Assembly: GCF_900102075.1 (NCBI RefSeq)
Contig: NZ_FNAV01000014.1
Coordinates: 1 to 64,000 of the forward strand
Origin: Salipiger thiooxidans
Lineage (GTDB): Bacteria; Pseudomonadota; Alphaproteobacteria; Rhodobacterales; Rhodobacteraceae
Reading direction: 5' to 3'
Length of the DNA stretch: 64,000 nt
The notes under the pieces were generated by a model. It ran no database searches. It was not told where the DNA came from and saw only the letters and a list, made by a program, of their open reading frames with translations. Made by a program: the position numbers and the translations under genes. Each line of letters begins with the position of its first letter. Position 1 is the stretch's first letter. This document shows positions 1-64,000 of this stretch, in pieces.

Positions 1-236
1 CGCTCACGGATCAGCGTCAGCGCAAACTCACGCACCGCGGGATCGATCCGGTTGTTGGACGGACGTCCGCGGGCCTTGTGCCGGATCGCTGCCGGACCAT
101 CGGCCTGGAACGTCTTCAGAAGCCGGTGAACCTGCCTTCGGCTCAGGCCCAAGACCGAGGCTGCCGCCACCGCAGACATCCGGCCTTGCACCACATCACT
201 CAGGACTTCGATCCGGTTCAGCTCGCGCTCGCTCAT
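1..236 (-). CDS. ISNCY family transposase, N-terminal part (cut by window edge)
   Basis: Reading leftwards from ATG at 234-236, an open frame runs to the window edge (78 codons visible). It begins MSERELNRIEVLSDV and contains a helix-turn-helix around residues 22-41 (SAVAAASVLGLSRRQVHRLL), followed by RHKARGRPSNNRID. This is the DNA-binding N-terminus typical of ISNCY-type transposases that are common in Rhodobacterales. The catalytic DDE region would be to the left and cannot be seen, so whether the element is intact is unknown. Confidence 0.75.
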   Translation of the reverse strand, partial: MSERELNRIEVLSDVVQGRMSAVAAASVLGLSRRQVHRLLKTFQADGPAAIRHKARGRPSNNRIDPAVREFALTLIRE

Positions 237-333
237 GACCACCAATCCCACGGCCGCACTCCAATCCTGCCCATTCAGGGGAGTGTGACACTTCAGCTTT
301 GCTCATGTGGGACATTCTAACTTGGCGCTTACA
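1..333 (-). mobile_element. ISNCY-type insertion sequence, one end (rest outside window)
   Basis: The start of an insertion sequence that continues off the left edge. The transposase reads leftwards from 236. Between its start codon and about 333 lies roughly 100 bp of terminal sequence, ending outward in TGTAAGCGCC when read on the minus strand. I infer the end from where this sequence gives way to AT-rich DNA in front of the Tct genes; the other terminus is not in the window, so the inverted repeat cannot be matched. Confidence 0.6.
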
Positions 334-383
334 GACAGATTTCCCATAAGGTTGATTATGTAATATATAAGTGCGCCCGCCGG

Positions 384-1901
384 TCAGCTTTGCGCACGGC
401 GCGCCGAATGGCTCTTGCGCAGCAATCCGTAGACCGCGCGCACCATCACGCTGCCCCAGAGCGCCAGCGTCAGCACCCCCAGCACCGCCGAACCCGGCCG
501 GTCGAAGAAGGCCAGCAGGTCTCCCTGCGTGCTGATCAGCGACTGCATCAGGTTCTGCTCGACGATCTTGCCCATGACAATGCCCAGCACCGTCGGCGCG
601 AGCGGCAGCCCGGAGGCGTTCATAATCGCCGCCAGCACGCCGAGCCCGATCATCACCAGCAGCCCCGACATGTCGTTGTTGATGGCGAAGGCGCCGAGAC
701 AGGCAAGGATCAGCAGCGTCGGTGCGATCACCGTGGTTGGCACCCGCAGCACCAGACCCGCCATGCGGATGCCGAGCCAGCCGAAGGGAATGAGCATGAG
801 ATTGGCAAGGAAGAACACGAGGAATACCGCGTAGACCATCTGGCCGTTCTCGAGGAACACCATCGGCCCCGGGTTCACGCCCTTGAGATAGAGCACCCCG
901 ATGGCGATGGCCGTGATGGTATCGCCGGGAATGGCGAAGACCAGCGCCGGGATCCATGCGCCCGCAAGCGCGGCGTTGTTGGCCGAGCCCCCCGCCACGA
1001 TGGGCTCGATGTGGCCCTTGCCCCATTTCTCGGGCTCCCGCGTCGCGCGCCGTGTCACCGCGACGGAAATCCACGCCGCGATGTCCGCACCGGCGCCGGG
1101 CAGCGAGCCGATGGCCGTGCCCATGACCGAGCCGCGCAGCGAGGGCCACCAGTAGCGGCGCCCTGCCCGCCCGATCTTGGACAGCGCCGAGCCCGGCGCG
1201 CCCTCGGGCAGCTTGCGCACCGTGGCCTCCTGCGACAGCAGGCGCAGGATCTCGGGCAGAGCGAACATCCCGATCAGCGCCGGGATGAAGGAGATGCCTT
1301 CGAGCAGCGCCCAGGACCCGAAGGTGAAGCGGGGGAAGCCGGTGGTGTAATCCATGCCGACGCAGGCGATCAGCAGGCCGATCATCAGCGAAGCCATGCC
1401 CTTGAGCAGGTCGTCACCTGCCACCAGCACCGCGCAGCTGAGGCCGAGGCAGCCCAGCCAGAAGAACTCGAAGCTCGAGAAGGTCAGCGCGAAATTGGCC
1501 AGCAGCGGTGAGGCGGCGATCAGGATCACCGTGCCGATGATGCCGCCGATGGTGCCGAAGACCGCGGAGGCGCCGATCACGAACCCCGCCTCGCCCTTCT
1601 CTACCAGCGCGTTGGCGTCGGTCATGTAGGCGGCCGACGCGGGCGTGCCGGGAATGCGCAGCAACGCGCCGGGGATGTCGCCTGCGAAGATCGACATGGC
1701 CGCCGCCGAGACGATCGAGGCGATGGCCGCGATCGGCGACAGCAGGAAGGTGATCGGGATCAGCAGCGCCACCGCCATCGTGGCGGTGAGGCCGGGCAAG
1801 GCGCCGACCACGAAGCCGAAGAACGAGGCGACGACGATGGACAGCAGCGTGTCGGGGCTCGCCACCAGTACGGCGGCGCTTATCAGGTCCGAGAACATCA
1901 C
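384..1901 (-). CDS. tctA: tripartite tricarboxylate transporter, large permease TctA
   Basis: This is the 505-residue large membrane subunit of a TTT-family secondary transporter, which moves an organic acid delivered by a periplasmic TctC protein. The protein is hydrophobic throughout. It shows the family signature near the N-terminus (GALPGLTATMAVALLIPITF, about residues 33-52) and a second proline-glycine motif, GDIPGALLRIPGTP, at about 74-87. Its start overlaps the tctB stop by 4 bp, which implies translational coupling. The gene order tctC-tctB-tctA follows an amidohydrolase, all read leftwards as one operon. The substrate cannot be read from sequence; neighbours suggest a sugar acid or lactone. 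Confidence 0.93.
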   Translation of the reverse strand: MMFSDLISAAVLVASPDTLLSIVVASFFGFVVGALPGLTATMAVALLIPITFLLSPIAAIASIVSAAAMSIFAGDIPGALLRIPGTPASAAYMTDANALVEKGEAGFVIGASAVFGTIGGIIGTVILIAASPLLANFALTFSSFEFFWLGCLGLSCAVLVAGDDLLKGMASLMIGLLIACVGMDYTTGFPRFTFGSWALLEGISFIPALIGMFALPEILRLLSQEATVRKLPEGAPGSALSKIGRAGRRYWWPSLRGSVMGTAIGSLPGAGADIAAWISVAVTRRATREPEKWGKGHIEPIVAGGSANNAALAGAWIPALVFAIPGDTITAIAIGVLYLKGVNPGPMVFLENGQMVYAVFLVFFLANLMLIPFGWLGIRMAGLVLRVPTTVIAPTLLILACLGAFAINNDMSGLLVMIGLGVLAAIMNASGLPLAPTVLGIVMGKIVEQNLMQSLISTQGDLLAFFDRPGSAVLGVLTLALWGSVMVRAVYGLLRKSHSARRAQS

Positions 1902-2371
1902 AGCACTCCCGTCAGCAGGCCCGAGGGCACCGGCACGCGCAGGAGCATCCGGAAAATCAGGTCGAAGGCGACCGTCAGCCCCACCGCCAGCGCCAGCGAC
2001 ATCACCGGGCGCCGGAACGCCGCCAGAAGGCCCACCAAGAGGATGACGAAGACAAGGATCTGGATGCCCACCGTCTCGCCGAAGAGCACGATGGCGAAGA
2101 CCGAGGCGAGGATGTAGAGCGCCGCAAGCGTGCCGCGCCGCAGGGTGACGGCGTCGGGCATGGTCAGGAGTTTCGGCGCGCCCTCGGCCGTGCGCACGCC
2201 GCGCAGCACCAGCCCGCCGCCGAAGATCACCAGCCCGATGCCGGTGAGCCGCGGGAAGAGGTCGGGGCCGTAGCTCTGGCCCGCGACCTGCGGGAAGCTG
2301 CCCACGTGCCAGATCACTGCGACCCCGAGCAGCGCCAGCAGCGCTCCGATGGCCGTGTCATGGATTTGCAT
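1898..2371 (-). CDS. tctB: tripartite tricarboxylate transporter, small permease TctB
   Basis: A 157-residue protein with four predicted hydrophobic segments, the usual size and layout of the small TctB subunit of TTT transporters. An N-terminal helix is followed by the motif GPDLFPRLTGIGL, typical of TctB. The subunit pairs with TctA in the inner membrane; its exact role is poorly known in the family. It overlaps tctA by 4 bp and lies 38 bp after tctC, so the three genes are co-transcribed. Confidence 0.9.
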   Translation of the reverse strand: MQIHDTAIGALLALLGVAVIWHVGSFPQVAGQSYGPDLFPRLTGIGLVIFGGGLVLRGVRTAEGAPKLLTMPDAVTLRRGTLAALYILASVFAIVLFGETVGIQILVFVILLVGLLAAFRRPVMSLALAVGLTVAFDLIFRMLLRVPVPSGLLTGVL

Positions 2372-2409
2372 GGGTCAGCCTCCTTTTCAGTCGTCGCGAT
2401 CCGCCCGCG

Positions 2410-3372
2410 TCACTTCTCGAGCTGGTCGAAGATCACCTGCATCTTGTCGAGATCCTCGGCCATGAAGGCCTCGAATTCGGCACCGGGGCGCCAGACGTGC
2501 TTGAACCCGCGCTCCTGCAGCGTCGCGACGAAGCTCTCGCTGTTTGCGGCGGCCTCGACGGCCTTGCTCAGCACCTCGAGCGCCTCGGGGTCGAGGTCCT
2601 TCGGCCCGGTCACCCCGTGCCAGAGACCGTAGGTATAGTCGATCCCCTGCTCCCGCAGCGTGGGCACCTCGGGGAAGATATCGACGCGCTCGGCGGCCAT
2701 GGTGGCGAGCGGGCGCAGCTTGCCGCCCTCGACCAGCGCGCGGGCCTCGACCAGCGAGGCGGTGGAGAAATCGCTGTTGCCGGCGGCCACGTCGAGATGA
2801 CCCTTGGTGCCGCCCTGCGTCGGTACCCAGATCACGTCGTCGGGCGACAGACCCAGCGCGAACATGAGCCCGAGGAAGCCCGCGTGCCAGCTTGCGCCCG
2901 GCGCGGCACCGGTGCCCTTGATGGTGCCGGGGTTTGCCTTGATCGCGGCGACCAGCTCTTCCATCGATTGGTAGGGCGAGTCCACGCTCACCGTCACGCT
3001 GCCGGGCAGTTCGTTGGTCTGGCCGATGGCGGTCATGTCCGCGTAGGTCAGCGGCGCCAGCCCCTGCGGCTTGTAGAGCGAAATGTCCGAGGCGATGAGC
3101 CCGATGGTGTAGCCGTCGGGACGCGCGCGCGCGATGGCGGTCTGGCCCGGAATGCCGCCGCCGCCGTCGCGGTTGACGACCGACACCGGCTGGCCGAGCT
3201 CCTTCTCGAGCTCCACCGCCAGCGTGCGCGCGACGATGTCGGTGCCGCCGCCCGCCGGGTACGGCACGATCAGCTGGACCGGACGCTCGGGGTATTCGGC
3301 GAAGGCGGCGCCTGCGACCATGGTGAAGCCGGCGATCAGCGCGGCGGCCCTGCGGCGGGTGGTGGTGAACAT
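2410..3372 (-). CDS. TctC/Bug family periplasmic substrate-binding protein
   Basis: A 320-residue extracytoplasmic solute receptor of the Bug (TctC) family. A Sec signal peptide with a short Arg-rich head and an AFA cleavage site occupies about the first 25 residues. The mature protein starts with the hallmark YPERPVQLIVPYPAGGGTDI, whose glycine-rich loop contacts the bound carboxylate in Bug proteins. The length is normal for the family. It hands substrate to TctAB encoded directly downstream. It is the second gene of the leftward operon, 26 bp after the amidohydrolase. Ligand unknown. Confidence 0.92.
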   Translation of the reverse strand: MFTTTRRRAAALIAGFTMVAGAAFAEYPERPVQLIVPYPAGGGTDIVARTLAVELEKELGQPVSVVNRDGGGGIPGQTAIARARPDGYTIGLIASDISLYKPQGLAPLTYADMTAIGQTNELPGSVTVSVDSPYQSMEELVAAIKANPGTIKGTGAAPGASWHAGFLGLMFALGLSPDDVIWVPTQGGTKGHLDVAAGNSDFSTASLVEARALVEGGKLRPLATMAAERVDIFPEVPTLREQGIDYTYGLWHGVTGPKDLDPEALEVLSKAVEAAANSESFVATLQERGFKHVWRPGAEFEAFMAEDLDKMQVIFDQLEK

Positions 3373-3398
3373 GGTGTGATCCTCCCTGTGATCTCTGG

Positions 3399-4331
3399 TC
3401 AGGACAATGTCAGCCCGTAGGTGTCGGCGGCCGTCCCGGCGAAGAACGCCCGGCGGTCGCGCTCCGGCAGTACCGAGGTGATCTCGATGAAATCCTCGAT
3501 GAGCCGGGGAAAGCTGCGGAACATGCCGTCCACTGGCATGTTGCTCGCGAACATGGCGCGGTCGGCGCCGAAGAGGTCGATGCAGGTCAGGATGACCTCG
3601 CGCTGCGCCTCGGTGGTCCAGTCCTCGCCTCGCACGCCGAGCCCGCTTACCTTGATGCGGACATTGGGCGGGGCGGCGGCGGTGGCGAGCGCCTCGGACC
3701 AGGCCCTCAGAACGGCGGGCTCTCGGCTGCCGGGCACGCCCGCGTGGTTGATGATGATGAGCGTGTCGGGGAAGTCGCGGGCCAGGTCCGCCGCGTCGGG
3801 CAGATGCCAGAACGGCGTCTGCAGCTCGAAATGCAATCCGTGCGCAGCAAGCCCGGCGTAGCCGCGACGGAAGGTCGGGCAGTTCATCGACCCCGCGAGG
3901 TCATGGCCGCGCGACCACTCCCCTGCCGTGGCAAAAGCCCTGGGCTTCTGGCGCAGCGAGCGGACCAGCGGGAAGGCGGCCTGCGCTGCGATCAGGTCGT
4001 CGACGTCGGGCCGGTCGAACCAGACCTGCGCCGTCATCGCCGCCGGAAACCCCGTTTTTTCATTGAGTTCCGCGATCCAGCGGGCCTCTCCCAGCGGATC
4101 GTCGGGCGACCATTCCGCCTCCATGTGCACGGCGGCGGCGATCTGCCAGGGCGCCGCAGCGGCGCGGTAGTCGTCCGGCAGGAAGTCCGCCTTCACCGCG
4201 CTGTAGTCGCCGTAGCGGTGCGGATGCTGCACGCCCTCCATGAGCCAGGGGTGCTTGCCGAGCGACAGATCCCAGACATGGCAATGGGCATCCACGATCT
4301 GCATCGCATCGGTCTTTGCTTCGCTGGTCAC
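3399..4331 (-). CDS. amidohydrolase (PDC hydrolase / lactonase-like)
   Basis: A 310-residue TIM-barrel amidohydrolase of the COG3618 group, which contains L-fuconolactonase, galactarolactone isomerase-type and 2-pyrone-4,6-dicarboxylate hydrolases. Visible landmarks are IVDAHCHVWD at the start of the barrel (about residues 12-21), INHAGVPG in the middle, and FGADRAMFASNMPVDG near the C-terminus with the family Asp. The start is taken as GTG at 4331, because GGGAGG lies five bases upstream. It is the first gene of the operon feeding tctCBA and sits opposite a sugar-acid pathway, so hydrolysis of an incoming sugar lactone is a reasonable inference, not shown. A TTGCATGCAA palindrome lies 41 bp ahead of its start. 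Confidence 0.82.
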   Translation of the reverse strand: MTSEAKTDAMQIVDAHCHVWDLSLGKHPWLMEGVQHPHRYGDYSAVKADFLPDDYRAAAAPWQIAAAVHMEAEWSPDDPLGEARWIAELNEKTGFPAAMTAQVWFDRPDVDDLIAAQAAFPLVRSLRQKPRAFATAGEWSRGHDLAGSMNCPTFRRGYAGLAAHGLHFELQTPFWHLPDAADLARDFPDTLIIINHAGVPGSREPAVLRAWSEALATAAAPPNVRIKVSGLGVRGEDWTTEAQREVILTCIDLFGADRAMFASNMPVDGMFRSFPRLIEDFIEITSVLPERDRRAFFAGTAADTYGLTLS

Positions 4332-4371
4332 AGTGCCTCCCTGCCCAGTGCGGGCGCCTCAGTGACGAGCT

Positions 4372-4381
4372 TTGCATGCAA
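4372..4381. promoter_or_regulatory. TTGCATGCAA palindrome, putative GntR operator of the leftward operon
   Basis: A perfect 10-bp palindrome, TTGCATGCAA, lies just upstream of the amidohydrolase start and downstream of the GntR gene. The same sequence, as ATTGCATGCAAT, lies in front of the regulator gene itself. Short palindromes of this kind are typical FCD-subfamily GntR sites, so this is probably the control point of the amidohydrolase-tct operon. Confidence 0.6.
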
Positions 4382-4443
4382 TATGGGGGATTTGTCAAAG
4401 ATTTTTGAGGTTAAACCCGAAATTTGTGCAAAATTGAATGCAC

Positions 4444-5145
4444 TCAGTCAGTTGGCTCGGGGGTCTCCAGAGCTTTGCGTGCAATTTTCCAACCTGCGCG
4501 GTGGTGCGCCCGGAGCAATTCCCGTAGAAGAGGACCCTGCCGCCGCCGCAGCGCCTCGAGAATCTGCGCGTGTTCGGCCACCGCCTGCGCCCAGCGGGCG
4601 TGATCGCGATTCCCCGCAAAACGGAACCGGCGAATGCGGGCGCTCTCGCTGGAATAGACCCGCGACAGCGCCTCGTTCTGTGCGGCGTCGATGATCTTCT
4701 GGTGAATGTCCTGGTTGATGTGGAAGTAATCCATCAGCTCGCGACGCTCGAAGGCCTCAACCATACGCGTGTCGAGCTCGGCGATTTCCTCGATCATCTC
4801 GGGGGTTGCGCGTTCGGCGGCACGCTCGGCGCCAATGCTTTCCAGTCCGATCAGGATCTCGAGCGAGTCCTCGACGTCCTCGGGCGACAACCTCACCACC
4901 GTCGCGCCCGCGTTGGGACGGATCGACACCAGCCCCTCGCCCTCAAGGATCTTGAACGCCTCGCGCAGTGGCGTGCGCGAGATCCCGAGCCGCTCGGTCA
5001 GGATACGTTCGTTGATCCGCTCGCCCGGAGGAATCTCGCCGCTGACGATCAGGTCGCGGAGAAAATTCGTCACGAAGGTCGATCGCTGCCCGCGCGGCCA
5101 GCCGGCGACCTCCTCGGACAACGCCTGCCACCTGTCTTCGCCCAT
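4444..5145 (-). CDS. GntR family regulator, FadR/FCD type
   Basis: A 233-residue repressor-type protein. An N-terminal winged helix (about residues 20-85) contains ERILTERLGISRTPLREAFK, the GntR recognition helix signature, and GLVSIRPNAGATV, its wing. A C-terminal all-helical FCD domain follows, with INQDIHQKIIDAA and a later EHAQILEAL providing the usual metal or effector ligands (His/Asp). GGGAGGG precedes the ATG at 5145. It is divergent from the SAF-dehydrogenase operon and leads the amidohydrolase-tct operon. Palindromes in both flanking regions suggest that it controls both units and itself. The effector is probably a sugar acid or pathway intermediate (inference). Confidence 0.93.
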   Translation of the reverse strand: MGEDRWQALSEEVAGWPRGQRSTFVTNFLRDLIVSGEIPPGERINERILTERLGISRTPLREAFKILEGEGLVSIRPNAGATVVRLSPEDVEDSLEILIGLESIGAERAAERATPEMIEEIAELDTRMVEAFERRELMDYFHINQDIHQKIIDAAQNEALSRVYSSESARIRRFRFAGNRDHARWAQAVAEHAQILEALRRRQGPLLRELLRAHHRAGWKIARKALETPEPTD

Positions 5146-5159
5146 GCCTGCCCTCCCTT

Positions 5160-5294
5160 ATTGCATGCAATCAATCTAAAAAACCGCGTCGATTTGCGCA
5201 AGGCAGTTGACGAGCGTACTTTTGAATGCAATCACTGTCGAAATCGCCGATTCAGAGGGTCGGCTGAGGAGATTTCTCGCAGATTGCGCGCAAT
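5160..5294. promoter_or_regulatory. divergent promoter region with three TGCATGCA-like boxes
   Basis: The 206-bp region between the GntR gene and the rightward operon carries a perfect palindrome ATTGCATGCAAT (5160-5171), a one-mismatch copy TTGAATGCAA (5222-5231) and a second perfect palindrome of the same shape, ATTGCGCGCAAT (5283-5294). A half-like copy GCATGCAAT follows at 5320-5328. The spacings are about 62, 61 and 37 bp. Together with 4372-4381 these make a consistent set of operators for the adjacent GntR protein. Confidence 0.6.
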
Positions 5295-5351
5295 ACGGTG
5301 CCCGGCACCGATCCCACGCGCATGCAATCGCCGCAGATCCGGGGACCGCGA

Positions 5352-6752
5352 ATGAACTACAACGCCTATTTCAGCGCCGACAGCCGCACCGTCGAAGCCT
5401 GCATCATCGGCACCGGGGGCTTTGGCCGGAGCTTCCTGTCGCAGGGCCTGCGCGTGCCGCAGATGTCGGTGCGCATCGGCGTCGACGTGGACGCGGCCAC
5501 CGCGGCGGCGGCCATGCAGGACGTGGGCATCTCTTGGGACGACATCCGGATCTGCGACGACGCCGAGAGCGCCCGCGCCGCCTTCGAGGACGGGAGTTTC
5601 GTGGCGGTGGGCGACTTCGCGCTCGTCGCGGACCTGCCCTTCGACGTCGCGGTCGAGGCCACCGGCCATCCGGTCCACGGCGCCCGCCACGCCGAGCTGG
5701 CCATCGCCGCGGGCAAGCATGTCGCGATGGTCTCCAAGGAAGTCGACAGCGTCGTCGGACCCGGCCTCGCCGCCATGGCCGCCGACAAGGGCGTGCTCGT
5801 GACGCCGGTGGACGGCGACCAGCCGAGCCTGCTGATCGGGCTCATCACCTGGGCCCAGGTGCTGGGCTTCGAGATCGTCGCCGCGGGCAAGTCCAGCGAA
5901 TACGACTTCGTGCACGATCCCGAGACCGGCACCATCCTCTGCAACGGCGGCACCTACGAGGTGCCCGGGTTCGCGCCCTTCGCCCGCATGGGCGACCGCA
6001 GCGCCGCCGAGATCGTGGCGGCGAGGGCCGAGGCCGCAAGCGCCCTGCCCCAGCGCGCCGTGCCGGATCTCTGCGAGATGACCGTGGTCGCCAACGCCTG
6101 CGGCATGAGCCCCGACCGCCCCGACCTGCACTGTCCCATCGCGCGCATCGAAGAGGTGCCGACGATCCTCAGCGGCACCGAAGACGGCGGCATCCTGAGC
6201 CGCACCGGCGTGCTCGAGGTGTTCCATTGCCTGCGCGCCCCGGGCGAGATCAGCTTTGCGGGCGGCGTCTTCGTGGTGATCCGTTGCGACCATGCCGACA
6301 CCTGGGAGATGCTGCGCGACAAGGGCCACGTGGTCAGCCGCAACGGCAAGACCGCCATGGTCTTCATCCCGCGCCACCTGCTTGGGCTCGAGGCCGCGAC
6401 CTCGATCCTCGAGGCGGGCCTGCTGGGCGTCTCCAGCGGCGCGCCCGCGCCCGGCCACCACATCGACCTCGTGGCCCATGCCGACCGCGACCTGCCAGCC
6501 GGCCACCGGCTGGCCATGGGCGGCCACCACCATTCGATCGAGGGCGTCTCGGCCCGGATGATGCCCGCGGGCGCGCTCGACGGCGACAGCCCCGCGCCCT
6601 TCTACCTCGCCTCGAACTGCCGCCTCGCGCGGGATGTGGCGGCAGGAGAGCTCATCCGCATGCGCCATCTCGAGATCCCGCAGGACAGCGTGCTGGCCCG
6701 GCTTCGCGAAAGCCAGGACGCCCGCTTCTTCACAGCGCGCAAGAGCGCCTGA
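5352..6752 (+). CDS. SAF-domain NAD(P)-dependent oxidoreductase (homoserine dehydrogenase-like, COG4091)
   Basis: A 466-residue predicted dehydrogenase. The N-terminal Rossmann fold begins with CIIGTGGFGRSFLSQG (about residues 19-34). The middle part has the homoserine-dehydrogenase-like dimer region with AVEATGHPVHGARHAEL and CGMSPDRPDLHCP. The last about 90 residues resemble a SAF domain (FYLASNCRLARDVAAGELI), as in sialic-acid synthase and altronate dehydratase. I chose ATG 5352 because homology-like sequence starts there and the operator boxes then lie upstream. It leads an operon with a TRAP transporter, an OtnK-type kinase and an OtnC-type aldolase, so it is the likely oxidation step producing the 3-oxo acid for the kinase. 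That role is inference. Confidence 0.8.
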   Translation: MNYNAYFSADSRTVEACIIGTGGFGRSFLSQGLRVPQMSVRIGVDVDAATAAAAMQDVGISWDDIRICDDAESARAAFEDGSFVAVGDFALVADLPFDVAVEATGHPVHGARHAELAIAAGKHVAMVSKEVDSVVGPGLAAMAADKGVLVTPVDGDQPSLLIGLITWAQVLGFEIVAAGKSSEYDFVHDPETGTILCNGGTYEVPGFAPFARMGDRSAAEIVAARAEAASALPQRAVPDLCEMTVVANACGMSPDRPDLHCPIARIEEVPTILSGTEDGGILSRTGVLEVFHCLRAPGEISFAGGVFVVIRCDHADTWEMLRDKGHVVSRNGKTAMVFIPRHLLGLEAATSILEAGLLGVSSGAPAPGHHIDLVAHADRDLPAGHRLAMGGHHHSIEGVSARMMPAGALDGDSPAPFYLASNCRLARDVAAGELIRMRHLEIPQDSVLARLRESQDARFFTARKSA

Positions 6753-6779
6753 CCGTACGACACCAAGGGAGGACCCGAC

Positions 6780-7778
6780 ATGACACTGACCCGACGCAAT
6801 TTCCTGACCACTGCCGCCACGGCGACCGGCCTCATGGCCGCCCCGGCGATCCTGCGCGCGCAGGGCACGCTGGCGCTGCGCATGGGGCACCCGCACCCCG
6901 AGACTGACAGCTGGCAGGACACCGCGCTGTGGATGGCCGACACGCTCAAGGAAAAGTCCGGCGGCGAGATCACGCTGCAGGTCTTCCCCAACGGCCTGAT
7001 CGGCAACGACCCCACCATGATCAACTCGGTCCGCGCCGGATCGCTCGACATCATGGTGACCGGCAACCCGTTCTTCACAAGCCTCGCGCCCGAGCTCAAC
7101 GTGCTCGACCTGCCCTATCTCTTCCAGAACCGCGACCACGTGGCCCGCGTGCTCGACGGCGAGATCGGTGACCGTCTGCGCTCCGATTTCGAGGGCACCG
7201 GCCTCTTCGCGCTCTCGCTCTGGGAGACCGGCTGGCGCCACGTCACCAACAGCCGCCGTCCCGTCGCCACGCCCGAGGACATCAAGGGGCTCAAGATCCG
7301 CACCACGCCGAACCCGGCCCACATCGAGGCCTTCCGCCTGCTCGGCGCCGTGCCGACGCCGATGGCCTTCACCGAGCTTTTCACCGCGCTCGAGATGGGC
7401 GCCGTGGACGGGCAGGAGAACCCGACGACGCTGATCCTCAACTCGCGTTTCTACGAGGCGCAGAAGTACCTGTCGCTCACCCAGCACGCCTTTACCGCGG
7501 CGCCGCTGGTGACCAATGCCGAAAAGCTCGAGGCGATGGGCGAGGACCGCCGGACCCTGCTGATCGAGACCGCGCAGGAAGGTGCCAGGCGCCAGCGCGC
7601 GCTCAACGTCGAGCGTGAGGAAACCAGCCTCGCGACGCTCAAGGACGAGGGCATGGAGGTGGTCGAGGAACCCGATCGCGAGGCCTTCCGCGCCATCGTC
7701 GCCGACGAAGTGCAGGCCAAGTTCGCCTCGGAGTTCGGCAGCGATCTGATCGACCAGATCAACGGCGCCGCCGCCTGA
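6780..7778 (+). CDS. TRAP transporter substrate-binding protein DctP
   Basis: A 332-residue periplasmic receptor of a TRAP transporter. The leader has a twin-arginine motif (TRRNFL) and an alanine-rich core ending in LRAQG, so export may be by Tat. The mature protein shows DctP-family features: GEITLQVFPNGLIGN near the front, KGLKIRTTPNP in the ligand-binding region (the conserved Arg usually pairs with a carboxylate), and GAVDGQENPTT. Length is normal. It precedes a cyclase gene and dctQM in one operon with 20-30 bp gaps. The ligand is probably the acid degraded by the neighbouring enzymes. Confidence 0.92.
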   Translation: MTLTRRNFLTTAATATGLMAAPAILRAQGTLALRMGHPHPETDSWQDTALWMADTLKEKSGGEITLQVFPNGLIGNDPTMINSVRAGSLDIMVTGNPFFTSLAPELNVLDLPYLFQNRDHVARVLDGEIGDRLRSDFEGTGLFALSLWETGWRHVTNSRRPVATPEDIKGLKIRTTPNPAHIEAFRLLGAVPTPMAFTELFTALEMGAVDGQENPTTLILNSRFYEAQKYLSLTQHAFTAAPLVTNAEKLEAMGEDRRTLLIETAQEGARRQRALNVEREETSLATLKDEGMEVVEEPDREAFRAIVADEVQAKFASEFGSDLIDQINGAAA

Positions 7779-7809
7779 ACCGCAGACACGTGAAGACCAA
7801 GAGAACACC

Positions 7810-8502
7810 ATGGACATCGTCGATCTGAGCATGACGGTCGGGCCGCACTTCCGCTGGGCCCCCGAGATTTCCGTCAAGGGTGACAAGAGCGCCGGAGACC
7901 AGTTCCGCGTGACCCGGCTCGCCACGACCTGCCATGGGTTCTCGCACGTGGACGCGCAGGCGCATTTCATCGCCGACGGCCCCACCATCGAGAGCACGCC
8001 TCTGGACCGGGTGGTGGGGCCGTGCCGTATCTTCGACCTCTCGGGCGTCCAGCCCGACGAGGAGATCGGCCCCGAGACCCTCGCCGCCGCCGATCCCGGC
8101 GGCAATCCGGGCGAAATCCTTCTGCTGGCAACGCAATGGGACACCAAGCGCGATTGCCAGACGCGCGAATTCTGGACCGAGGCGCCGTGGCTGAACCGCG
8201 CCGCCTCGGAATACCTGCTGGCGCTAGCGCCCACGGCGGTGGCGGTGGACTTCCCGCAGGATTACCCGATCCGGCTGCTCCTCGACGGCATCCGCGTGCC
8301 CGACGAGGAGCACGTGACCCATGACGTGCTGCTGCGCGCGGGCGTCACGCTGATCGAATACGTGGTGAACACCGCCGCGCTGAAGGGCAAGCGCACCTGG
8401 CTCTGCGCCGCCCCGCTCAAGGTCGGTAACGCCGACGGCGCGCCCGCCCGGATCTTTGCCATCGAGGACATGCCCGGCACCCCCGGCGGGGCGGCCTCCT
8501 GA
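7810..8502 (+). CDS. cyclase family protein (kynurenine formamidase-like metal hydrolase)
   Basis: A 230-residue protein of the COG1878 cyclase family, metal-dependent hydrolases acting on amides or lactones. The metal site is recognisable as CHGFSHVDAQAHF at about residues 38-50, a variant of the family HxGTHxDxPxH motif. VDFPQDYPIRLLL and the C-terminal ending with PARIFAIE fit the family. It lies between the TRAP dctP and dctQ genes and overlaps dctQ by one base. In this setting a lactonase or ring-opening role on the imported compound is plausible but not provable from sequence. Confidence 0.8.
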   Translation: MDIVDLSMTVGPHFRWAPEISVKGDKSAGDQFRVTRLATTCHGFSHVDAQAHFIADGPTIESTPLDRVVGPCRIFDLSGVQPDEEIGPETLAAADPGGNPGEILLLATQWDTKRDCQTREFWTEAPWLNRAASEYLLALAPTAVAVDFPQDYPIRLLLDGIRVPDEEHVTHDVLLRAGVTLIEYVVNTAALKGKRTWLCAAPLKVGNADGAPARIFAIEDMPGTPGGAAS

Positions 8503-9035
8503 TGCAGCCGCCTCCCATCGTCACCGGCATCGTCCGCGCGGCCGACCTTGTTCTGGCCGCGCTCGAGGCGTTTCTCGTGTTCGTGCTCGCCGCCATGATC
8601 GTGCTGGTCTTCGGCAACGTCGTGCTGCGCTACGGCTTCGACAGCGGCATCACCGTGACCGACGAGGTCTCGCGCATGATGTTCGTCTGGATCGCCTTCG
8701 CCGGCGCCATCGCGGTGTCGCGCCGCCACCAGCAGCTGGGCGTGGATTTCGTCGTCGCGGCGCTGCCCGTGCTGCCGCGCCGGATCGTGCACCTGCTCGG
8801 CAATCTCGCGATCCTGTTCTGCTGCTGGGTGCTGGTCTCGGGCGCCTGGGGGCAGATGCAGCTCAACTGGATCAACACCGCTCCGGTCTCGGGCCTGCCC
8901 ACGGCGCTCACCTATGCGGCGCCCTGGCTCGGGGGCATCGGCATCGGCTGCGTGGCCTTCGCCAACGCCCTCGGCGCGGCCTTCGGATACACCGCCGGCG
9001 CCATGGCCTCGGGGGAAGAGGACCACGGCGCATGA
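8502..9035 (+). CDS. TRAP transporter small permease DctQ
   Basis: A 177-residue integral membrane protein with four hydrophobic segments, the normal DctQ design. The conserved block VTDEVSRMMFVWIAFAGAI is where the small subunit packs on DctM. Its ATG shares a base with the stop of the cyclase gene, and its stop overlaps the dctM start (ATGA), so the genes are translationally coupled. It forms the membrane complex with the following DctM. Confidence 0.9.
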   Translation: MQPPPIVTGIVRAADLVLAALEAFLVFVLAAMIVLVFGNVVLRYGFDSGITVTDEVSRMMFVWIAFAGAIAVSRRHQQLGVDFVVAALPVLPRRIVHLLGNLAILFCCWVLVSGAWGQMQLNWINTAPVSGLPTALTYAAPWLGGIGIGCVAFANALGAAFGYTAGAMASGEEDHGA

Positions 9036-10312
9036 CCACCATCCTGATCTTTCTCGTCGTCCTCATCGTGGCGGTCATCACCGGTGTGCCCATCGCCTTC
9101 GGCCTGATGCTCGCCGGGATCGGCATGCTGTGGCAGATGGGCTTCCTCGATTGGCAGTCCATCGCGCTGCAGATGACCAACAGCGCCGACAGCTTCCCGC
9201 TGCTCGCCATCCCCTTCTTCCTGCTCGCGGGCGAGGTGATGAACGCGGGCGGCCTGTCGAAACGGCTGGTGACCCTCGGGCTCGCGCTCGTCGGCCACCT
9301 GCGCGGGGGCCTCGGCTACGTCGCCATCGTCACCGCCGTTCTGCTGGCGAGCCTCTCGGGCTCGGCCATCGCCGACACCGCCGTGCTCGCGGGGATGCTG
9401 GTGCCGATCATGCGCAGCTCGGGTTACCCGATGGGCCGCGCCTCGGGGCTCATCGCCTCGGGCGGGATCATCGCCCCGGTCATCCCGCCGTCGATCGGCT
9501 ACATCGTCTTCGGCGTCGCGGGAAACGTGTCGATCACCCGGCTGTTCCTGTCGGGCATCGTGCCGGGCGTCGCCATGGCGCTGGCGCTGACCGCGACCTG
9601 GTGGCTGATGTGCCGGCGCGAGAACATGTCGACCCTGCCGCGCAGGTCCGGTGCCGAGATCCGCACCGCGCTGGTCGACGCGCTGGTCGCGCTGATGCTG
9701 CCGGTGATCATCGTGGGCGGGCTCAAGTTCGGCATCTTCACCCCGACCGAGGCCGGTGTCGTGGCCTGTGTCTACGCGATCTTCGCGGGCGCCGTCATCT
9801 ACCGCGAGATCAGCCTCAAGGCGCTCTACGACTGCATGATCAGCGCGATCCGCACCACCGCCGCCGTCATGCTGCTGATCGCCGCCGCCGGGATCACCGC
9901 CTATGCCATCACCATCGCCGGCGTACCGCAGCAGCTTGCGGGACTGCTCGGACCGCTCGCCCAGCACCAGGTGCTGCTGATGCTCGCCATCGTGCTGATC
10001 GTGATCGCCGTAGGCACAGCGCTGGACTTCATCCCGACCATCCTCGTGCTGACCCCGGTGCTGCTGCCCATCGCCAAGCAGGCGGGCATCGACCCGGTCT
10101 ACTTCGGCGTGGTCTTCATGATGTCCGCCGCCATCGGCCTGCTGACGCCCCCGGTCGGCGCCGTGCTGAACGTGGTCTGCGCCGTGGCGCAACAGCGCTA
10201 CTCGGACGTGGTTCGGGGCGTGTTCCCCTTCATCGTCGTCCAGCTTCTGCTGCTGGTCCTGCTGGTGCTGTTCCCGCAGATTGTCACCGTCCCCGGCCAG
10301 TGGCTTTACTAG
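9032..10312 (+). CDS. TRAP transporter large permease DctM
   Basis: A 426-residue membrane protein with about a dozen hydrophobic segments; it carries the Na+-coupled transport path of the TRAP system. Typical DctM motifs include the SADSFPLLAIPFFLLAGEVM block near residue 60 and the later GLLTPPVGAVLNVVCAV block. I take the ATG at 9032, which overlaps the dctQ stop, instead of the longer open frame upstream, which runs in an alternative frame over dctQ. The gene is followed 40 bp later by the kinase of the same operon. Confidence 0.93.
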   Translation: MTTILIFLVVLIVAVITGVPIAFGLMLAGIGMLWQMGFLDWQSIALQMTNSADSFPLLAIPFFLLAGEVMNAGGLSKRLVTLGLALVGHLRGGLGYVAIVTAVLLASLSGSAIADTAVLAGMLVPIMRSSGYPMGRASGLIASGGIIAPVIPPSIGYIVFGVAGNVSITRLFLSGIVPGVAMALALTATWWLMCRRENMSTLPRRSGAEIRTALVDALVALMLPVIIVGGLKFGIFTPTEAGVVACVYAIFAGAVIYREISLKALYDCMISAIRTTAAVMLLIAAAGITAYAITIAGVPQQLAGLLGPLAQHQVLLMLAIVLIVIAVGTALDFIPTILVLTPVLLPIAKQAGIDPVYFGVVFMMSAAIGLLTPPVGAVLNVVCAVAQQRYSDVVRGVFPFIVVQLLLLVLLVLFPQIVTVPGQWLY

Positions 10313-10352
10313 GCGCAAACCGCCCCACTGGCCCGAACACCGGAGCGAACCC

Positions 10353-11618
10353 ATGATCCTTGGCGCCATTGCCGACGACCTGACCGGCGCGACCGACCTG
10401 TCGCTGATCCTCTCCCGCAACGGCATGCGCGTCGTGCAGGTGATCGGCGTGCCCGACACGCTCGACACCGTCGCGCAGGATGCCGATGCCGTGGTGATCG
10501 CGCTCAAGTCGCGCACCAACCCAGCGGCCGAGGCCATCGAGATGTCGCTCGCCGCCGCCCGCGCGCTGCAGGCCGCAGGCGCAAAGCAGCTCTTCTTCAA
10601 GTACTGCTCGACCTTCGATTCCACCGACGAGGGCAACATCGGCCCGGTCGCGGCGGCGCTGATGGAGCATCTCGGGACCGCCACCACCATCGCCTGCCCC
10701 TCGTTCCCCGAGAACGGCCGCACGGTCTACAAGGGGCATCTCTTCGTCTTCGACCAGCTGATCTCGGACAGCCCGATGAAGGACCACCCGCTGACGCCGA
10801 TGCGGGACCCGAACCTCGTGAGCGTGCTGTCGCGCCAGACCGACCGGCCCGTGCGGCTCGTTGCGCATGAGACCGTGCGCCGCGGCGCCGCCGCAATCGA
10901 GGCCGCCATCGCGCAGGAGCCCGGCATCTGCATCGTCGACGCGATCTCGGACGAGGACCTGCGCGCCATCGGCCGTGCCGTGGCGGAACTGCCGCTGGTC
11001 ACCGGCGGTTCTGCCGTCGCCATGGGCCTGCCGGATGTCTACCGCGAGAAGGGCTGGATCACCCCCGCCGCCCCGGGCGAGGGCTTTGCCGCCCCCGAGG
11101 GCCGCGGCGTGATCCTCGCCGGGTCCTGTTCTGCCATGACCCGCCGCCAGATCGCCGCCGCCGAGAAGGCGGGCGTGCACATGCTTCGGCTCGACGCGCT
11201 CGAGATCGCCAGCGGCGCCACCACGCCCGAGGCGGTGGTCGCATTCGTCGAGGCGGCATCGCAGCGCTCGGACCTGCCGCCGCTGGTCTATTCCAGCGCC
11301 GATCCCGCCGTCGTGGCGCAGGCGCAGGACAAGCTCGGCCGGATGCGCGCGGGCGAGGTCGTCGAGGAGCTGCTGGCGAGCGTCGCCGCCTCCCTCGCCG
11401 CGCGCGGCTTCACCCGCTTCATCTCGGCCGGTGGCGAGACCTCGGGCGCGGTGGTCGCGGCGCTTGGGACCTCGGCCCTGCGCATCGGACCCGAGATCGA
11501 CCCGGGCGTGCCCTGGGTCTCGGCGCTCGATGCGGATCGCCCGCTGTGCCTCGCGCTGAAATCTGGCAACTTCGGGGGCGAGGACTTCTTCCTCAAGGCA
11601 TGGGAGATGCTGGCATGA
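10353..11618 (+). CDS. otnK: four-carbon acid sugar kinase family protein (DUF1537, OtnK-like)
   Basis: A 421-residue kinase of the DUF1537 family. Known members phosphorylate 3-oxo-tetronates, threonate, erythronate or related branched sugar acids. The N-terminal domain starts with LGAIADDLTGATDLSL, the family signature for substrate binding. YCSTFDSTDEGNIGPV at about 90-105 and the C-terminal nucleotide-binding stretch ISAGGETSGAVVAALG are also typical. ATG 10353 has CGGAG upstream and opens directly on the signature. It overlaps the class II aldolase by 4 bp, the arrangement of otnK-otnC pairs. The exact substrate is uncertain. Confidence 0.88.
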   Translation: MILGAIADDLTGATDLSLILSRNGMRVVQVIGVPDTLDTVAQDADAVVIALKSRTNPAAEAIEMSLAAARALQAAGAKQLFFKYCSTFDSTDEGNIGPVAAALMEHLGTATTIACPSFPENGRTVYKGHLFVFDQLISDSPMKDHPLTPMRDPNLVSVLSRQTDRPVRLVAHETVRRGAAAIEAAIAQEPGICIVDAISDEDLRAIGRAVAELPLVTGGSAVAMGLPDVYREKGWITPAAPGEGFAAPEGRGVILAGSCSAMTRRQIAAAEKAGVHMLRLDALEIASGATTPEAVVAFVEAASQRSDLPPLVYSSADPAVVAQAQDKLGRMRAGEVVEELLASVAASLAARGFTRFISAGGETSGAVVAALGTSALRIGPEIDPGVPWVSALDADRPLCLALKSGNFGGEDFFLKAWEMLA

Positions 11619-12256
11619 CCGCGACCCTATCCGAGGCCACCAAGGCCCGCGACCGCATCTGCGCCGTGGGCAAGTCGATCTTCGACCGCGGGCTGACCTT
11701 CGGCTCGACCGGCAACATCAGCGTGCGCCTTTCGGACGGCAGCATGCTGATGACGCCGACCAATGCCTCGCTCGGGGCGCTCGACCCCGCGAGGCTGTCG
11801 CGCTTCGACGCGGACGGCACCTTCCTCGACGGCGACAAGCCGACCAAGGAATCCTTCCTGCACATGTGCATGTACTGCCAGCGGCCGCATTCCAACGCCG
11901 TGGTGCACCTGCACTCGACCCATTCCGTCGCCGTCAGCGTGCTGGCCGAAGTGGACCCCGCGGACGTGCTGCCGCCGCTCACCGCCTATTACGTGATGCG
12001 CGTTGGCCGGCTTCCGCTGATCCCCTATTTCGCGCCCGGCGACGAGAAACTCGCCCGCGCGGTCGAAGAGCAGGCAGGCGACAACCACGCGGTGCTGCTC
12101 GCCAACCACGGGCCCGTGGTCGCGGGCGGTTCGCTGGAAGAGGCGCAATACGCGACCGAGGAACTGGAAGAGACGGCGAAGCTCTTTCTGATGCTGCAGG
12201 GCCACAAGACCCGGCCGCTGACCGACGATCAGGCCGACGCGCTGCGCAAGCGCTGA
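11615..12256 (+). CDS. otnC: class II aldolase family protein, 3-oxo-tetronate-4-phosphate decarboxylase-like (OtnC)
   Basis: A 213-residue class II aldolase/adducin-fold enzyme. GSTGNISVRLSDG and the phosphate-binding TNASLGAL are near the N-terminus. The zinc ligands are in VVHLHSTHSVAVSVL (His-x-His), with a third His in LLANHGPVVAG. OtnC relatives decarboxylate 3-oxo-tetronate 4-phosphates to dihydroxyacetone phosphate and CO2, which fits the overlap with the OtnK-type kinase. ATG 11615 overlaps the kinase stop. It is the last gene of the rightward operon and a strong terminator follows within 25 bp. Confidence 0.85.
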   Translation: MTATLSEATKARDRICAVGKSIFDRGLTFGSTGNISVRLSDGSMLMTPTNASLGALDPARLSRFDADGTFLDGDKPTKESFLHMCMYCQRPHSNAVVHLHSTHSVAVSVLAEVDPADVLPPLTAYYVMRVGRLPLIPYFAPGDEKLARAVEEQAGDNHAVLLANHGPVVAGGSLEEAQYATEELEETAKLFLMLQGHKTRPLTDDQADALRKR

Positions 12257-12276
12257 CGCCCGCATCGCGAAACGGA

Positions 12277-12310
12277 AAAACCGCCGCGACGTCCCCGTCG
12301 CGGCGGTTTT
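12277..12310. terminator. bidirectional rho-independent terminator
   Basis: A perfect 15-bp stem (12277-12291 with 12296-12310) and a 4-base loop, with A-runs and T-runs on both flanks (AAAAACCGCC ... GGCGGTTTT). It lies between the convergent otnC and DUF1190 genes and should stop transcription from both sides. Confidence 0.9.
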
Positions 12311-12331
12311 CATGTCTACGGGACCAGGGCC

Positions 12332-12922
12332 TCAGCCGCCGAACATGCGCGAGCCGCCGCTGCCGCCGAAGCCGCCGCGAGACGAAACCGTCGCCGGCGT
12401 CAGCGGCGCCTTGCCCACGGTCGTGGGCGGCGTGCGGAACTGGCTCGAGCTCATGTTGCCGCGCCCGGCATTGGTCGAGAACGTCGAGGTGCCCGAGGCG
12501 TTGGTGAACCCGCCCTGCCCGTTGCGATAGAGCGGCTGCGACGCGGCAAACCCGCTGCGGCCGCTCATCATGTTGCCCAGCAGGTAGCCCATCATCAGCG
12601 GCATGAAGATGCTGCCCGAGCCGCCGCCCGCGGCCTGTGCCTCGGTCCCGCAGGACCCCTCGCCGTGCTCTTCCTCGCAGAGCTCGCGGCTGTCGTAGCG
12701 CGGCGCCGACTGCACGTGCAGCTCCTGCGCCTGCGCGAAGGCCGCATCGCAGTCGCTGGCCGACATCTCGGCGCTGGCGATCGAGGCGTCGCGGCAGCTC
12801 TGCAGGTCGGGGAAGGCCTGCGCCGTCACCTGTTCGTCGCGGCAGCCGGCCAGCGCAAAGGAGGCGGCGCCGAGGATGCCGACGGCAACGGTACGCGAGC
12901 GTTTTCTCTTGGGATGCGTCAT
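12332..12922 (-). CDS. DUF1190 family lipoprotein-like protein (YgiB-like)
   Basis: A 196-residue exported protein resembling E. coli YgiB. The leader is basic and hydrophobic and ends in ALAGC, a lipobox-like site. The mature part has the DUF1190 cysteines (LQSCRDA, SASDCDAAF, ELCEEEHGEGSCG) and then a Gly/Ser-rich tail with a short hydrophobic stretch (FMPLMMGYLLGNMM). AGGAGG precedes the ATG at 12922. It follows the YgiC-like gene by 12 bp, the conserved ygiC/ygiB pairing. Molecular function is not established in the family; an envelope role is inferred. Confidence 0.82.
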   Translation of the reverse strand: MTHPKRKRSRTVAVGILGAASFALAGCRDEQVTAQAFPDLQSCRDASIASAEMSASDCDAAFAQAQELHVQSAPRYDSRELCEEEHGEGSCGTEAQAAGGGSGSIFMPLMMGYLLGNMMSGRSGFAASQPLYRNGQGGFTNASGTSTFSTNAGRGNMSSSQFRTPPTTVGKAPLTPATVSSRGGFGGSGGSRMFGG

Positions 12923-12934
12923 GACAGGGACCTC

Positions 12935-14104
12935 CTAGCCCCGGATGAAATGCGGTTTGAAGCGCGACAGGTCCTGTGTGATGCGGGACCGGTCCTCGCG
13001 CAGGCCCATGCCGACGCAGGACTGCCCCACGATCCAGGCACCGACCACCGGCCGGAACCCGTCCATCACCGGCAGCGGATGATAGGCCTGAAGGATATGG
13101 GGATGATGGGCGTAGCTGTCATCGGGCGAGGCCTCGGTGACCGCGCCATTTTCGCGGATCGTGATCGAACTGCCCTCGCGCGAGAAGAGCGGCTTGCGCA
13201 CCACCCGGTCCATGCCGGGCGCGTTCATGTCGGCGTCGTCCTCGAAGAAGGACGGCAGCAGGTTGGGGTGACCCTCGAACATCTGCCAGAGCACCGGCAG
13301 CAGGCCCTTGTTGGACAGCAGCGCCTTCCACGCGGGCTCCAGCATCCGCACGCCGGACGGGGCGACGTGGTCAGCGTAGGGATCGCGCAGCAGGTCCTCC
13401 CACGGGTAGAGCTTGAAGAGCGTGCCGATCACCCGGCTTTCGTCATCGACGAACTGCCCCTCGTCGCTGAGCCCGATCTTGTCGAGGTCGCAGTAATGCG
13501 CCCCCATTCCCGCCTCGCGCGCCGCCCAGCCGAGCATCTCGACGGTGGCGTAGTCCTCGGGCGCGCCGGCGACGGCGGTGAAGTGCAGCTGCTCGTCCTC
13601 GGCGAAGAGCTCGGCGAACCGGGCGACCAGCGCCTCGTGGATGCCGTTGAACTGGTCGTCGCCGGTGTGCAGCACGCCGAGCTCGAGCTGACCTTCCAGC
13701 CAGAGCCACTGGTACGAGGCGCTTTCATAGAGCGACGTCGGCGTGTCGGCGTTGTATTCCAGAAGCTTCGCGGGCCCCTGCCCGTCGTGCGCCAGATCGA
13801 AACGACCGTAGAGTTCGGGATCGCCGCGCCGCCAGCTGTCGCGCACGAGATCGCGATGCGCCTCGGGGATGGCGAGCCGCTCCATCAGCTCCTCGCTCTC
13901 GACGATGCGGTCCGCGGCCTCGCGGCACATGGCGTGCAGCTCGGTGGCCGGGTCCTCGATCATCGTCTCGACCTCGTCGAGCGTGAACCGGTAGGCCGAG
14001 GTCTCGTCCCAGTAGGGCTCGCCATGCATGTCCGCGAAGGTGAAGCCGAGTTCCTCGGCCTGCGCCCTCCAGCCAGGACGTTCCGGCAGGGTGATCTTTT
14101 CCAT
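12935..14104 (-). CDS. glutathionylspermidine synthase family protein (YgiC-like ATP-grasp)
   Basis: A 389-residue protein of the glutathionylspermidine synthetase preATP-grasp family, matching YgiC/YjfC in length. Recognisable stretches are MHGEPYWDETSAYRFT near the N-terminus, LLEYNADTPTSLYE (nucleotide/metal site), and RKPLFSREGSSI towards the end. YgiC-type proteins have the synthetase fold but no demonstrated glutathionylspermidine product. I take ATG 14104, where similarity begins; the open frame continues upstream without family features. It is the first gene of the pair with the DUF1190 protein. Confidence 0.85.
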   Translation of the reverse strand: MEKITLPERPGWRAQAEELGFTFADMHGEPYWDETSAYRFTLDEVETMIEDPATELHAMCREAADRIVESEELMERLAIPEAHRDLVRDSWRRGDPELYGRFDLAHDGQGPAKLLEYNADTPTSLYESASYQWLWLEGQLELGVLHTGDDQFNGIHEALVARFAELFAEDEQLHFTAVAGAPEDYATVEMLGWAAREAGMGAHYCDLDKIGLSDEGQFVDDESRVIGTLFKLYPWEDLLRDPYADHVAPSGVRMLEPAWKALLSNKGLLPVLWQMFEGHPNLLPSFFEDDADMNAPGMDRVVRKPLFSREGSSITIRENGAVTEASPDDSYAHHPHILQAYHPLPVMDGFRPVVGAWIVGQSCVGMGLREDRSRITQDLSRFKPHFIRG

Positions 14105-14459
14105 CTCTGTCCCGATTGTTGCGGTCTTGCCTTGGGGCCTTCCATACCGAAGGGGGCGGGCAAAAACCACCGTCCATCGGCGCCCTGCCCTGCGGTGAAG
14201 GCGGGTCGGAATGCCTTGCTGCGGGCGAGCGGCGGGCAGCAGAAAACCGCCGTCGCCCGGCGCCCGGGACGCGGCCCGCACGATTGTCGCTTCACGCTGC
14301 GCGCATGTCGTTTCCCAGCGTGTGCGAGTCGCGCGATTCCTGTCCAAATCACCGCAGCAGACCGGTAGCCCCGGGCGTGTGTTGGCGAACAGTTTTCGGC
14401 GGCAAGCGTCTGATAAAGAACGGATTCCGGTGCTTGCGGCTCTATGGAGGAGAAGAGAC
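14105..14459. other. 355-bp divergent intergenic region
   Basis: The region between the YgiC-like gene (leftward) and the formaldehyde dehydrogenase (rightward). I see no gene on either strand that has family features. AGGAGAAGAG just before 14460 is the ribosome site of fdhA. Promoters for both genes should lie here, but I cannot point to convincing -35/-10 boxes. Confidence 0.4.
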
Positions 14460-15641
14460 ATGAGCAATATCGGTGTGGTCTACACGGGCCCCGGCAAGGT
14501 CGAGGTCCAGAAGATCGACGACCCGAAACTGCACGGGCCTGACGGTCGCAAACTCGAGCACGCGGTGATCCTGAAGGTCATCTCGACCAACATCTGCGGC
14601 TCGGATCAGCACATGGTGCGCGGGCGGACCACCGCACAGCCCGGGCTCGTGCTCGGTCACGAGATCACCGGCGAGATCGTCGAGGTCGGCTCGGACGTCG
14701 AGATGCTCTCGGTCGGCGACGTCGTGTCGGTCCCCTTCAACGTCGCCTGCGGGCGCTGCCGCTGCTGCCGCGAGGGCGACACCGGCGTCTGCCTCACGGT
14801 GAACCCCGAGCGCGCGGGTGGGGCCTATGGCTACGTCGACATGGGCGGCTGGATCGGCGGGCAGGCCCGCTACGTCATGGTGCCCTACGCCGACTTCAAC
14901 CTGCTGAAGTTCCCGGACCGGGACCGCGCCATGGAGAAGATCCGCGATCTCACCATGTTGTCAGACATCCTGCCCACCGGCTTCCATGGCGCGCTGCAGG
15001 CGGGCGTGGGCGTGGGCTCCATCGTCTACGTCGCGGGCGCGGGCCCGGTCGGTATGGCCGCGGCTGCCTCGGCGCGCATCCTCGGCGCCGCGGTGGTGAT
15101 GGTGGGTGACTTCAACAAGGAGCGCCTCGCGCATGCCGAGAAGGTGGGCTTCACCCCGGTCGACCTGTCGAAAAGCGACAACCTGCCCGAGATGATCGCC
15201 GAGATCACCGGCGCGCCCGAGGTCGACGCCGCCATCGATGCGGTGGGCTTCGAAGCCCGTGGCCACTCGGGCGGCGAGCAGCCCGCCATCGTGCTGAACC
15301 AGATGATGGAGATCACCCGCGTCGCCGGCGGCATCGGCATTCCCGGCCTCTACGTGACCGAGGATCCCGGCGCCGAGGACAAGGCCGCGCAGACCGGCAA
15401 CCTGTCGATGCGCTTCGGCCTCGGCTGGGCCAAGGCGCAGACCTTCCACACCGGCCAGACCCCGGTGCTGCGCTACAACCGCCAGCTCATGCAGGCGATC
15501 CTGCACGACCGCCTGCCGATCGCCGACATCGTCAACGCGACGATCATCCCGCTCGACGAGGCGCCGCAGGGCTATGCCAGCTTCGACAGCGGCGTGGCGA
15601 AGAAGTTCGTGCTCGACCCGCACGGCCTGCTGGCCTCCTGA
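14460..15641 (+). CDS. fdhA: formaldehyde dehydrogenase, glutathione-independent
   Basis: A 393-residue zinc-containing medium-chain dehydrogenase close to Pseudomonas putida FdhA, which oxidises formaldehyde to formate with tightly bound NAD and no glutathione. The catalytic zinc region is ICGSDQHMVRGRT and LVLGHEITGEIVEVG. The structural zinc cysteines lie in CGRCRCCREGDTGVC (about 98-112). The Rossmann motif is VAGAGPVGMAAAASA. ATG 14460 is preceded by AGGAGAAGA. The gene stands alone. Formaldehyde could come from demethylation of methylated amines or betaine; the BCCT transporter in this window fits that loosely. Confidence 0.9.
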   Translation: MSNIGVVYTGPGKVEVQKIDDPKLHGPDGRKLEHAVILKVISTNICGSDQHMVRGRTTAQPGLVLGHEITGEIVEVGSDVEMLSVGDVVSVPFNVACGRCRCCREGDTGVCLTVNPERAGGAYGYVDMGGWIGGQARYVMVPYADFNLLKFPDRDRAMEKIRDLTMLSDILPTGFHGALQAGVGVGSIVYVAGAGPVGMAAAASARILGAAVVMVGDFNKERLAHAEKVGFTPVDLSKSDNLPEMIAEITGAPEVDAAIDAVGFEARGHSGGEQPAIVLNQMMEITRVAGGIGIPGLYVTEDPGAEDKAAQTGNLSMRFGLGWAKAQTFHTGQTPVLRYNRQLMQAILHDRLPIADIVNATIIPLDEAPQGYASFDSGVAKKFVLDPHGLLAS

Positions 15642-15842
15642 CGCCTCGCTTGGATCCCGGGCCGCGTCAGGCCCGGGGCACAGCTGCGCCCGCCCCCCGC
15701 TGCGGCGAGGGGCGTCACGCCGGGCAAGGGCCCCGAGCCCCCCACGGACCCGACCCGCCCGAGGCGGGGCACCGCCCCCAGTCCCCGCTTCACCGCGCCG
15801 CGCGGCTTTTCGGTCGGGCCTCACTTCGGCACGCGCATTGCT

Positions 15843-16820
15843 TCACCGGCCGACGCGGAGCGCCTCGCCGCCCCGACGCAGGAGCTTCAGCGACCGGGTC
15901 TCGGGCCCCAGCGCCACGCTGTCGAGAGCGCCGCCAGAAATTGCATCGCAGAGCGCCTGCGCATCGTGGAACCCGCGCGAGATGTCCTGCCCGGCGAGCG
16001 GCCCCAGGGCACAGCCCGGGCCTCCGGCCATCGCCCAGCCGTGCAGGCGCCCGGCGGGCAGCATCCCCCTCGCCGCCCCTGCCCCGACCGCAATCCCGCC
16101 GCGCAGCTCAGTCGCCATGGACGGAAGCTGCGCCGCCGCGAGGTCGTGCAGCGGACCCGCGCCGCCGTCGCGCACGGCAGGCCCGGCCATCACCGCGCAG
16201 GTGAGCCCCTCGCTGCTCGGGATCAGCCCGCCCCAGACGCCCTTGCCGTGATGCCAGCGCAGCCCGCGCGGGCTCGCACCCCGGACATACTGATAGAGGC
16301 AATCCGCCGAGCGGTGCGCCTCGGGCCGCTGCCGGTCGGTCGTGATGACGAGGCCCGCGGTCACGTCGTCTTCGGGACCGTCGCCGCGGCTCACCCGCAG
16401 GCCACTCACCGCGCCGCAACTGTCGAGCAGCACGCCCCGGACCGCGGTCTCGTAGCTGAACGCCACCCCCGCCTGCCGTGCCGCCTGCACGAGGAAGGTC
16501 TTGAGCAGCTGCCGGCTCGGCGCATAGATCGCGCGGCCCCGGCCGATGAGCGGCATGTCGATGGCGAGATCGCCATGCACATGGGTGGTTCGGGTGATCG
16601 CCTGCGTGCCGGCGCCCTGGATCGCCTCGAAAAGCCCCCAGCGCCGCAGGAAGCGCACCGTGCCGGGCAGCAGCCCCACCGGCAGCGCAGGAGCGATCTG
16701 GTGCCGCGTCTTCTCGATCACCAGCACCCGCAAGCCCTGCCGCGCCAGCAGCATCGCCGCCGCACATCCCGCCAGCCGGGTGCCCGCCACGATGGCATCG
16801 TAGGATCGTCCATATGTCAT
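15843..16820 (-). CDS. FAD-dependent oxidoreductase, geranylgeranyl reductase/monooxygenase-like
   Basis: A 325-residue predicted flavoprotein. The N-terminal Rossmann motif is a variant, AIVAGTRLAGCAAAMLLARQ, where the usual GxGxxG reads GTRLAG, followed by VLVIEK with the ribose-binding acidic residue. A second FAD motif with GPGCALGPLAGQDISRGF near residue 270 corresponds to the GD-type motif, although the usual GDAA reads GGPG. The arrangement resembles class A monooxygenases and geranylgeranyl reductases. I start at ATG 16820 where the fold begins. No operon partner is clear, so substrate unknown. Confidence 0.7.
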   Translation of the reverse strand: MTYGRSYDAIVAGTRLAGCAAAMLLARQGLRVLVIEKTRHQIAPALPVGLLPGTVRFLRRWGLFEAIQGAGTQAITRTTHVHGDLAIDMPLIGRGRAIYAPSRQLLKTFLVQAARQAGVAFSYETAVRGVLLDSCGAVSGLRVSRGDGPEDDVTAGLVITTDRQRPEAHRSADCLYQYVRGASPRGLRWHHGKGVWGGLIPSSEGLTCAVMAGPAVRDGGAGPLHDLAAAQLPSMATELRGGIAVGAGAARGMLPAGRLHGWAMAGGPGCALGPLAGQDISRGFHDAQALCDAISGGALDSVALGPETRSLKLLRRGGEALRVGR

Positions 16821-17032
16821 CTTTGCCTGCCGTCGGTAGGCCCGCCGGCGACCGCGCGCCGGAGGGCAAATACTGAAAGAACTTGTCTTCCCCGCCTGTG
16901 GCGGGGCCCTGAAATCCGAACGCGGGCGCGGGGGCCACGAACGGAAGGGGAAACGCCGGGGGCTCGCAAAGGTTGCCGCCCGGCGGGCTGTTTCCCATGC
17001 GACGACGCAGCAAAAGCCGCCCCCGCGAATGG

Positions 17033-18301
17033 CTATGGCATCGCGAACGGGTGGCCGAGCGCCTCGGAGAGCGCCCCGAACACGCGGCTGGCCGGAGAGG
17101 CGCAGGCAATGCCCGTCGGGTTGTCGGGCAGCACCGCCTCGTCGCCGCAGTCGCCCGAGGGGATGTCGCTGTTGGCCTGCACCACCACGGTGATATCGGT
17201 TGTCGTGTCGTAGAACACCGTCGTGTTGTAGCCCGGCAGCTCGCCGGTGTGGCCGATCCAGCCGTCCACGCACCCCATCGCAAGGCCATAGCCTGCGGGC
17301 TCGGGGAAGGAACGCAACCGCTCCTGCTGGGTCTCGGGGCCGAGCAGCCCCCGCCCGGTGCCAAGCGCCTGTCCGTAGACCAGCAGGTCGCCGAGGGTCG
17401 AGACCATGCCGCCCGCGGTCCAGCCCCAGGACGGGTTCCAGTGCGTGGCGTTGGACGGCGCCTCGGGCGTCGCCGCGTTGCCCTGCAGGGTGAAGCCCTG
17501 CGGGAAGGGCTCGGGCAGCGCGGTTTCGGCGCCGGGCCAGAACGTCCCCCCGAGCCCCAGCGGCGCGAAGACCCGCTCGGCGAAGACCTCGCCTATGGGC
17601 TGCCCGGTCACCTGTTCGATCACCATGCCGAGCAGCACCGTGTTGGTGTTGGAATAGTCGAACTCCGCACCGGGGGCGAAGATAGGCGAGCCCGGAATGG
17701 CGAAATCCACCAGCTGCCCGGGCGTGTAGGTGAGCGCCGGATCCTCGAAGAAGCGGTCGAGGAAGGCGTCGGCGCGGGTGTAGCTGAGCAGCCCGCTGGT
17801 CATGGTCGCCAGCTGGCGCAGGCGGATGCGGTCGCCGTTGGGCAGGCTCTCGACGTAGCGCCCGATGGGATCGTCGAGCGACAGCGCCCCGTCCTCGGCC
17901 AGCTGCAGGAGCACGGTGCCGGTGAAGGTCTTGGTGACCGAGCCGATGCGGGTGTGCATGCCCACTTCCATGGGCGCGCCGCCGTCGGGATCCGCCGCGC
18001 CCCAGGCGCCGGTCCAGATCCCCTCGGGCGTCATGACACCGGCGATGATGCCGGGCGTCGCCGCCTCGGGGAAGGCGGCGCGCACCGCTGCCTCCAGCGC
18101 TTCGGCCTGCTCCGGCGGCACGGGCGGCAGGCCCGAGGATACTGCGGGCCGGGCGCTGACCGCGACCGGGTCCGCCACGCAGGCGCCCGCCTTTGCCATG
18201 CCGCCCGTCAGCAGCATCGCCATCGCCCCGCCCGCGACCGCCCGCGAAAGCCGCCCTACTGATACGCCCGGTCCGATACTCAACATCTGCTTACACCCCA
18301 T
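17033..18301 (-). CDS. serine hydrolase, beta-lactamase class C / D-alanyl-D-alanine carboxypeptidase family
   Basis: A 422-residue exported penicillin-binding-like hydrolase. The signal segment (AVAGGAMAMLLTGGMAKAG) is followed by the three family motifs: SVTK (nucleophile Ser and Lys in RIGSVTKTFTG), YSN (EFDYSNTNTVLL) and HTG (WIGHTGELPG). Such enzymes cleave D-amino-acid peptides, beta-lactams or esters; the sequence does not decide which. The start is uncertain: ATG 18301 or ATG 18286 both precede the signal segment. It is divergent from the large regulator at 18454, with 152 bp between. Confidence 0.85.
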   Translation of the reverse strand: MGCKQMLSIGPGVSVGRLSRAVAGGAMAMLLTGGMAKAGACVADPVAVSARPAVSSGLPPVPPEQAEALEAAVRAAFPEAATPGIIAGVMTPEGIWTGAWGAADPDGGAPMEVGMHTRIGSVTKTFTGTVLLQLAEDGALSLDDPIGRYVESLPNGDRIRLRQLATMTSGLLSYTRADAFLDRFFEDPALTYTPGQLVDFAIPGSPIFAPGAEFDYSNTNTVLLGMVIEQVTGQPIGEVFAERVFAPLGLGGTFWPGAETALPEPFPQGFTLQGNAATPEAPSNATHWNPSWGWTAGGMVSTLGDLLVYGQALGTGRGLLGPETQQERLRSFPEPAGYGLAMGCVDGWIGHTGELPGYNTTVFYDTTTDITVVVQANSDIPSGDCGDEAVLPDNPTGIACASPASRVFGALSEALGHPFAMP

Positions 18302-18453
18302 CCAGCTCTCGTGCCGGATCCCTGTCTTGCGCAAGAGCGGGCGCCTTCAAAGTAGCGTCGGGTTCAATTTTGGTATAACGTTCATACCGGCCGGCGTTTT
18401 CCTACTGCGCCCACGACACCGATCACGTTGTAACGCAGGAAAATCAACCGGGT

Positions 18454-21216
18454 ATGGTTTCGGAAGACATCGCACTCGACCTTTCCGGCGGCGCCCTGTT
18501 CCGCGGCGGTCGCGCTGTCGGGCTGCGACCCAAGACCCTGGCGGTGCTTGCGGCTCTCATCGAACGGCAGGGCGAGGTCGTAAGCCAGGACGATCTGCGC
18601 CGGATGGTCTGGGGCAGCGGCCACGGCAGCCAGGCAGGCCCCAAGCAATGCATCCGCGAGCTGCGTCACCTGATCGGCGTCCTGTTCGACGACGGCGACG
18701 CGGGCGCCGGGCTGATCGAGACCGAGGGCCGCCGCGGCTACCGCCTGACCCGCCCGATCCCGACCCACGGCGACACCCCCGGCCCCGCGCAGCGCTCTGA
18801 CGCGCTCTGCGTCGGACGGCAGGCCGAGCTGGCGGTCCTGCTCGACGGCGCCGAGGCCTGCTGGCGCGGCCACCGTGCGCTGGCGCTTGTGGCGGGCGAG
18901 GCGGGGGCGGGAAAGACCCGCCTGCTGGACGCCTTCACCGCCCGCCTGCCGACCCACAGGCCGCTCTGGGTCGCGCGCGGGCAGGCCATCGTGCACCCCG
19001 GCGCGCGCGAGCCCTACGGGCTGCTGCTCGACGCGCTCGCAGGGCTCTCCACCGGTCCCGAGGCCGAGACGCTGGCGCGGCATCTCCGGCGGGTGGCGCC
19101 GTCCTGGGCCGGGCAGCTATCGGGCGCGGGCACCCGCACACAGGGCGGACCCGTCGACACCGACACCATGCGGCGTGAGTTCTCCGACCTGATGGAGCGC
19201 CTGACCCGCACCCGCCCCGGCGTGCTGGTGCTCGAGGACCTGCACTGGGCCGATCCCAGCACGCTGGCGTGGCTCGCGCAGTGGGGCATGCAGCAGCGGC
19301 CCTCGCGGCTGATGGTGATCGGGACCTACCGCGACGACGCGCTCGACCGGTCCCGCGATCTGGCCGACAGCCTGCGCCAGCTCGCCCGCCAGCCGGGCAC
19401 CCGCGGACTGACACTTGGCGGGCTCTCCGAGGCGGCGGTCTCGGACTACCTGAGGGAACGCTTTCTGGGCAGCGCCTTTCCGACCGCGCTGGCAGGGGCC
19501 CTCGCGCGCCGCACCGAGGGGCACGCCATGCTCGTCGCTTCCGCCGTCGAGCACTGGCTGGCCGAGGGCGCCATCCGGTCATCCGGCGACGGCTGGGAGC
19601 TGACGCGGGATCCAGACGAACTCGCGGGCAGCATCGCTCAGGACATGCGGGCACTGATCGAAGAGGACCGCGTTGGCCAGCTCCACCCCGAGGAGCGCAC
19701 TCTTCTCGAGGTGGCGAGCGTGGCCGGGCCCAGCTTCTCGGCCATCGACCTCGCCGACGACCGCGAGGCGCTGGAAGAGGCCGAGCGCCAGCTCGAGCAC
19801 CTCGCCCGCAACCGTCGCTTCATCGAGCACGCGGGCGTCAGCCGGCGACCGGACGGCACCCATGCCACGCGCTTCGCCTTCCGCCACGCGCTTCACCACG
19901 AGGCGCTCTACGCGGCGATGCCCGCTGCCAACCGGCAGGGCACCCACCGCCGCATCGGGTTGCGGCTCGAGGCCGGCTATCGCGCTGCGGTCAAAGAGGT
20001 GGCGCCGCTGCTGGCCGATCATTTCGAACGCGGCGCCGACTGGCCGCGCGCGGTGCAATACCGCACGATCTGTGGCGAGCGGGCGCTGGCCCGCGGTGCC
20101 GTGCCAGAGGCAGCGCAGCAGTTCCGCACGGCGCTGGACCTCTGCCGCCGCCAGTCCCACGGCACGCCCTCCACCTCTGCCGAGCGCGGGAATTGCGAGT
20201 TGCGGCCGCTGCTCGGGCTCGGGGCAGCGCTCATCGTCTCGGACGGGTTCATCAGCGAAGAGCTGCGGACGGTCTACCGCCGCGCCAGCGCGCTCGCAAT
20301 GGAGGCCGGCGATGTCGACGGCGCCATTCCCGTGCTGGCCGGGATCTGGAACGACCACGTCTCGCGCGCCGATCTTGCCCGCGCCGGGGAACTGGCTGCG
20401 AACCTGCAGGCGCTGTCGTCCCGCGCCTCCGGCGAGCTTGCCATGGCGGCGCACAACATCGTGGGGCAGACCCACTTCTTCAGCGGTGCCCTGACCGATG
20501 CCCTGCCGCAGATCCGCGCGGCGCTGGCGCTCCGCGAACGGGGACTGCAAAGCGGTGCGAACCACCTCTTCGGCGAGGATCCCGAGATCGTCTGCCATCA
20601 GTACGCGGCCTGTGTGCACGAGGTGCTGGGCCAGGAGACCAAGGCCGAGAGCCACGTCGCCATCGGCCGCAGACTCGCCGAGGAGCGCGGGCAGCTGTTC
20701 GGACTGGCGCAGATGCACTGGGGCGGCGCCGTCTGCGCCCGGATGCGCGGCGACGTTGCGCTGTGCCGGGTCCGCGCCGAGGCACTCACCACGCTCTGCC
20801 GGGCCGAGAACATCCCCTTCTGGTCGCCCGCCGGGCTGATGCTGACCGGCTGGGCGCGGGCCATGGGCGGCGATCCGAAAGGGGCCGCGCTGATCGACGA
20901 GGGCCTCGCCGAGTACGAGGCGCTGCAGGCGCGCCTGACCTTGCCCTTCTGCCTCGGCCTCGCCGCGGAGGCCGCCGTGGTCGGTGGCGCGCCCGCCGAG
21001 GCACGACTCCACCTGCGCCGCGCCATGGCCATTGTCCGGGGCACCGGCGAGCGCTGGTATCACGCCGAGCTCCACCGTCTTCGCGCCCGGCTCCTGCTGT
21101 CCGAGGCCCGCCCGGACCTCGCCCGGCTGGCGCTTCAGCGGGCGCTGCAGATCGCCCGTGCGCGGGGCGCCGCCGGTTTCGAGTCCCGTGCCGCGCTTCA
21201 GCTTCGCGAGTTCTGA
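18454..21216 (+). CDS. wHTH transcriptional regulator fused to AAA-type ATPase and helical repeats
   Basis: A 920-residue multidomain regulator. Residues about 5-100 form an OmpR/PhoB-type winged helix (LRPKTLAVLAALIE ... GRRGYRLTRPI). An AAA_16-like NTPase follows, with Walker A GEAGAGKTRLL (about 148-158) and Walker B VLVLEDLHWAD. The C-terminal half is alpha-helical with tetratricopeptide-like Ala-rich repeats. The plan matches signal-transduction ATPases related to MalT/LuxR-like and adenylate-cyclase-associated regulators but with a CadC-type DNA-binding head. It is divergent from the serine hydrolase, its possible target. Inducer unknown. Confidence 0.85.
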   Translation: MVSEDIALDLSGGALFRGGRAVGLRPKTLAVLAALIERQGEVVSQDDLRRMVWGSGHGSQAGPKQCIRELRHLIGVLFDDGDAGAGLIETEGRRGYRLTRPIPTHGDTPGPAQRSDALCVGRQAELAVLLDGAEACWRGHRALALVAGEAGAGKTRLLDAFTARLPTHRPLWVARGQAIVHPGAREPYGLLLDALAGLSTGPEAETLARHLRRVAPSWAGQLSGAGTRTQGGPVDTDTMRREFSDLMERLTRTRPGVLVLEDLHWADPSTLAWLAQWGMQQRPSRLMVIGTYRDDALDRSRDLADSLRQLARQPGTRGLTLGGLSEAAVSDYLRERFLGSAFPTALAGALARRTEGHAMLVASAVEHWLAEGAIRSSGDGWELTRDPDELAGSIAQDMRALIEEDRVGQLHPEERTLLEVASVAGPSFSAIDLADDREALEEAERQLEHLARNRRFIEHAGVSRRPDGTHATRFAFRHALHHEALYAAMPAANRQGTHRRIGLRLEAGYRAAVKEVAPLLADHFERGADWPRAVQYRTICGERALARGAVPEAAQQFRTALDLCRRQSHGTPSTSAERGNCELRPLLGLGAALIVSDGFISEELRTVYRRASALAMEAGDVDGAIPVLAGIWNDHVSRADLARAGELAANLQALSSRASGELAMAAHNIVGQTHFFSGALTDALPQIRAALALRERGLQSGANHLFGEDPEIVCHQYAACVHEVLGQETKAESHVAIGRRLAEERGQLFGLAQMHWGGAVCARMRGDVALCRVRAEALTTLCRAENIPFWSPAGLMLTGWARAMGGDPKGAALIDEGLAEYEALQARLTLPFCLGLAAEAAVVGGAPAEARLHLRRAMAIVRGTGERWYHAELHRLRARLLLSEARPDLARLALQRALQIARARGAAGFESRAALQLREF

Positions 21217-21295
21217 GAGCGACTGAGCGACTGAGGCTCGCGCGCGTGAGACCCACGCGCGGCGGCACTGGGGACCCCCGGGCGCGGCGTCGGCG

Positions 21296-21802
21296 TCACT
21301 TCGAGGCGGCGCTCACAGTCATGCGCCTCGGGGCCGCAAGCTGTTCGAGGGCGCCGCGCCAGCCGCCGTGCTCGGAAACATCGGTGCCGCTTTCGACGCC
21401 GATGGGCTCGTAGATGAACCCGACCTCCTCGGAGCCATCCTGCAGCGCAACGGAGCCGAGGCCCAGCGGCGCGGGGATCCCGGCAAGGAAGCGGCCCGCC
21501 GCAGGCAGCGGCAGCGCCCAGAGCCCGCCCGCGATCGCCCGGCTACCCTGCGCCTGACGGCTGAGCCCGGTCCGTTGCGGCGGGCCGCCCGCCAGCGCGC
21601 AGAGCTTGTAGGAGGGCGCCGTCAGGCAGGAGCGCAGGAAGCGGGCGCCGAGCGGCACCAGCTCGCGGTTCAGCGCCATGCCCGACATGGGCGCACCACT
21701 GACGAAGATCGCGAGCTCTTCCGGCCCGGCCTCGCCCGAAGGCGGATGCGCCGCGGGCCGCGCCCAGCCGGTGGCGCCCATTGGCCCGTCCTCGAGCTGC
21801 AT
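21296..21802 (-). CDS. stand-alone allophanate hydrolase C-terminal-like domain
   Basis: A 168-residue frame similar to the C-terminal domain of allophanate hydrolase (AtzF/DUR1 type). AIFVSGAPMSGMALNREL is followed by GARFLRSCLTAPSYKLCAL, AGGPPQRTGL, FLAGIPAPLGLGSVAL and GGWRGALEQL, in the family order. In the full enzyme this domain converts N-carboxycarbamate; the amidase part is absent here and no urea-carboxylase genes are near. Orphan allophanate hydrolase-related proteins exist, so it may be functional, but its surroundings (gene remnants) also fit a fragment. The start is uncertain because the first about 30 residues do not resemble the family. Confidence 0.65.
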   Translation of the reverse strand: MQLEDGPMGATGWARPAAHPPSGEAGPEELAIFVSGAPMSGMALNRELVPLGARFLRSCLTAPSYKLCALAGGPPQRTGLSRQAQGSRAIAGGLWALPLPAAGRFLAGIPAPLGLGSVALQDGSEEVGFIYEPIGVESGTDVSEHGGWRGALEQLAAPRRMTVSAASK

Positions 21803-21816
21803 CGCTGCGGCTGCGA

Positions 21817-22029
21817 GCTGACCGAGCGCACCGGCATCTCGACGTGATGATCTGCCTCACGGTGGTCGCGCGCCGCCTCACAGTCACCGCCTCGGTCGTG
21901 ACGCACAACGCCTACTGCCGGATCTACATGCTGCCGGTCGGGATCGCGCACAGGATCACCGTCGGGCGCCATATCCGGCATCTGCGCCAGACGGTGCAGG
22001 AGCGGGCGGCCCGCACCGGGTCCGCGTGA
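21817..22029 (+). pseudogene. DUF2867-like C-terminal remnant
   Basis: The frame reads HRHLDVMICLTVVARRLTV, then TASVVTHNAYCRIYMLPVGI, AHRITVGRHIRHL. This resembles the C-terminal end of DUF2867 proteins (RHLDFRV ... THN..GR.YL...PFHR.IV...LR). No N-terminal part is present; the upstream bases belong to the allophanate-domain gene on the other strand. I treat it as a leftover of a deleted gene. The resemblance is from memory of the family and is moderate. Confidence 0.35.
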
Positions 22030-22052
22030 CCGCCAGCAAGACGCTGGCCATC

Positions 22053-22063
22053 ATTGTATAAAA
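22053..22063. promoter_or_regulatory. ATTGTATAAAA box ahead of GntR gene, putative operator
   Basis: ATTGTATAAAA occurs here, about 50 bp upstream of the chosen GntR start, and again at 23092-23102 upstream of the cupin operon. TTGTATA-type half-palindromes are common FCD GntR sites. The shared box suggests self-regulation and control of the operon. Confidence 0.5.
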
Positions 22064-22113
22064 TGTCTATGCTCCGACAGCCGATCCAATGGCAGTTCCG
22101 GAGCCCGCACGCG

Positions 22114-22836
22114 ATGAAGCAACCGAAAGTAGCCGCCTCGACCAACGCGTCCCTGCTGGACGGCGACGTCGTAGCGCAACGCGAGGCCTATCCCACGCTT
22201 CACGCCCGCATCCTCGACTCTCTGCGCGAGGACATTCTCTCCGCCGCGCTTCCCGAGGGCACACCGCTGCGGCAGGACCAGCTGGCCGCGCGCTACGGCG
22301 CGAGCCGCATCCCCGTGCGCGAGGCCCTGCTGCAGCTCGAGGGTGAAGGCCTGGTGCGGCAGCAGGCGAACCGCGGCTACACCGTCTCGAAGCTCTCGCT
22401 CGCCGAGATCAGCGAAGAGTTCGACCTGCGAGCCATGCTCGAGTCGGACCTGATCATGCGCGCGATCCCGCACCTGAAGCGCAAGCACTTGGCGGACGCC
22501 AAGGAAGTACTTGATAGACTTGAAGGAAATCACCACGATACGGTGGATGCGCGGGAATGGGGCGAACAGAACTGGCTGTTTCACCGCATCCTTCTCGAAC
22601 CCGCCGGCCGCGACCGGACCATGCGCATCATCCAGACCCTGCACCGCAGCGGCGGGCGCTACGTGCGCATGCACATGAGCCTGACCGACAGCACCAAGCG
22701 CGGCGCAGACCGGGAGCACCGCCGCCTGCTGCGCGCCTGCGCCGAGCGCGACGTGCACGAGGCACGCCGCGTCATGTCCGAGCATATCCTGCTCGCCCGC
22801 GACGAGCTCATGGTGGTGCTGGGCGACCGCCGCTGA
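22114..22836 (+). CDS. GntR family regulator, FadR/FCD type
   Basis: A 240-residue regulator. The winged helix contains LREDILSAALPEGTPL, then RQDQLAARYGASRIPVREAL, the GntR recognition helix, and EGLVRQQANRGYTVSKLS, the wing. The FCD domain has EQNWLFHRILLEPAGRD and REHRRLLRACAERD with ligand His residues. I choose ATG 22114, because GGAG lies 10 bp upstream and the ATTGTATAAAA box then falls in the promoter; upstream in-frame starts exist at 22054, 22063 and 22069. It sits at the head of the cupin-dehydrogenase-TRAP operon, 398 bp away, and is its likely regulator. Confidence 0.9.
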   Translation: MKQPKVAASTNASLLDGDVVAQREAYPTLHARILDSLREDILSAALPEGTPLRQDQLAARYGASRIPVREALLQLEGEGLVRQQANRGYTVSKLSLAEISEEFDLRAMLESDLIMRAIPHLKRKHLADAKEVLDRLEGNHHDTVDAREWGEQNWLFHRILLEPAGRDRTMRIIQTLHRSGGRYVRMHMSLTDSTKRGADREHRRLLRACAERDVHEARRVMSEHILLARDELMVVLGDRR

Positions 22837-23234
22837 GCACTCGACCGGCGGCGCAGCCCGGGGCCAATCGGATCGCGCGGGAATCCCAGCCCCTCAGCGA
22901 AGAGACCAGATTACGGCCCCTCCGCCCCATTGGAGAGGCCGCCGAGAAGCGATTCCGGCCCCAAATCCCTGCGATACCCGGCTCCCGACGCCGGAGCCCC
23001 CCGAACTTCCGCCGAATTGCACATATTTTCGGCAGAAATCTGTGGTAAATTCGCATCTTTTTCCGGGCACGAAAATTTCCTCTTTCCCAGAATTGTATAA
23101 AACGTAGCGTAAACCCATACCACGGCTGCCGCGGCCCTCCGACACGCTCGCCGGCCGCACCTCTCTGAAATCACCCCGCCGCCCGGCCATGCCGGGCGCC
23201 CCGGGGTCATGCCGAATTGCAAAGGAATGCCCCG
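22837..23234 (+). promoter_or_regulatory. 398-bp leader/promoter region of the cupin operon with ATTGTATAAAA box
   Basis: No gene is visible. The stretch 23030-23110 is notably AT-rich for this genome and holds ATTGTATAAAA at 23092-23102, an exact copy of the box ahead of the GntR gene. AAAGGA at 23221-23226 is the ribosome site of the cupin gene. Transcription of the operon therefore probably begins near 23100 and includes a leader of about 130 nt. Confidence 0.5.
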
Positions 23235-23621
23235 ATGACGGTCCAGGACCACAATGTTGCAGAACTCGAAACCTGGCGGGACGGGGTGCGGACGCAGATG
23301 CGGACCTCGGCCCTGACCTCGGCGCACCAGCTCTGCATCTTCGAGCAGTGGTGCGACGCCGGCCTCGGCGCTCCGATCCACGAGCACGCCGTCGAGGAAG
23401 TTCTGGAAGTCATTGCAGGCACAGCAGAAATCTGGCTCGACGACGCCTCCTTCACGGTCACCGCAAACCAGTCCGTGCTGATCCCCCGCGGCGCGCGCCA
23501 CGGCTTCAAGAACATCGGCGAGGACGTGCTGCACGTCCGCGCGACGCTCGCCGCCGCGGTGTTCGAGGCCAGCTACGACGACCGCGCCGAGCTGTCGCGC
23601 CGCTACGCGCCCAAGCGCTGA
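23235..23621 (+). CDS. small cupin-domain protein
   Basis: A 128-residue single-domain cupin. Cupin motif 1 is seen as APIHEHAVEEVLEVIAG (His, His, Glu metal ligands) and motif 2 as VLIPRGARHGFKN (ligand His). Size and motif spacing are normal for small cupins that act as isomerases, dioxygenase-like enzymes or ligand sensors. ATG 23235 is chosen from AAAGGA eight bases upstream. It is the first gene of the operon, 27 bp ahead of the hydroxyacyl-CoA-dehydrogenase-like gene. Substrate unknown. Confidence 0.85.
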   Translation: MTVQDHNVAELETWRDGVRTQMRTSALTSAHQLCIFEQWCDAGLGAPIHEHAVEEVLEVIAGTAEIWLDDASFTVTANQSVLIPRGARHGFKNIGEDVLHVRATLAAAVFEASYDDRAELSRRYAPKR

Positions 23622-23648
23622 CCCAACCGAGCCCGGGAGAAACGCGAC

Positions 23649-24599
23649 ATGACCATCCGCAAGGCTGCAATTCTGGGATCCGGCGTGATCGGGAGCTCGT
23701 GGGCGATCGTATACGCCCGTGCCGGCCTCGACGTGGCGATCTACGAGCGCAGCGACGACTTCCGCGCCACCGCCATGGAGCGGCTGCGCACCACCACCGA
23801 GGACTCGGCCTCGCTTCTCGCTGACACCGACACCGTCGACGCGGTGCTCGCCCGGATCAGCCTGCACGACAGCCTCGAGGCCGCCGTTGCCGGGGCCGAT
23901 TTCGTGCACGAGTGCATCGAGGAGAAGCTCGACAGCAAGAAGGCGATCTTCGCCGCGCTGAACGACTGCGCCCCCGAGCGCGCGATCCTCGCCACCACCA
24001 CCTCGAGCTTCCCGGTCTCGCATTTCGCGCAGGACCTGCCCTGCCGCGACCGCTGCATCGTCGCACACCCGGCGACGCCGCCGCACCTGCTGCCGGTGAC
24101 CGAGCTCTGCCCCGCGCCCTTCACCGCCGATTGGGTGATGGAGGAGACCACCGCCTTCATGCGCGCCTGCGGCCAGACGCCGGTGCACATCCGCAAGGAG
24201 GTCGAGGGCTTCGTGCTGAACCGGATGCAGGCGGCGCTGGTGGTCGAGATGCTCACGCTGTTGCGCGACGGGCTGATCGACCCGCGCGACATCGACGCCA
24301 TCATCAGCCAGGGCTTCGGGCTTCGCTGGGCCTTCCTCGGGCCGCTCGAGGGGGTCGATCTCAACGCGCCCGGCGGCATCCGTCAGTATCTCGAGCGCTA
24401 CGGCTTCCTGTTCACTGACCGCGCCAGGGATTACGGGCTCGGCGACATTCTCCCGCCCGAAACCGTGGACGCGCTCGAGGCCTACACCCGCGGCCGCATC
24501 CCGGTCGAGGCGCTGCCCGAGAAGGTCGCGTGGCGCGACCAATCGATCCTCGCGCTGCGGGCGCTCAAGGCCGAACGCGGCAGCGTGGACCGGGCATGA
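23649..24599 (+). CDS. 3-hydroxyacyl-CoA dehydrogenase family protein (carnitine dehydrogenase / lambda-crystallin type)
   Basis: A 316-residue NAD-dependent dehydrogenase. The N-terminal Rossmann fold has AAILGSGVIGSSWAIVYARA with the acidic residue in VAIYERSD. ADFVHECIEEKLDSKKAIF, ATTTSSFPVSHFAQ and the HPATPPHLLPVTELCPAP block, with the catalytic His, follow. The short, single-domain form groups with L-carnitine dehydrogenase, L-gulonate 3-dehydrogenase and lambda-crystallin, which act on free 3-hydroxy acids rather than CoA esters. It overlaps the next gene by 4 bp. In context it probably oxidises a hydroxy acid imported by the TRAP system (inference). Confidence 0.85.
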   Translation: MTIRKAAILGSGVIGSSWAIVYARAGLDVAIYERSDDFRATAMERLRTTTEDSASLLADTDTVDAVLARISLHDSLEAAVAGADFVHECIEEKLDSKKAIFAALNDCAPERAILATTTSSFPVSHFAQDLPCRDRCIVAHPATPPHLLPVTELCPAPFTADWVMEETTAFMRACGQTPVHIRKEVEGFVLNRMQAALVVEMLTLLRDGLIDPRDIDAIISQGFGLRWAFLGPLEGVDLNAPGGIRQYLERYGFLFTDRARDYGLGDILPPETVDALEAYTRGRIPVEALPEKVAWRDQSILALRALKAERGSVDRA

Positions 24600-25399
24600 G
24601 CGCAGCAGCGGCAGATCCCGTGTGGCGCGTCGGGCTGATCGGCTACGGCGCGATCGGGCAGTCGGTGGCGCGCCTGCTGCTGGCGCAGCCGGGCCACGCG
24701 CTGGGAATCGTCACCCGCAGCGTGCCCGCGGGCGGGTTCGGACCGGGCGCCGAGGCGCTTGGCGATCTCGAAGCGCTGCTCGACTGGCGCCCGGACGCGG
24801 TGATCGAGGCGGCCTCGGCCGACGCCTTTGCCGCCTTCGCTCCCGCTTGTCTCGCGGCCGGCATCGACATCGTCGCGGCGTCGGTCGGCGCCCTGCAGGA
24901 CGCGGCGCTGCATGAGCGCATCAAGTGCCTCTGCGACCGCACCGGCAGCCGGCTGGTGGTGCCCTCGGGCGCCGTGGGCGGCATCGACCACATCGCCGCC
25001 GCCGCGCTGCGCCCGGAGACCCGCGTGACCTACATCTCACGCAAGCCGCCCGCCGCCTGGGTCGCGGAGCTGGCGACGCTGGGCCTGTCCGAGGCCGCGC
25101 AGAAAGGCCCCGTGACGCTGTTCGAGGGCGACGCCCGCGAGGCCGCCGCGCGCTATCCGAAGAACCTCAACGCGGGGCTGACCATCGCGCTCGCGGCGGG
25201 GTTCGACCGCACAAGCGTGCAGGTCCTCGCCGATCCGGCGGCGACCGGCAACACCCACGAGATCCGGATCGAGGGCCCGCTCGGCGACAGCGCCATGCGG
25301 TTCTGCAACGCCCCCGATCCCGCCAACCCGAAGACCTCGGCGATCACCGCCTACAGCCTCGTCGCCGCCACGCTGCGCCACTTCGGAACACTGCAATGA
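24596..25399 (+). CDS. aspartate dehydrogenase family protein (NadX-like)
   Basis: A 267-residue protein of the L-aspartate dehydrogenase family, which interconverts aspartate and iminosuccinate or oxaloacetate plus ammonia with NAD(P). The Rossmann motif is VGLIGYGAIGQSVARLLL. LVVPSGAVGGIDHIAAA carries the substrate loop, and YPKNLNAGLTIALAAGF and NTHEIRIEGPLG are typical of the catalytic domain. ATG 24596 overlaps the stop of the previous gene. Its pairing with a hydroxyacid dehydrogenase and a TRAP transporter is not the NAD-biosynthesis context of nadX, so a catabolic substrate related to aspartate is likely. Confidence 0.82.
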   Translation: MSAAAADPVWRVGLIGYGAIGQSVARLLLAQPGHALGIVTRSVPAGGFGPGAEALGDLEALLDWRPDAVIEAASADAFAAFAPACLAAGIDIVAASVGALQDAALHERIKCLCDRTGSRLVVPSGAVGGIDHIAAAALRPETRVTYISRKPPAAWVAELATLGLSEAAQKGPVTLFEGDAREAAARYPKNLNAGLTIALAAGFDRTSVQVLADPAATGNTHEIRIEGPLGDSAMRFCNAPDPANPKTSAITAYSLVAATLRHFGTLQ

Positions 25400-25479
25400 C
25401 GACCGGGGGCGCCGCGCCAGGGGTGGCCCCGCCCCTCACGACCCAACCAAAGCAAAAGACACCAACAGGAGAGACACCC

Positions 25480-26532
25480 ATGAACAAACTGGTTCAGACC
25501 ACCGCGGCCACGGCGCTTGCCGTCTGCGTCGCCGGCACCGCCTCTGCGCAGGACACCGTCGAGCTGAGCATGGCCACGCCGTGGGCCGGCGGCCACTGGC
25601 TCGAGATCGGTGCCAAAAGCTACGCCAGGAACGTCGAGGACCTGACCGAGGGCCGCGTCAAGATCAACGTCTTCCCCGCCGGCGCGCTCGGCCCGGCGCT
25701 CGACGTCACCGAGACGGTGCAGATGGGCATCGCCGACATGGGCCACGCCTGGGGCGGCTACGACTGGTCGGTGGACCGCACCAGCGCGCTCTTCGGCGGC
25801 TGGCCGGGCGGCCCGACCCCGGAAGAATACATGATGTGGATGTATAACGGGAACGGGCTCGAGCTGTGGAAAGAGTGGCGCGCCGACGTGTTCGACGTGG
25901 TCGCCATCCCGTGTGGCGTGACCGAGACCGAGGTCTTCATGCATTCGCACAAGAAGGTGCAGACGCCCGAGGACCTGCAAGGCCTCAAACTGCGCACCTC
26001 CTCGGCCTGGGCCGAGATCGCGCCGAAGCTCGGCGTCTCGACCGTCACCCTGCCCGGCTCCGAGGTGTTCTCGGCGCTCGAGCGCCAGGTGGTGGACGCC
26101 ATCGAATGGGGTGGCCCGGGCGGCAACCTGCAGGAAGGCTTCGACAAGATCGCACCCTACATGATGATGCCCGGCGTGCACTCGCGTGCGGCCGTGCATG
26201 ATTGCATCTTCAACGAGACCGCCTGGAACAAGATCCCCGAGAGCGACCAGAAGCTCATGGAGATCGCCGGCCGCCTGACCATGCTCGACACCTACCTCGG
26301 CTATGCCGAGATGGACCTTGCCGCTTTCGAGACGCTGAAGACCGAATCCCCCGTCGAGATGGTGAAGATCGACGAGAGCCTCGTCGAGGCCGCAACCGCC
26401 GCGTCGAACGAATGGGCCGTCGAGCAATCCGCTTCGAACGAGTGGTTCAAGAAGGTCTACGAGGACCAGTCCGCCTTCCTCGAAGGTCTCTCGGGCCTCT
26501 CCGAGTTCCGCTTCGCGCCGGGCTCCCGCTAA
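25480..26532 (+). CDS. TRAP transporter substrate-binding protein DctP
   Basis: A 350-residue periplasmic receptor with a Sec signal peptide cleaved after TASAQ or nearby. The mature part resembles the mannitol/chloroaromatic-type DctP group (DctP family 7), with TPWAGGHWLEIGAKSYAR, LQGLKLRTSSAWAEI and VVDAIEWGGPGGNLQEGF. The GWPGGPTPEEYM segment is typical of that group. GGAGAG precedes ATG 25480. It lies 80 bp after the aspartate-dehydrogenase-like gene and 160 bp before dctQ. Confidence 0.92.
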   Translation: MNKLVQTTAATALAVCVAGTASAQDTVELSMATPWAGGHWLEIGAKSYARNVEDLTEGRVKINVFPAGALGPALDVTETVQMGIADMGHAWGGYDWSVDRTSALFGGWPGGPTPEEYMMWMYNGNGLELWKEWRADVFDVVAIPCGVTETEVFMHSHKKVQTPEDLQGLKLRTSSAWAEIAPKLGVSTVTLPGSEVFSALERQVVDAIEWGGPGGNLQEGFDKIAPYMMMPGVHSRAAVHDCIFNETAWNKIPESDQKLMEIAGRLTMLDTYLGYAEMDLAAFETLKTESPVEMVKIDESLVEAATAASNEWAVEQSASNEWFKKVYEDQSAFLEGLSGLSEFRFAPGSR

Positions 26533-26693
26533 GTCCTGACCCCGGGCGCGGCACCTCCCGCCGCGCCCGGATCGCCCCACCGTCCCCGGCGGGCCACCCG
26601 CCGGATGTTTCCGTTCGCCCAGCCCGCGCACCCGCTCGCGCCGTGACGGGTGAACACTCAACGACGATCTGCCCCGGACCCGAGGAGCCCGCC

Positions 26694-27239
26694 TTGAGGA
26701 CACTCATCTCCATCATCGAAACCATATCGCTCTGGTCCGGACGGATCGCGGCGCTCCTGCTCGTGCCGCTCGTCTTCGCCATGGTCTACGAGGTCGTCAG
26801 CCGCTACGTCTTCTCCGCGCCAACCCAGTGGGCGTTCGAGATCAGCTACATGCTCATGGGCACGATCTTCACGCTGGGCCTGTCCTACTGCCTGCGCAAC
26901 GACGCCCACGTGAACGTCGACATCCTGCCCTCCCTGCTGCCCGCCCGCGTCAACGCGGTGATCGAGGTGCTGGCCTTCGGCGGCATGACCGTTCTGCTGG
27001 TCTGGCTCACCATCACGCTGGGCGAGGGCGTGGCCCGCACCTATCGCACCGGCGAGGGCTCGGGGCTGTCGGCGTGGAACCCCAAGGTCTGGCCGTTCCG
27101 GCTGGTCTACACCGTGGGCTTCGCGCTGTTCTCGCTGCAGGTCTTCGGGCGGTTCCTCGAGGCGCTGCTGGTGCTTTCGGGCGGCAAGCCGCCCAGCCAC
27201 CCCGACGCGACCGTCGACGAAAAGGCGGGGGCCGCGTGA
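26694..27239 (+). CDS. TRAP transporter small permease DctQ
   Basis: A 181-residue membrane protein with four hydrophobic segments. SRYVFSAPTQWAFEISYMLM and LRNDAHVNVDILPSLLPARV match the extended DctQ type that goes with the dctP upstream. The start is TTG 26694, because CGAGGAG lies 6-12 bases upstream and the first helix begins immediately; an in-frame GTG at 26643 is an alternative. The stop overlaps the dctM start. Confidence 0.88.
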   Translation: MRTLISIIETISLWSGRIAALLLVPLVFAMVYEVVSRYVFSAPTQWAFEISYMLMGTIFTLGLSYCLRNDAHVNVDILPSLLPARVNAVIEVLAFGGMTVLLVWLTITLGEGVARTYRTGEGSGLSAWNPKVWPFRLVYTVGFALFSLQVFGRFLEALLVLSGGKPPSHPDATVDEKAGAA

Positions 27240-28549
27240 TGGGAGACGCCGTCCTTCTGATGTTCCCGGCGCTGATCGTGCTGATCGCGCTCGGCATCCC
27301 GATCGCCTTCTCGATGATGCTGGTGGCCGCGATCTTCGGCTTCATCCGTTTCGAGGATATCGTCTTCCGCCAGTTCGCGCAGCGCGTGGACGAGGTCGCC
27401 TCGAACTACGTGCTGGGCGCCATCCCGCTCTTCATCTTCATGGGCGCCATCCTCGAGCGCGCGGGCATCGCCGAGCGCCTGTTCGACGCCATCTACATGT
27501 GGACCCGCCGCCTGCCCGGGGGCCTCGCCGTCGCCGCGCTGGTGATGTGCACGATCTTCGCCGCCGCCTCGGGCGTCGTGGGCGCCACCGAGACACTGGT
27601 GGGGATGCTGGCGATCCCCGGCATGCTCAAGCGCAAGTACGACAACTCTCTGGTTGCTGGCACGATCTGCGCCGGCGGCTCTCTGGGCACGGTGATCCCG
27701 CCGTCGATCCCGGTGATCGTGCTGGCCCCGATCATGACGCTGCCCGTGGGCGACCTGATGGCGGGGATCCTCGTGCCGGGCCTGATGATGGCGGCGATGT
27801 TCTCGCTCTACATCATCCTCTCGGCCACGCTGAAGCCCGAGCTTGCGCCGCGCGACACCGATCCAGACACCCACACGCTCGGCGAGAAGATCACCTTCAC
27901 GCTCAAGGCGCTGGTGCCGCCGGTGGTGCTGATCGCGCTGGTGCTGGGCACGCTCTTCAGCGGACTCGCGACGCCGACCGAGGCCGCCGCCTGCGGCTCC
28001 TTCGGGGTGCTGGTACTGGCCGCCTTCTACCGCCGCCTGACGTTCAGGATGCTGCTCGCGGCGTCGCTGCAGACCGTGTCGCTGACGGCGATGATCCTCG
28101 CCATCGTGCTGGCAGGCGTGATGTTCTCGGGCGTGCTCTTCGCCTCGGGCGGCATGATGGCCATCCGCAGCTTCCTCGACAGCTTCGGCTTCGAGGCCGG
28201 GGGCGTGATCGCGCTGATCCTGATCATCACCTTCGTGCTGGGCTTCGCGGTGGAGCTGACCTCGATCGTGCTCATCATGACCTCGATCTCGGTGCCGATC
28301 CTCAATGCCTACAACGTCGACCTGCTGTGGTTCTCCATCGTATTCCTGATCACTTTGCAGACCAGCTACCTGACCCCGCCGATGGCACCGTCGATCTTCT
28401 ACCTGCGCGCCATCGCGCCGCCTACAATGACGCTGAAGCAGATGTACTGGGGCGTCATTCCCTTCATCTGCTGCCAGCTGATCGTCCTGGCGCTGGTCAT
28501 CCTGTTCCCCGCGCTCGCGACCTGGATGCCCAAGCTGATCTACGGCTGA
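27239..28549 (+). CDS. TRAP transporter large permease DctM
   Basis: A 436-residue integral membrane protein with about 12 hydrophobic segments. DctM landmarks include SNYVLGAIPLFIFMGAILER, GGSLGTVIPPSIPVIVLAPI and LTPPMAPSIFYLRAIAPP. ATG 27239 overlaps the dctQ stop (a GTG lies one codon earlier). It completes the transporter of this operon. A 10-bp hairpin without a T-run follows at 28564-28590; it is probably not a full terminator because three more genes follow in the same direction. Confidence 0.92.
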   Translation: MGDAVLLMFPALIVLIALGIPIAFSMMLVAAIFGFIRFEDIVFRQFAQRVDEVASNYVLGAIPLFIFMGAILERAGIAERLFDAIYMWTRRLPGGLAVAALVMCTIFAAASGVVGATETLVGMLAIPGMLKRKYDNSLVAGTICAGGSLGTVIPPSIPVIVLAPIMTLPVGDLMAGILVPGLMMAAMFSLYIILSATLKPELAPRDTDPDTHTLGEKITFTLKALVPPVVLIALVLGTLFSGLATPTEAAACGSFGVLVLAAFYRRLTFRMLLAASLQTVSLTAMILAIVLAGVMFSGVLFASGGMMAIRSFLDSFGFEAGGVIALILIITFVLGFAVELTSIVLIMTSISVPILNAYNVDLLWFSIVFLITLQTSYLTPPMAPSIFYLRAIAPPTMTLKQMYWGVIPFICCQLIVLALVILFPALATWMPKLIYG

Positions 28550-28563
28550 CGCCCCTGCCTGCC

Positions 28564-28645
28564 CGGTCCCGGCAATTTTCGCCGGGACCGTCCCCACCCA
28601 CGCCACCACTCACACCGAACACCCACGCCGCCACTCACGCCGAAC
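28564..28645. repeat. hairpin plus 25-bp tandem duplication
   Basis: A 10-bp inverted repeat (28564-28573 with 28581-28590) is followed by two direct copies of a 25-bp unit, 28596-28620 and 28621-28645, differing at two positions. The second copy ends 12 bp before the NIPSNAP start. This looks like a recent local duplication of the leader. Any effect on translation or mRNA stability is unknown. Confidence 0.8.
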
Positions 28646-28657
28646 ACCGGAGCCACC

Positions 28658-28972
28658 ATGATCTACGAGGAACGCGACTACGCGATCAAACCCGGCAAGC
28701 TGAACACCTTCGTCGGGCTCTATCGCGACTACGGTGTCGAGATTCAGAAGAAGTATCTCGGCACCTTCATCGGCTACTTCACCACCGAGATCGGCGAGCT
28801 GAACCACGTCGTCGCACTCTGGAGTTACGAGAGCCTCGACCAGCGGGCCGAGATGCGGGCGGCGATGCTTGCGGACCCGGAATGGTCCGAATACCTCGCG
28901 CGGGTCGACGGGCTGCTGCAGACCCAGAACACCCGGATCCTCACGCCCACCAGCTTCTCGCCGCTGCAATGA
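28658..28972 (+). CDS. NIPSNAP family protein
   Basis: A 104-residue protein of the NIPSNAP ferredoxin-like fold. It starts MIYEERDYAIKPGKLNTFV and carries the family block IGYFTTEIGELNHVVALWSY, followed by RAEMRAAMLADPEWSEYL. Bacterial NIPSNAP proteins often lie in catabolic operons and their biochemical role is unclear. GGAG lies ahead of the ATG. The stop overlaps the alpha/beta-hydrolase start by 4 bp. Confidence 0.88.
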   Translation: MIYEERDYAIKPGKLNTFVGLYRDYGVEIQKKYLGTFIGYFTTEIGELNHVVALWSYESLDQRAEMRAAMLADPEWSEYLARVDGLLQTQNTRILTPTSFSPLQ

Positions 28973-29790
28973 CCCCGCTCACGGTCGAAACCGGCGACGG
29001 CGCGGTCTTGAAGGTGCGCCGTCAGGGCCGCGGCGCGCCGGTGGTTCTGGTCAGCGGGCTGGGCGGGACGGCGGGGTTCTGGGACCCGGTGATCGCGCGG
29101 CTGCAGGACCGGTTCGAACTCATCACCTTCGACCAGCGCGGCATCGCCGGCTCCACCCGCGGCAGCGCCCCGGTGAACATCGCGCAGTTGGCCAGGGACG
29201 TGCTGACGATCTGCGACGCGCTGGAGCTGAGCCGCGCCGCCTTCCTCGGCCACTCGACCGGCGGCTGCATCGTGCAGACCATCGCCGCAACAGCGCCCGA
29301 GCGGGTAGAGCGGCTGGCGCTCAGCGCCGCGTGGCTGAAGCCCGGCAACTACCTGACCGCGCTCTTCGAATTCCGCCTCGGGTTGCTGCACCGCGATCCC
29401 AGGGCCTACGCCGAGAGCGCCGCGCTGCTCTCCTACGCGCCGGGCTGGCTCGAGAGCCACTGGGACAAGTACGAACGCGCCACCGCCAACCCGCCCGCGG
29501 ACCCCGGGACGCAGGCCATCGTGGCCGAGCGCATCCGCGCACTGCTCGATTTCGACGGCAGCGACCAGATCGGCGCGGTGACCGCCGAGACCACCATCAT
29601 CGGCGCGCAGGACGACATGATCGTGCCCGCCTTCCTGCAGCAAGAACTCGCGCGCCACCTGCCCGGTGCCGCGCTGCGGATGCTGCCCGACGGCGGCCAT
29701 TTCTACCCCGCCTCGCGCACCGATGCCTTCGTCGCGATCGCGACCGACTGGCTGGACGCCCCACTGACATCTGAAAGGACTGAACGATGA
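28969..29790 (+). CDS. alpha/beta hydrolase (RutD-like)
   Basis: A 273-residue alpha/beta-hydrolase fold protein. The oxyanion loop is in VVLVSGLGGTAGFWDPVI, the nucleophile elbow is GHSTGG (Ser at about residue 92), the acid residue is likely in IIGAQDDMIVP and the catalytic His in LPDGGHFYP. The size and early strand resemble RutD and related carbamate or ester hydrolases, but specificity cannot be assigned. It overlaps the NIPSNAP gene and the following SDR gene by 4 bp each, so the three are tightly coupled. Confidence 0.85.
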   Translation: MTPLTVETGDGAVLKVRRQGRGAPVVLVSGLGGTAGFWDPVIARLQDRFELITFDQRGIAGSTRGSAPVNIAQLARDVLTICDALELSRAAFLGHSTGGCIVQTIAATAPERVERLALSAAWLKPGNYLTALFEFRLGLLHRDPRAYAESAALLSYAPGWLESHWDKYERATANPPADPGTQAIVAERIRALLDFDGSDQIGAVTAETTIIGAQDDMIVPAFLQQELARHLPGAALRMLPDGGHFYPASRTDAFVAIATDWLDAPLTSERTER

Positions 29791-30548
29791 GACTTGCCGG
29801 GAAAATCGCCGTGGTGACGGGCTCGGCCTCCGGGATCGGGCACGAGACCGCGAAGCTCTTTGCCGCCGAGGGCGCCCACGTGGTCGTCGCCGACCGGGAC
29901 GCCGACGCCGCCGCCAAGGTGGCGCTCGAGCTGGCCGCCGATGGGGCCGCTGCCGAGGCGGTGGCGGTCGACGTCTCGCAGGAGGATCAGGTCAAGGCGT
30001 TGCTCGACGGGGTAAAATCCCGCCACGGACGGCTCGACATCCTCGTCAACAACGCCGGCTACGGCTTTGCCGGCACCGTGGCCGACACCTCGGTCGAGGA
30101 CTGGGACGCGCTGTTTGCCGTCAACGTGCGCGGCGTGTTTCTCGGCTGCAAGCACGCAGTGCCGATCTTCGCGGCGCAGGGCGGCGGCATCATCGTCAAC
30201 ACCGCCTCGGGCGGCGCCATCGTGGGCATCGCCAACCGCGCGGCCTACACGGCGTCCAAGGGCGCGGTGGCGGCGCTGACCCGCGCCATGGCCATCGACC
30301 ACGCCGACGACATGATCCGGGTGAACTGCGTCGCGCCGGGCACCATCGAAACCCCCTATTTCACCGAGATCTTCGCCAAGTCCCCGGACGCGGCAGCACT
30401 GCGCAAGGGGCTCGAGGACCGGCAGGTCATGGGCCGCCTCGGCCGCCCGGAAGAAATCGCCCGGGCGATCCTCTTCCTGGCAAGCGACGATGCCACCTTC
30501 TGCACCGGCTCGACGCTGGTGGTGGACGGCGGCTGGACGATCCGCTGA
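29787..30548 (+). CDS. short-chain dehydrogenase/reductase (FabG-like)
   Basis: A 253-residue classical SDR. The cofactor motif is TGSASGIGHETAK with the acidic residue in VVVADRDAD, favouring NAD(H). NNAGYGF is present, and the catalytic Tyr-Lys is in AAYTASKGAVAALTRAMA with the Ser just upstream. It ends in the standard STLVVDGGWTIR. It is the last gene of the operon that starts with the cupin. A role in oxidising a hydroxyl group of the operon substrate is inferred; the substrate is unknown. Confidence 0.88.
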   Translation: MRLAGKIAVVTGSASGIGHETAKLFAAEGAHVVVADRDADAAAKVALELAADGAAAEAVAVDVSQEDQVKALLDGVKSRHGRLDILVNNAGYGFAGTVADTSVEDWDALFAVNVRGVFLGCKHAVPIFAAQGGGIIVNTASGGAIVGIANRAAYTASKGAVAALTRAMAIDHADDMIRVNCVAPGTIETPYFTEIFAKSPDAAALRKGLEDRQVMGRLGRPEEIARAILFLASDDATFCTGSTLVVDGGWTIR

Positions 30549-30552
30549 GCAC

Positions 30553-30853
30553 CTAGCCGATCGCCTCGGCGCGGGCCACGATGGCGTCGTGATCCGACAG
30601 CGGGGTGCCGTCGGGACCCGGCGAGGGCCGGATCTCGACCGTTTCCAGCGTCAGGCCGCGGGAGAGGAACCAGTCGAGCTTCATCGCGCGCTCGGGGAAA
30701 CGGGCGATGAGGCTCGGACAGGTGGTGGGCGTGTCCTCGGGCCCGCCATGGACCTCGAACCCAGCCGCGCGGGCGATATCGAAGAGCCCCTCGGCCCGCC
30801 ATTCGCAGCCGTTGTGGTGGCCGGTGTTGAGATCGCCGCATCCGAGAACAACG
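30553..30853 (-). pseudogene. endonuclease/exonuclease/phosphatase family protein, C-terminal fragment
   Basis: About 100 codons on the minus strand ending in TAG at 30553-30555 with no start. The frame contains VVLGCGDLNTGHHNGCEW (the family GDxN motif), AMKLDWFLSRGL and PLSDHDAIVAR (the terminal DH metal/catalytic pair). It is clearly the C-terminal third of an EEP-fold hydrolase. Upstream the frame runs into IS5-family transposase sequence at about 30840-30853, so the gene has been cut by an insertion or deletion event. Confidence 0.8.
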
Positions 30854-31064
30854 CGGGGCGGACAGGGTTGCCGTCATGCGCCGCGAGCCAAGTCAACTCC
30901 TTGTCCAGCCAGATCAGTAGCGACCCGCGATTGCGAAGCGAAGCCGTGTAGCTCGACCAGTTCGTCGCGCGCTAGCGGGCGGCTGCAGGCTTGCTCTTGC
31001 ACCCTGTCTAAGCGCATGGATTCACGATGTGAGTCCTTCGCAGACAGAGTTCTGCAACAACGCC
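30840..31064 (-). mobile_element. IS5-family element, 5-prime remnant
   Basis: Read on the minus strand, this stretch starts with an IS end (TTGTTGCAGAACTCTG) and continues to a transposase N-terminus: TNWSSYTASLRNRGSLLIWL, then LTWLAAHDGNPVRPALFSDA. This is the usual IS5-family opening, which continues DAAIQ in intact copies. The frame is lost at about 30840, where it joins the EEP-hydrolase fragment. In the other direction its terminal end abuts the truncated alpha/beta hydrolase at about 31065. Only the first about 220 bp of the element remain. Confidence 0.7.
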
Positions 31065-31441
31065 CCGCCGCTTTCGCCGATATCGGGCTGGAACGCCGTG
31101 ACGTAGACGAGGCCTTTGACGTCAGGATCGACGCCGGCTTCGGCGATGACGCCGCCGCCGTAGGAATGCCCAACGAGCAGCACTGGTCCGTCCTGGACGT
31201 CCAGGCTTCGCCGGACCGCCGCGACATCGTCCTCGATGGAGGTCATCGGAAGTTGCGTGACGGTACCGTCGTAATTCCGGGCGATCAGCCGGTCGTAGAC
31301 CCCTCGCTAGGTGCTCCCATCGACGTTCCCGCCATGGGCCAGAACGACGTTGTGAACGTCAGCGACGGCTGTGGCGGACAGCGCCATCATGGTGCCGAGC
31401 GCCAGGCTTCCGGCCAGGAAAAGGGTGCGAAGGTTGGTCAT
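31065..31441 (-). pseudogene. exported alpha/beta hydrolase, interrupted by in-frame TAG and truncated by IS5
   Basis: From ATG at 31439-31441 the minus strand reads a signal peptide (LFLAGSLALGTMMALSATAV) and then VHNVVLAHGGNVDGST. A TAG at 31307-31309 follows, after which the same frame continues RGVYDRLIARNYDGTVTQL and later LLVGHSYGGGVIAEAG (nucleophile elbow) and VKGLVYVTAFQPD. Relatives usually have Trp where the TAG stands (GSGWRGVYD), so a TGG to TAG change is likely. The C-terminal half is missing, replaced at about 31065 by an IS5 end. Confidence 0.85.
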
Positions 31442-31547
31442 TGTCGGTGCCTCTGCAGATTTTTGAAATCGATGTCAGAGACGAGGTAGCTGCAGCGACA
31501 TCCGATCACTAAACCGCTTTTAGAGATACGGCTTATCAGCCAGGAGG

Positions 31548-31843
31548 GCCTTGTCGCACAAATCGGCTGAGGGCCGGTCTTCCCTTTTCCATGGCCGGAG
31601 TTATCCTACGAGGACAGTGACGGGTAGTCCGAGCGCGGTGTAGCCCGCGTTTGCCGGTCGGCGGCGCTCACCATGTCATTTCAGGATCAAACCAGATCGT
31701 CAGCGATCCGCGAAGCTTCAACGCGTCATTGTCAGCCAACCAGTTCGTGGTCTTCTACTTCGTAGCGGCCCAACTGCTCATGCCACTCAGCTACCACACT
31801 GGATTCACAAGATGAATCCCTCAGCCGAATTGTGCAACAAGGC
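31548..31843 (-). mobile_element. degenerate IS5-family remnant with matching terminal inverted repeats (296 bp)
   Basis: Two 26-bp terminal inverted repeats, 31548-31573 and 31818-31843, match at 24 positions (outer end GCCTTGTYGCACAAWTCGGC). Between them the minus strand retains the transposase N-terminus in one frame with stops: TTNWLADNDALKLRGSLTIW, then FDPEMTW, stop, APPTGKRG. The rest of the transposase is gone. It could be a deletion derivative that is still mobilisable in trans, like a MITE. Confidence 0.75.
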
Positions 31844-32084
31844 AGTGTTGCGCTCAGAAAACGCCTCGAAAATGCCTTGGATGGAGATCCCCGGCGAGGT
31901 CTTCCGTGAAAAGATGATGGAGGAAATGGGACGACGCCCCTACCGTCGCAGGTGATGTGAGTCGCGCTTCAGGGAGCGCGCACAGGCTGGCGCTTTATGC
32001 AATCCGCTGGACCGAAGCGTGCGACCCAGAAGCAAAGGCCGACTGCGGCACCTGACGTCTCACGCGACGAGATCACCGCCCATG
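31844..32084. other. intergenic region without recognised gene
   Basis: Between the IS5 remnant and the BCCT terminator I see no supportable gene. A short plus-strand frame (MPWMEIPGEVFREKMMEEMG) ends at 31955 but matches nothing I know and has no ribosome site. Confidence 0.3.
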
Positions 32085-32114
32085 AAAAAGGCGGCCCCTT
32101 TTCCGGGGGCCGCC
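32085..32114 (-). terminator. rho-independent terminator of the BCCT gene
   Basis: On the minus strand a 9-bp GC stem (32106-32114 with 32090-32098) is followed by TTTTT (32085-32089 complement). It lies 38 bp after the BCCT stop codon. Confidence 0.9.
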
Positions 32115-32151
32115 GCATGTTTCAGGTCGGTGCCTGTCCTAAGACCGCGCC

Positions 32152-33801
32152 TCAGCGCGGCTCGCTCGCCAGTCCGCGCCAGATCGCGACGCACATCAGC
32201 AAGAGCACCACGGTGAATGGAAGGCCCGTCGAGATGACCATGGATTGCAGCGACTTCAGACCGCCCGAGGACAGCAGCAGCACGATCGCCACCACGCCTT
32301 CGAACAGGCACCAGAACACCCGCTGCGGCACCGGCGCATCGACCTTGCCACCGGCGGCGATGGTGTCGATCACCAGCGAGCCGGAGTCGGACGAGGTCAC
32401 GAAGAAGACGATCACCAGCACGATGCCGATCATCGAGGTGATCGAGGTGAGCGGCAGCGCGTCGAGCATCGAGAACAGCTGCAGCGGAAGCTCGGCGTCC
32501 TTGGCGGCGGTGTAGCCGTCGCGGACCACCTGGTTGATCGCCGAGCCGCCGAACACCGACATCCAGAGCACGCAGACCAGCGAGGGCACCAGCAGCACGC
32601 TCACGATGAACTCGCGCACGGTGCGGCCACGGCTGACGCGGGCGATGAACATGCCCACGAACGGCGACCAGGAGATCCACCAGGCCCAGTAGAACGCCGT
32701 CCAGCCCTGGGCGAAGTTGACGTCCTCCCGGCCCACCGGGTTCGACAGCGCCGGGAGGTACTCGAGGTAGGCCAGCAGGAAGTCCCAGGTGTCGGTCAAC
32801 AGCAGCATCGTCGGGCCGGCCAGCAGCACGAAGAGCAGCAGCAGGCAGGCGAGGCCCATGTTGATCTCGGAGAGCAGCTTCACGCCCGCCTCGAGGCCCC
32901 GCATCACCGAGAACAGCGCGATCGAGGTGATCACGATGATCAGGATGATCTGCGAGGTGTTGCTGACCGGCATGCCGAAGAGCTTGTTGAAGCCGGCATT
33001 TGCCTGCGCCGCGCCGAGACCGAGCGAGGTGGCGAGGCCGAACAGCGTCGCGAAGACCGCGAGAATGTCGATGATGTGGCCGGGCCAGCCCCAGACGCGC
33101 TCGCCGAAGATCGGGTAGAAGGCCGAGCGGATGGTCAGCGGCAGGCCCTTGTTGTAGCTGAAGAGCGCGAGGCTCAGCGCGAGGATGGCGTAGATCGCCC
33201 AGGGGTGCAGCGCCCAGTGGAAAATCGAGGCCGCCATGCCGAGCCGGATCGCCTCGGCCTCGGAGGTGGCGGCGCCGAGCGGGGCCCAGTCTGTGCGCAT
33301 GCCGCCGTCGCCGATGGCGGCGCCGCCCAGCGACGAGGAGAAATGGCTCAGCGGCTCGGAGACGCCGTAGAACATGAGGCCGATGCCCATACCGGCCGCG
33401 AAGAGCATCGAGAACCAGCTGGCGTAGCCGAAGTCGGGGGTGGCGTCGCGACCGCCGAGGCGGATCTTGCCGTAGGGGCTGACGACGAGCACGAGGCAGA
33501 GCAGGACGAAGATGTCCGCGGCGCCGAGGAAGAACCAGTCGAAGCCCTGCGTGACTTCCGAGAAGATGGCGCTGAAGAGGCTGCCCGCGAGGTCCGGAAG
33601 CGCGATGGTGAAGACCACGAAGGCGATGACCGCGAGGGCGGAGATCAGGAAAACAGGGTTGTGAACGTCAAAGCCGAAGGGCCCGACGTTGCCTTCGATG
33701 TTGTCCTGGCCGACCGTGTACTCTGTGTCGATGAGGCCTTCCGGCGGGGCTTCGGGCGCCCCGGACAGGTTGGTTTGGTCTGTGGTCGCTTCATTGGTCA
33801 A
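32152..33801 (-). CDS. BCCT family betaine/carnitine/choline transporter
   Basis: A 549-residue secondary transporter with 12 hydrophobic segments and a polar N-terminal tail. The BCCT glycine motif is GMGIGLMFYGVSEPLSHF (about residues 118-135), and the aromatic substrate-cage region is FYWAWWISWSPFVG followed by MFIARVSRGRTVREF. Known substrates are quaternary ammonium compounds such as glycine betaine. The C-terminal tail is short, so osmosensing like BetP is not expected. It is a single gene with a terminator. Demethylated betaine would give glycine, a substrate of the BHAC operon next door, but that link is inference. Confidence 0.93.
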   Translation of the reverse strand: MTNEATTDQTNLSGAPEAPPEGLIDTEYTVGQDNIEGNVGPFGFDVHNPVFLISALAVIAFVVFTIALPDLAGSLFSAIFSEVTQGFDWFFLGAADIFVLLCLVLVVSPYGKIRLGGRDATPDFGYASWFSMLFAAGMGIGLMFYGVSEPLSHFSSSLGGAAIGDGGMRTDWAPLGAATSEAEAIRLGMAASIFHWALHPWAIYAILALSLALFSYNKGLPLTIRSAFYPIFGERVWGWPGHIIDILAVFATLFGLATSLGLGAAQANAGFNKLFGMPVSNTSQIILIIVITSIALFSVMRGLEAGVKLLSEINMGLACLLLLFVLLAGPTMLLLTDTWDFLLAYLEYLPALSNPVGREDVNFAQGWTAFYWAWWISWSPFVGMFIARVSRGRTVREFIVSVLLVPSLVCVLWMSVFGGSAINQVVRDGYTAAKDAELPLQLFSMLDALPLTSITSMIGIVLVIVFFVTSSDSGSLVIDTIAAGGKVDAPVPQRVFWCLFEGVVAIVLLLSSGGLKSLQSMVISTGLPFTVVLLLMCVAIWRGLASEPR

Positions 33802-34392
33802 GAATGCCGCTCCTGTGTTGGGACGAGGACGTTCCCTCGGGATCGTGCCCGGTACGCCGGGCCTCGCAGTTATGGCTCATGGGAAACACGGTGCGCGGCA
33901 GGTCTGCCGCCCACGTCCACAGGACCCGCCTGACCGGCGCGGGGGCTCTCGGGGCACTCCCGAAAGCGCTCTGCCTTAGCGGGTATTCCTGGGGTCTTCC
34001 CCACAATCTCTGCGGTATCCACGAGCAGGGCCCGTCAACATAGAACCCGTGCGACAGCTCGTCGGTATTACCACGACACGGACATGCCGGCGCGGGCCGG
34101 AGCGGGGTCAGCCCGTCGGGTCAGGGTGAGTCGGATCTCGGAAAACGGGCAATCACCGTCGCAGGACTCGCCCGGAGGTGTTTCGAACGCCCGCTTCACG
34201 GGCAAAATGGAAACACCGGGGCCTGCGCCCTGCCCGATACGCGATTTTTCGGAGCGAATGCAAGGGCTCAGGCTCCCGCACCCGCGCGTCTGACGCCAGG
34301 TCTTGGCGTCTCGCGCCGTGCCTGAGCCTCAGCGCGTCACGCGGCCAATGATCGGAGCGGTTGGTCGCAGCAAGGGGCTGCCGTGCAGGCGG
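33802..34392. other. 591-bp intergenic region upstream of the BCCT gene
   Basis: It lies between the BCCT start (leftward) and the end of the GntR gene (also leftward). No coding frame shows family features. The part 33830-34050, which would be the BCCT leader, is GC-rich with several short inverted repeats, and could form structure. I recognise no known riboswitch or RNA family in it. Confidence 0.3.
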
Positions 34393-35085
34393 TCAGGCGT
34401 CGGACGGGCTCTGGTTGTCGATGAGCCACTGCCGCACGGTCTCGAGCTTGTGCTCGAGGTGCATCTTCAGCACCACCGACAGCCGTTCGCCGTCGCGGGT
34501 CTCGAGGCATTCCATGATCTGCTCATGCTCGTCCGTGGCCTGCGCCCAGCGGTCCTGCGTCATGTTGGCCACGTAGCGGGCCCGGCGCACACGCGCGGCG
34601 AGCGAGCGGTACTGGATGGCCAGCGTCTCGTTGCGGGCGGCCTCGAGGATGGCCTCGTGGATCCGCTGGTTGACCTCGAAATACTTGGCGAGTTCGCGCT
34701 TCTCGTAATGCTTCACCATCTGGCGGTGCAGCACCCGGATGCGGCCGATCTCGTCATCGGTGATGTGCTTGCAGGCAAGCTCTCCGGACAGCGCCTCGAG
34801 CGCCCCCATCACCGGGAAGACCTCGTCCAGATCCTCGGTGGTGATGCGGCTCACCCAGGCGCCGCGGTTGGGCTCGAGCGACAGAAGCCCCTCGGTCGCC
34901 AGCACCTTCAGCGCCTCGCGCAGCGGGGTGCGGGACACGCCGTAGAAGGTGCAGAGGTCCTTTTCTGGCACGCGGATCCCGGCGGCGAGATCGCCGTTCA
35001 CGATCTGCTCGCGAATCGCGTCGGTCAGTTCCTCGTGCAGCGATTTCCTGCGGAAGGCGGGCTGTGTCGAAAGAGCGGTCGTCAT
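34393..35085 (-). CDS. GntR family regulator, FadR/FCD type, divergent from bhcA
   Basis: A 230-residue regulator. The winged helix holds VPEKDLCTFYGVSRTPLREA (recognition helix) and GLLSLEPNRGAWVSRI (wing). The FCD domain shows VNQRIHEAILEAARNE, DEHEQIMECLE and KMHLEHKLE, giving the usual His ligands. It stands divergently from bhcA, where the characterised cluster of Paracoccus denitrificans has the IclR-type activator BhcR. Two exact 13-bp repeats in the 237-bp gap are good candidate sites. I infer that it regulates the whole bhcA-maeB operon; the effector may be glyoxylate or glycolate. Confidence 0.9.
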   Translation of the reverse strand: MTTALSTQPAFRRKSLHEELTDAIREQIVNGDLAAGIRVPEKDLCTFYGVSRTPLREALKVLATEGLLSLEPNRGAWVSRITTEDLDEVFPVMGALEALSGELACKHITDDEIGRIRVLHRQMVKHYEKRELAKYFEVNQRIHEAILEAARNETLAIQYRSLAARVRRARYVANMTQDRWAQATDEHEQIMECLETRDGERLSVVLKMHLEHKLETVRQWLIDNQSPSDA

Positions 35086-35144
35086 CTCTGGTCACCTATT
35101 GTGAATCTCTGGCCCCCACGAACAGGCGCAAACCCATCCCGCTG

Positions 35145-35157
35145 TGCATTCATAATT
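35145..35157. promoter_or_regulatory. TGCATTCATAATT box 1, putative GntR operator
   Basis: TGCATTCATAATT at 35145-35157, directly followed by ATTCAT, is repeated exactly at 35257-35269, 112 bp away. It lies 60 bp upstream of the GntR start, a likely autoregulatory position. Confidence 0.55.
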
Positions 35158-35235
35158 ATTCATTTTTATGTCGCACGACAAGCCGTAACCTTTTCCCTGT
35201 CATACCAGCGAAAATCCCACAGGTCATCTTAGCTG

Positions 35236-35275
35236 TTGACACATGTCCGCCCAAACTGCATTCATAATTCATAAT
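35236..35275 (+). promoter_or_regulatory. bhcA promoter with TGCATTCATAATT box 2
   Basis: TTGACA (35236-35241) is a consensus -35 box. About 17-21 bp later come CATTCA and CATAAT, possible -10 boxes, inside the second copy of TGCATTCATAATT (35257-35269). A further CATAAT at 35270-35275 follows. A regulator bound there would cover the -10 region, suggesting repression released by an inducer. The bhcA ATG is 48 bp downstream. Confidence 0.5.
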
Positions 35276-35322
35276 TGCCGACGCGGGGATGTCTCCGGCT
35301 GTGGCGCAAGGGAGGAACAGAG

Positions 35323-36513
35323 ATGACACACAGGGCAGGACGCCATTTCCTTCAGATCCCCGGGCCGAGCCCCGTTCCGGATCGGGTACTGAGAGCGATT
35401 TCCGCGCAGACGATGGACCACCGCGGGCCGGAGTTCGCCGAGGTGGGGCGCAAGGCGCTGGACGGCATGAAGACGATCTTCAAGACCGACCAGCACGTCT
35501 TCATCTACCCCTCCTCGGGCACCGGCGCGTGGGAGGCCGCTCTGGTGAACGTGCTGTCCGAGGGCGACCAGGTCCTGATGTACGAGACCGGCCATTTCGC
35601 CACGCTGTGGAAGAAGATGGCCTCGAAGCTGGGCGTCGAGGCCGAGTTCATCGAGGGCGACTGGCGCGGCGGCGCAGATCCCGACCGGATCGAGACCCGC
35701 CTGCGCGAGGACAGCGAGCACAAGATCAAGGCGGTCTGCGTGGTCCATAACGAGACCTCGACCGGTTCGGTCTCGCCCATCGCGCAGGTGCGGCAGGCGA
35801 TCGACGCCGCCGGGCACCCTGCGCTGCTGATGGTCGACACGATCTCGGGTCTGGCCTCCATCGACTTCCGTTTCGACGAGTGGGGTGTGGACGTGGCGGT
35901 GTCGGGCTCGCAGAAGGGGCTGATGCTGCCGCCGGGCCTGTCCTTCAACGCGGTGAGTGAAAAGGCCTTCGAGCATTCCAAGACCGGCGGCATGCGCCGT
36001 TCCTACTGGGACTGGCGCGAGATGGCGGCGATCAACCCGACCGGCTATTTCCCCTACACCCCCGGCACCAACATGCTCTACGGCCTGAACGAGGCCATAT
36101 CGATGCTGCACGAGGAAGGGCTCGACAACGTCTTCGCCCGTCACCAGCGGCACGGGGCGGCGACCCGCACCGCCGTACGGCACTGGGGACTCGAGGTGCT
36201 CTGCCGGCAGCAGGGGCAGGAAAGCGGCGTGCTGACCGCCGTGCTCATGCCCGAGGGGCACAGCGCGGATGCCTTCCGCGCAACCGCTCTGCGCCACTAC
36301 GACATCTCTCTGGGCAACGGTCTGTCCAAGGTTGCCGACAGGGTCTTCCGCATCGGCCACCTCGGTGACATCAATGACCTGACGCTTGCGGGCACGCTCA
36401 CCGGGGTCGAGCTTGGCCTGAGGAAATCCGGCGTCCCCCACAAGGAGGGCGGTGTCGCCGCCGCGATGGCAGAGCTGGAGCAGACCCGCTTCGAGACGAT
36501 CGCGGCCGAGTGA
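35323..36513 (+). CDS. bhcA: L-aspartate--glyoxylate aminotransferase BhcA
   Basis: A 396-residue class V PLP aminotransferase. It shows the serine/alanine-glyoxylate aminotransferase landmarks: IPGPSPVPDRVLRAI at the N-terminus, YPSSGTGAWEAALVN (PLP phosphate), LMVDTISGLASIDF (PLP Asp), the lysine in VSGSQKGLMLPPGL and VFRIGHLGDINDL near the end. The presence of bhcB, bhcC and bhcD in the same operon makes BhcA the precise assignment: it transfers the amino group from aspartate to glyoxylate, giving glycine and oxaloacetate. GGGAGGAAC precedes ATG 35323. Confidence 0.92.
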   Translation: MTHRAGRHFLQIPGPSPVPDRVLRAISAQTMDHRGPEFAEVGRKALDGMKTIFKTDQHVFIYPSSGTGAWEAALVNVLSEGDQVLMYETGHFATLWKKMASKLGVEAEFIEGDWRGGADPDRIETRLREDSEHKIKAVCVVHNETSTGSVSPIAQVRQAIDAAGHPALLMVDTISGLASIDFRFDEWGVDVAVSGSQKGLMLPPGLSFNAVSEKAFEHSKTGGMRRSYWDWREMAAINPTGYFPYTPGTNMLYGLNEAISMLHEEGLDNVFARHQRHGAATRTAVRHWGLEVLCRQQGQESGVLTAVLMPEGHSADAFRATALRHYDISLGNGLSKVADRVFRIGHLGDINDLTLAGTLTGVELGLRKSGVPHKEGGVAAAMAELEQTRFETIAAE

Positions 36514-36548
36514 CGGCTTGCCCGGCGTGCCCGCGATGCCGGGCACCG

Positions 36549-36579
36549 CATATCCGGCGGAGAGCAGCCGCCGGATATG
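36549..36579 (+). other. perfect 12-bp hairpin between bhcA and tctC
   Basis: CATATCCGGCGG (36549-36560) pairs perfectly with 36568-36579 around a 7-base loop, and a weaker inverted repeat (GCCCGGC ... GCCGGGC) precedes it. No T-run follows. It may protect the bhcA mRNA end or partially attenuate downstream genes. Confidence 0.6.
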
Positions 36580-36637
36580 GGAGGCTTTCGGCATGGAGGT
36601 GCCGCGCCGTCCCGTTCACCCAGGGAGGAGAGACCAC

Positions 36638-37597
36638 ATGACCCAACTGGCACGACATCACCTGCGCGCGGCCGTGGCCGTTGCGGCAGCGGTACTGACC
36701 GCAGCCCCGGCCCTTGCCGCGGACTACCCCTCGCGCACCGTCGAGGTGATTCACCAGTACGGCCCCGGCGGCGGCACCGACCGCTTCATCCGCGCCATCG
36801 CCGAACCGATGCAGGAGGCCACCGGCCAGAGCTTCGTGCCGATCTCGATCGCCGGCGGCGGTGGTGTCCCGGCCTATGTCACCTTCCTGCAGCGCCCCGC
36901 CAACGGCTACACGCTGGTGTCGCTCAGCCCCGATGACGTGATCAACCACGCGCTTGGGCGGATCGACCTGACGCAGGTCCTGCCGCTGGTGCGCATCCAG
37001 TACGACCAGGGCCTGCTGCTGGTCTCCAAGGACAGCGAGCTGAAGTCGCTCGACGACGTGCTCGCCGCCGAGGCGGCAAGCCCGGGCGGGCTCAAGGTCG
37101 GCGTCACCGGCTCGGCCGGCTTCGACGACGCGCTGATCGGGCTCTTCAACGAGAAGGCCGGGACCGAGCTGGCCACCGTGCCCTTCGGCGCGGCAGAGAT
37201 GGTCTCGAATACGCTCGGCGGCCACCTCGACATGATGTACGAGGAATACGGTCCCACCCGCGGCCTGATCGAGTCCGGCGACCTGATCCCGCTCGTGTTG
37301 TTCTCGGACGAGCGGCTGGCGGAACTGCCCGACGTGCCCACAGCCAAAGAGCTGGGCTACGATGTCACCCTCGGCCGCTGGCGCGGGTTCGGCATCAAGC
37401 CAGACACCGACGCTGCCGAACTCGAGACGCTGGTCTCGCTGTTCCGCGACGCCGCCGCCGACGAGGGCTACAAGAAGGTCGAGGCCGAGAGCGCGCTGCA
37501 GTACCGCTCGGAGTTCATGGGGCCGGAGGAGTTCCAGACCTTCCTCGACAAGGAAATCGAGACCTATTCCCAGATCATGAACCAGCTCGGTTACTGA
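36638..37597 (+). CDS. TctC/Bug family periplasmic substrate-binding protein in the BHAC operon
   Basis: A 319-residue Bug-family receptor with a clear Sec signal (AVLTAAPALAADYPSRTVEV, cleavage after ALA). The glycine-rich HQYGPGGGTDRFIRAIAEPM loop replaces the usual PYPAGGG, so the binding pocket may differ from standard Bug proteins. AGGGAGGAG precedes ATG 36638. It is followed by tctB and tctA and lies inside a BHAC operon, which suggests uptake of glycolate, glyoxylate or a precursor, not demonstrated. Confidence 0.9.
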   Translation: MTQLARHHLRAAVAVAAAVLTAAPALAADYPSRTVEVIHQYGPGGGTDRFIRAIAEPMQEATGQSFVPISIAGGGGVPAYVTFLQRPANGYTLVSLSPDDVINHALGRIDLTQVLPLVRIQYDQGLLLVSKDSELKSLDDVLAAEAASPGGLKVGVTGSAGFDDALIGLFNEKAGTELATVPFGAAEMVSNTLGGHLDMMYEEYGPTRGLIESGDLIPLVLFSDERLAELPDVPTAKELGYDVTLGRWRGFGIKPDTDAAELETLVSLFRDAAADEGYKKVEAESALQYRSEFMGPEEFQTFLDKEIETYSQIMNQLGY

Positions 37598-37657
37598 CCG
37601 GCCGGCGCGGCGTGCCTCTCGCAGAGGCACGCCCCAGCCGTGGGAGGGGCTGGCGCA

Positions 37658-38176
37658 ATGCTACACAAACTGTCCGAAGTGGTCGTTTTCGCGGCCATGA
37701 CCATCGCCTCGGTGGCACTCTGGTTCACCGCCGACGCGCTGCCGGTGTCCAGGCGCTACGAGCAGGTGGATTCCGATCTCTGGCCCAAGCTGGTGTTCGG
37801 TGCGCTGGCGCTCTGCTGCGCGGTGCATCTCGCGCAGAAGGTCGCGGGGCTCATCGCCGCGCCCTCGGGCGGGCCGCGCTCGGAAGACGAGGCCATCGAG
37901 GCCTACACGCCCGACGGCTACTACCTGCGGCTCGTGCTCACCGGCGCGCTGATCGTGGGCTACTTCATCGCCCTGCAATATATCGGTTTCCTGCTCGCCA
38001 CGATGATCTTCCTATGGGTCGGATCGTGGATCCTGCCCTACCGGAACACCCTCGCGAAGCTGGTCTTCGCGCCGGTCTTCACCATCCTGCTCGCGGCCTT
38101 CTTCAGCTACGGGCTGTCGCTGTCGCTGCCCCGTGGCAGCGGGATCTTCTACGAGCTCAGCCAGGCGCTCTTCTGA
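37658..38176 (+). CDS. tctB: tripartite tricarboxylate transporter, small permease TctB
   Basis: A 172-residue TctB-like protein with four hydrophobic segments and the block QVDSDLWPKLVFGALALCC near the first loop. GGGAGGGG lies 9 bases ahead of ATG 37658, so I prefer it to the upstream in-frame GTG 37640. It sits between tctC and tctA with short gaps, all in the BHAC operon. Confidence 0.85.
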   Translation: MLHKLSEVVVFAAMTIASVALWFTADALPVSRRYEQVDSDLWPKLVFGALALCCAVHLAQKVAGLIAAPSGGPRSEDEAIEAYTPDGYYLRLVLTGALIVGYFIALQYIGFLLATMIFLWVGSWILPYRNTLAKLVFAPVFTILLAAFFSYGLSLSLPRGSGIFYELSQALF

Positions 38177-38197
38177 GCCCCAGCACGGGAGTATACC

Positions 38198-39712
38198 ATG
38201 CTTGATGCATTCGTTTCCGCCGCCGGGTACATGGTCGGCAACCCCATGAGCTTCCTGCTGATCATCTTCAGCGTGGTCTGGGGCATCGTCTTCGGCGCCG
38301 TCCCCGGGCTCACCGGCATCGTGGGGGTCGCGCTGCTCATCCCCTTCACCTTCGCTTTCGACCCGACCGAGGGCATGCTGCTGCTGGGCGGGGTCTACGT
38401 GGGCTCGACCTTTGGCGGCTCGATCTCGGCGATCCTGTTCAACACCCCCGGCTCGCCCGAGGCGGCCTGCACCTCGCTCGACGGCTACCCGATGGCCAAG
38501 CGCGGCGAGGCCGGCAAGGCGCTGGGGATCGCGCTTGCGGCCTCGGCGGTGGGCGGCATCTTCGGCACGCTGGTGCTGATGTTCGCGGCGCCCCCGCTGG
38601 CGCGGCTCGCGCTCGAGTTCGGCCCGGCGGAATACTTCGCGCTCGCCGTGCTCGGCATCACCGCGATTGCCTCCATCGGGGGCGGCTCGCTCATCAAGGG
38701 ACTGATCGCGGGCCTTCTGGGGCTGGCCGTGGCGCTCATCGGGCTCGACCCGCTGACCGGCGTCGCGCGCTTCACCTTCGGCAACATGATGCTGCTGACC
38801 GGCGTGAGCTTCATCGCCGCCATCATCGGGATCTTCGCGCTGGCCGAGGTGCTGCAACGCTTCGCCGACGGCCCGCCCAAGGGCGAGCAGATGGCGCAGG
38901 TCTCGACCCAGCTGCCGAGCCTGGCGGAGTTCCTCGCCACCAAGGTCACCCTGCTGCGCTCGTCGGTCATCGGCACCGTCATCGGTGCCCTGCCCGGCGT
39001 CGGCGCCACCACCGCGGCGTTCATCAGCTACTCCGAGGCCTTCCGCTGGTCCAAGCGCCCGGAGCTCTTCGGCAAGGGCTCGCCCGAAGGCATCGCGGCC
39101 CCCGAGGCAGGCAACAACTCCGCCGTCGGCGGCTCGATGATCCCGCTGCTGGCGCTGGGGATCCCCGGCTCGGCCACCACCGCGGTGATGATCGGCGGCC
39201 TCACCATCCACGGCATCGTGCCGGGGCCGATGCTGATGCAGAACAACTCGGACCTCGTCTACTCGGTGTTCATCGGGATGCTGCTCGCCAATGTCCTGAT
39301 GCTGGTCTTCGGTCTGCGGGCGGCGAGGCTCTTTGCGGTCGTGCTCAAGGCGCCTTACCAGCTCGTGGGGCCCGCCATCGTGGTGCTCTGCATGACCGGG
39401 GTCTTCGCGCTCAACAACAACGTGTCGGACGTGGCGGTGATGCTGGTCTTCGGCGGCGTGGGCTTCTTCCTCAAGAGCTACGGCCTGCCGGTGGCGAGCT
39501 TCATCATCGGGTTGGTGCTGGGTCCCATAGCCGAGGTCAGCCTGCGCCAGGGACTCATCCTCGCCGACTACGACATGATGGCCCTTGTCACCCGGCCGAT
39601 CGCCGGCACGCTCCTGCTGCTCTCGGCCCTGTCGCTGGTTTACGGCATCTGGGGGAAGCTCCGCCGGCCGCCCTCGGACGGTCCGGGCAACGCGCAACCC
39701 GAAGCCAGCTGA
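38198..39712 (+). CDS. tctA: tripartite tricarboxylate transporter, large permease TctA
   Basis: A 504-residue TctA protein with about 12 hydrophobic segments. FGAVPGLTGIVGVALLIPFT near residue 32 is the first signature, and GALPGVGATTAAFISYSEAF and LLALGIPGSATTAVMIGGL are the second half. CGGGAG is 7-12 bases before ATG 38198. It completes the transporter lying between bhcA and bhcB. Confidence 0.92.
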   Translation: MLDAFVSAAGYMVGNPMSFLLIIFSVVWGIVFGAVPGLTGIVGVALLIPFTFAFDPTEGMLLLGGVYVGSTFGGSISAILFNTPGSPEAACTSLDGYPMAKRGEAGKALGIALAASAVGGIFGTLVLMFAAPPLARLALEFGPAEYFALAVLGITAIASIGGGSLIKGLIAGLLGLAVALIGLDPLTGVARFTFGNMMLLTGVSFIAAIIGIFALAEVLQRFADGPPKGEQMAQVSTQLPSLAEFLATKVTLLRSSVIGTVIGALPGVGATTAAFISYSEAFRWSKRPELFGKGSPEGIAAPEAGNNSAVGGSMIPLLALGIPGSATTAVMIGGLTIHGIVPGPMLMQNNSDLVYSVFIGMLLANVLMLVFGLRAARLFAVVLKAPYQLVGPAIVVLCMTGVFALNNNVSDVAVMLVFGGVGFFLKSYGLPVASFIIGLVLGPIAEVSLRQGLILADYDMMALVTRPIAGTLLLLSALSLVYGIWGKLRRPPSDGPGNAQPEAS

Positions 39713-39815
39713 GCCCACGCTCGCGTCACGCGCGTCCTGCCTGAATTCCCTGCCGTCCGGGCCCATGCCGGCCCGGACCCGCCCCTCTCACGCCCGCTCT
39801 CCAGGAGGCCACACC

Positions 39816-42749
39816 ATGAACGCACCCATGCCTCAGCGCACCACCCCCGCCGCCCGCGCGGTGGCCAGGTCGCAGGCCTTCGAGAAGGCCCTCTCGGCGG
39901 CGATGGAGGGGGCCACGGCTTTCGGTGCCTTCGCCCGGGGCCGCTATTCCACCGATGCCTCGATCTACCAGATCATGCCCACGGGCGTGGCCTATCCCAA
40001 GTCCGCCGACGACATCGCCGCGGCGCTGCAGATCGCGGCCGAGCACGGCGTGCCGGTCATCGCCCGCGGCGGCGGCACCTCGCAGAACGGCCAGCCCATC
40101 GGGCGCGGGCTGATCCTCGACATGTCGCGGCATTTCAACGACCTGATGGACTACGATCCCGCCGCGCGCACCGTCACCGTCCGTCCCGGGATGGTGCTGA
40201 ACACGCTCAACGACCGGCTGCGGCAGGATGGGCTCTTCTTCCCGGTCGAGCCCTCGACCGCCTCGCGCTGCACCATCGGCGGCATGTGCGGCAACAACTC
40301 CTCCGGCGCCCGTTCGCTGCGCTTCGGCAAGACCGTCGACAACGTGCTCGCCATGGAGGGCCTGCTGCACGACGGCGACACCTTCCGGCTGGATGCCGCG
40401 CCCTGGTCCGAGAATGCCTCGCCCCGGATGCGCGAGATCATGAGCAGCCTCACCGCACTCGCCGACACCCACCGCGACCGCATCGAGGAGATCTTCCCCA
40501 AGGTCCAGCGCCGCGTCGGCGGTTACAACCTCGACGAGCTGCTGCCCGCGCAGCCCAACCTCTCGCGCCTGCTGGTGGGCTCCGAAGGCACGCTGGCGGT
40601 CAGCACCGCGATCACGCTGAAGCTTTCGCAACTCCCCAAGCACCGGGTGATGGGCGTCTGCCATTTCCCCGACTTCCGCTCGGCGATGGAGACGACGCAG
40701 CATCTCGTGGCGCTCGGCCCGGTCGCGGTCGAGCTGGTGGACAACAACGTGCTCGTCATGGGCGCCGACATCCCCGCCTTCGTGCGCACCATCGGCGACA
40801 TCACCAAGGGTACGCCCAACTGTCTGCTGCTCTGCGAATTCGCGGGCGACGATCTGGACGCGCTGAAGATGGACCTCAAGCGTCTCGAGCAGTGCATGGC
40901 CGATCACGGCCACCCCGATGCGGTGGTTGAGGTGGTCGAGCCGCACCGGCAGAAGGCGGTCTGGGGCGTGCGCGAGGCCTGCCTCAACATCATGATGTCG
41001 ATGAAGAGCGAGGGGAAACCCGTCTCCTTCATCGAGGATTGCGCCGTCCCGCTCGAGCATCTCGCCGACTACACCGACGGCATCACCGACCTCTTCACCC
41101 GCCACGGCACGCGGGGGACGTGGTACGCCCACGCCTCGGTCGGCTGCCTGCACGTGAGGCCGATCCTCAACATGAAGACCGAGGAAGGTGCGAAGACCAT
41201 GCGCGCCATCGCCGAGGAGGCCGCCGAGCTCGTGCGCAAGTACAAGGGCTCGTTCTCGGGCGAGCACGGCGACGGCATCTCGCGCTCGGAATACGTCGAG
41301 CCGATGTTCGGCAGCGAGCTCACCCGCGCCTTCGAGACGGTGAAGGACAGCTTCGACCCCGAGAACCGCCTGAACCCCGGCAAGATCGTGCGCCCGCTGC
41401 GGATGGACGACCGCGACCTGATGCGCTTCAAGCCCGGCTACAAGACCAGTCTTCCCGCCGAGCCCGCGCTCGACTGGTCGGACTGGGGCGGCTTCGGCGG
41501 CGCGGTCGAGATGTGCAACAACAACGGTACCTGCCGGAAGCTCTCGGGCGGGACCATGTGCCCGTCCTACCGCGCCACCCGCGACGAGCAGCACCTGACC
41601 CGCGGCCGGGCCAACACCCTGCGGCTCGCGATCTCGGGCCAGCTGGGCGAGGACGCCTTTACCTCGACCGAGATGAAGGAGACCCTGGATCTCTGCGTTT
41701 CGTGCAAGGGCTGCAAGCGCGACTGCCCGACCGGCGTCGACATGGCGCGGATGAAGATCGAGGTCCTGCACCATTACCACAAGCGCCACGGCCTGCCCCT
41801 GCGCGAGAAGCTCATCGCCCACATGCCGCGCTACGCGGCGCTGGCCTCGCGCTTTGCGCCGCTGGTCAACCTGCGCGACAAGGTGCCGTTCATCGCCAAG
41901 CTGTCCGAGCAGTGGCTGGGATTCTCGGCGAAACGCACCCTGCCGCAGTGGCGCAAGCCCTGGGCCGAGGACCGCGCGCCCGCCAACCTGCGTGACGTGA
42001 AGGGCGACGGGCGCGACATCGTGCTCTTCGGCGACACCTTCAATCGCTACTTCGAGTCCGAGAACCTCGAGGCCGCCGAGCGCGTGCTGCTCAAGGCCGG
42101 CTACCGGCTGCATCGCGTGGTGGTCGAGGGCAGCAGCCGTCCGATGTGCTGCGGGCGGACCTACCTCGCATCGGGCCAGACCGACGAGGCCCGCGCCGAG
42201 CTGCGCCGCACTCTGGGCGCGCTCAAGCCCTTCGTCGAGGCAGGCGCGCGGGTCGTGGGGCTCGAGCCCTCGTGCATGTTCACCTTCCGCGACGAGATGA
42301 CCGCGCTGCTGCCCGGTTCCGAGACCGGCTTCATGGCAGGCAAGGCGCTGATCTTCGAGGAATTGCTGGCCGAGGACATCGCCGCCGGTACGCTCGTGAT
42401 GCCGGTGGGCGACGCGGGCGGACAGGTGGTGCACGTGCACGGCCACTGCCACCAGAAGGCCTTCGGTGCCATGGGCGCGGTCGAGACCGTTCTGCGCGGG
42501 GTTCCCGGCCTCGACGTGCGGATGATCGAGAGCTCGTGCTGCGGCATGTCCGGGGCCTTCGGCTACGCCGCCGAGAATTACGAGGTCTCGATGAAGATGG
42601 GCGAGGCGGCGCTGCTTCCGGCGGTGCGCGAGGCTGCCCCGGATGCGCTGATCGTGGCCGACGGCACCAGCTGCCGCCACCAGATCCACGACGGCGCCGC
42701 GCGCGAGGCGATCCATGTCGCCCGCGTGCTCGACCGATACCTGCAATGA
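39816..42749 (+). CDS. fused FAD-linked / 4Fe-4S 2-hydroxyacid dehydrogenase (YdiJ/GlcDF-like)
   Basis: A 977-residue fusion. An N-terminal FAD-binding type 4 domain has RGGGTSQNGQPIGRGLILDM (about 85-105) and GGMCGNNSSGARSLRFGKT. FAD-oxidase C follows, with GEHGDGISRSEY (about 482). An Fe-S module has CNNNGTC ... CPSY (about 567) and CVSCKGCKRDCPTGVD (about 627). Two CCG-type Cys-rich motifs close the protein (RPMCCGRTYLASG and ESSCCGMSGAFGY, about 905). The plan is that of YdiJ and of GlcD joined to GlcF. Inside a glyoxylate-using operon the best guess is glycolate oxidation to glyoxylate feeding BhcA/BhcC; D-lactate or D-2-hydroxyglutarate remain possible. Confidence 0.85.
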   Translation: MNAPMPQRTTPAARAVARSQAFEKALSAAMEGATAFGAFARGRYSTDASIYQIMPTGVAYPKSADDIAAALQIAAEHGVPVIARGGGTSQNGQPIGRGLILDMSRHFNDLMDYDPAARTVTVRPGMVLNTLNDRLRQDGLFFPVEPSTASRCTIGGMCGNNSSGARSLRFGKTVDNVLAMEGLLHDGDTFRLDAAPWSENASPRMREIMSSLTALADTHRDRIEEIFPKVQRRVGGYNLDELLPAQPNLSRLLVGSEGTLAVSTAITLKLSQLPKHRVMGVCHFPDFRSAMETTQHLVALGPVAVELVDNNVLVMGADIPAFVRTIGDITKGTPNCLLLCEFAGDDLDALKMDLKRLEQCMADHGHPDAVVEVVEPHRQKAVWGVREACLNIMMSMKSEGKPVSFIEDCAVPLEHLADYTDGITDLFTRHGTRGTWYAHASVGCLHVRPILNMKTEEGAKTMRAIAEEAAELVRKYKGSFSGEHGDGISRSEYVEPMFGSELTRAFETVKDSFDPENRLNPGKIVRPLRMDDRDLMRFKPGYKTSLPAEPALDWSDWGGFGGAVEMCNNNGTCRKLSGGTMCPSYRATRDEQHLTRGRANTLRLAISGQLGEDAFTSTEMKETLDLCVSCKGCKRDCPTGVDMARMKIEVLHHYHKRHGLPLREKLIAHMPRYAALASRFAPLVNLRDKVPFIAKLSEQWLGFSAKRTLPQWRKPWAEDRAPANLRDVKGDGRDIVLFGDTFNRYFESENLEAAERVLLKAGYRLHRVVVEGSSRPMCCGRTYLASGQTDEARAELRRTLGALKPFVEAGARVVGLEPSCMFTFRDEMTALLPGSETGFMAGKALIFEELLAEDIAAGTLVMPVGDAGGQVVHVHGHCHQKAFGAMGAVETVLRGVPGLDVRMIESSCCGMSGAFGYAAENYEVSMKMGEAALLPAVREAAPDALIVADGTSCRHQIHDGAAREAIHVARVLDRYLQ

Positions 42750-43069
42750 TACCGGCCCGTCCCCCCCACCCGGAAGTCTGCGTCATGTGCCTTCGGGCCC
42801 CGACCATCATTGCCGGCCCGACGAAGCCGCCCAAGGGATGCGACGCCCCCGCGATCGTGCGCCGCGCCGCCAACACCTGTGGCGTGGCCCTGGGCGTGGT
42901 GGCGGGCAAGGTGTGCCGCATCGGTCATCCCGGCAGCCTGACCGGGGTCATGAGGCCTTCGAGGCTGGCCAGGCTCGAGGGGTGCATGGCCGAGATCGGC
43001 TCGGGCGTCGCTGCCGCGCAGGAATTCTTCCGCAGACACCCCGCCACCACCGCCAGAGAGGTCGCCTGA
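42746..43069 (+). pseudogene. C-terminal remnant of a glyoxylate-type class V aminotransferase
   Basis: A 107-codon frame whose second half reads VAGKVCRIGHPGSLTGVM and GSGVAAAQEFFRRHPA. This matches the C-terminus of serine/alanine-glyoxylate aminotransferases (VFRIGHLG...LNDVM...GSGVAAAQE). The preceding GCDAPAIVRRAANTCGVALG fits the region just before. The PLP-binding two thirds are absent, and conserved residues are altered (Phe to Cys, Leu to Pro in RIGHLG). The frame overlaps the dehydrogenase stop and the bhcB start, so it could still be translated, but an aminotransferase of this size cannot be active. Confidence 0.7.
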
Positions 43070-44034
43070 TGAACGCCCCAACGATGATCATCCCCACCTA
43101 TGACGACATGCTCGCCGCGCACGAGCGGATCAGGCCGCACATCCGCCGCACGCCGGTACGCACGTCGGACTATCTCAATGAGCTGACCGGCGCCGAGCTC
43201 TTTTTCAAGTGCGAGAACTTCCAGGAGCCCGGCGCCTTCAAGGTGCGCGGTGCCGCCAACGCGGTCTTCGGCCTCTCCGAGACACAGGCGGCAAAGGGCG
43301 TGGCGACGCATTCCTCGGGCAACCACGCCTCGTGCCTGAGCTATGCCGCCATGCTGCGCGGCATCCCCTGCAACGTGGTCATGCCGCGCACCGCGCCACA
43401 GGCCAAGAAGGACACCGTACGCCGCTACGGCGGGCGGATCACCGAATGCGAGCCCTCGACGTCTTCGCGCGAAGAGACCTTCGCCCTGATCCAGGAAGAG
43501 ACCGGCGGCGATTTCGTCCACCCCTACAACGACCCGCGCGTCATCGCCGGGCAAGGCACCTGCTCCAGGGAATTCATCGAGCAGACCGGCGGGCTCGACA
43601 TGGTGGTGGCGCCCATCGGTGGCGGCGGCATGATCTCGGGAACCTGCCTGACGCTCTCGACGCTGGCGCCCGAGTGCCAGGTCATCGCCGCCGAGCCCGA
43701 GCAGGCCGACGATGCCTATCGCAGCTTCAAGGCCGGTCACATCATCGCCGACGACGCGCCCAAGACCATCGCCGACGGGCTGCTGGTGCCGCTCAAGGAC
43801 CTGACCTGGCATTTCGTCTCGAACCACGTGTCCGAGATCTACACCGCCTCGGACCCCGAGATCGTCGACGCGATGAAGCTGATCTGGAAGCATCTGCGCG
43901 TGGTCATGGAGCCGTCGAGCGCCGTGCCTCTGGCCATCGTCCTCAAGAACCCCGACGCCTTCCGCGGCAAGCGCGTGGGCCTCGTGATCACCGGCGGCAA
44001 TGTCGATCTCGACCGCCTGCCCTGGCTTGCCTGA
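43069..44034 (+). CDS. bhcB: beta-hydroxyaspartate dehydratase BhcB
   Basis: A 321-residue fold-type II PLP enzyme related to threonine dehydratase and serine racemase. The PLP lysine lies in FKCENFQEPGAFKVRGAANA. SSGNHASCLSYAA and the glycine loop APIGGGGMISGTCL bind the cofactor phosphate. In the BHAC it eliminates water from (2R,3S)-beta-hydroxyaspartate, giving iminosuccinate. The operon context with bhcC and bhcD separates it from ordinary threonine dehydratases. Its ATG overlaps the stop of the aminotransferase remnant by one base. Confidence 0.93.
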   Translation: MNAPTMIIPTYDDMLAAHERIRPHIRRTPVRTSDYLNELTGAELFFKCENFQEPGAFKVRGAANAVFGLSETQAAKGVATHSSGNHASCLSYAAMLRGIPCNVVMPRTAPQAKKDTVRRYGGRITECEPSTSSREETFALIQEETGGDFVHPYNDPRVIAGQGTCSREFIEQTGGLDMVVAPIGGGGMISGTCLTLSTLAPECQVIAAEPEQADDAYRSFKAGHIIADDAPKTIADGLLVPLKDLTWHFVSNHVSEIYTASDPEIVDAMKLIWKHLRVVMEPSSAVPLAIVLKNPDAFRGKRVGLVITGGNVDLDRLPWLA

Positions 44035-44086
44035 GCCGCCCCGCGACTTTCCGAGTCATTCCGAGACACCAAAGGGAGACACCCCG

Positions 44087-45250
44087 ATGAAAGACATAGC
44101 CGATTTCGACCAGTACGACGTGGGTTTCGACATTCCGGCCAAGCCCGGCATGGACGAGGCGGACATCCAGACCCCCTGCCTCGTGCTCGACCTCGACGCG
44201 CTCGAGCGCAACATCAAGGTGATGGGCGACTATGCCAAGGCGCACGGCATGCGCCACCGCGTGCACGGCAAGATGCACAAGTCGGTGGACGTGGCGAAGC
44301 TGCAGGAAACGCTCGGCGGCGCCGTCGGCGTCTGCTGCCAGAAGGTCTCCGAGGCCGAGGTCTTTGCGCGCGGCGGCATCAAGGACGTGCTCGTGTCCAA
44401 CCAGGTGCGCGATCGGCAGAAGATCGACCGGCTGGCGCAGCTGCCCAAACTCGGCGGCCGGATCATCGTCTGCGTCGATGACGTGGACAACGTGGCCGAG
44501 TTGTCAGAGGCGGCGGTCAGGCATGGCACCGAGCTCGACATCTTCATCGAGATCGACTGCGGCGCCGGGCGCTGCGGCGTGTCCTCCACCCCCGCGGTGA
44601 TCGAGATCGCCAAGGCCGTCGAGGCCGCGCCCAACCTCAGTTTCGCGGGCATTCAGGCCTATCAGGGCGCGATGCAGCACATCGACAGCTACGAGGCGCG
44701 GAAAGAGAAGCTCGACACCGCCATCGCCATGGTCGAGGACGCCGTGGCCGGGCTCAAGGCCGAGGGCATCGACTGCGAGCTGGTCTCGGGCGGCGGCACC
44801 GGGTCCTATTATTTCGAGAGCAACTCGGGCGTCTACAACGAGCTGCAGTGCGGCTCCTACGCCTTCATGGACGCCGACTACGGCCGGATCCTCGACAAGG
44901 ACGGCAAGCGCATCGACCAGGGCGAGTGGCAGAACGCCTTCTTTATTCTCACCCAGGTCATGAGCCACGCCAAGGCCGACAAGGCGATCTGCGACGCGGG
45001 GCTCAAGGCGCAGTCGGTGGACTCGGGGCTTCCGGTGATCTTCGGTCGCACCGATGTCGAATACGTCAAGTGCTCGGACGAGCACGGCGTGATCTCGGAC
45101 CCCGAGGGCGTGCTCAAGGTGGGCGAGAAGCTGCGGCTGGTGCCGGGCCACTGCGACCCCACCGCCAACGTGCACGATTGGTACGTGGGCGTCCGGAACG
45201 GCAAGGTCGAGACGGTCTGGCCGGTCTCGGCGCGCGGCAAGGCCTACTGA
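44087..45250 (+). CDS. bhcC: beta-hydroxyaspartate aldolase BhcC
   Basis: A 387-residue fold-type III PLP enzyme of the D-threonine aldolase/DSD1 group. The N-terminal barrel motif is IQTPCLVLDLDALERNI with the PLP lysine in HRVHGKMHKSVDVAKLQ. DIFIEIDCGAGRCG and LVSGGGTGSYYFE bind substrate and cofactor. Near the C-terminus LVPGHCDPTANVHDW carries the His/Cys metal ligands. In the BHAC it joins glycine and glyoxylate to beta-hydroxyaspartate, the carbon-carbon-forming step. The length equals the characterised Paracoccus enzyme. AAAGGGAG precedes the ATG. Confidence 0.94.
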   Translation: MKDIADFDQYDVGFDIPAKPGMDEADIQTPCLVLDLDALERNIKVMGDYAKAHGMRHRVHGKMHKSVDVAKLQETLGGAVGVCCQKVSEAEVFARGGIKDVLVSNQVRDRQKIDRLAQLPKLGGRIIVCVDDVDNVAELSEAAVRHGTELDIFIEIDCGAGRCGVSSTPAVIEIAKAVEAAPNLSFAGIQAYQGAMQHIDSYEARKEKLDTAIAMVEDAVAGLKAEGIDCELVSGGGTGSYYFESNSGVYNELQCGSYAFMDADYGRILDKDGKRIDQGEWQNAFFILTQVMSHAKADKAICDAGLKAQSVDSGLPVIFGRTDVEYVKCSDEHGVISDPEGVLKVGEKLRLVPGHCDPTANVHDWYVGVRNGKVETVWPVSARGKAY

Positions 45251-45300
45251 GCCCACGCGCCTTTGCAGATAGGGGCAGGCCCGCGAGGGGCCTGCAAGCC

Positions 45301-45339
45301 GCCCGTGTGCAGGCCACCCTTTGCCCGTTGCACACGGGC
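45301..45339 (+). other. 11-bp inverted repeat in the bhcC-bhcD gap
   Basis: GCCCGTGTGCA (45301-45311) pairs perfectly with 45329-45339, with a 17-base loop. The 116-bp gap is long for this operon. The hairpin may tune the relative amount of bhcD mRNA. Confidence 0.5.
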
Positions 45340-45366
45340 GCACCACATGACGACAGGAGAGCAACG

Positions 45367-46332
45367 ATGCTGATCGTTCCCGAGCGCGAGATCGGCGCGC
45401 TGATGACGCGCGCCTCGGCCTTCGAGGCGGTGGAGAAGGTCTTCGCGGCCATGGCCTCGGGCGAGGCCTACAATTTCCCGGTGATCCGCGAAGCCATCGG
45501 GCACGAGGACGCGCTCTACGGCTTCAAGGGCGGCTTCGACCGCGCCGGGCTGACGCTGGGGCTGAAGGCGGGGGGCTACTGGCCGAACAACCTCGAGAAG
45601 TTCAGGGTCATCAACCACCAGTCCACGGTGTTTCTCTTCGATCCGGACACCGGCAAGGTCGCGGCCATGGTCGGCGGCAACCTCCTGACCGCGCTGCGCA
45701 CCGCCGCTGCGTCGTCGGTGTCGATCGCGCATCTGGCGCGCAGGGACGCGAAGGTCATGGGCATGGTCGGCGCCGGGCATCAGGCGACGTTCCAGCTGCG
45801 CGCAGCCCTCGAGCAGCGCCCCTTCGAGAAGGTCATCGGCTGGAACCTTCACCCCGAGATGCTGCCCAACATCGAGACCGTCGCCGACGAGGCCGGCCTG
45901 CCCTTCGAAGCGGTGGCGCTCGAGGGCATGCGCGAGGCGGACGTGATCGTGTCGATCACCTCGTCCTTCGCGCCGAGCCTGATGGCCGCCCACGTGAGCC
46001 CCGGCACTCACCTCGCCTGCATGGGCACCGACACCCGGGGCAAGCAGGAGGTCGAGGCCGCGCTGCTGGCCGTGGCCACCGTCTTTACCGACGAGGTCGC
46101 CCAGTCGGTCAGCATCGGCGAGGCGCAGCACGCGGTGGCCGAGGGGCTGATCTCGGAAAGTGACGTCCACCAGATCGGTGCGGTGATCAACGGCAGCCAC
46201 CCGGGACGCCGCTCGGACGAGGAGATCACGCTCTTCGACGGCACCGGCGTGGGGCTGCAGGATCTTGCGGTTGCGGCTGCGGTGGTAGACCTAGCAGTGG
46301 AGAAGGGCATCGCCATCGAGGTCGATGTCTGA
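45367..46332 (+). CDS. bhcD: iminosuccinate reductase BhcD
   Basis: A 321-residue member of the ornithine cyclodeaminase/mu-crystallin family. FRVINHQSTVFLFD and NLLTALRTAAASSVSIAHLA are typical of the substrate half. The Rossmann motif is MGMVGAGHQATFQLRAAL, and ACMGTDTRGKQEVE is the conserved loop. In the BHAC this enzyme reduces iminosuccinate to L-aspartate with NAD(P)H, regenerating the amino donor for BhcA. GGAGAG precedes ATG 45367. The gene is followed after 22 bp by a GAPDH-like gene. Confidence 0.93.
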   Translation: MLIVPEREIGALMTRASAFEAVEKVFAAMASGEAYNFPVIREAIGHEDALYGFKGGFDRAGLTLGLKAGGYWPNNLEKFRVINHQSTVFLFDPDTGKVAAMVGGNLLTALRTAAASSVSIAHLARRDAKVMGMVGAGHQATFQLRAALEQRPFEKVIGWNLHPEMLPNIETVADEAGLPFEAVALEGMREADVIVSITSSFAPSLMAAHVSPGTHLACMGTDTRGKQEVEAALLAVATVFTDEVAQSVSIGEAQHAVAEGLISESDVHQIGAVINGSHPGRRSDEEITLFDGTGVGLQDLAVAAAVVDLAVEKGIAIEVDV

Positions 46333-46354
46333 CCCCAGCTCATGAGGCATCGCA

Positions 46355-47341
46355 ATGGCACGTCCCGTCCGCATCTTCATCAATGGCTTCGGTCGCATCG
46401 GCCGCACTGTCTTCCGACAGGTGGTCACCGGCAGCCGCCCGGTCGAGATCGTGGGCATCAACGACGTGGCGCCGCTCGAGACCTGCGCCTACCTGCTGCG
46501 CTATGACAGCGTCTATGGCCCCTTCCCCGCCCCGGTGGAGACGGCCCCAGATGCGCTGATCGTGGCCGGGGGCCGCGTGCCCTTCCACGCGGTGACCGAC
46601 CTGCGCGAGCTCGATCTCACGGGCGTCGACGTGGTGCTGGAATGCACCGGGCGGGCGAACCGCCGCGACGTGGCCGAGGCCGGGCTCGACGCCGGTGCGG
46701 CACGGGTGCTGATCTCGGGGCCGTCGAAGGTGGCTGACCTGACCGTGGTGCTGGGCGCCAGCGACGCGCTGCCCGAGGGCGTGCGGATCGTGTCGAACGC
46801 GTCCTGCACCACCAACGCCATTGCGCCGCTGCTGCGGGCGCTCGACGAGTGCTCCGGCATCGCGCGGGCGCATGTCACGACGGTTCACTGCGCCACCGGC
46901 AGCCAGCCCACCGTCGACCGCCCCGGCGAGACGCTCGAACGCAGCCGCGCGGCCAACGAGTCCATCGTGCCCACCTCGACCAGCGCCGCCGCGCAGGTGG
47001 CGAACGTGCTGCCGGGGCTCGCGGACCGGCTCAGCATCGCCGCCGTGCGGATCCCGTCGATCTCGGTCTCGGCGGTGGATGCGGTGATCCAGTTCACCAC
47101 GCCGCCCGCTGACGTCGAGGCGCTGCTCGACCGGATCGCCGACGGACAGGTCATCGGTTCCTGCGCCGATCCCTGCGTCTCGTTCGATTTCCGCGGCCGG
47201 CAGGAGAGCCTGATCCTCGCCCGGACAGAAACCCAGTCCGTGGGGCCCGACCAGCTGCGGATCTTCGGCTGGTACGACAACGAATCCGGCTTTTCCGCGC
47301 GGATGCTCGACATGACGGAGCGCCTCGCCCTGCCGTCCTGA
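46355..47341 (+). CDS. glyceraldehyde-3-phosphate dehydrogenase-like protein in the BHAC operon
   Basis: A 328-residue type I GAPDH-family enzyme. NAD binding is shown by INGFGRIGRTVFRQ and the Asp in GINDVA; the catalytic Cys is in NASCTTNAIAPLL and the His region in HVTTVHCATGSQPTVDRP. The C-terminus has GWYDNESGFSARMLDM. The SNAxxK and TG phosphate-site context is partly changed (ATGSQPTVD for the usual TxxQ), so the substrate may be another phosphorylated or non-phosphorylated aldehyde, as in erythrose-4-phosphate dehydrogenase. It lies between bhcD and maeB with short gaps, so it is co-expressed with the cycle. Its purpose there is unknown. Confidence 0.82.
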   Translation: MARPVRIFINGFGRIGRTVFRQVVTGSRPVEIVGINDVAPLETCAYLLRYDSVYGPFPAPVETAPDALIVAGGRVPFHAVTDLRELDLTGVDVVLECTGRANRRDVAEAGLDAGAARVLISGPSKVADLTVVLGASDALPEGVRIVSNASCTTNAIAPLLRALDECSGIARAHVTTVHCATGSQPTVDRPGETLERSRAANESIVPTSTSAAAQVANVLPGLADRLSIAAVRIPSISVSAVDAVIQFTTPPADVEALLDRIADGQVIGSCADPCVSFDFRGRQESLILARTETQSVGPDQLRIFGWYDNESGFSARMLDMTERLALPS

Positions 47342-47357
47342 CACCAAGGAGACACCC

Positions 47358-49637
47358 ATGGCCCTCGACAAGACCACGCCCCCGCCCGAACAGCAGGCCG
47401 CGCTCGACTACCACGCCTTCCCCACCCCCGGTAAGCTCGAGATCCGCGCGACCAAGCCCATGGCCACGGCGCGGGATCTGTCGCGGGCCTATTCTCCGGG
47501 CGTCGCCGATGCCTGCATGGAGATCGCGCGCGACCCGTCGCTGGTCACCCGTTACACCGCCCGGCGAAACCTCGTGGCGGTGGTCTCGAACGGCAGCGCG
47601 GTGCTGGGGCTCGGCAACATCGGGGCGCTGGCCAGCAAGCCGGTGATGGAGGGCAAGGCGGTGCTCTTCAAGAAATTCGCCAACATCGACTGCTTCGATC
47701 TCGAGGTGAACGAGACCGATCCCGAGGCACTGGCCGACTGGGTCTGCAAGCTTGAACCCACCTTCGGGGCCATCAACCTCGAGGACATCAAGGCGCCCGA
47801 CTGTTTCGTGGTCGAGCGGATCTGCCGCGAGCGCATGGGCATCCCGGTGTTTCACGACGACCAGCACGGCACCGCCATCGTGGTCGCCGCCGCCGCCCAG
47901 AACGCGCTGCACATCGCGGGCAAGGAGCCGTCGGCGGTGCGGCTCGTGGGCATCGGCGCGGGGGCTGCGGGCACCGCCTGCCTCGCGATGCTTGCCAATC
48001 TCGGCATCCCCGAGCGCAACATCACCGTCTTCGACAAGGATGGCGTGCTGCACCCGGGCCGCGACGACCTCGCCCCCGAGCAGCGCCGCTTCGCCCATGC
48101 GCCCGAGGGCACCACGCTGACCGAGGCACTGACAGGCGCCGACATGGTGCTGGGCGTTTCGGGACCCGGCGTGCTCACGCCCGAGATGGTCGCGGGCATG
48201 TCCGAGCGGCCGGTGATCCTCGCGCTCGCGAACCCGGTGCCCGAGATCATGCCCGACCTTGCCCGCGCCGCCGCCCCCGGCGCGATGATCGCCACCGGCC
48301 GGTCGGACATCCCGAACCAGGTCAACAACGTGCTCTGCTTCCCGTTCATCTTCCGGGGCGCGCTCGACGTCGAGGCGACCGAGATCAACGACGCCATGAA
48401 GCTCGCCTGCGTCGACGCCATCGCCTCGCTTGCCCGCCAGACCACCACCGCCGAGGTGGGCGAGGTCTACCAGGACGAGACGCTGAGCTTCGGTCCCGAC
48501 TACCTGATCCCCAAGCCCTTCGACCCGCGGCTGCTGCCCACCATTGCCGTGGCCGTGGCGCGCGCCGCGATGGAAAGCGGCGTGGCGCGCCGGCCGCTGG
48601 ATCTCGACGCCTACCGCGAGAGCCTCGAGGCGCAGGTGTTCCGCTCGTCGCTGACCATGCGCGGCGTGACCGAGGCGGCGCGCCGCTCGCGCCGGCGCAT
48701 CGTCTTTGCCGAGGGCGAGGATCGCCGGGTGCTGCGCGCGGTGCAGGGGCTGGCCGAGGACGGCATCCACACGCCGATCCTCGTGGGCCGCCCGGACGTC
48801 ATCGCGCAGCGGCTCGACCAGATGGAGCTGCCGGTGGTGCCTGGGCGCGACTTCGAGATCGTGAACCCCGAGAGCGACGAGCGCTACACCGATTACTGGC
48901 GCGACTACCACGAGTTGATGAAGCGGCAGGGGGTGACGCCGGACCTCGCCCGCGCCATCCTGCGCACCAACACCACCGCGATTGCCGCGCTGATGGTGCG
49001 CAGGGGCGATGCCGACAGCATGATCTGCGGTACCTTCGGGCAATATTCATGGCATCTCAACTACATCCGGCAGGTTCTTGAGACCGGTGGCCTGTCGCCC
49101 GCTGGGGCGCTGTCGCTCATCATCCTCGATGATGGGCCGCTGTTCATCGCCGACACCCACGTCAGCTTCGAGTCCGATGGCGCCACGCTTGCCCGCACCG
49201 TCGAGGCCGCCGCCCGGCACGTGCGGCGCTTCGGGATCGAGCCGCGCATCGCGCTTTGCTCGCGCTCGCAGTTCGGCAATTTCGACTGCCGCTCGGGAAT
49301 GGCAATGCGCGAGGCGCTGGCGATCCTCGACGCCAAGGGCGTGGATTTCGAATACGAGGGCGAGATGCACACCGAGCTTGCCCTGAACCCCGAGCTGCGC
49401 GAGCGGCTGCTGCCGGGCAACCGGCTGACGGGGCGCGCCAACGTGCTGATCTATGCCAACACCGACGCGGCGGGCGCGGCGCGGGACCTGCTCAAGGGCG
49501 TGGCCGAAGGGCTCGAGGTCGGGCCGATCCTGATGGGCATGGGCAACCGCGCCCATATCGTGACCCCCGAGGTGACCCAGCGCGGGCTCATCAACATCGC
49601 GACGCTCGCCAGCGCCGACGTGGCAAGCTACGGCTGA
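47358..49637 (+). CDS. maeB: NADP-dependent malic enzyme MaeB with phosphotransacetylase-like domain
   Basis: A 759-residue MaeB-type malic enzyme, converting malate to pyruvate and CO2 with NADP reduction. The malic domain has [12 protein letters not shown] and [20 protein letters not shown] with the catalytic Lys. The metal site is [13 protein letters not shown], and the NADP Rossmann motif is [16 protein letters not shown]. The C-terminal about 330 residues form an inactive phosphotransacetylase-like regulatory domain ([16 protein letters not shown] to the end). AAGGAG precedes ATG 47358. As the last gene of the operon it can drain C4 acids formed by the BHAC to pyruvate and supply NADPH. 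Confidence 0.92.
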
Positions 49638-49644
49638 AACGAAA

Positions 49645-49693
49645 GCGCGCCGCCGGCTCTGAGGCCGACGGCGCGCGGGCTGCTCGATTTTTC
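49645..49693 (+). terminator. terminator between convergent maeB and enoyl-CoA hydratase genes
   Basis: A 13-bp stem with one mismatch (49645-49657 with 49664-49676) and a 6-base loop, followed after about 11 bp by TTTTT. The two genes converge here with 64 bp between their stops. Confidence 0.6.
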
Positions 49694-49701
49694 TTGGGAT
49701 G

Positions 49702-50487
49702 TCAGGTCCCGGACCAGACCGGCTTGCGCTTGCCGAGGAAGGCCTCGACGCCTTCGCGGAAGTCCCGGCTTCCGTAGATCCGGGCGATGGTCGCGGCATC
49801 GTCGGGGACGTCGCCCACAAGATTGCGGAACATCTCGCGGCAGGCGCCGATGGTCAGCGGCGCGGCCTTGCAGAGCCTGTCCACCGTGCGCGCGACCTCG
49901 TCCTCGAGCGCGTCGGCGGGCACACAGGCGGTGGCAAAGCCCAGCCGGTGCACCGTTTCGCCGTCGAGCGCCAGCGACAGCAGCAGCATCTGCTTGGCCG
50001 GACCCTCGCCGAAGGCCCGGACCAGCCGCGCGACGTTGGCCTGCGACAGACAGTTGCCCACGGTGCGCGCGATGGGCACGCCGAACCGCGCCTCGGGGGT
50101 GACGATGCGCAGGTCGCAGGCGGCGGTGATCACCAGCCCCCCGCCCATGGCCGGGCCGTCCACCACCGCGAGCGTGGTCGCGGGCAGCGCCTCGACCCGG
50201 CGAATGGCGGCGTCGATCCGCTTTTCGTAGGTGACGCCGTCCTCGCCGCGCTCGAAGGCAGTGAATTCCGAGATGTCGGTGCCCGCCACGAAGGCGGCGC
50301 CCCTGCCCCGGAAGACGATGGCCCGCAGGTCGGGCTGGGCCTCGAGCGTATCGCAGATCTCGCCCAGTTGCCGGTACATCTCGAAGGTCATGGCGTTGCG
50401 CGCCTCGGGCCGGTCGAAGGTGACGGTCGCCACGCCCGCCTCGACCGCCAGCCGCACGTCGCCCCGGCTGTGCAGCGTGTCAGCCAT
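49702..50487 (-). CDS. enoyl-CoA hydratase/isomerase family protein
   Basis: A 261-residue crotonase-fold enzyme. The oxyanion-hole segments are FRGRGAAFVAGTDISEF and DGPAMGGGLVITAACDLRI. The usual catalytic Glu pair of enoyl-CoA hydratases is not obvious at the first position (VPIARTVGNCLSQA), so hydratase, isomerase and lyase functions all remain open. The ending FREGVEAFLGKRKPVW is standard. It overlaps the CoA-transferase gene by 8 bp, so it probably acts on the CoA ester that enzyme makes. Confidence 0.85.
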   Translation of the reverse strand: MADTLHSRGDVRLAVEAGVATVTFDRPEARNAMTFEMYRQLGEICDTLEAQPDLRAIVFRGRGAAFVAGTDISEFTAFERGEDGVTYEKRIDAAIRRVEALPATTLAVVDGPAMGGGLVITAACDLRIVTPEARFGVPIARTVGNCLSQANVARLVRAFGEGPAKQMLLLSLALDGETVHRLGFATACVPADALEDEVARTVDRLCKAAPLTIGACREMFRNLVGDVPDDAATIARIYGSRDFREGVEAFLGKRKPVWSGT

Positions 50488-51667
50488 TGGACACCTGCCT
50501 TTCGCCGAGGCTGCGCAGCTCGGCCAGGATCTCGTCGCGGTGCTCGTCGAGCAGCGGCGGGTGGCGGCGCACCTGCTGCGGCGTACCGCGCAGCTTGACC
50601 GGGAAGCCGATGTTCTTGACCTCGCCTTCGACGGGGTGCTGGATCGGCATCACCATGTTGCGCTCGTCCGCGTGCGGATTGTCCAGCGCCTCGGCGTAAT
50701 CGAGGATCGAGCCCGCCGGGATGCCCGCCTCGAGCAGCGTCTCGACCCAGTGCTCGCGGGTCTGCCCGGTGAAGGTGGTTTCGAGTTCGGCGATCAGCGC
50801 ATCGCGGTTGGCAAGGCGCAGGGCGTTGGTCTCGAACAGCGGATGCACCGGCAGGTCCGGGCGCTCCATCACCTCGCAGAGCTTGCGGAAGGCACGGTCG
50901 TTGTTGGCGCCCAGCACGAAATGGCCGTCCTTGGCGCGCACCGCCTGGTAGGGTGCCGCCATGCGGTTGGCGGTGCCGATGCGCTGCGGCACGTTGCCGG
51001 TGCCCCAGAAATCGCAGATGTCCCAGACCGCGAACGACAGCCCCGCCTCGTAGAGCGAGGCGTCGATGAATTGCCCCTGCCCGGTGGTCTGTCGCCCGAT
51101 ATAGGCGCTGAGGATGGCGTAGACGGCAAAGAGCGAGCAGCCGATGTCGGCCACCGGCACACCGGATTTCGCAGGCGGCCCGTCGGGGGCGCCGGTGATC
51201 GACATGACCCCCGAGGCCGCCTGCGCCATCAGGTCGAACCCGGGGCGCTTCCACCACGGGCCGGACTGGCCGAAGCCCGAGATGCTGGCGTAGATCACGC
51301 CGGGGTTCACCGCCTTGATGGTCTCGTAATCGAGCCCCATGCGGGCCATGGCGCCGGGGCGGTAGTTCTCGACGATGACGTCGGCGGTCTCGACGAGGCG
51401 CAGGTAGGTCTCGCGCCCTTCCTCGGACTTCAGGTCCAGCACGATGGAGCGCTTGTTGCGGTTCATGTTGAGAAAGCCGAGGCTGTCGTCGCCCTTGAGC
51501 TTGAAGCCCATGGAGCTGCGGGTCTGGTCGCCGGTGGGCGGCTCGACCTTGATCACGTCGGCGCCGAGGTCGCCCAGCAGCATGCAGGCGAAGGGTCCCG
51601 CCATCACCTGGCTCACGTCGAGCACGCGGATGCCTTCGAGCGGAAGCGGCGTCTTGGACTGGCTCAT
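50480..51667 (-). CDS. CaiB/BaiF family (class III) CoA-transferase
   Basis: A 395-residue class III CoA-transferase. The N-terminus LPLEGIRVLDVSQVMAGPFA with LGDLGADVIKVEPPTGDQTR is the family signature, and the active-site Asp lies in GFDLMAQAASGVMSITG. Relatives activate carnitine, oxalate, succinate, mesaconate, itaconate or 2-methylfumarate with CoA from another thioester. In this operon it would activate the acid brought in by the TRAP system. GGAGGAGAT lies ahead of the ATG at 51667. Confidence 0.9.
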   Translation of the reverse strand: MSQSKTPLPLEGIRVLDVSQVMAGPFACMLLGDLGADVIKVEPPTGDQTRSSMGFKLKGDDSLGFLNMNRNKRSIVLDLKSEEGRETYLRLVETADVIVENYRPGAMARMGLDYETIKAVNPGVIYASISGFGQSGPWWKRPGFDLMAQAASGVMSITGAPDGPPAKSGVPVADIGCSLFAVYAILSAYIGRQTTGQGQFIDASLYEAGLSFAVWDICDFWGTGNVPQRIGTANRMAAPYQAVRAKDGHFVLGANNDRAFRKLCEVMERPDLPVHPLFETNALRLANRDALIAELETTFTGQTREHWVETLLEAGIPAGSILDYAEALDNPHADERNMVMPIQHPVEGEVKNIGFPVKLRGTPQQVRRHPPLLDEHRDEILAELRSLGERQVSNG

Positions 51668-51716
51668 GGATATCTCCTCCGGAGTTGAATGTGTGAGGGG
51701 GCCGAGGCCGGCCCGC

Positions 51717-52997
51717 TCAGTAGACGAGGTTCACCAGTGCCAGCGAGATGCCGGGGAAGTAGGTGCAGATGATCAGCAACGCGAGCAGCGCGCCGATGAA
51801 GGGCAGGTTCGCCTTGGTCGTGGCCCAGATGTCGGCGCGTGCGATCGAGCAGGCCGCGATGAGCACCGAGGCAACCGGGGGCGTCTGCTGCCCGATGGCG
51901 AGGTTCAGCGTCACCACGAGGCCGAAGTGCACCGGGTCGATGCCCGCGGCGAGCACCATCGGCATGACGATGGGCACCACGAGGATGATCGCCGCGGCCG
52001 AGTGCAGGAACATGCCAAGCGCGAGGAAGGCGAAGTTGAGCATCAGCAGAATGAGGTACTTGTTTTCGGTCACGCCGCCGATGGCCTGCGCCAGCTGCTG
52101 CGGAAGCTGTGCCTCGGTCAGGAAACCGCCGATCAGGTACGACGCCGCCACCAGCAGCATCACCACCGCGGTCTGCAGCCCGCTGTCGACCAGCGCCTTG
52201 TAGAGCGCCTTGATGTCGAACTCGCGGTAGATCACGCCCGAGATGAACAGTGCCGCCACCACCGCGAGGCCCGCACCTTCGGTCGCGGTCACGATGCCGC
52301 CGAAGATGCCGCCGAGGATGATGACGGGCAGCATCAGCGCCCAGCCCGCTTCCTTCAGCTTCACCCAGACGTTGCGGGCGCTGAAGCGCTCTTCCACGGG
52401 GAAGTTGTAGCGCCGGGCTTGGATGTAGGCCGCGATGGCAAGGCAGATGGCACCGACGATGCCGGGGCCGAAGCCCGCGACGAACATCTTCACCACCGAT
52501 TGCTGTGCCATCACCGCGTAGAGGATCATCGGGATCGACGGCGGCAGGATGATCGCGAGGCTCGAGGCCGAGGAACAGATCGCCGCAGAGAACTCCTTGG
52601 AATAGCCCTTCTTGCGCATCGCCGGGATCAGGATCGAGCCAAGCGCCGCGACGCCCGCGACCGCAGAACCCGAGATCTCGGCAAAGAACATCGACGCGCC
52701 GATGCAGACGAACGAAAGCCCGCCGCGGATGAAGCCCACGAGCGCCGAGGCGAGACCGATCAGCCGCTTCGAGATCGACGAGGCGTTCATGATGGCGCCC
52801 GCCAGCACGAAGAGCGGGATCGCCAGCAGCGGGAAGCTCGAGGCACCCTCGAACATGGTGAGCGCGAGGTTGGGCAGCATGTCCGCCCCCTGCACCGTCA
52901 CCACCGCCGCGATGGCGACCAGACCCAGCGCCACGGCGATGGGCACGTTCAGAAGCGAGAGGCCGAAGAGCCCGAAAAGCATGTAGCCGATGGTCAT
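51717..52997 (-). CDS. TRAP transporter large permease DctM
   Basis: A 426-residue membrane protein with about 12 hydrophobic segments. EGASSFPLLAIPLFVLAGAI (N-terminal half) and ASSLAIILPPSIPMILYAVM are DctM landmarks, with NLAIGQQTPPVASVLIAACS near the C-terminus. It overlaps dctQ by 4 bp and lies 49 bp ahead of the CoA-transferase. Confidence 0.93.
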   Translation of the reverse strand: MTIGYMLFGLFGLSLLNVPIAVALGLVAIAAVVTVQGADMLPNLALTMFEGASSFPLLAIPLFVLAGAIMNASSISKRLIGLASALVGFIRGGLSFVCIGASMFFAEISGSAVAGVAALGSILIPAMRKKGYSKEFSAAICSSASSLAIILPPSIPMILYAVMAQQSVVKMFVAGFGPGIVGAICLAIAAYIQARRYNFPVEERFSARNVWVKLKEAGWALMLPVIILGGIFGGIVTATEGAGLAVVAALFISGVIYREFDIKALYKALVDSGLQTAVVMLLVAASYLIGGFLTEAQLPQQLAQAIGGVTENKYLILLMLNFAFLALGMFLHSAAAIILVVPIVMPMVLAAGIDPVHFGLVVTLNLAIGQQTPPVASVLIAACSIARADIWATTKANLPFIGALLALLIICTYFPGISLALVNLVY

Positions 52998-53596
52998 GAC
53001 GCGTCTCCGAGGCGCGGTTCGCCGTGGGCGGCGCGGTGGGTCTCGTGGGCGGGGCCCTCGTCCTGCTCGGCCTCGAGCTCAGCCAGCGCCTCGCGCACCT
53101 CGTGGTCGACGAAGCCCGAGCCGCGGGCATCGCGCATCACTTCCGGCAGGCGCAAGGCCTCGGCCAGCATGAAGAGCACGGCCCCGAGTGGGATGATCGA
53201 CTGGGTGAGCTGCACCGAGACCGCCGGCAGCGTCACCAGGGTCATGCCCTCGAGAATGAGCAGCACTTCGAGCCCGGCATAGGCCATGAGGCCGAAGAAC
53301 AGGAAGACGCAGGCCTCGGAGAACACCGTGGCGGCGACGCGCATGTTGGGCGGAAGCGCGTTGACGACGCCGGGAAAGCCGATGTGCGCGCCCTTCAGCG
53401 CGGCGAGCGCGCTGCCGAAGTAGGTCATCCAGACCAGGCCGATGGAGGCGACCTCGTCATACCAGACCAGCGGGCTGCCGGCGTAGCGGAAGAGGGTTCC
53501 GCAGACGATAAGGATGGTCAGGGCCGCGACGATGGCGGCCGTGATCACCTCGAGCAGGGTTTCGAACCCCTGTCTCAGGCTGTTGAGCGATAGCAT
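52994..53596 (-). CDS. TRAP transporter small permease DctQ
   Basis: A 200-residue protein with four hydrophobic segments and the DctQ block SPLVWYDEVASIGLVWMTYF. The C-terminal tail of about 40 residues is unusually acidic and His-rich (DEGPAHETHRAAHGEPR), which is not seen in the other two DctQ proteins of the window. The gene follows dctP by 72 bp and is coupled to dctM. Confidence 0.88.
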   Translation of the reverse strand: MLSLNSLRQGFETLLEVITAAIVAALTILIVCGTLFRYAGSPLVWYDEVASIGLVWMTYFGSALAALKGAHIGFPGVVNALPPNMRVAATVFSEACVFLFFGLMAYAGLEVLLILEGMTLVTLPAVSVQLTQSIIPLGAVLFMLAEALRLPEVMRDARGSGFVDHEVREALAELEAEQDEGPAHETHRAAHGEPRLGDAS

Positions 53597-53668
53597 GTGT
53601 CTCTCCGGGGGAATTCGCTACGTGCCACGGGGCCGGCACCCCTCGGCGCCGGCCCCGCGACGTCAGGC

Positions 53669-54652
53669 TCAGTTCGTGGCGGGGGCGAGGTTGCGGGCCT
53701 GTTCGACCAGCTCGGCACCACCTTCGACGCTGTTGGCGAACTCCTCGTAGACCGGGGCCGAGGCGTCGATGAAGGCCTGCAGGTCGACCTCGTTCACCTC
53801 CATGCCCGCTTCCTTGAGCTTGCCGAGCAGCTCGGTGTCGAGGCGGGCGGCGATCTCGTAGACCACCGGCTGCATCTCCTGCGCGGTCTCGGTCAGGATC
53901 TGCTGCACCTCGGGCGAGAATTTCGAGAACGACCGGCCGGCGGTCACGTAGCCCGGCGTGTAGACGTGGTTGCTGATCGAGAGGTACTTCTGCACCTCGT
54001 AGAAGCGCGCCGGGTAGATCTGGGCGTAGGGGTTCTCCTGCCCGTCCATCACGCCGGTCTGCAGGCCCACGAACACCTCGGAGAAGGCCATCGGGCTGGG
54101 GCTCGCGCCGTAGCTCTCGAACATCTTCACGCGCCATTCGCTGCCCGGAACGCGCAGCTTGATGCCCTTGAGGTCGGCGGGCGTGACAATGGGCCGGCGG
54201 TTGTTGGTGATCTGGCGGAAGCCGTTCTCCCAGACGCCGATGACGTGGTAGCCGGCCTCTTCGGCCTTGGGCACAAGCGTCGGCATCACGATCTCTTCGC
54301 TGATCCTGGCCATGTGCTCGCGGCTCTGCACGAGATAGGGCATCTCGAAGAGCCCGAACTCGGAGACCATCGTGGACATGATGCTCGACGGCAGCGCCAG
54401 GTCGACGGTGCCGAGCTTCAGTTTCTGCAGCATTGCCTTGTCATTGCCGAGCTGGCTCGAGCCGTAGACGATGACCTTGCCCTGATCGCCGAGCTTCTCG
54501 TTGGCGCGCTTGGCGAACTCGGTGGCGCTGAGGTCCATCAGCGAGCCCGGCTCACCCACGTGCCCGAACTTGATCTCGGTCTGGGCCGCGGCGGCTGTTG
54601 CAAGGCCGAGGCTGGCCACGAGGGCTCCGACCAGCAGGTTACGACGTTTCAT
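53669..54652 (-). CDS. TRAP transporter substrate-binding protein DctP
   Basis: A 327-residue receptor with a Sec signal (MKRRNLLVGALVASLGL, cleavage near AAAQ). KLRVPGSEWRVKMFESYGAS carries the ligand-binding Arg, and VGLQTGVMDGQENPYAQI and VQKYLSISNHVYTPGY are typical of the dicarboxylate-type DctP group. The start is ATG 54652 with GGGAGGAG upstream. It is the first gene of the leftward operon dctPQM, CoA-transferase, enoyl-CoA hydratase; the ligand is thus probably a short carboxylic acid. Confidence 0.92.
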   Translation of the reverse strand: MKRRNLLVGALVASLGLATAAAAQTEIKFGHVGEPGSLMDLSATEFAKRANEKLGDQGKVIVYGSSQLGNDKAMLQKLKLGTVDLALPSSIMSTMVSEFGLFEMPYLVQSREHMARISEEIVMPTLVPKAEEAGYHVIGVWENGFRQITNNRRPIVTPADLKGIKLRVPGSEWRVKMFESYGASPSPMAFSEVFVGLQTGVMDGQENPYAQIYPARFYEVQKYLSISNHVYTPGYVTAGRSFSKFSPEVQQILTETAQEMQPVVYEIAARLDTELLGKLKEAGMEVNEVDLQAFIDASAPVYEEFANSVEGGAELVEQARNLAPATN

Positions 54653-55090
54653 GACTTTCTCCTCCCATGGATGCGGTCTTTCACCGCGCAGGACGCCAGT
54701 GCGCAGCCCTGCAACGAAGGCGTGCGCGGTCTGTGCCGCCTGTGGCGACACATGCCCCGAACCGGGCGGCGTCTTGCCCGACCCCGGGGCAGAACTCGAA
54801 TGATGTGCAACGGCAGGCGTGCCGTCACAGGCACCGGAACGTCAGCCGCCCCGGCGAGTCTTCACATGAAATGTGCAGTTGCCTCTCGGCGCCGCGGGAT
54901 GCGGCGTCCGGTCTTCTCTCCCGTTCGCTCCGGATGGACTCACTCCTCTTGTTCGCCCTCCGAATTGCATTCTGAATATTGTATTAAGTATGTATTGGTC
55001 AACTGAAACTTGACCGCCCCTGCCCCACAGCCTTCGCTGCGACCGTTTCTCCGGCGCGTCGTTGACGTCGGAAGGGGGGGTCAGGACGGC
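54653..55090 (-). promoter_or_regulatory. 438-bp intergenic region with promoter of the dctPQM-CoA-transferase operon
   Basis: No gene is visible. On the minus strand TTGACC (complement of 54997-55002) and TATTCA (complement of 54973-54978), 18 bp apart, form a fair sigma-70-type promoter in a strikingly AT-rich patch (54960-55010). The leader would be about 310 nt. The patch contains TTGTATTAAGTATGTATTG, which could bind a regulator; no GntR gene is adjacent to this operon. Confidence 0.45.
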
Positions 55091-55783
55091 TCAGCCGTCG
55101 CGCACGGCCAGCGCGCTCAGCGAGAACCAGCGCGAGAAGGCCGCCACGTGCGGCCGGTCGCCTTCGAGCACGATGTCGCGCCCGCGGAGCGCCGCCTCCA
55201 GCGGCAGGTGGCCGAGCCAGATCCGCGTCATCGTGCGGATCCCGGCGGTGACCGTCAGGTCGGTGTCATAGCCCGGGTCGCGCAGGCAGATCTCGACCTC
55301 GCCGTCGCGGAACAGCAGCCAGAAGCGGGACGTCCGGGCGGGCACGCCGAGGAAATGGAAGCAGACCGTGAACTGCCGGTCGGTCGGGATGCCCTCGTGC
55401 GTGGCGCGGCGCCGGATGTTCCACATCAACAGGTCGGGATCGAGATTCTCGTCTTTCGTCATGTCGTCGCGGCTGTGGGCCTGTGCCCAGCGGCCCATGC
55501 TCTCGAGCACCGGGAACAGCGCGCGGCCGGCCTCGGTCAGGCCGTAGACGTTGCCCTTGCCAGTTTCGGCGGGGATGCAGGTGACGATGCCGCCCTGCTC
55601 GAGCTCCTTCAGGCGCTGGGACAGCAGGGCGCTGGAGATCCGGGGCAGGCCCCGGCGCAGATCGGCGTAGCGGCTGCTGCCGAAGTAGAGCTCGCGCACG
55701 ATGAGCGGGGTCCAGCGCGTGGTGAGCACCTCGGACGCCCGCGCGATCGGGCAGAACTGACCGTATCCCTGACGTGTGCCCAT
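55091..55783 (-). CDS. HxlR family transcriptional regulator with C-terminal sterol-carrier-like domain
   Basis: A 230-residue regulator. The N-terminal HxlR winged helix starts FCPIARASEVLTTRWTPLIV, continues FSSRYADLRRGLPRISSALL-like sequence (about residues 35-55) and EQGGIVTCIPAETGKGNVYG. The C-terminal about 110 residues (DRQFTVCFHFLGVPARTSRF and onward) resemble the SCP2-like domain often attached to HxlR proteins. It is divergent from the methyltransferase gene with 140 bp between, its likely target. Inducer unknown. Confidence 0.85.
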   Translation of the reverse strand: MGTRQGYGQFCPIARASEVLTTRWTPLIVRELYFGSSRYADLRRGLPRISSALLSQRLKELEQGGIVTCIPAETGKGNVYGLTEAGRALFPVLESMGRWAQAHSRDDMTKDENLDPDLLMWNIRRRATHEGIPTDRQFTVCFHFLGVPARTSRFWLLFRDGEVEICLRDPGYDTDLTVTAGIRTMTRIWLGHLPLEAALRGRDIVLEGDRPHVAAFSRWFSLSALAVRDG

Positions 55784-55923
55784 GTGTCGAAGGCTACCGT
55801 GGCACCCGGCCGACGCTCAACTTCATTTTCTGAACTTGATCGGGTTTTGTCCCGGGCGACAATGGGGCCTCCATTTGGGCCGGGCCAGCGACGGGCCCGG
55901 CACGGGCAAGGGAGGGGACGACC

Positions 55924-56724
55924 ATGGACACCGACACCAAGTTCGACGCCTGGACGGCGGGGCAGAGCTACGAGCATTACATGGGCCGCTGGAGCCGCCT
56001 CGTCGCGGCGCGGTTCCTCGACTGGCTCGAGGCGCCGGAGGGCGCCGACTGGCTCGAGCTCGGCTGCGGGACGGGGGCGCTGACCTCTGCCATCCTCGAG
56101 CGGTGCGCGCCGCGGACGATCCTCGCGACCGACGCCTCGGCCGCGTTCGTCGCCCACGCGCGGCAGGCCATCGACGACCCGCGCGCACGCTTCGAGACCG
56201 CCGCGGCGCAAGAGCTGCCCGCAGGGGATGGCAGCGTCGACGTGGTGACCTCGGGGCTGGTGCTGAACTTCGTGCCGGATCGCGTGGCGGGTCTGGCCGA
56301 GATGCTGCGGGTTCTGCGCCCGGGCGGGCTGCTCTCGTTCTATGTCTGGGACTACCCGGGCGGCGGCATCGGCTTCATCGACGCCTTCTGGAAGGCCGCC
56401 GCCGCGCTCGATCCCAAGGCCGCGGAGCTCGACGAGGGGGCGCGCTTCCCCTTCTGCAACGCCGACGGGCTGGCGGCGCTCTGCTCCGACGCGGGCATCG
56501 GGGACGCCGAGATCACCGTCATCGAGATCGATACGCCCTTTCCCGGGTTCGAAGCCTTCTGGCAGCCCTTCACCCTCGGCGCCGGCCCCGCGCCCGGCTA
56601 TTGCCTCAGCCTGCCGGAAGAGGACCGCAGGGCGCTGAAATCGCTGTTGGAAAGCCAGCTGGGACCGGAAGGGTCTGTGGCCCTGCGCGCCCGGGCCTGG
56701 GCGGTGAAGGCGCGGCGCCCGTGA
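55924..56724 (+). CDS. class I SAM-dependent methyltransferase
   Basis: A 266-residue methyltransferase. Motif I is WLELGCGTGALTSAIL (about 41-56), followed by ILATDASAAFVAHARQ (motif II) and VVTSGLVLNFVPDR (motif IV region), then LRVLRPGGLLSFYVWDY (motif V/VI). The substrate cannot be told from sequence. GGGAGGGG precedes ATG 55924. It is divergent from the HxlR gene and may be under its control. Confidence 0.88.
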   Translation: MDTDTKFDAWTAGQSYEHYMGRWSRLVAARFLDWLEAPEGADWLELGCGTGALTSAILERCAPRTILATDASAAFVAHARQAIDDPRARFETAAAQELPAGDGSVDVVTSGLVLNFVPDRVAGLAEMLRVLRPGGLLSFYVWDYPGGGIGFIDAFWKAAAALDPKAAELDEGARFPFCNADGLAALCSDAGIGDAEITVIEIDTPFPGFEAFWQPFTLGAGPAPGYCLSLPEEDRRALKSLLESQLGPEGSVALRARAWAVKARRP

Positions 56725-56874
56725 CGCGCCCGCGCTGGTGCAGCCTGCCGGGCTCCGCTCATCCAAGGCGCCGGCCTTGCCAGATGCGGCCATCGGGGCG
56801 ATCCTGAAGGGACTCAGGGCCCGCCGTGCCGGAGGAGCGCACCCGGGCCCGCATGGGCCAGGGAGGGCGCCGGA

Positions 56875-57195
56875 ATGACCGTCTATTTTCTTGTCGACAT
56901 CAGGGATGTGAGCAACACGGAGAAGCTCGCCGAATACCGCGCAGGCGTGCTTGCCACCGTCGAGGCGCATGGCGGGCGATACCTCGTGCTGGGCGGGCCC
57001 GCAGACGTGGTCGAGGGGACATGGAGAATCGGCACGCCGGTGTTGCTCGAGTTCCCGTCGCGGATCGCCTTCGACGGCTGGTACCATTCCGAGGAATACG
57101 CGCCGTTGCGCAAGCTGCGCCTCGACGCGACCTCGGGCGCCGCGCTCTGGATCGAGGGCTGCAAGCACCCGCCCGCCGCGCTTCTGCCGGGCTAG
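56875..57195 (+). CDS. DUF1330 domain protein
   Basis: A 106-residue ferredoxin-like-fold protein of the DUF1330 family. It starts MTVYFLVDIRDVSNTEKLAE and contains HGGRYLVLGGPADVVEG and LLEFPSRIAFDGWYHSEEYA, in the family order. Function is unknown in the family. It ends 7 bp before the remains of an IS3-family element. Confidence 0.85.
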   Translation: MTVYFLVDIRDVSNTEKLAEYRAGVLATVEAHGGRYLVLGGPADVVEGTWRIGTPVLLEFPSRIAFDGWYHSEEYAPLRKLRLDATSGAALWIEGCKHPPAALLPG

Positions 57196-57225
57196 GCTCA
57201 GCATGGATCGCGCTGGCAAGCAGTC

Positions 57226-57459
57226 ATGTCGATTACCGCGAAGATCGGCAGTGCGCCGCAGACCCTGAACGAGTGGGTCAAGAAGGCCGAGGTCGACAGC
57301 GGCAAGCGCGCGGGCATCCCGCCCGACATGGCAGAGAAGATGAAGGCGCTGGAACGGGAGAACCGGGAGCTGCGCCAGGCAAACGAGATCTTGCGCAAGG
57401 CGAGCGCATATTTTGCGATGATCGAAGGCAGCAGCGGCATCGCTTCGAGCGCTGCCTGA
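57226..57459 (+). pseudogene. IS3-family orfA, 5-prime truncated and 3-prime altered
   Basis: The frame is recognisable from HGSRWQAV just upstream of 57226, then [20 protein letters not shown] and the leucine-zipper part [20 protein letters not shown], ending ASAYFAM before the expected ...ELDRR tail degenerates. The N-terminal helix-turn-helix start is lost. Confidence 0.8.
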
Positions 57460-57539
57460 AATGCTCGACCGCCGGTCGAAGTGATGGTCGGGTTCCGCCA
57501 TTGCCGGCAGGCGTTTGCTTGCAAACGCCGAGAGGGACG

Positions 57540-58077
57540 ATCAGCGTGAGGCGCACGGGGTCGAGCCGATCTGCAGAGTTCTGCCGATCGCCCCATCCAC
57601 CTACTACGATCACCTGGCGAGGCGGGCAGGCCCTCACCTTTTGTCATCGACGCCTACGCACGCCGGATCGTCGGTTGGCGGGCGAGCCAGACCGCGCGCC
57701 CAGGCTTTGTGCTCGATGCCCTCGAACAGGCTGTCTATGATCGCCGCCCGGTCAAGGGCGCGGGGCTCGTCCACCATTCCGACCGCGGGTCGCAATACCT
57801 GTCCATTCGCTACCCCGAGCGGCTGGGCGAGGCCGGCATCGAACCATCCGTGGGAAGCGTCGGCGACAGCTACGACAACGCGTTGGCCGAGACGATCAAC
57901 GGCCTGTTCAAGGCCGAGGTCATCCACCGTCGTGGGCCGTGGCGCAACGTCGAGGCCGTCGAATATGCCACCCTCGAATGGGTCGACTGGTTCAACAACC
58001 GCCGCTTGCTCGAGCCGATCGGCGGAAGCAGAGGCAAACTTCTACGCCGCTCTGGAAACTGAAGACATAGCCGCGTA
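57540..58077 (+). pseudogene. IS3-family orfB (DDE transposase) with internal deletion
   Basis: The beginning ([29 protein letters not shown]) is joined at about 57632 to the second half ([16 protein letters not shown]). About 110 codons, including the first catalytic Asp, are therefore missing. The second Asp (HHSDRGSQYLS) and the Glu (NALAETINGLFKAEVIH) remain. A further small deletion after RRLLEPIGG shifts the frame before EANFYAALETE. Confidence 0.85.
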
Positions 58078-58153
58078 ACTAACCCAAATCAGCCTCCGGA
58101 AAACCCGGCGCGGTTCACTTTGCGGAGAATTGGACGGTTATGTAAAAGGCTCC

Positions 58154-58597
58154 ATGCTTACTTTCAGACCCTCAACAGATCAGGACTTACCGCGCGTCAT
58201 GGAGATATGGCGCCGGGCGGTCGACGCCACTCATCACTTCCTTGCGCCCGTCGACAGCTCTGCCATTGAGGCCAAGCTTATGGAGCTCTTCCCACAGCTG
58301 AGCCTGCAACTTGCGGTCGGTGCCGACGACACGCCGCAGGGGTTCATGTTCGTGCATGACGGGCACCTCGAGGCACTGTTTATTGACCCGGATCAACATG
58401 GAAAGGGGATCGGCAAAGCCTTCATATCGCGAGCCATCGCCGCCCATCCTGAGCTGACAACCGATGTGAACGAACAAAACCCAGAGGCGCTCGCGTTCTA
58501 TGAGCATGTCGGTTTCGTCCGCACCGGAACGTCTTCCCATGATGGTCAGGGGAGGCCTTATCCACTCATACATTTGCGGCATCAGTCACAAATGTGA
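58154..58597 (+). CDS. GNAT family N-acetyltransferase (YjaB-like)
   Basis: A 147-residue GNAT acetyltransferase, the same length as E. coli YjaB. It starts MLTFRPSTDQDLPRVMEIWR. The acetyl-CoA motif A is LEALFIDPDQHGKGIGKAFI with the Q/RxxGxG loop as QHGKGIG. Motif B contains VNEQNPEALAFYEHVGFVRT. ATG 58154 is where the family begins; the frame extends 8 codons upstream towards the IS end. Substrate unknown. The lower GC than the neighbours suggests a separate origin. Confidence 0.88.
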   Translation: MLTFRPSTDQDLPRVMEIWRRAVDATHHFLAPVDSSAIEAKLMELFPQLSLQLAVGADDTPQGFMFVHDGHLEALFIDPDQHGKGIGKAFISRAIAAHPELTTDVNEQNPEALAFYEHVGFVRTGTSSHDGQGRPYPLIHLRHQSQM

Positions 58598-58938
58598 GCG
58601 GCGGCCCCGTCGCCTTGCTGTCGGACACTGCGTTTCTCGTCCTCGTGTGGCGAATGACGGGAAGGTCCGCACTGCCGACCTTGGGTCGTTGGAAATGCTG
58701 CGGCGTGGATGAATGGCCGCTTCGGCGACGCTGCGCTGCGGTACAGGCGGTTGCTTCGGACGGCCGAATTGGGCCGACACCAGGCATGTCTGTAACGCTG
58801 AAGATGTTAGGCCCGGCAGATAGGCCGCCGGTATGCAGCGCCTTTGCGCCGCGTGATTACCTTGGCCTCTTTTCAGCTCTCAACGCTGTCGATGGAGCAT
58901 GATGGAGCCCACGGCAAGAGAGAGGCCAAAGTAATCAC
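58598..58938. repeat. 341-bp gap with an 18-bp imperfect inverted repeat
   Basis: No gene with recognisable features. At its end, 58853-58870 and 58921-58938 form an inverted repeat with 17 of 18 positions matching (GTGATTAC.TTGGCCTCT), 50 bp apart, and the right arm abuts the stop codon of the VOC gene. It may be the scar of a small mobile element or a terminator-like structure; no T-run is present. Confidence 0.5.
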
Positions 58939-59343
58939 TCACGGTACTTTCTGCGTGTCATGGAAAAAGGGGTCGTCGGCGTTCTTCAGGCTACAGACAT
59001 TTCCGTCTGGATCGGTAAAGGAACCAGTGACGCCCCAGCTGTGATGCTTCGTTTCAACATCGATGCCCTGGGCCTCTAACATGATCGCTGCCGCGGCGAC
59101 GTCAGGGACATTGAATCGTATGACGGTCGGGTTCTCGGACCGGTTCTTCCGTCGGTCTTGGGCGGCGCCTCCGCTCTCGATCATGAGGTACGCGGCCCCG
59201 AAGCGGAGGCAGCAAAGCCCCTCTTTCTCGTACCACAAAGGTAGGCCGAGCTTTTCACGATAGAACGCGACGCATTCGTCAAACTTCTCGGTAAACAGTA
59301 TGACCCCGTAGCATTCCACTTGACCTGCCAGCGTTTCGTTCAT
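58939..59343 (-). CDS. glyoxalase/VOC family protein
   Basis: A 134-residue single VOC domain built of two beta-alpha-beta-beta-beta units. VILFTEKFDECVAFYREKLG opens the first unit, and GSFTDPDGNVCSL ends the second, with the usual metal-site region. Such proteins include glyoxalases, dioxygenases and antibiotic-binding proteins; the function is not assignable. The start is ATG 59343; an in-frame TTG at 59358 is possible but has poorly spaced Shine-Dalgarno sequence. Base composition is less GC-rich than the surrounding genes. Confidence 0.85.
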   Translation of the reverse strand: MNETLAGQVECYGVILFTEKFDECVAFYREKLGLPLWYEKEGLCCLRFGAAYLMIESGGAAQDRRKNRSENPTVIRFNVPDVAAAAIMLEAQGIDVETKHHSWGVTGSFTDPDGNVCSLKNADDPFFHDTQKVP

Positions 59344-59988
59344 CGCAACCAATCCCAAGCTCCTGAAAGAACCCGCTCACCTCGTGAGTTCAGGTCCGGA
59401 ATGAACCCGTGCCAGTACGGGCAACCTGACGCGTTTGCTATCTGACGACGTATTCGAGCACGAGACAACCAATGCGCCCACCATCAGCATTTTTCGCCCG
59501 CAAAGACGGCGCGATAGGCAGCTGATGCTCACCACGAACGCCAACTCGGCGATTGAACAGAAACCAGCAGCTTGGACTTCCGCAACTTGAACGGGTCCCA
59601 CTTGGCGGAAACCGCCACGCAGGTGTATACCAACCCATGTGACTCTCATCGTTTGAGAAATCCCCAAGTGGGACGGCTGATGGAAAAGTGGGCGGGGTGG
59701 GTCCCAGTTCCTGGACATCGCGAACGCCTCAAACGGGCCCTTCAACGCCCTCTCCAGAGCCCCTTAAACGCTAATTCACAAGGGCTTGCGCAACCCTGCC
59801 CACGACGCCCCGAAATGTCGGCCGAACAGCCCAGATCGCCTCATTCGGCCCAGTTTGCCGCCCTGCTGTAAAACTCGATCGACCTTGCGACGCCCCCGGC
59901 GCCCCCCCCTCAGCGCCTTGATTTCATAGCCTTTCGGCGTCCTCCGGGAACCTCGGGCCTCTTACGGTATCCACTGTAATAATGAGTG
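59344..59988. other. 645-bp region without supportable gene
   Basis: Open frames exist on both strands but none shows a family motif, and the base composition is lower in GC than the rest. GGTCCCACTTGGCGG (59595-59609) and AAGTGGGAC (59664-59672) form a weak inverted repeat. The region lies between the VOC gene and an ABC-ATPase fragment and looks like eroded DNA. Confidence 0.35.
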
Positions 59989-60150
59989 TCATCCAACACC
60001 CGCGATCCTCCGCAGCAGGGGGGACGTGCCGCAGACCGAGGGGCTGACGAGGACCACGAACTCACTGTCGATGAGGTTCAGGTCAATGTCGTGCAGGATC
60101 CGGGTCTCGCCGAAGTCCTTGTGAAGGTTGGCAATCGTCAGGTTAGCCAT
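59989..60150 (-). pseudogene. ABC transporter ATPase (MalK/UgpC type), N-terminal fragment with broken Walker A
   Basis: From ATG 60150 the minus strand reads 53 codons, MANLTIANLHKDFGETRILH then DIDLNLIDSEFVVLVSPS. The expected Walker A GPSGCGKST reads SPSVCGTSP, which loses the catalytic Lys, and a stop follows RRIAGVG. Only the first sixth of a sugar-type ATPase remains and it cannot bind ATP. Confidence 0.85.
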
Positions 60151-60689
60151 GAGATGGCTCCCGCGGTCTTGAAGGTCTTGGTGCCGGCCACGACGCCGCG
60201 CCCGGAGATCTCGGGCAGGACGGGCGGCGGGCAGCAGCATGGGGAAGAAGAAGCCCCCGGCCGAGACCGCCCTGCCCTGCTATCTGCGCGCCTGAAGCTG
60301 TCCGTGGTCGCCGTGCAATCCCCGTCTCGCGCCTGTCCCGGCCCCCGGTCAGTGTGATCCGCGCGGACTGTCATTGGCCCGCGGGGTGCGCCGGCCGCGT
60401 CATGTCTCTGCGTGGTAAACCTGCGGCTTGCATGGATTTCTTGACCGGACGCGCCTCATTCCTGACGCTTGGTCACATCCGGGCGTTGGCGATTGGCAGA
60501 AGATGTGCCCGCCTCAGACCTTTTCCCGGACACGAGCAAACGCGGCGCCGCTGCCGCATCCGGCGAGACAAACAGGCCGTGGCGAAGCAAGCGCAACTGA
60601 TCACATCCGTAGGCTCCGGCTTCGACGACTATCTCCCGGCCTTTGGCGGTGAGCTGTCCCGCAGGCCGCAGTGTTCCGACACCGGGTGT
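60151..60689. other. about 540-bp region without supportable gene
   Basis: Immediately upstream (minus strand) of the ABC-ATPase fragment a frame ends in PEISGRGVVAGTKTFKTAG, which may be the tail of a lost upstream gene but is not identifiable. Nothing else is recognisable on either strand. Confidence 0.3.
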
Positions 60690-61110
60690 CGCCGCCTTGG
60701 TGACCTATGAGGGCCGCGGCGACGCGGGTTATGACTGGCCGCAGGACGCCGAGTTCGCGACCGGCATCATCCTCAACGACGCGCGGCGGCGATGCGGCAC
60801 GGCGTGGCATCTGGAAACGCTCAGCTTCGCCCGACCCGCGCAGCGTCTGCGCCGGCTCGAGTCCCGGGGGGGCACAGCGTCCGGGTCGCCGCCGACGAGA
60901 CCGGGGTCTCGTTCTCCGCCGAACTGCCCGAGCAGCGCAATTCGCAGGCCGACCCCGGCCCTGCCGCCATCCTGCGCGACCACCTCGACCGACCGATCAC
61001 CGGCATCGCCCTCGATCTCGGTTTCAGCGAAGCCAGCACCGTCTCGCGCCTCTTACGCGCCAGGCTGGACCTCAGCCCGATCCGGCACCGGCAGCAGGAA
61101 GGCCGGCGCC
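60690..61110 (+). pseudogene. AraC-family regulator, frameshifted C-terminal remnant
   Basis: Two overlapping frames together resemble the end of an AraC-type protein. The first reads up to CGTAWHLETLSFARPAQRLR, the end of an arabinose-binding-like domain. After a shift near 60880 the second reads DETGVSFSAELPEQR and then DRPITGIALDLGFSEASTVS with LRARLDLSP, the second helix-turn-helix of AraC proteins. The N-terminal half is missing. Confidence 0.65.
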
Positions 61111-61130
61111 AGGCTCTCCGGACCTGCGGT

Positions 61131-62699
61131 CTAGTCCTCCCCGTTCCCCGCATCGTCTCCGTGCGTGTACTTCCGCCCGAACGCCGTGAGCGCACCGCGC
61201 AGGCCGCGACCGGCGCGGCTGGCTTCCTTCCGCACGCCGCTCGTCCGCGCCTCGATCCGCAGCCGGTTTCGCTGGGTGTCGAGCGCAGGGCCGATGAGGC
61301 TGTCGATGCGGGCGCGCAGACGGTCGACGTTCCAGTCGGGCTCGGTGAGGACCACGGGGATGGTGTTGGCGGTGGCACGTGCATCGGCAATGTCCGTCTG
61401 CACCGCCGCGACGACCTCGGTGATGCGCTGCATGGCGTCGCCGGTGAGATGGCCCTCGGGCAAGGGCCATGTCGGCAGCAACTCGTCGATGCAGGAGACC
61501 GCCACCACCACCGGTGGCATCCGGCGCCGCGGATCGTCCGAGACGATCCCGCGCAGCATCGCGATGGTGGCGCGGTCGATCTCGCGGGCGGGGCGGTTGG
61601 CGCGCACGGTCCAGACGATGAGGTCGGCGCGCGCCAGCTCGTCCGCCACCTTCCGTGCGAGCCGCGACGAGCCATCGAGTCCGGGCATGTCGAGCAGCAT
61701 TGTCTCGACCCCTTCGAAATCGGTGGGGTAGGTCTTGGGCGCGTCGGTGGTGGGGATCACGTCGACCTCGGCCAGATCGGTGCCGAGCAGCGCGTTCACG
61801 AGGCTCGACTTGCCGGCGCTGATCTGCCCGGCGACAGCGATGCGCAGCGGCATGTCGCTGGCCGCCAGCCGCGCCCGGTCGAGATCGCTCGAGGCGAGGC
61901 CAAGGTCCAGCAGCTCGGAATCCGAAAAGCGCAGCCGCCCGGAGTAGAGCTCGACCGCCGCCGCCGCCACCTCCTCGAGCAGCAGCGCCTGCAGGATCGC
62001 GGTGCCCTCGCTGGTCACGAAGGAGGAATGGCCCTCGGCAATGACCCCCTCGATCTCGCGCAGGACGGCGGTGGGCAGGGACTTGACCGCGCGGATCACC
62101 CGCCATGCGTTCCAACCGTGCTTCGTCACCTTCATCGCGACGTCGCGGCGGCGCCAGAGCCAGAGCAGCGTGCCCACCGAGATGCTGTCCGAGAACGGCA
62201 CCTTGTCGCGGATGTCCGAGCGCAGGCGCACGGCGACACGGTCAATGAGCAGCAGCGCCTCAGGGACGGTGAAGTCGAGCACGCCCCTGTCGCCCTTGCC
62301 CGAGGCCTCTGCGACGCGGCGCACCACCTCCTGCGCGATCGGCTGCAGCTCGTCCCATGGCAGCGGACCCGAGGTCTTTTCCTCGATAAACAGCTGCGCG
62401 GCCTCGAAGGCGGCGACCTCGGGCGCGTTCCACGACGGATCGACCCGCGCGTGCAGCTGGTCGGGGCGCGGCGCCCGCCCGGCCTCGCGCCCCCGCATCC
62501 AGAGCCGCGTGAGCCGGATGAGCGCAACCAGCCCCCCGAGCGAGATCGAGGCCACGATGAACTCGATCAGCCAGCCGTGTTCGACCATCCATGCGAAGCC
62601 GGCGAGCATCGAGGCCACAAAGGGCAGCGCGAGGGCGATGACTGCGAGCAGGCGGTCCCAGCGCAGCAGCGCCGGGCGGAGGCGCTCAGTCAGCTTCAT
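61131..62699 (-). CDS. membrane-anchored dynamin-like/YfjP-type GTPase
   Basis: A 522-residue protein with two N-terminal hydrophobic segments (about residues 18-60: LLAVIALALPFVASMLAGFA and a second) followed by a long helical region. The GTPase domain starts near residue 285: G1 is AGQISAGKSSLVNAL, G2 probably the Thr in PTTDAPKT, G3 is LDMPGLDG. The usual G4 NKxD reads SCIDEL, so base specificity may be weakened. It resembles membrane-associated dynamin-superfamily-like or YcjX/YfjP-type GTPases. I start at ATG 62699, which overlaps the partner gene by 14 bp; a longer frame begins at 62765. Confidence 0.75.
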   Translation of the reverse strand: MKLTERLRPALLRWDRLLAVIALALPFVASMLAGFAWMVEHGWLIEFIVASISLGGLVALIRLTRLWMRGREAGRAPRPDQLHARVDPSWNAPEVAAFEAAQLFIEEKTSGPLPWDELQPIAQEVVRRVAEASGKGDRGVLDFTVPEALLLIDRVAVRLRSDIRDKVPFSDSISVGTLLWLWRRRDVAMKVTKHGWNAWRVIRAVKSLPTAVLREIEGVIAEGHSSFVTSEGTAILQALLLEEVAAAAVELYSGRLRFSDSELLDLGLASSDLDRARLAASDMPLRIAVAGQISAGKSSLVNALLGTDLAEVDVIPTTDAPKTYPTDFEGVETMLLDMPGLDGSSRLARKVADELARADLIVWTVRANRPAREIDRATIAMLRGIVSDDPRRRMPPVVVAVSCIDELLPTWPLPEGHLTGDAMQRITEVVAAVQTDIADARATANTIPVVLTEPDWNVDRLRARIDSLIGPALDTQRNRLRIEARTSGVRKEASRAGRGLRGALTAFGRKYTHGDDAGNGED

Positions 62700-63759
62700 C
62701 CGAAGACCTCCTGAACGCCCGCTGGTAGACCTTGCGCAGTTCCTCCTCGCTGGGCGCACTGCCATGCGCGCTCCGGTAGAGATAGTAGGCCGCGGCCCGG
62801 CCGAGCGCGTAGGTCGTGGCGAAGCTGATCGCCCCCGCGGTGGCCGCCCCCACGGTCTGGCCGTAGACCGGAATTAGCTTCGCCAGCTCGCGCAGGCCGA
62901 AGTTCGTGGCATAGCGCGCGCCGACGCTGACCCCCATGGTGCTGAGGAAGGCCGCGGCGATCTTGCGATCCCATTTCACCCCGTAGCGCAGGCCCAGCTC
63001 GTGCAGCATCTTGAGCTGCGTCGCGGGCACCGCCACCAGGCCGACGACCGGCGCGAGATCGCTGGTCAGCGCGACACCGGCGTAGGACAGGACGCAGCGC
63101 TTGTGCCTCTGGAATTCCAGATGCTCTGCGTCGCCGGCGCGGGATTTCTCGAGCAGCAGCCCCGCCGCCGGCAGTGCCTCGAGCAGGTGTCCCCTCAGCG
63201 CGTCGAGCCCCTCGACATCGGTCGCCTCGCTCGGAGCCAGCGAGAGGCTGACCGCGGGAAGCTCGCGCCCGGCAGCCCGGTTCATCCTCGCGGCAATGGT
63301 GCGCTCGGCGCGCTCGCGCGCATCCGGGTCGGGCACCAGATCCTTGCCGGTGAGCACGAGGATGGCGCGCATCCGGCTGTCCGAACCGGCGATGTCCGAG
63401 ACCGCATCGGCGAGCATGCCCTGCACCGGATCGTCGAGCCGGCAGACGATCAGCAGCACGTGGCTGCGGTCAAGACAGGCGGCGAGGTCCTCGGCCGGAT
63501 CATAACCCGCCTCGCCCAGGCCGCGGGTGTCGAGGAACCGCACGAGCGGCTGTTCGGGCGGAAAATCGTAGCTGCGTGCGGTGCGTGTGCAGGGCTGGAA
63601 CCCGTTGCCGATCTCGACGTCCGACTGCTCGGTGAGGGCCCCGACCAGCGACGACTTCCCCGCGCCGGTCTTGCCCAGCAGCCAGACCACCGGCAGCACG
63701 ATCTCGTCGTTTCCCTCGGGTGTTGGACGCCTGGAGCGCCTGAATAGTCGGTTCAGCAT
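62686..63759 (-). CDS. GTPase with C-terminal DUF697-like membrane domain
   Basis: A 357-residue GTPase. G1 is VVWLLGKTGAGKSSLVGAL (about 24-42), G3 is FLDTRGLGEAG, and the G4 position reads LTGKDLV, a variant of NKxD. The C-terminal third (YAGVALTSDLAPVVGLVAVP to the end) has hydrophobic helices and the YGQTVGAATAGAISFATTYA block typical of DUF697. Proteins of this type act at the inner membrane with unknown cargo. It is the first gene of the pair and overlaps the following GTPase by 14 bp. Confidence 0.82.
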   Translation of the reverse strand: MLNRLFRRSRRPTPEGNDEIVLPVVWLLGKTGAGKSSLVGALTEQSDVEIGNGFQPCTRTARSYDFPPEQPLVRFLDTRGLGEAGYDPAEDLAACLDRSHVLLIVCRLDDPVQGMLADAVSDIAGSDSRMRAILVLTGKDLVPDPDARERAERTIAARMNRAAGRELPAVSLSLAPSEATDVEGLDALRGHLLEALPAAGLLLEKSRAGDAEHLEFQRHKRCVLSYAGVALTSDLAPVVGLVAVPATQLKMLHELGLRYGVKWDRKIAAAFLSTMGVSVGARYATNFGLRELAKLIPVYGQTVGAATAGAISFATTYALGRAAAYYLYRSAHGSAPSEEELRKVYQRAFRRSSDEAD

Positions 63760-64000
63760 CTCGGTTCCGATCCGCGGCTCGCCTCGTCCGCCTTGCCGGA
63801 ACGTTCCGCCAAAAAGCCGCTCATTTCAACATGATCTGTCGGAGTGGCTGAGCGGATCGCTTCGGGCGTGACATCTTGCTCTCACCGCCTTCGATACAGT
63901 GACGACACAGCGCTTGCGAATCCCAAGGCGCGCCAAGCAGTCCGACTGAAGTCGCGCAGTTTACCGGGAAACGGCCAGCAGCGTGACGCCTCCTGCGCCA

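Follow-up and report, generated by a model that had tools for sequence, protein, structure and literature searches.

A bhcBCD operon with a bhcA remnant, possibly a hybrid of two modules that otherwise live apart

Introduction

The beta-hydroxyaspartate cycle (BHAC) is a compact four-gene cycle for glyoxylate, and bhc genes joined to a transporter, a dehydrogenase and a malic enzyme raise the question of whether one operon can carry this cycle from import to outlet. Such a string lies in the window analysed here, the whole 64,000-nucleotide stretch of Salipiger thiooxidans DNA. The original prediction read it as an extended BHAC, complete in itself and perhaps serving glycolate: the front gene would be BhcA, and an FAD/Fe-S enzyme would oxidise the glycolate to glyoxylate. 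In Paracoccus denitrificans the cluster is bhcABCD with the IclR-type regulator BhcR, according to a published account (PMC11323563). The window shares with it bhcB, bhcC and bhcD in standard order and over curated cut-offs, but has no working bhcA in the cluster and a GntR regulator instead of BhcR alongside; it adds an aminotransferase, TctCBA, the FAD/Fe-S enzyme, a GAPDH-like gene and maeB, and it is itself a second copy in its genome.

Results

Ten intact genes occupy the plus strand from 35323 to 49637, spaced 16-124 bp apart except between the FAD/Fe-S gene and bhcB, where a bhcA remnant fills the separating stretch; the one-strand string with short gaps was thus correctly predicted. 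TctC (periplasmic binding protein, 36638..37597, Pfam PF03401; start codon chosen by eye so as to include the signal peptide), TctB (small membrane subunit, 37640..38176) and TctA (large membrane subunit, 38198..39712, PF01970) are adjacent as in tripartite tricarboxylate transporters. Pfam cut-offs are passed by TctC and TctA and by the FAD/Fe-S, GAPDH and malic-enzyme domains, as foreseen for all five. The predicted tctB is named only by position and by homology to a match in G011 and G013, two genomes of the same genus, since no Pfam or NCBIfam model matched it among the frames searched.

Divergent from the operon lies a regulator with Pfam FCD and GntR domains (34393..35085, minus strand), whose nearest NCBIfam model, TIGR03338, scores under its cut-off, and which is conserved next to the front aminotransferase in G011. 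BhcR was not found beside the bhc cluster, so the change of regulator stands. Between regulator and operon, TGCATTCATAATT occurs twice without a mismatch (35145-35157 and 35257-35269, plus strand, within 35145..35269), and both sites are candidate GntR operators; at two or fewer mismatches the window holds three matches against 0.09 expected, the third, at 5218, having 2 mismatches. A promoter and terminator scan performed no better than shuffles, so the single-transcript structure is a prediction from gene spacing.

The front gene (35323..36513, plus strand), predicted to be bhcA, encodes a different class-V aminotransferase (AT). It reaches 436.2 bits against the BhcA cut-off of 650 (NF045640), and the 37 sequences of its group separate from the canonical BhcA clade with an SH-aLRT of 100 in a quick tree with a long 6pk1 branch; score and clade together rule out a BhcA orthologue. 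The AT lacks two Arg positions typical of BhcA. Its best PDB sequence match is 6pk1 (355 bits), annotated as serine--glyoxylate aminotransferase and of the plant type, from which the AT clade differs in typical residues of its own, such as Arg115, Glu88 and Asp339. The AlphaFold model of the AT has a mean pLDDT of 82.5. Because the same operon in G011 contains an AT plus an intact BhcA (719.6 bits), AT and BhcA are different genes.

Thus no intact BhcA was found in the window's bhc cluster: the front gene reaches 436 of 650 bits, and the true bhcA is a remnant, a 94-residue open frame (42785..43069, plus strand) that aligns, with internal gaps, to the C-terminal part of G011 BhcA (tblastn E=5e-28, 340 bases searched). 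The PLP-lysine region is absent and the stop overlaps the bhcB start. The dN/dS of the remnant is 0.47, which falls short of 1.

By contrast with this stub, adjacent bhcB (beta-hydroxyaspartate dehydratase, 43069..44034, 575.9 bits, NF045641, cut-off 550), bhcC (3-hydroxy-D-aspartate aldolase, 44087..45250, 754.8 bits, NF045642, cut-off 690) and bhcD (iminosuccinate reductase, 45367..46332, 585.2 bits, NF045643, cut-off 500) all lie over their NCBIfam cut-offs, as had been proposed. Their dN/dS values against G011 (0.066, 0.101 and 0.094, respectively) indicate that the three are still strongly constrained by purifying selection. These values average over the periods on both sides of the bhcA loss, so part of the constraint may be historical.

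The same-genus genomes form a series: the operon is intact in G011, lacks bhcA in the window, and in G013 keeps its front half with the bhc part reduced to a bhcB remnant. Since the same gene string recurs with intact bhcA in G011, its occurrence in the window is not chance; the predicted joining of import, oxidation, BHAC and maeB therefore survives, while the completeness of the BHAC module in the operon does not. Because G013 has lost nearly all of its own bhc genes, those of the hybrid may be dispensable. The bhc part could accordingly be a relic heading for loss, with the front half alone still useful. The series and the full bhc clusters found in addition in both G000 and G013 fit this, yet bhcB, bhcC, bhcD and maeB are intact with dN/dS of about 0.1 or less, and we regard a relic as rather improbable. 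On another contig of the window's genome lies a complete bhcABCD with BhcR (BhcA 756.6 bits; BhcR, at L031, 401 bits, cut-off 350). This cluster, the glcDEF-like genes described below and a convergent operon at 49702-54751 had been overlooked in the original prediction.

We then considered the fused FAD/4Fe-4S 2-hydroxyacid dehydrogenase (39816..42749, plus strand), assigned from Pfam, curated models and alignment. Its best curated model is YdiJ (NF049975), at 549.1 bits against a cut-off of 1350. With E. coli YdiJ, a D-2-hydroxyglutarate dehydrogenase, it shares the fused FAD + 4Fe-4S architecture, the catalytic residues and the distal Arg, but at only 30% identity. Catalytic residues, the YdiJ-type distal-pocket Arg and a distal-pocket Tyr occur in 38/38 aligned module homologues, the window's included. 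Glycolate oxidase GlcDEF has the same five catalytic residues, both being FAD-dependent 2-hydroxyacid dehydrogenases, whereas the window's enzyme is one fused protein with no GlcE and a different distal pocket, in which Arg stands where GlcD has Leu. The glcD model gives 205.9 bits against a cut-off of 567.9, separate GlcD, GlcE and GlcF subunits were not found in the operon, and glcDEF-like genes sit elsewhere in the genome (L242). Model scores and distal-pocket residues rule out a GlcD-type glycolate oxidase by family, and the predicted glycolate oxidase is instead YdiJ-type; glycolate is a possible substrate of it.

These results bear directly on a complete BHAC for glycolate. AT relatives are annotated as glyoxylate users, and the GntR regulator, the FAD and Fe-S domains and a GlcG-like gene (19/122 AT loci) resemble the E. 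coli glc operon. In 2/122 loci the AT has malate synthase G in its vicinity, and in Paracoccus onubensis the AT occupies the place of bhcA. However, the AT scores under the BhcA cut-off, falls in another clade, lacks the two Arg and stands side by side with BhcA in G011, and the dehydrogenase has Arg for the GlcD Leu, with YdiJ its best (under-cut-off) model and glcDEF-like genes encoded elsewhere, so that we consider this reading unlikely.

Other substrates were weighed. D-malate or D-2-hydroxyglutarate as sole substrate was rejected because the AT would then lack a clear purpose. A sulfolactate pathway (slc genes) was rejected, as the annotated genes, which covered part of the neighbourhoods, included no recognisable sulfo-lyase. 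Tartrate, tartronate or another hydroxydicarboxylate might be oxidised and aminated, its products, hydroxyaspartate or glycine plus glyoxylate, going directly to BhcB and BhcC. The invariant distal-pocket Arg and Tyr, carriers of the TTT, TRAP or MatC/CitMHS types, a linked CoA transferase nearest to dicarboxylate-type models (under cut-off) and a malonyl-CoA synthase relative near the AT in 6/122 loci would suit such a substrate. The BHAC intermediate, though, is (2R,3S)-hydroxyaspartate, and class-V aminotransferases mostly take L-amino acids; none of the genes in the annotated neighbourhoods was recognised as a tartrate gene, and title and abstract-opening searches found no literature on a tartrate/oxaloglycolate-hydroxyaspartate aminotransferase route. 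A hydroxydicarboxylate substrate thus seems quite improbable.

Downstream of bhcD, the GAPDH-like gene (46355..47341, plus strand; Pfam and tree) encodes a bhc-linked dehydrogenase that scores 291.6 bits against the GAPDH-I cut-off of 367.2 and forms a clade separate from the genome's other, housekeeping GAPDHs (SH-aLRT 100); score and clade both set it apart from housekeeping GAPDH. It is followed by maeB (47358..49637, plus strand), a malic enzyme with a phosphotransacetylase-like domain (Pfam malic, Malic_M, PTA_PTB; 925 bits against PRK12861, under the cut-off of 1178). The functional unit probably reaches about 54.75 kb, taking in the convergent, minus-strand operon: an enoyl-CoA hydratase family protein (49702..50487; PRK06144, 304 bits, cut-off 272), whose relatives sit within the AT operon elsewhere; a family-III CoA transferase (50480..51667; Pfam CoA_transf_3), for which named NCBIfam models score under cut-off, the nearest being dicarboxylate-type; and a TRAP transporter (51717..54751; DctM 51717-52997, DctQ 52994-53596, DctP 53669-54751).

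The front half of the operon proved to be widespread. GntR, FAD/Fe-S dehydrogenase, AT and transporter recur as a module in Alpha-, Beta- and Gammaproteobacteria, elsewhere apart from bhc genes, as gene neighbourhoods indicate: FAD/Fe-S genes accompany the AT in 35/37 fetched and 67/80 named neighbourhoods, bhcB matches in 0/37 and 2/80. The added parts are therefore not BHAC-specific. TctC and TctA adjoin the AT also in L098, L099, L100 and L103, module carriers being of TTT, TRAP or MatC/CitMHS types; the window's copy differs in its head-to-tail linkage to bhc genes. Its FAD/Fe-S enzyme is 71-75% identical to a sub-group (P. onubensis, Bosea, Azospirillum and others) and about 50-58% identical to most module loci. 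The only enzymes or genes that neighbour clustering showed to be widely shared were transporter genes, CoA transferase, hydratase and the GlcG-like gene, and the literature searched gave no published name for the module. Across genomes its AT associates weakly with BhcC (23/38 versus 122/307, Fisher p=0.022, kinship not corrected); the AT is common without BhcC or bhcB, which rules out strict dependence on the BHAC.

Separate joinings of the module occur in P. onubensis, R. confluentis and T. omphalii. In P. onubensis the order is carrier, AT, bhcB, bhcC, bhcD, GntR, GntR, FAD/Fe-S, without bhcA, and our tree places its bhcBCD as sister to that of the standard cluster in the same genome, not to the window's; its AT-bhcBCD state therefore arose separately, from a duplication of its own. 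The AT might have replaced BhcA, in which case the BHAC would work with another amino donor or acceptor and bhcA would have become free to disappear; this independent cluster and the constraint on the window's bhcBCD speak for such a replacement. Against it, the window's genome and P. onubensis both retain a BhcA over cut-off elsewhere, the AT and BhcA have different residues at positions that may determine the amino donor, and 15/38 AT genomes have no BhcC over cut-off. We view replacement as a tentative possibility.

Discussion

Because of the bhcA stub, the G011 and G013 versions and the complete bhcABCD and glcDEF-like genes elsewhere, we favour, with a probability of roughly 0.58, a hybrid operon of two modules that otherwise live apart, present as a second copy with a bhcA stub. 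The sequence shows what the genes are, that bhcA is a stub, that another, complete cluster exists, that the first module occurs separately and that bhcBCD is constrained. The first module would comprise GntR, the tripartite transporter, the FAD/Fe-S dehydrogenase, YdiJ-type and acting on (R)-2-hydroxyacids, and the AT, a class-V enzyme of a glyoxylate-using kind; the second, bhcABCD followed by the bhc-linked GAPDH-like gene and maeB. A search by title and abstract opening, with most subscription journals outside it, found no paper on such an operon.

For co-transcription, substrate, AT reaction, electron acceptor and cycle closure, we infer the following. From one predicted transcript, the transporter would take up a 2-hydroxyacid, which the dehydrogenase would convert to a 2-oxoacid, passing electrons to the respiratory chain, and the AT would transfer amino groups between amino acids and either glyoxylate or that 2-oxoacid. 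BhcC would join glycine and glyoxylate, BhcB dehydrate the product and BhcD reduce it to aspartate, with MaeB as an outlet from C4 acid to pyruvate. Since the hybrid is a second copy with a stub bhcA, the cycle would be closed by BhcA of the intact cluster on the other contig, by the AT, or by both.

At L236 and L238, a bhcBCD duplicate without bhcA has a D-amino-acid-dehydrogenase-type flavoprotein as its front end, where the window and P. onubensis have the AT with an FAD/Fe-S dehydrogenase. It is conceivable, if somewhat doubtful, that BhcB-BhcC-BhcD forms a portable core, from glycine and glyoxylate to aspartate, with an exchangeable front enzyme; each front end would then feed the cycle from its own substrate. 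Also conserved as a partner is the bhc-linked GAPDH-like clade. The three related genomes, with bhc genes intact, bhcA lost and bhc lost, offer a test of how redundancy affects an operon. A bhcBCD set that stays constrained although bhcA is missing, and that shares its operon with an importer, a dehydrogenase and an aminotransferase, would show that the carbon-conserving core can be connected to other inputs, of relevance to C2-acid turnover in Rhodobacterales and to glycolate or ethylene glycol engineering.

A probable operon that joins a distinct aminotransferase to bhcBCD

On the + strand of the window, positions 35323-49637 encode a class-V aminotransferase (AT, 35323-36513), TctC, TctB, TctA, a fused FAD/4Fe-4S dehydrogenase, bhcB, bhcC, bhcD, a GAPDH-like protein and a malic enzyme, spaced by 16-124 bp except in the stretch that holds a bhcA remnant; a gene for a GntR/FCD regulator (34393-35085) diverges from the operon. 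Apart from bhcA, the gene list of the original prediction is borne out. BhcB, BhcC and BhcD exceed curated NCBIfam cut-offs; matches to the top-scoring models of three other proteins, YdiJ for the dehydrogenase, GAPDH-I for the GAPDH-like protein and PRK12861 for MaeB, all fall below the cut-offs of these models.

The front gene, which had been read as bhcA, falls short of the BhcA cut-off, with 436 of 650 bits. In a quick-search tree of 66 aminotransferases, whose rooting is unsure owing to the long branch of PDB 6pk1, 37 AT-kind sequences form their own group (SH-aLRT 100), the remainder being 25 canonical BhcAs, three BhcA-like proteins (L131-L133) and 6pk1. Further, the related operon of the same-genus genome G011 encodes an intact BhcA (719.6 bits) besides AT, between the FAD/Fe-S gene and bhcB. 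Together, the score, the separate group and the additional BhcA rule out AT as BhcA. Positions 88 and 95 are Arg in at least 85% of the 25 BhcAs and Glu and Leu, respectively, in at least 90% of the 37 AT sequences, of which Arg115 and Asp339 are also characteristic; given these residue differences, AT may take another amino donor than BhcA.

A series of bhc gene loss within the genus

Between the FAD/Fe-S gene and bhcB lies the bhcA remnant (42785-43069), a 94-residue open frame whose translation aligns, with internal gaps, to the C-terminal part of G011 BhcA (E=5e-28; 340 bases searched). The PLP-lysine region is absent, and the stop of the remnant overlaps the start of bhcB. In a third genome of the genus, G013, the AT-TctCBA-FAD/Fe-S string is followed by a bhcB remnant only, with no adjoining match to bhcA, bhcC, bhcD, the GAPDH-like gene or maeB. 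The three loci form a loss series: intact in G011, bhcA lost in the window, and bhc lost in G013. AT of >90% identity is confined to these three among 20 genomes of the genus.

Simple Nei-Gojobori dN/dS values against G011, which average periods preceding and following the loss of bhcA, are 0.066 for bhcB, 0.101 for bhcC and 0.094 for bhcD, comparable to those of AT (0.065), the FAD/Fe-S gene (0.061) and maeB (0.106); values are higher for TctC (0.165), the GAPDH-like gene (0.284) and the bhcA remnant (0.47, 94 codons). Elsewhere, the window's genome carries a further bhcABCD that is complete and accompanied by a BhcR above cut-off (contig C26), and adjacent GlcD-, GlcE- and GlcF-like genes on contig C33; its top glcD match, at 439 bits, falls short of the 567.9-bit cut-off. 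A standard bhc cluster is present in G013 too, and the G011 genome has no BhcC above cut-off aside from that of the hybrid operon.

The GAPDH-like gene (46355-47341 in the window) follows bhcD in 13 of 32 fetched complete bhcABCD clusters, a non-random sample, and 14 bhc-linked GAPDH-like sequences form one clade (SH-aLRT 100) versus three other GAPDHs from each of G011, the window's genome and a further genome, G016. Matches to maeB come next in 4 of the 32 clusters; one of these matches is short and another is split in two. A role for MaeB as outlet fits the lowering of gluconeogenic enzymes, MaeB among them, described for a P. denitrificans cceR mutant (PMC11323563).

The dehydrogenase pocket

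We aligned 38 module homologues of the dehydrogenase, the window's included, with YdiJ and GlcD of E. coli and also with LDHD. Five catalytic residues are kept in all 38. In human D-2-HGDH, Asn443 is described as contacting the distal carboxylate (PMC7801405); this position is Arg in 38/38 module homologues and in YdiJ, and Leu in GlcD. Unlike D-2-HGDH, the homologues lack the Lys that binds the distal carboxylate, with Val (31) or Ile (7) at Lys401, Leu at Thr390 and Tyr at Tyr432. From these residues we infer a basic distal pocket that would favour an acidic side chain; glycolate is a possible substrate.

The AT module mostly occurs without bhc genes

AT orthologues (at least 60% identity) occur in 38 of 345 family genomes, one with an internal stop codon and one in two pieces. 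Across 37 AT neighbourhoods fetched in the family, leaving out the window's own and that of genome G378, the FAD/Fe-S gene is found in 35, GntR in 30, DctM in 22, TctA in 8, CoA transferase together with hydratase in 13, and bhcB in none. Similarly, the best 80 of 587 confirmed stretches among named AT loci hold the FAD/Fe-S gene in 67, GntR in 54, DctM in 25, TctA in 23, CoA transferase in 23, hydratase in 27 (both in 19) and bhcB in 2. BhcC exceeds its cut-off in 145/345 family genomes and in 23/38 with AT (Fisher p=0.022, ignoring kinship).

Genes for an enoyl-CoA hydratase, a CoA transferase, DctM, DctQ and DctP (49702-54751, opposite strand) converge on maeB. Because they are 42-60% identical to AT-linked genes of other genomes and are kept at the same position in G011, the functional unit probably extends to ~54.75 kb. 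The divergent region upstream of AT (237 bp) contains two exact copies of TGCATTCATAATT, which at up to two mismatches has three matches in the window (the third at 5218) versus 0.09 expected. A longer form of the pattern, at up to one mismatch, occurs in the window's genome at these two sites only; G011 has a single such site and G013 lacks any. By alignment, related motifs lie at the same place in both relatives. The pattern suggests a candidate local GntR operator.

Elsewhere in the window are a second TctA-like/TctC-like set with a GntR-like gene (384-5145; 29-41% identical to the operon's counterparts), a 920-residue protein (18454-21216) scoring 167 of 705.75 bits, far below cut-off, against a TOMM kinase/cyclase fusion model, and a BCCT-family transporter (32152-33801) whose top named model, glycine betaine uptake, is also below cut-off.

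Other joinings with bhc or glyoxylate genes

In Paracoccus onubensis, AT precedes a bhcBCD cluster without bhcA, flanked upstream by a gene for a MatC/CitMHS-type carrier and downstream by the FAD/Fe-S gene (75%) and a pair of GntR genes. In a quick bhcBCD tree of 37 clusters, from which five loci with a missing gene were left out, this bhcBCD is sister to its own genome's standard cluster (SH-aLRT 100) and therefore arose separately from the window's. In Roseovarius confluentis, the GntR, dehydrogenase, AT and transporter module adjoins a standard bhc cluster; on a Tateyamaria omphalii plasmid, one of 4 loci examined among 40 matches listed, a GntR, FAD/Fe-S, AT, TRAP and heme-binding (GlcG-like) string adjoins GAPDH-like-bhcDCBA-bhcR. 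A malate synthase G match lies near AT in 2/122 sequences.

On plasmid pAM01 of Aminobacter sp. MSH1 (L259), an AT relative (64%) adjoins urate hydroxylase PuuD and a deacetylase-family gene, with RidA, amidase and fumarylacetoacetate-hydrolase-family genes also nearby, a set that suggests purine or ureide degradation yielding glyoxylate. At L236:6468-11037, L238:6255-10708 and, partially, L237, a second bhcBCD set occurs that has neither a bhcA nor an AT match. A D-amino-acid-dehydrogenase-type flavoprotein (PRK12409, 704.9 bits against a cut-off of 494) is encoded immediately 5' of bhcB in L236 and L238 (87% identical to each other; L237 has a 216-residue match only), and benzoate dioxygenase and muconate cycloisomerase genes adjoin L236. 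An NCS1-family permease, whose nearest models, below cut-off, include allantoin permeases, lies between bhcC and bhcD at L038:10540-12117; bhcC and bhcD are also accompanied by an NCS1 symporter in a Defluviimonas plasmid match.

The other AT joinings point towards glyoxylate chemistry, without proving it. The evidence supports only in part an extended beta-hydroxyaspartate cycle that is complete and specific to glycolate. The operon is best read as a hybrid, in which a duplicate, bhcA-less bhcBCD set is joined to a separate 2-hydroxyacid module.
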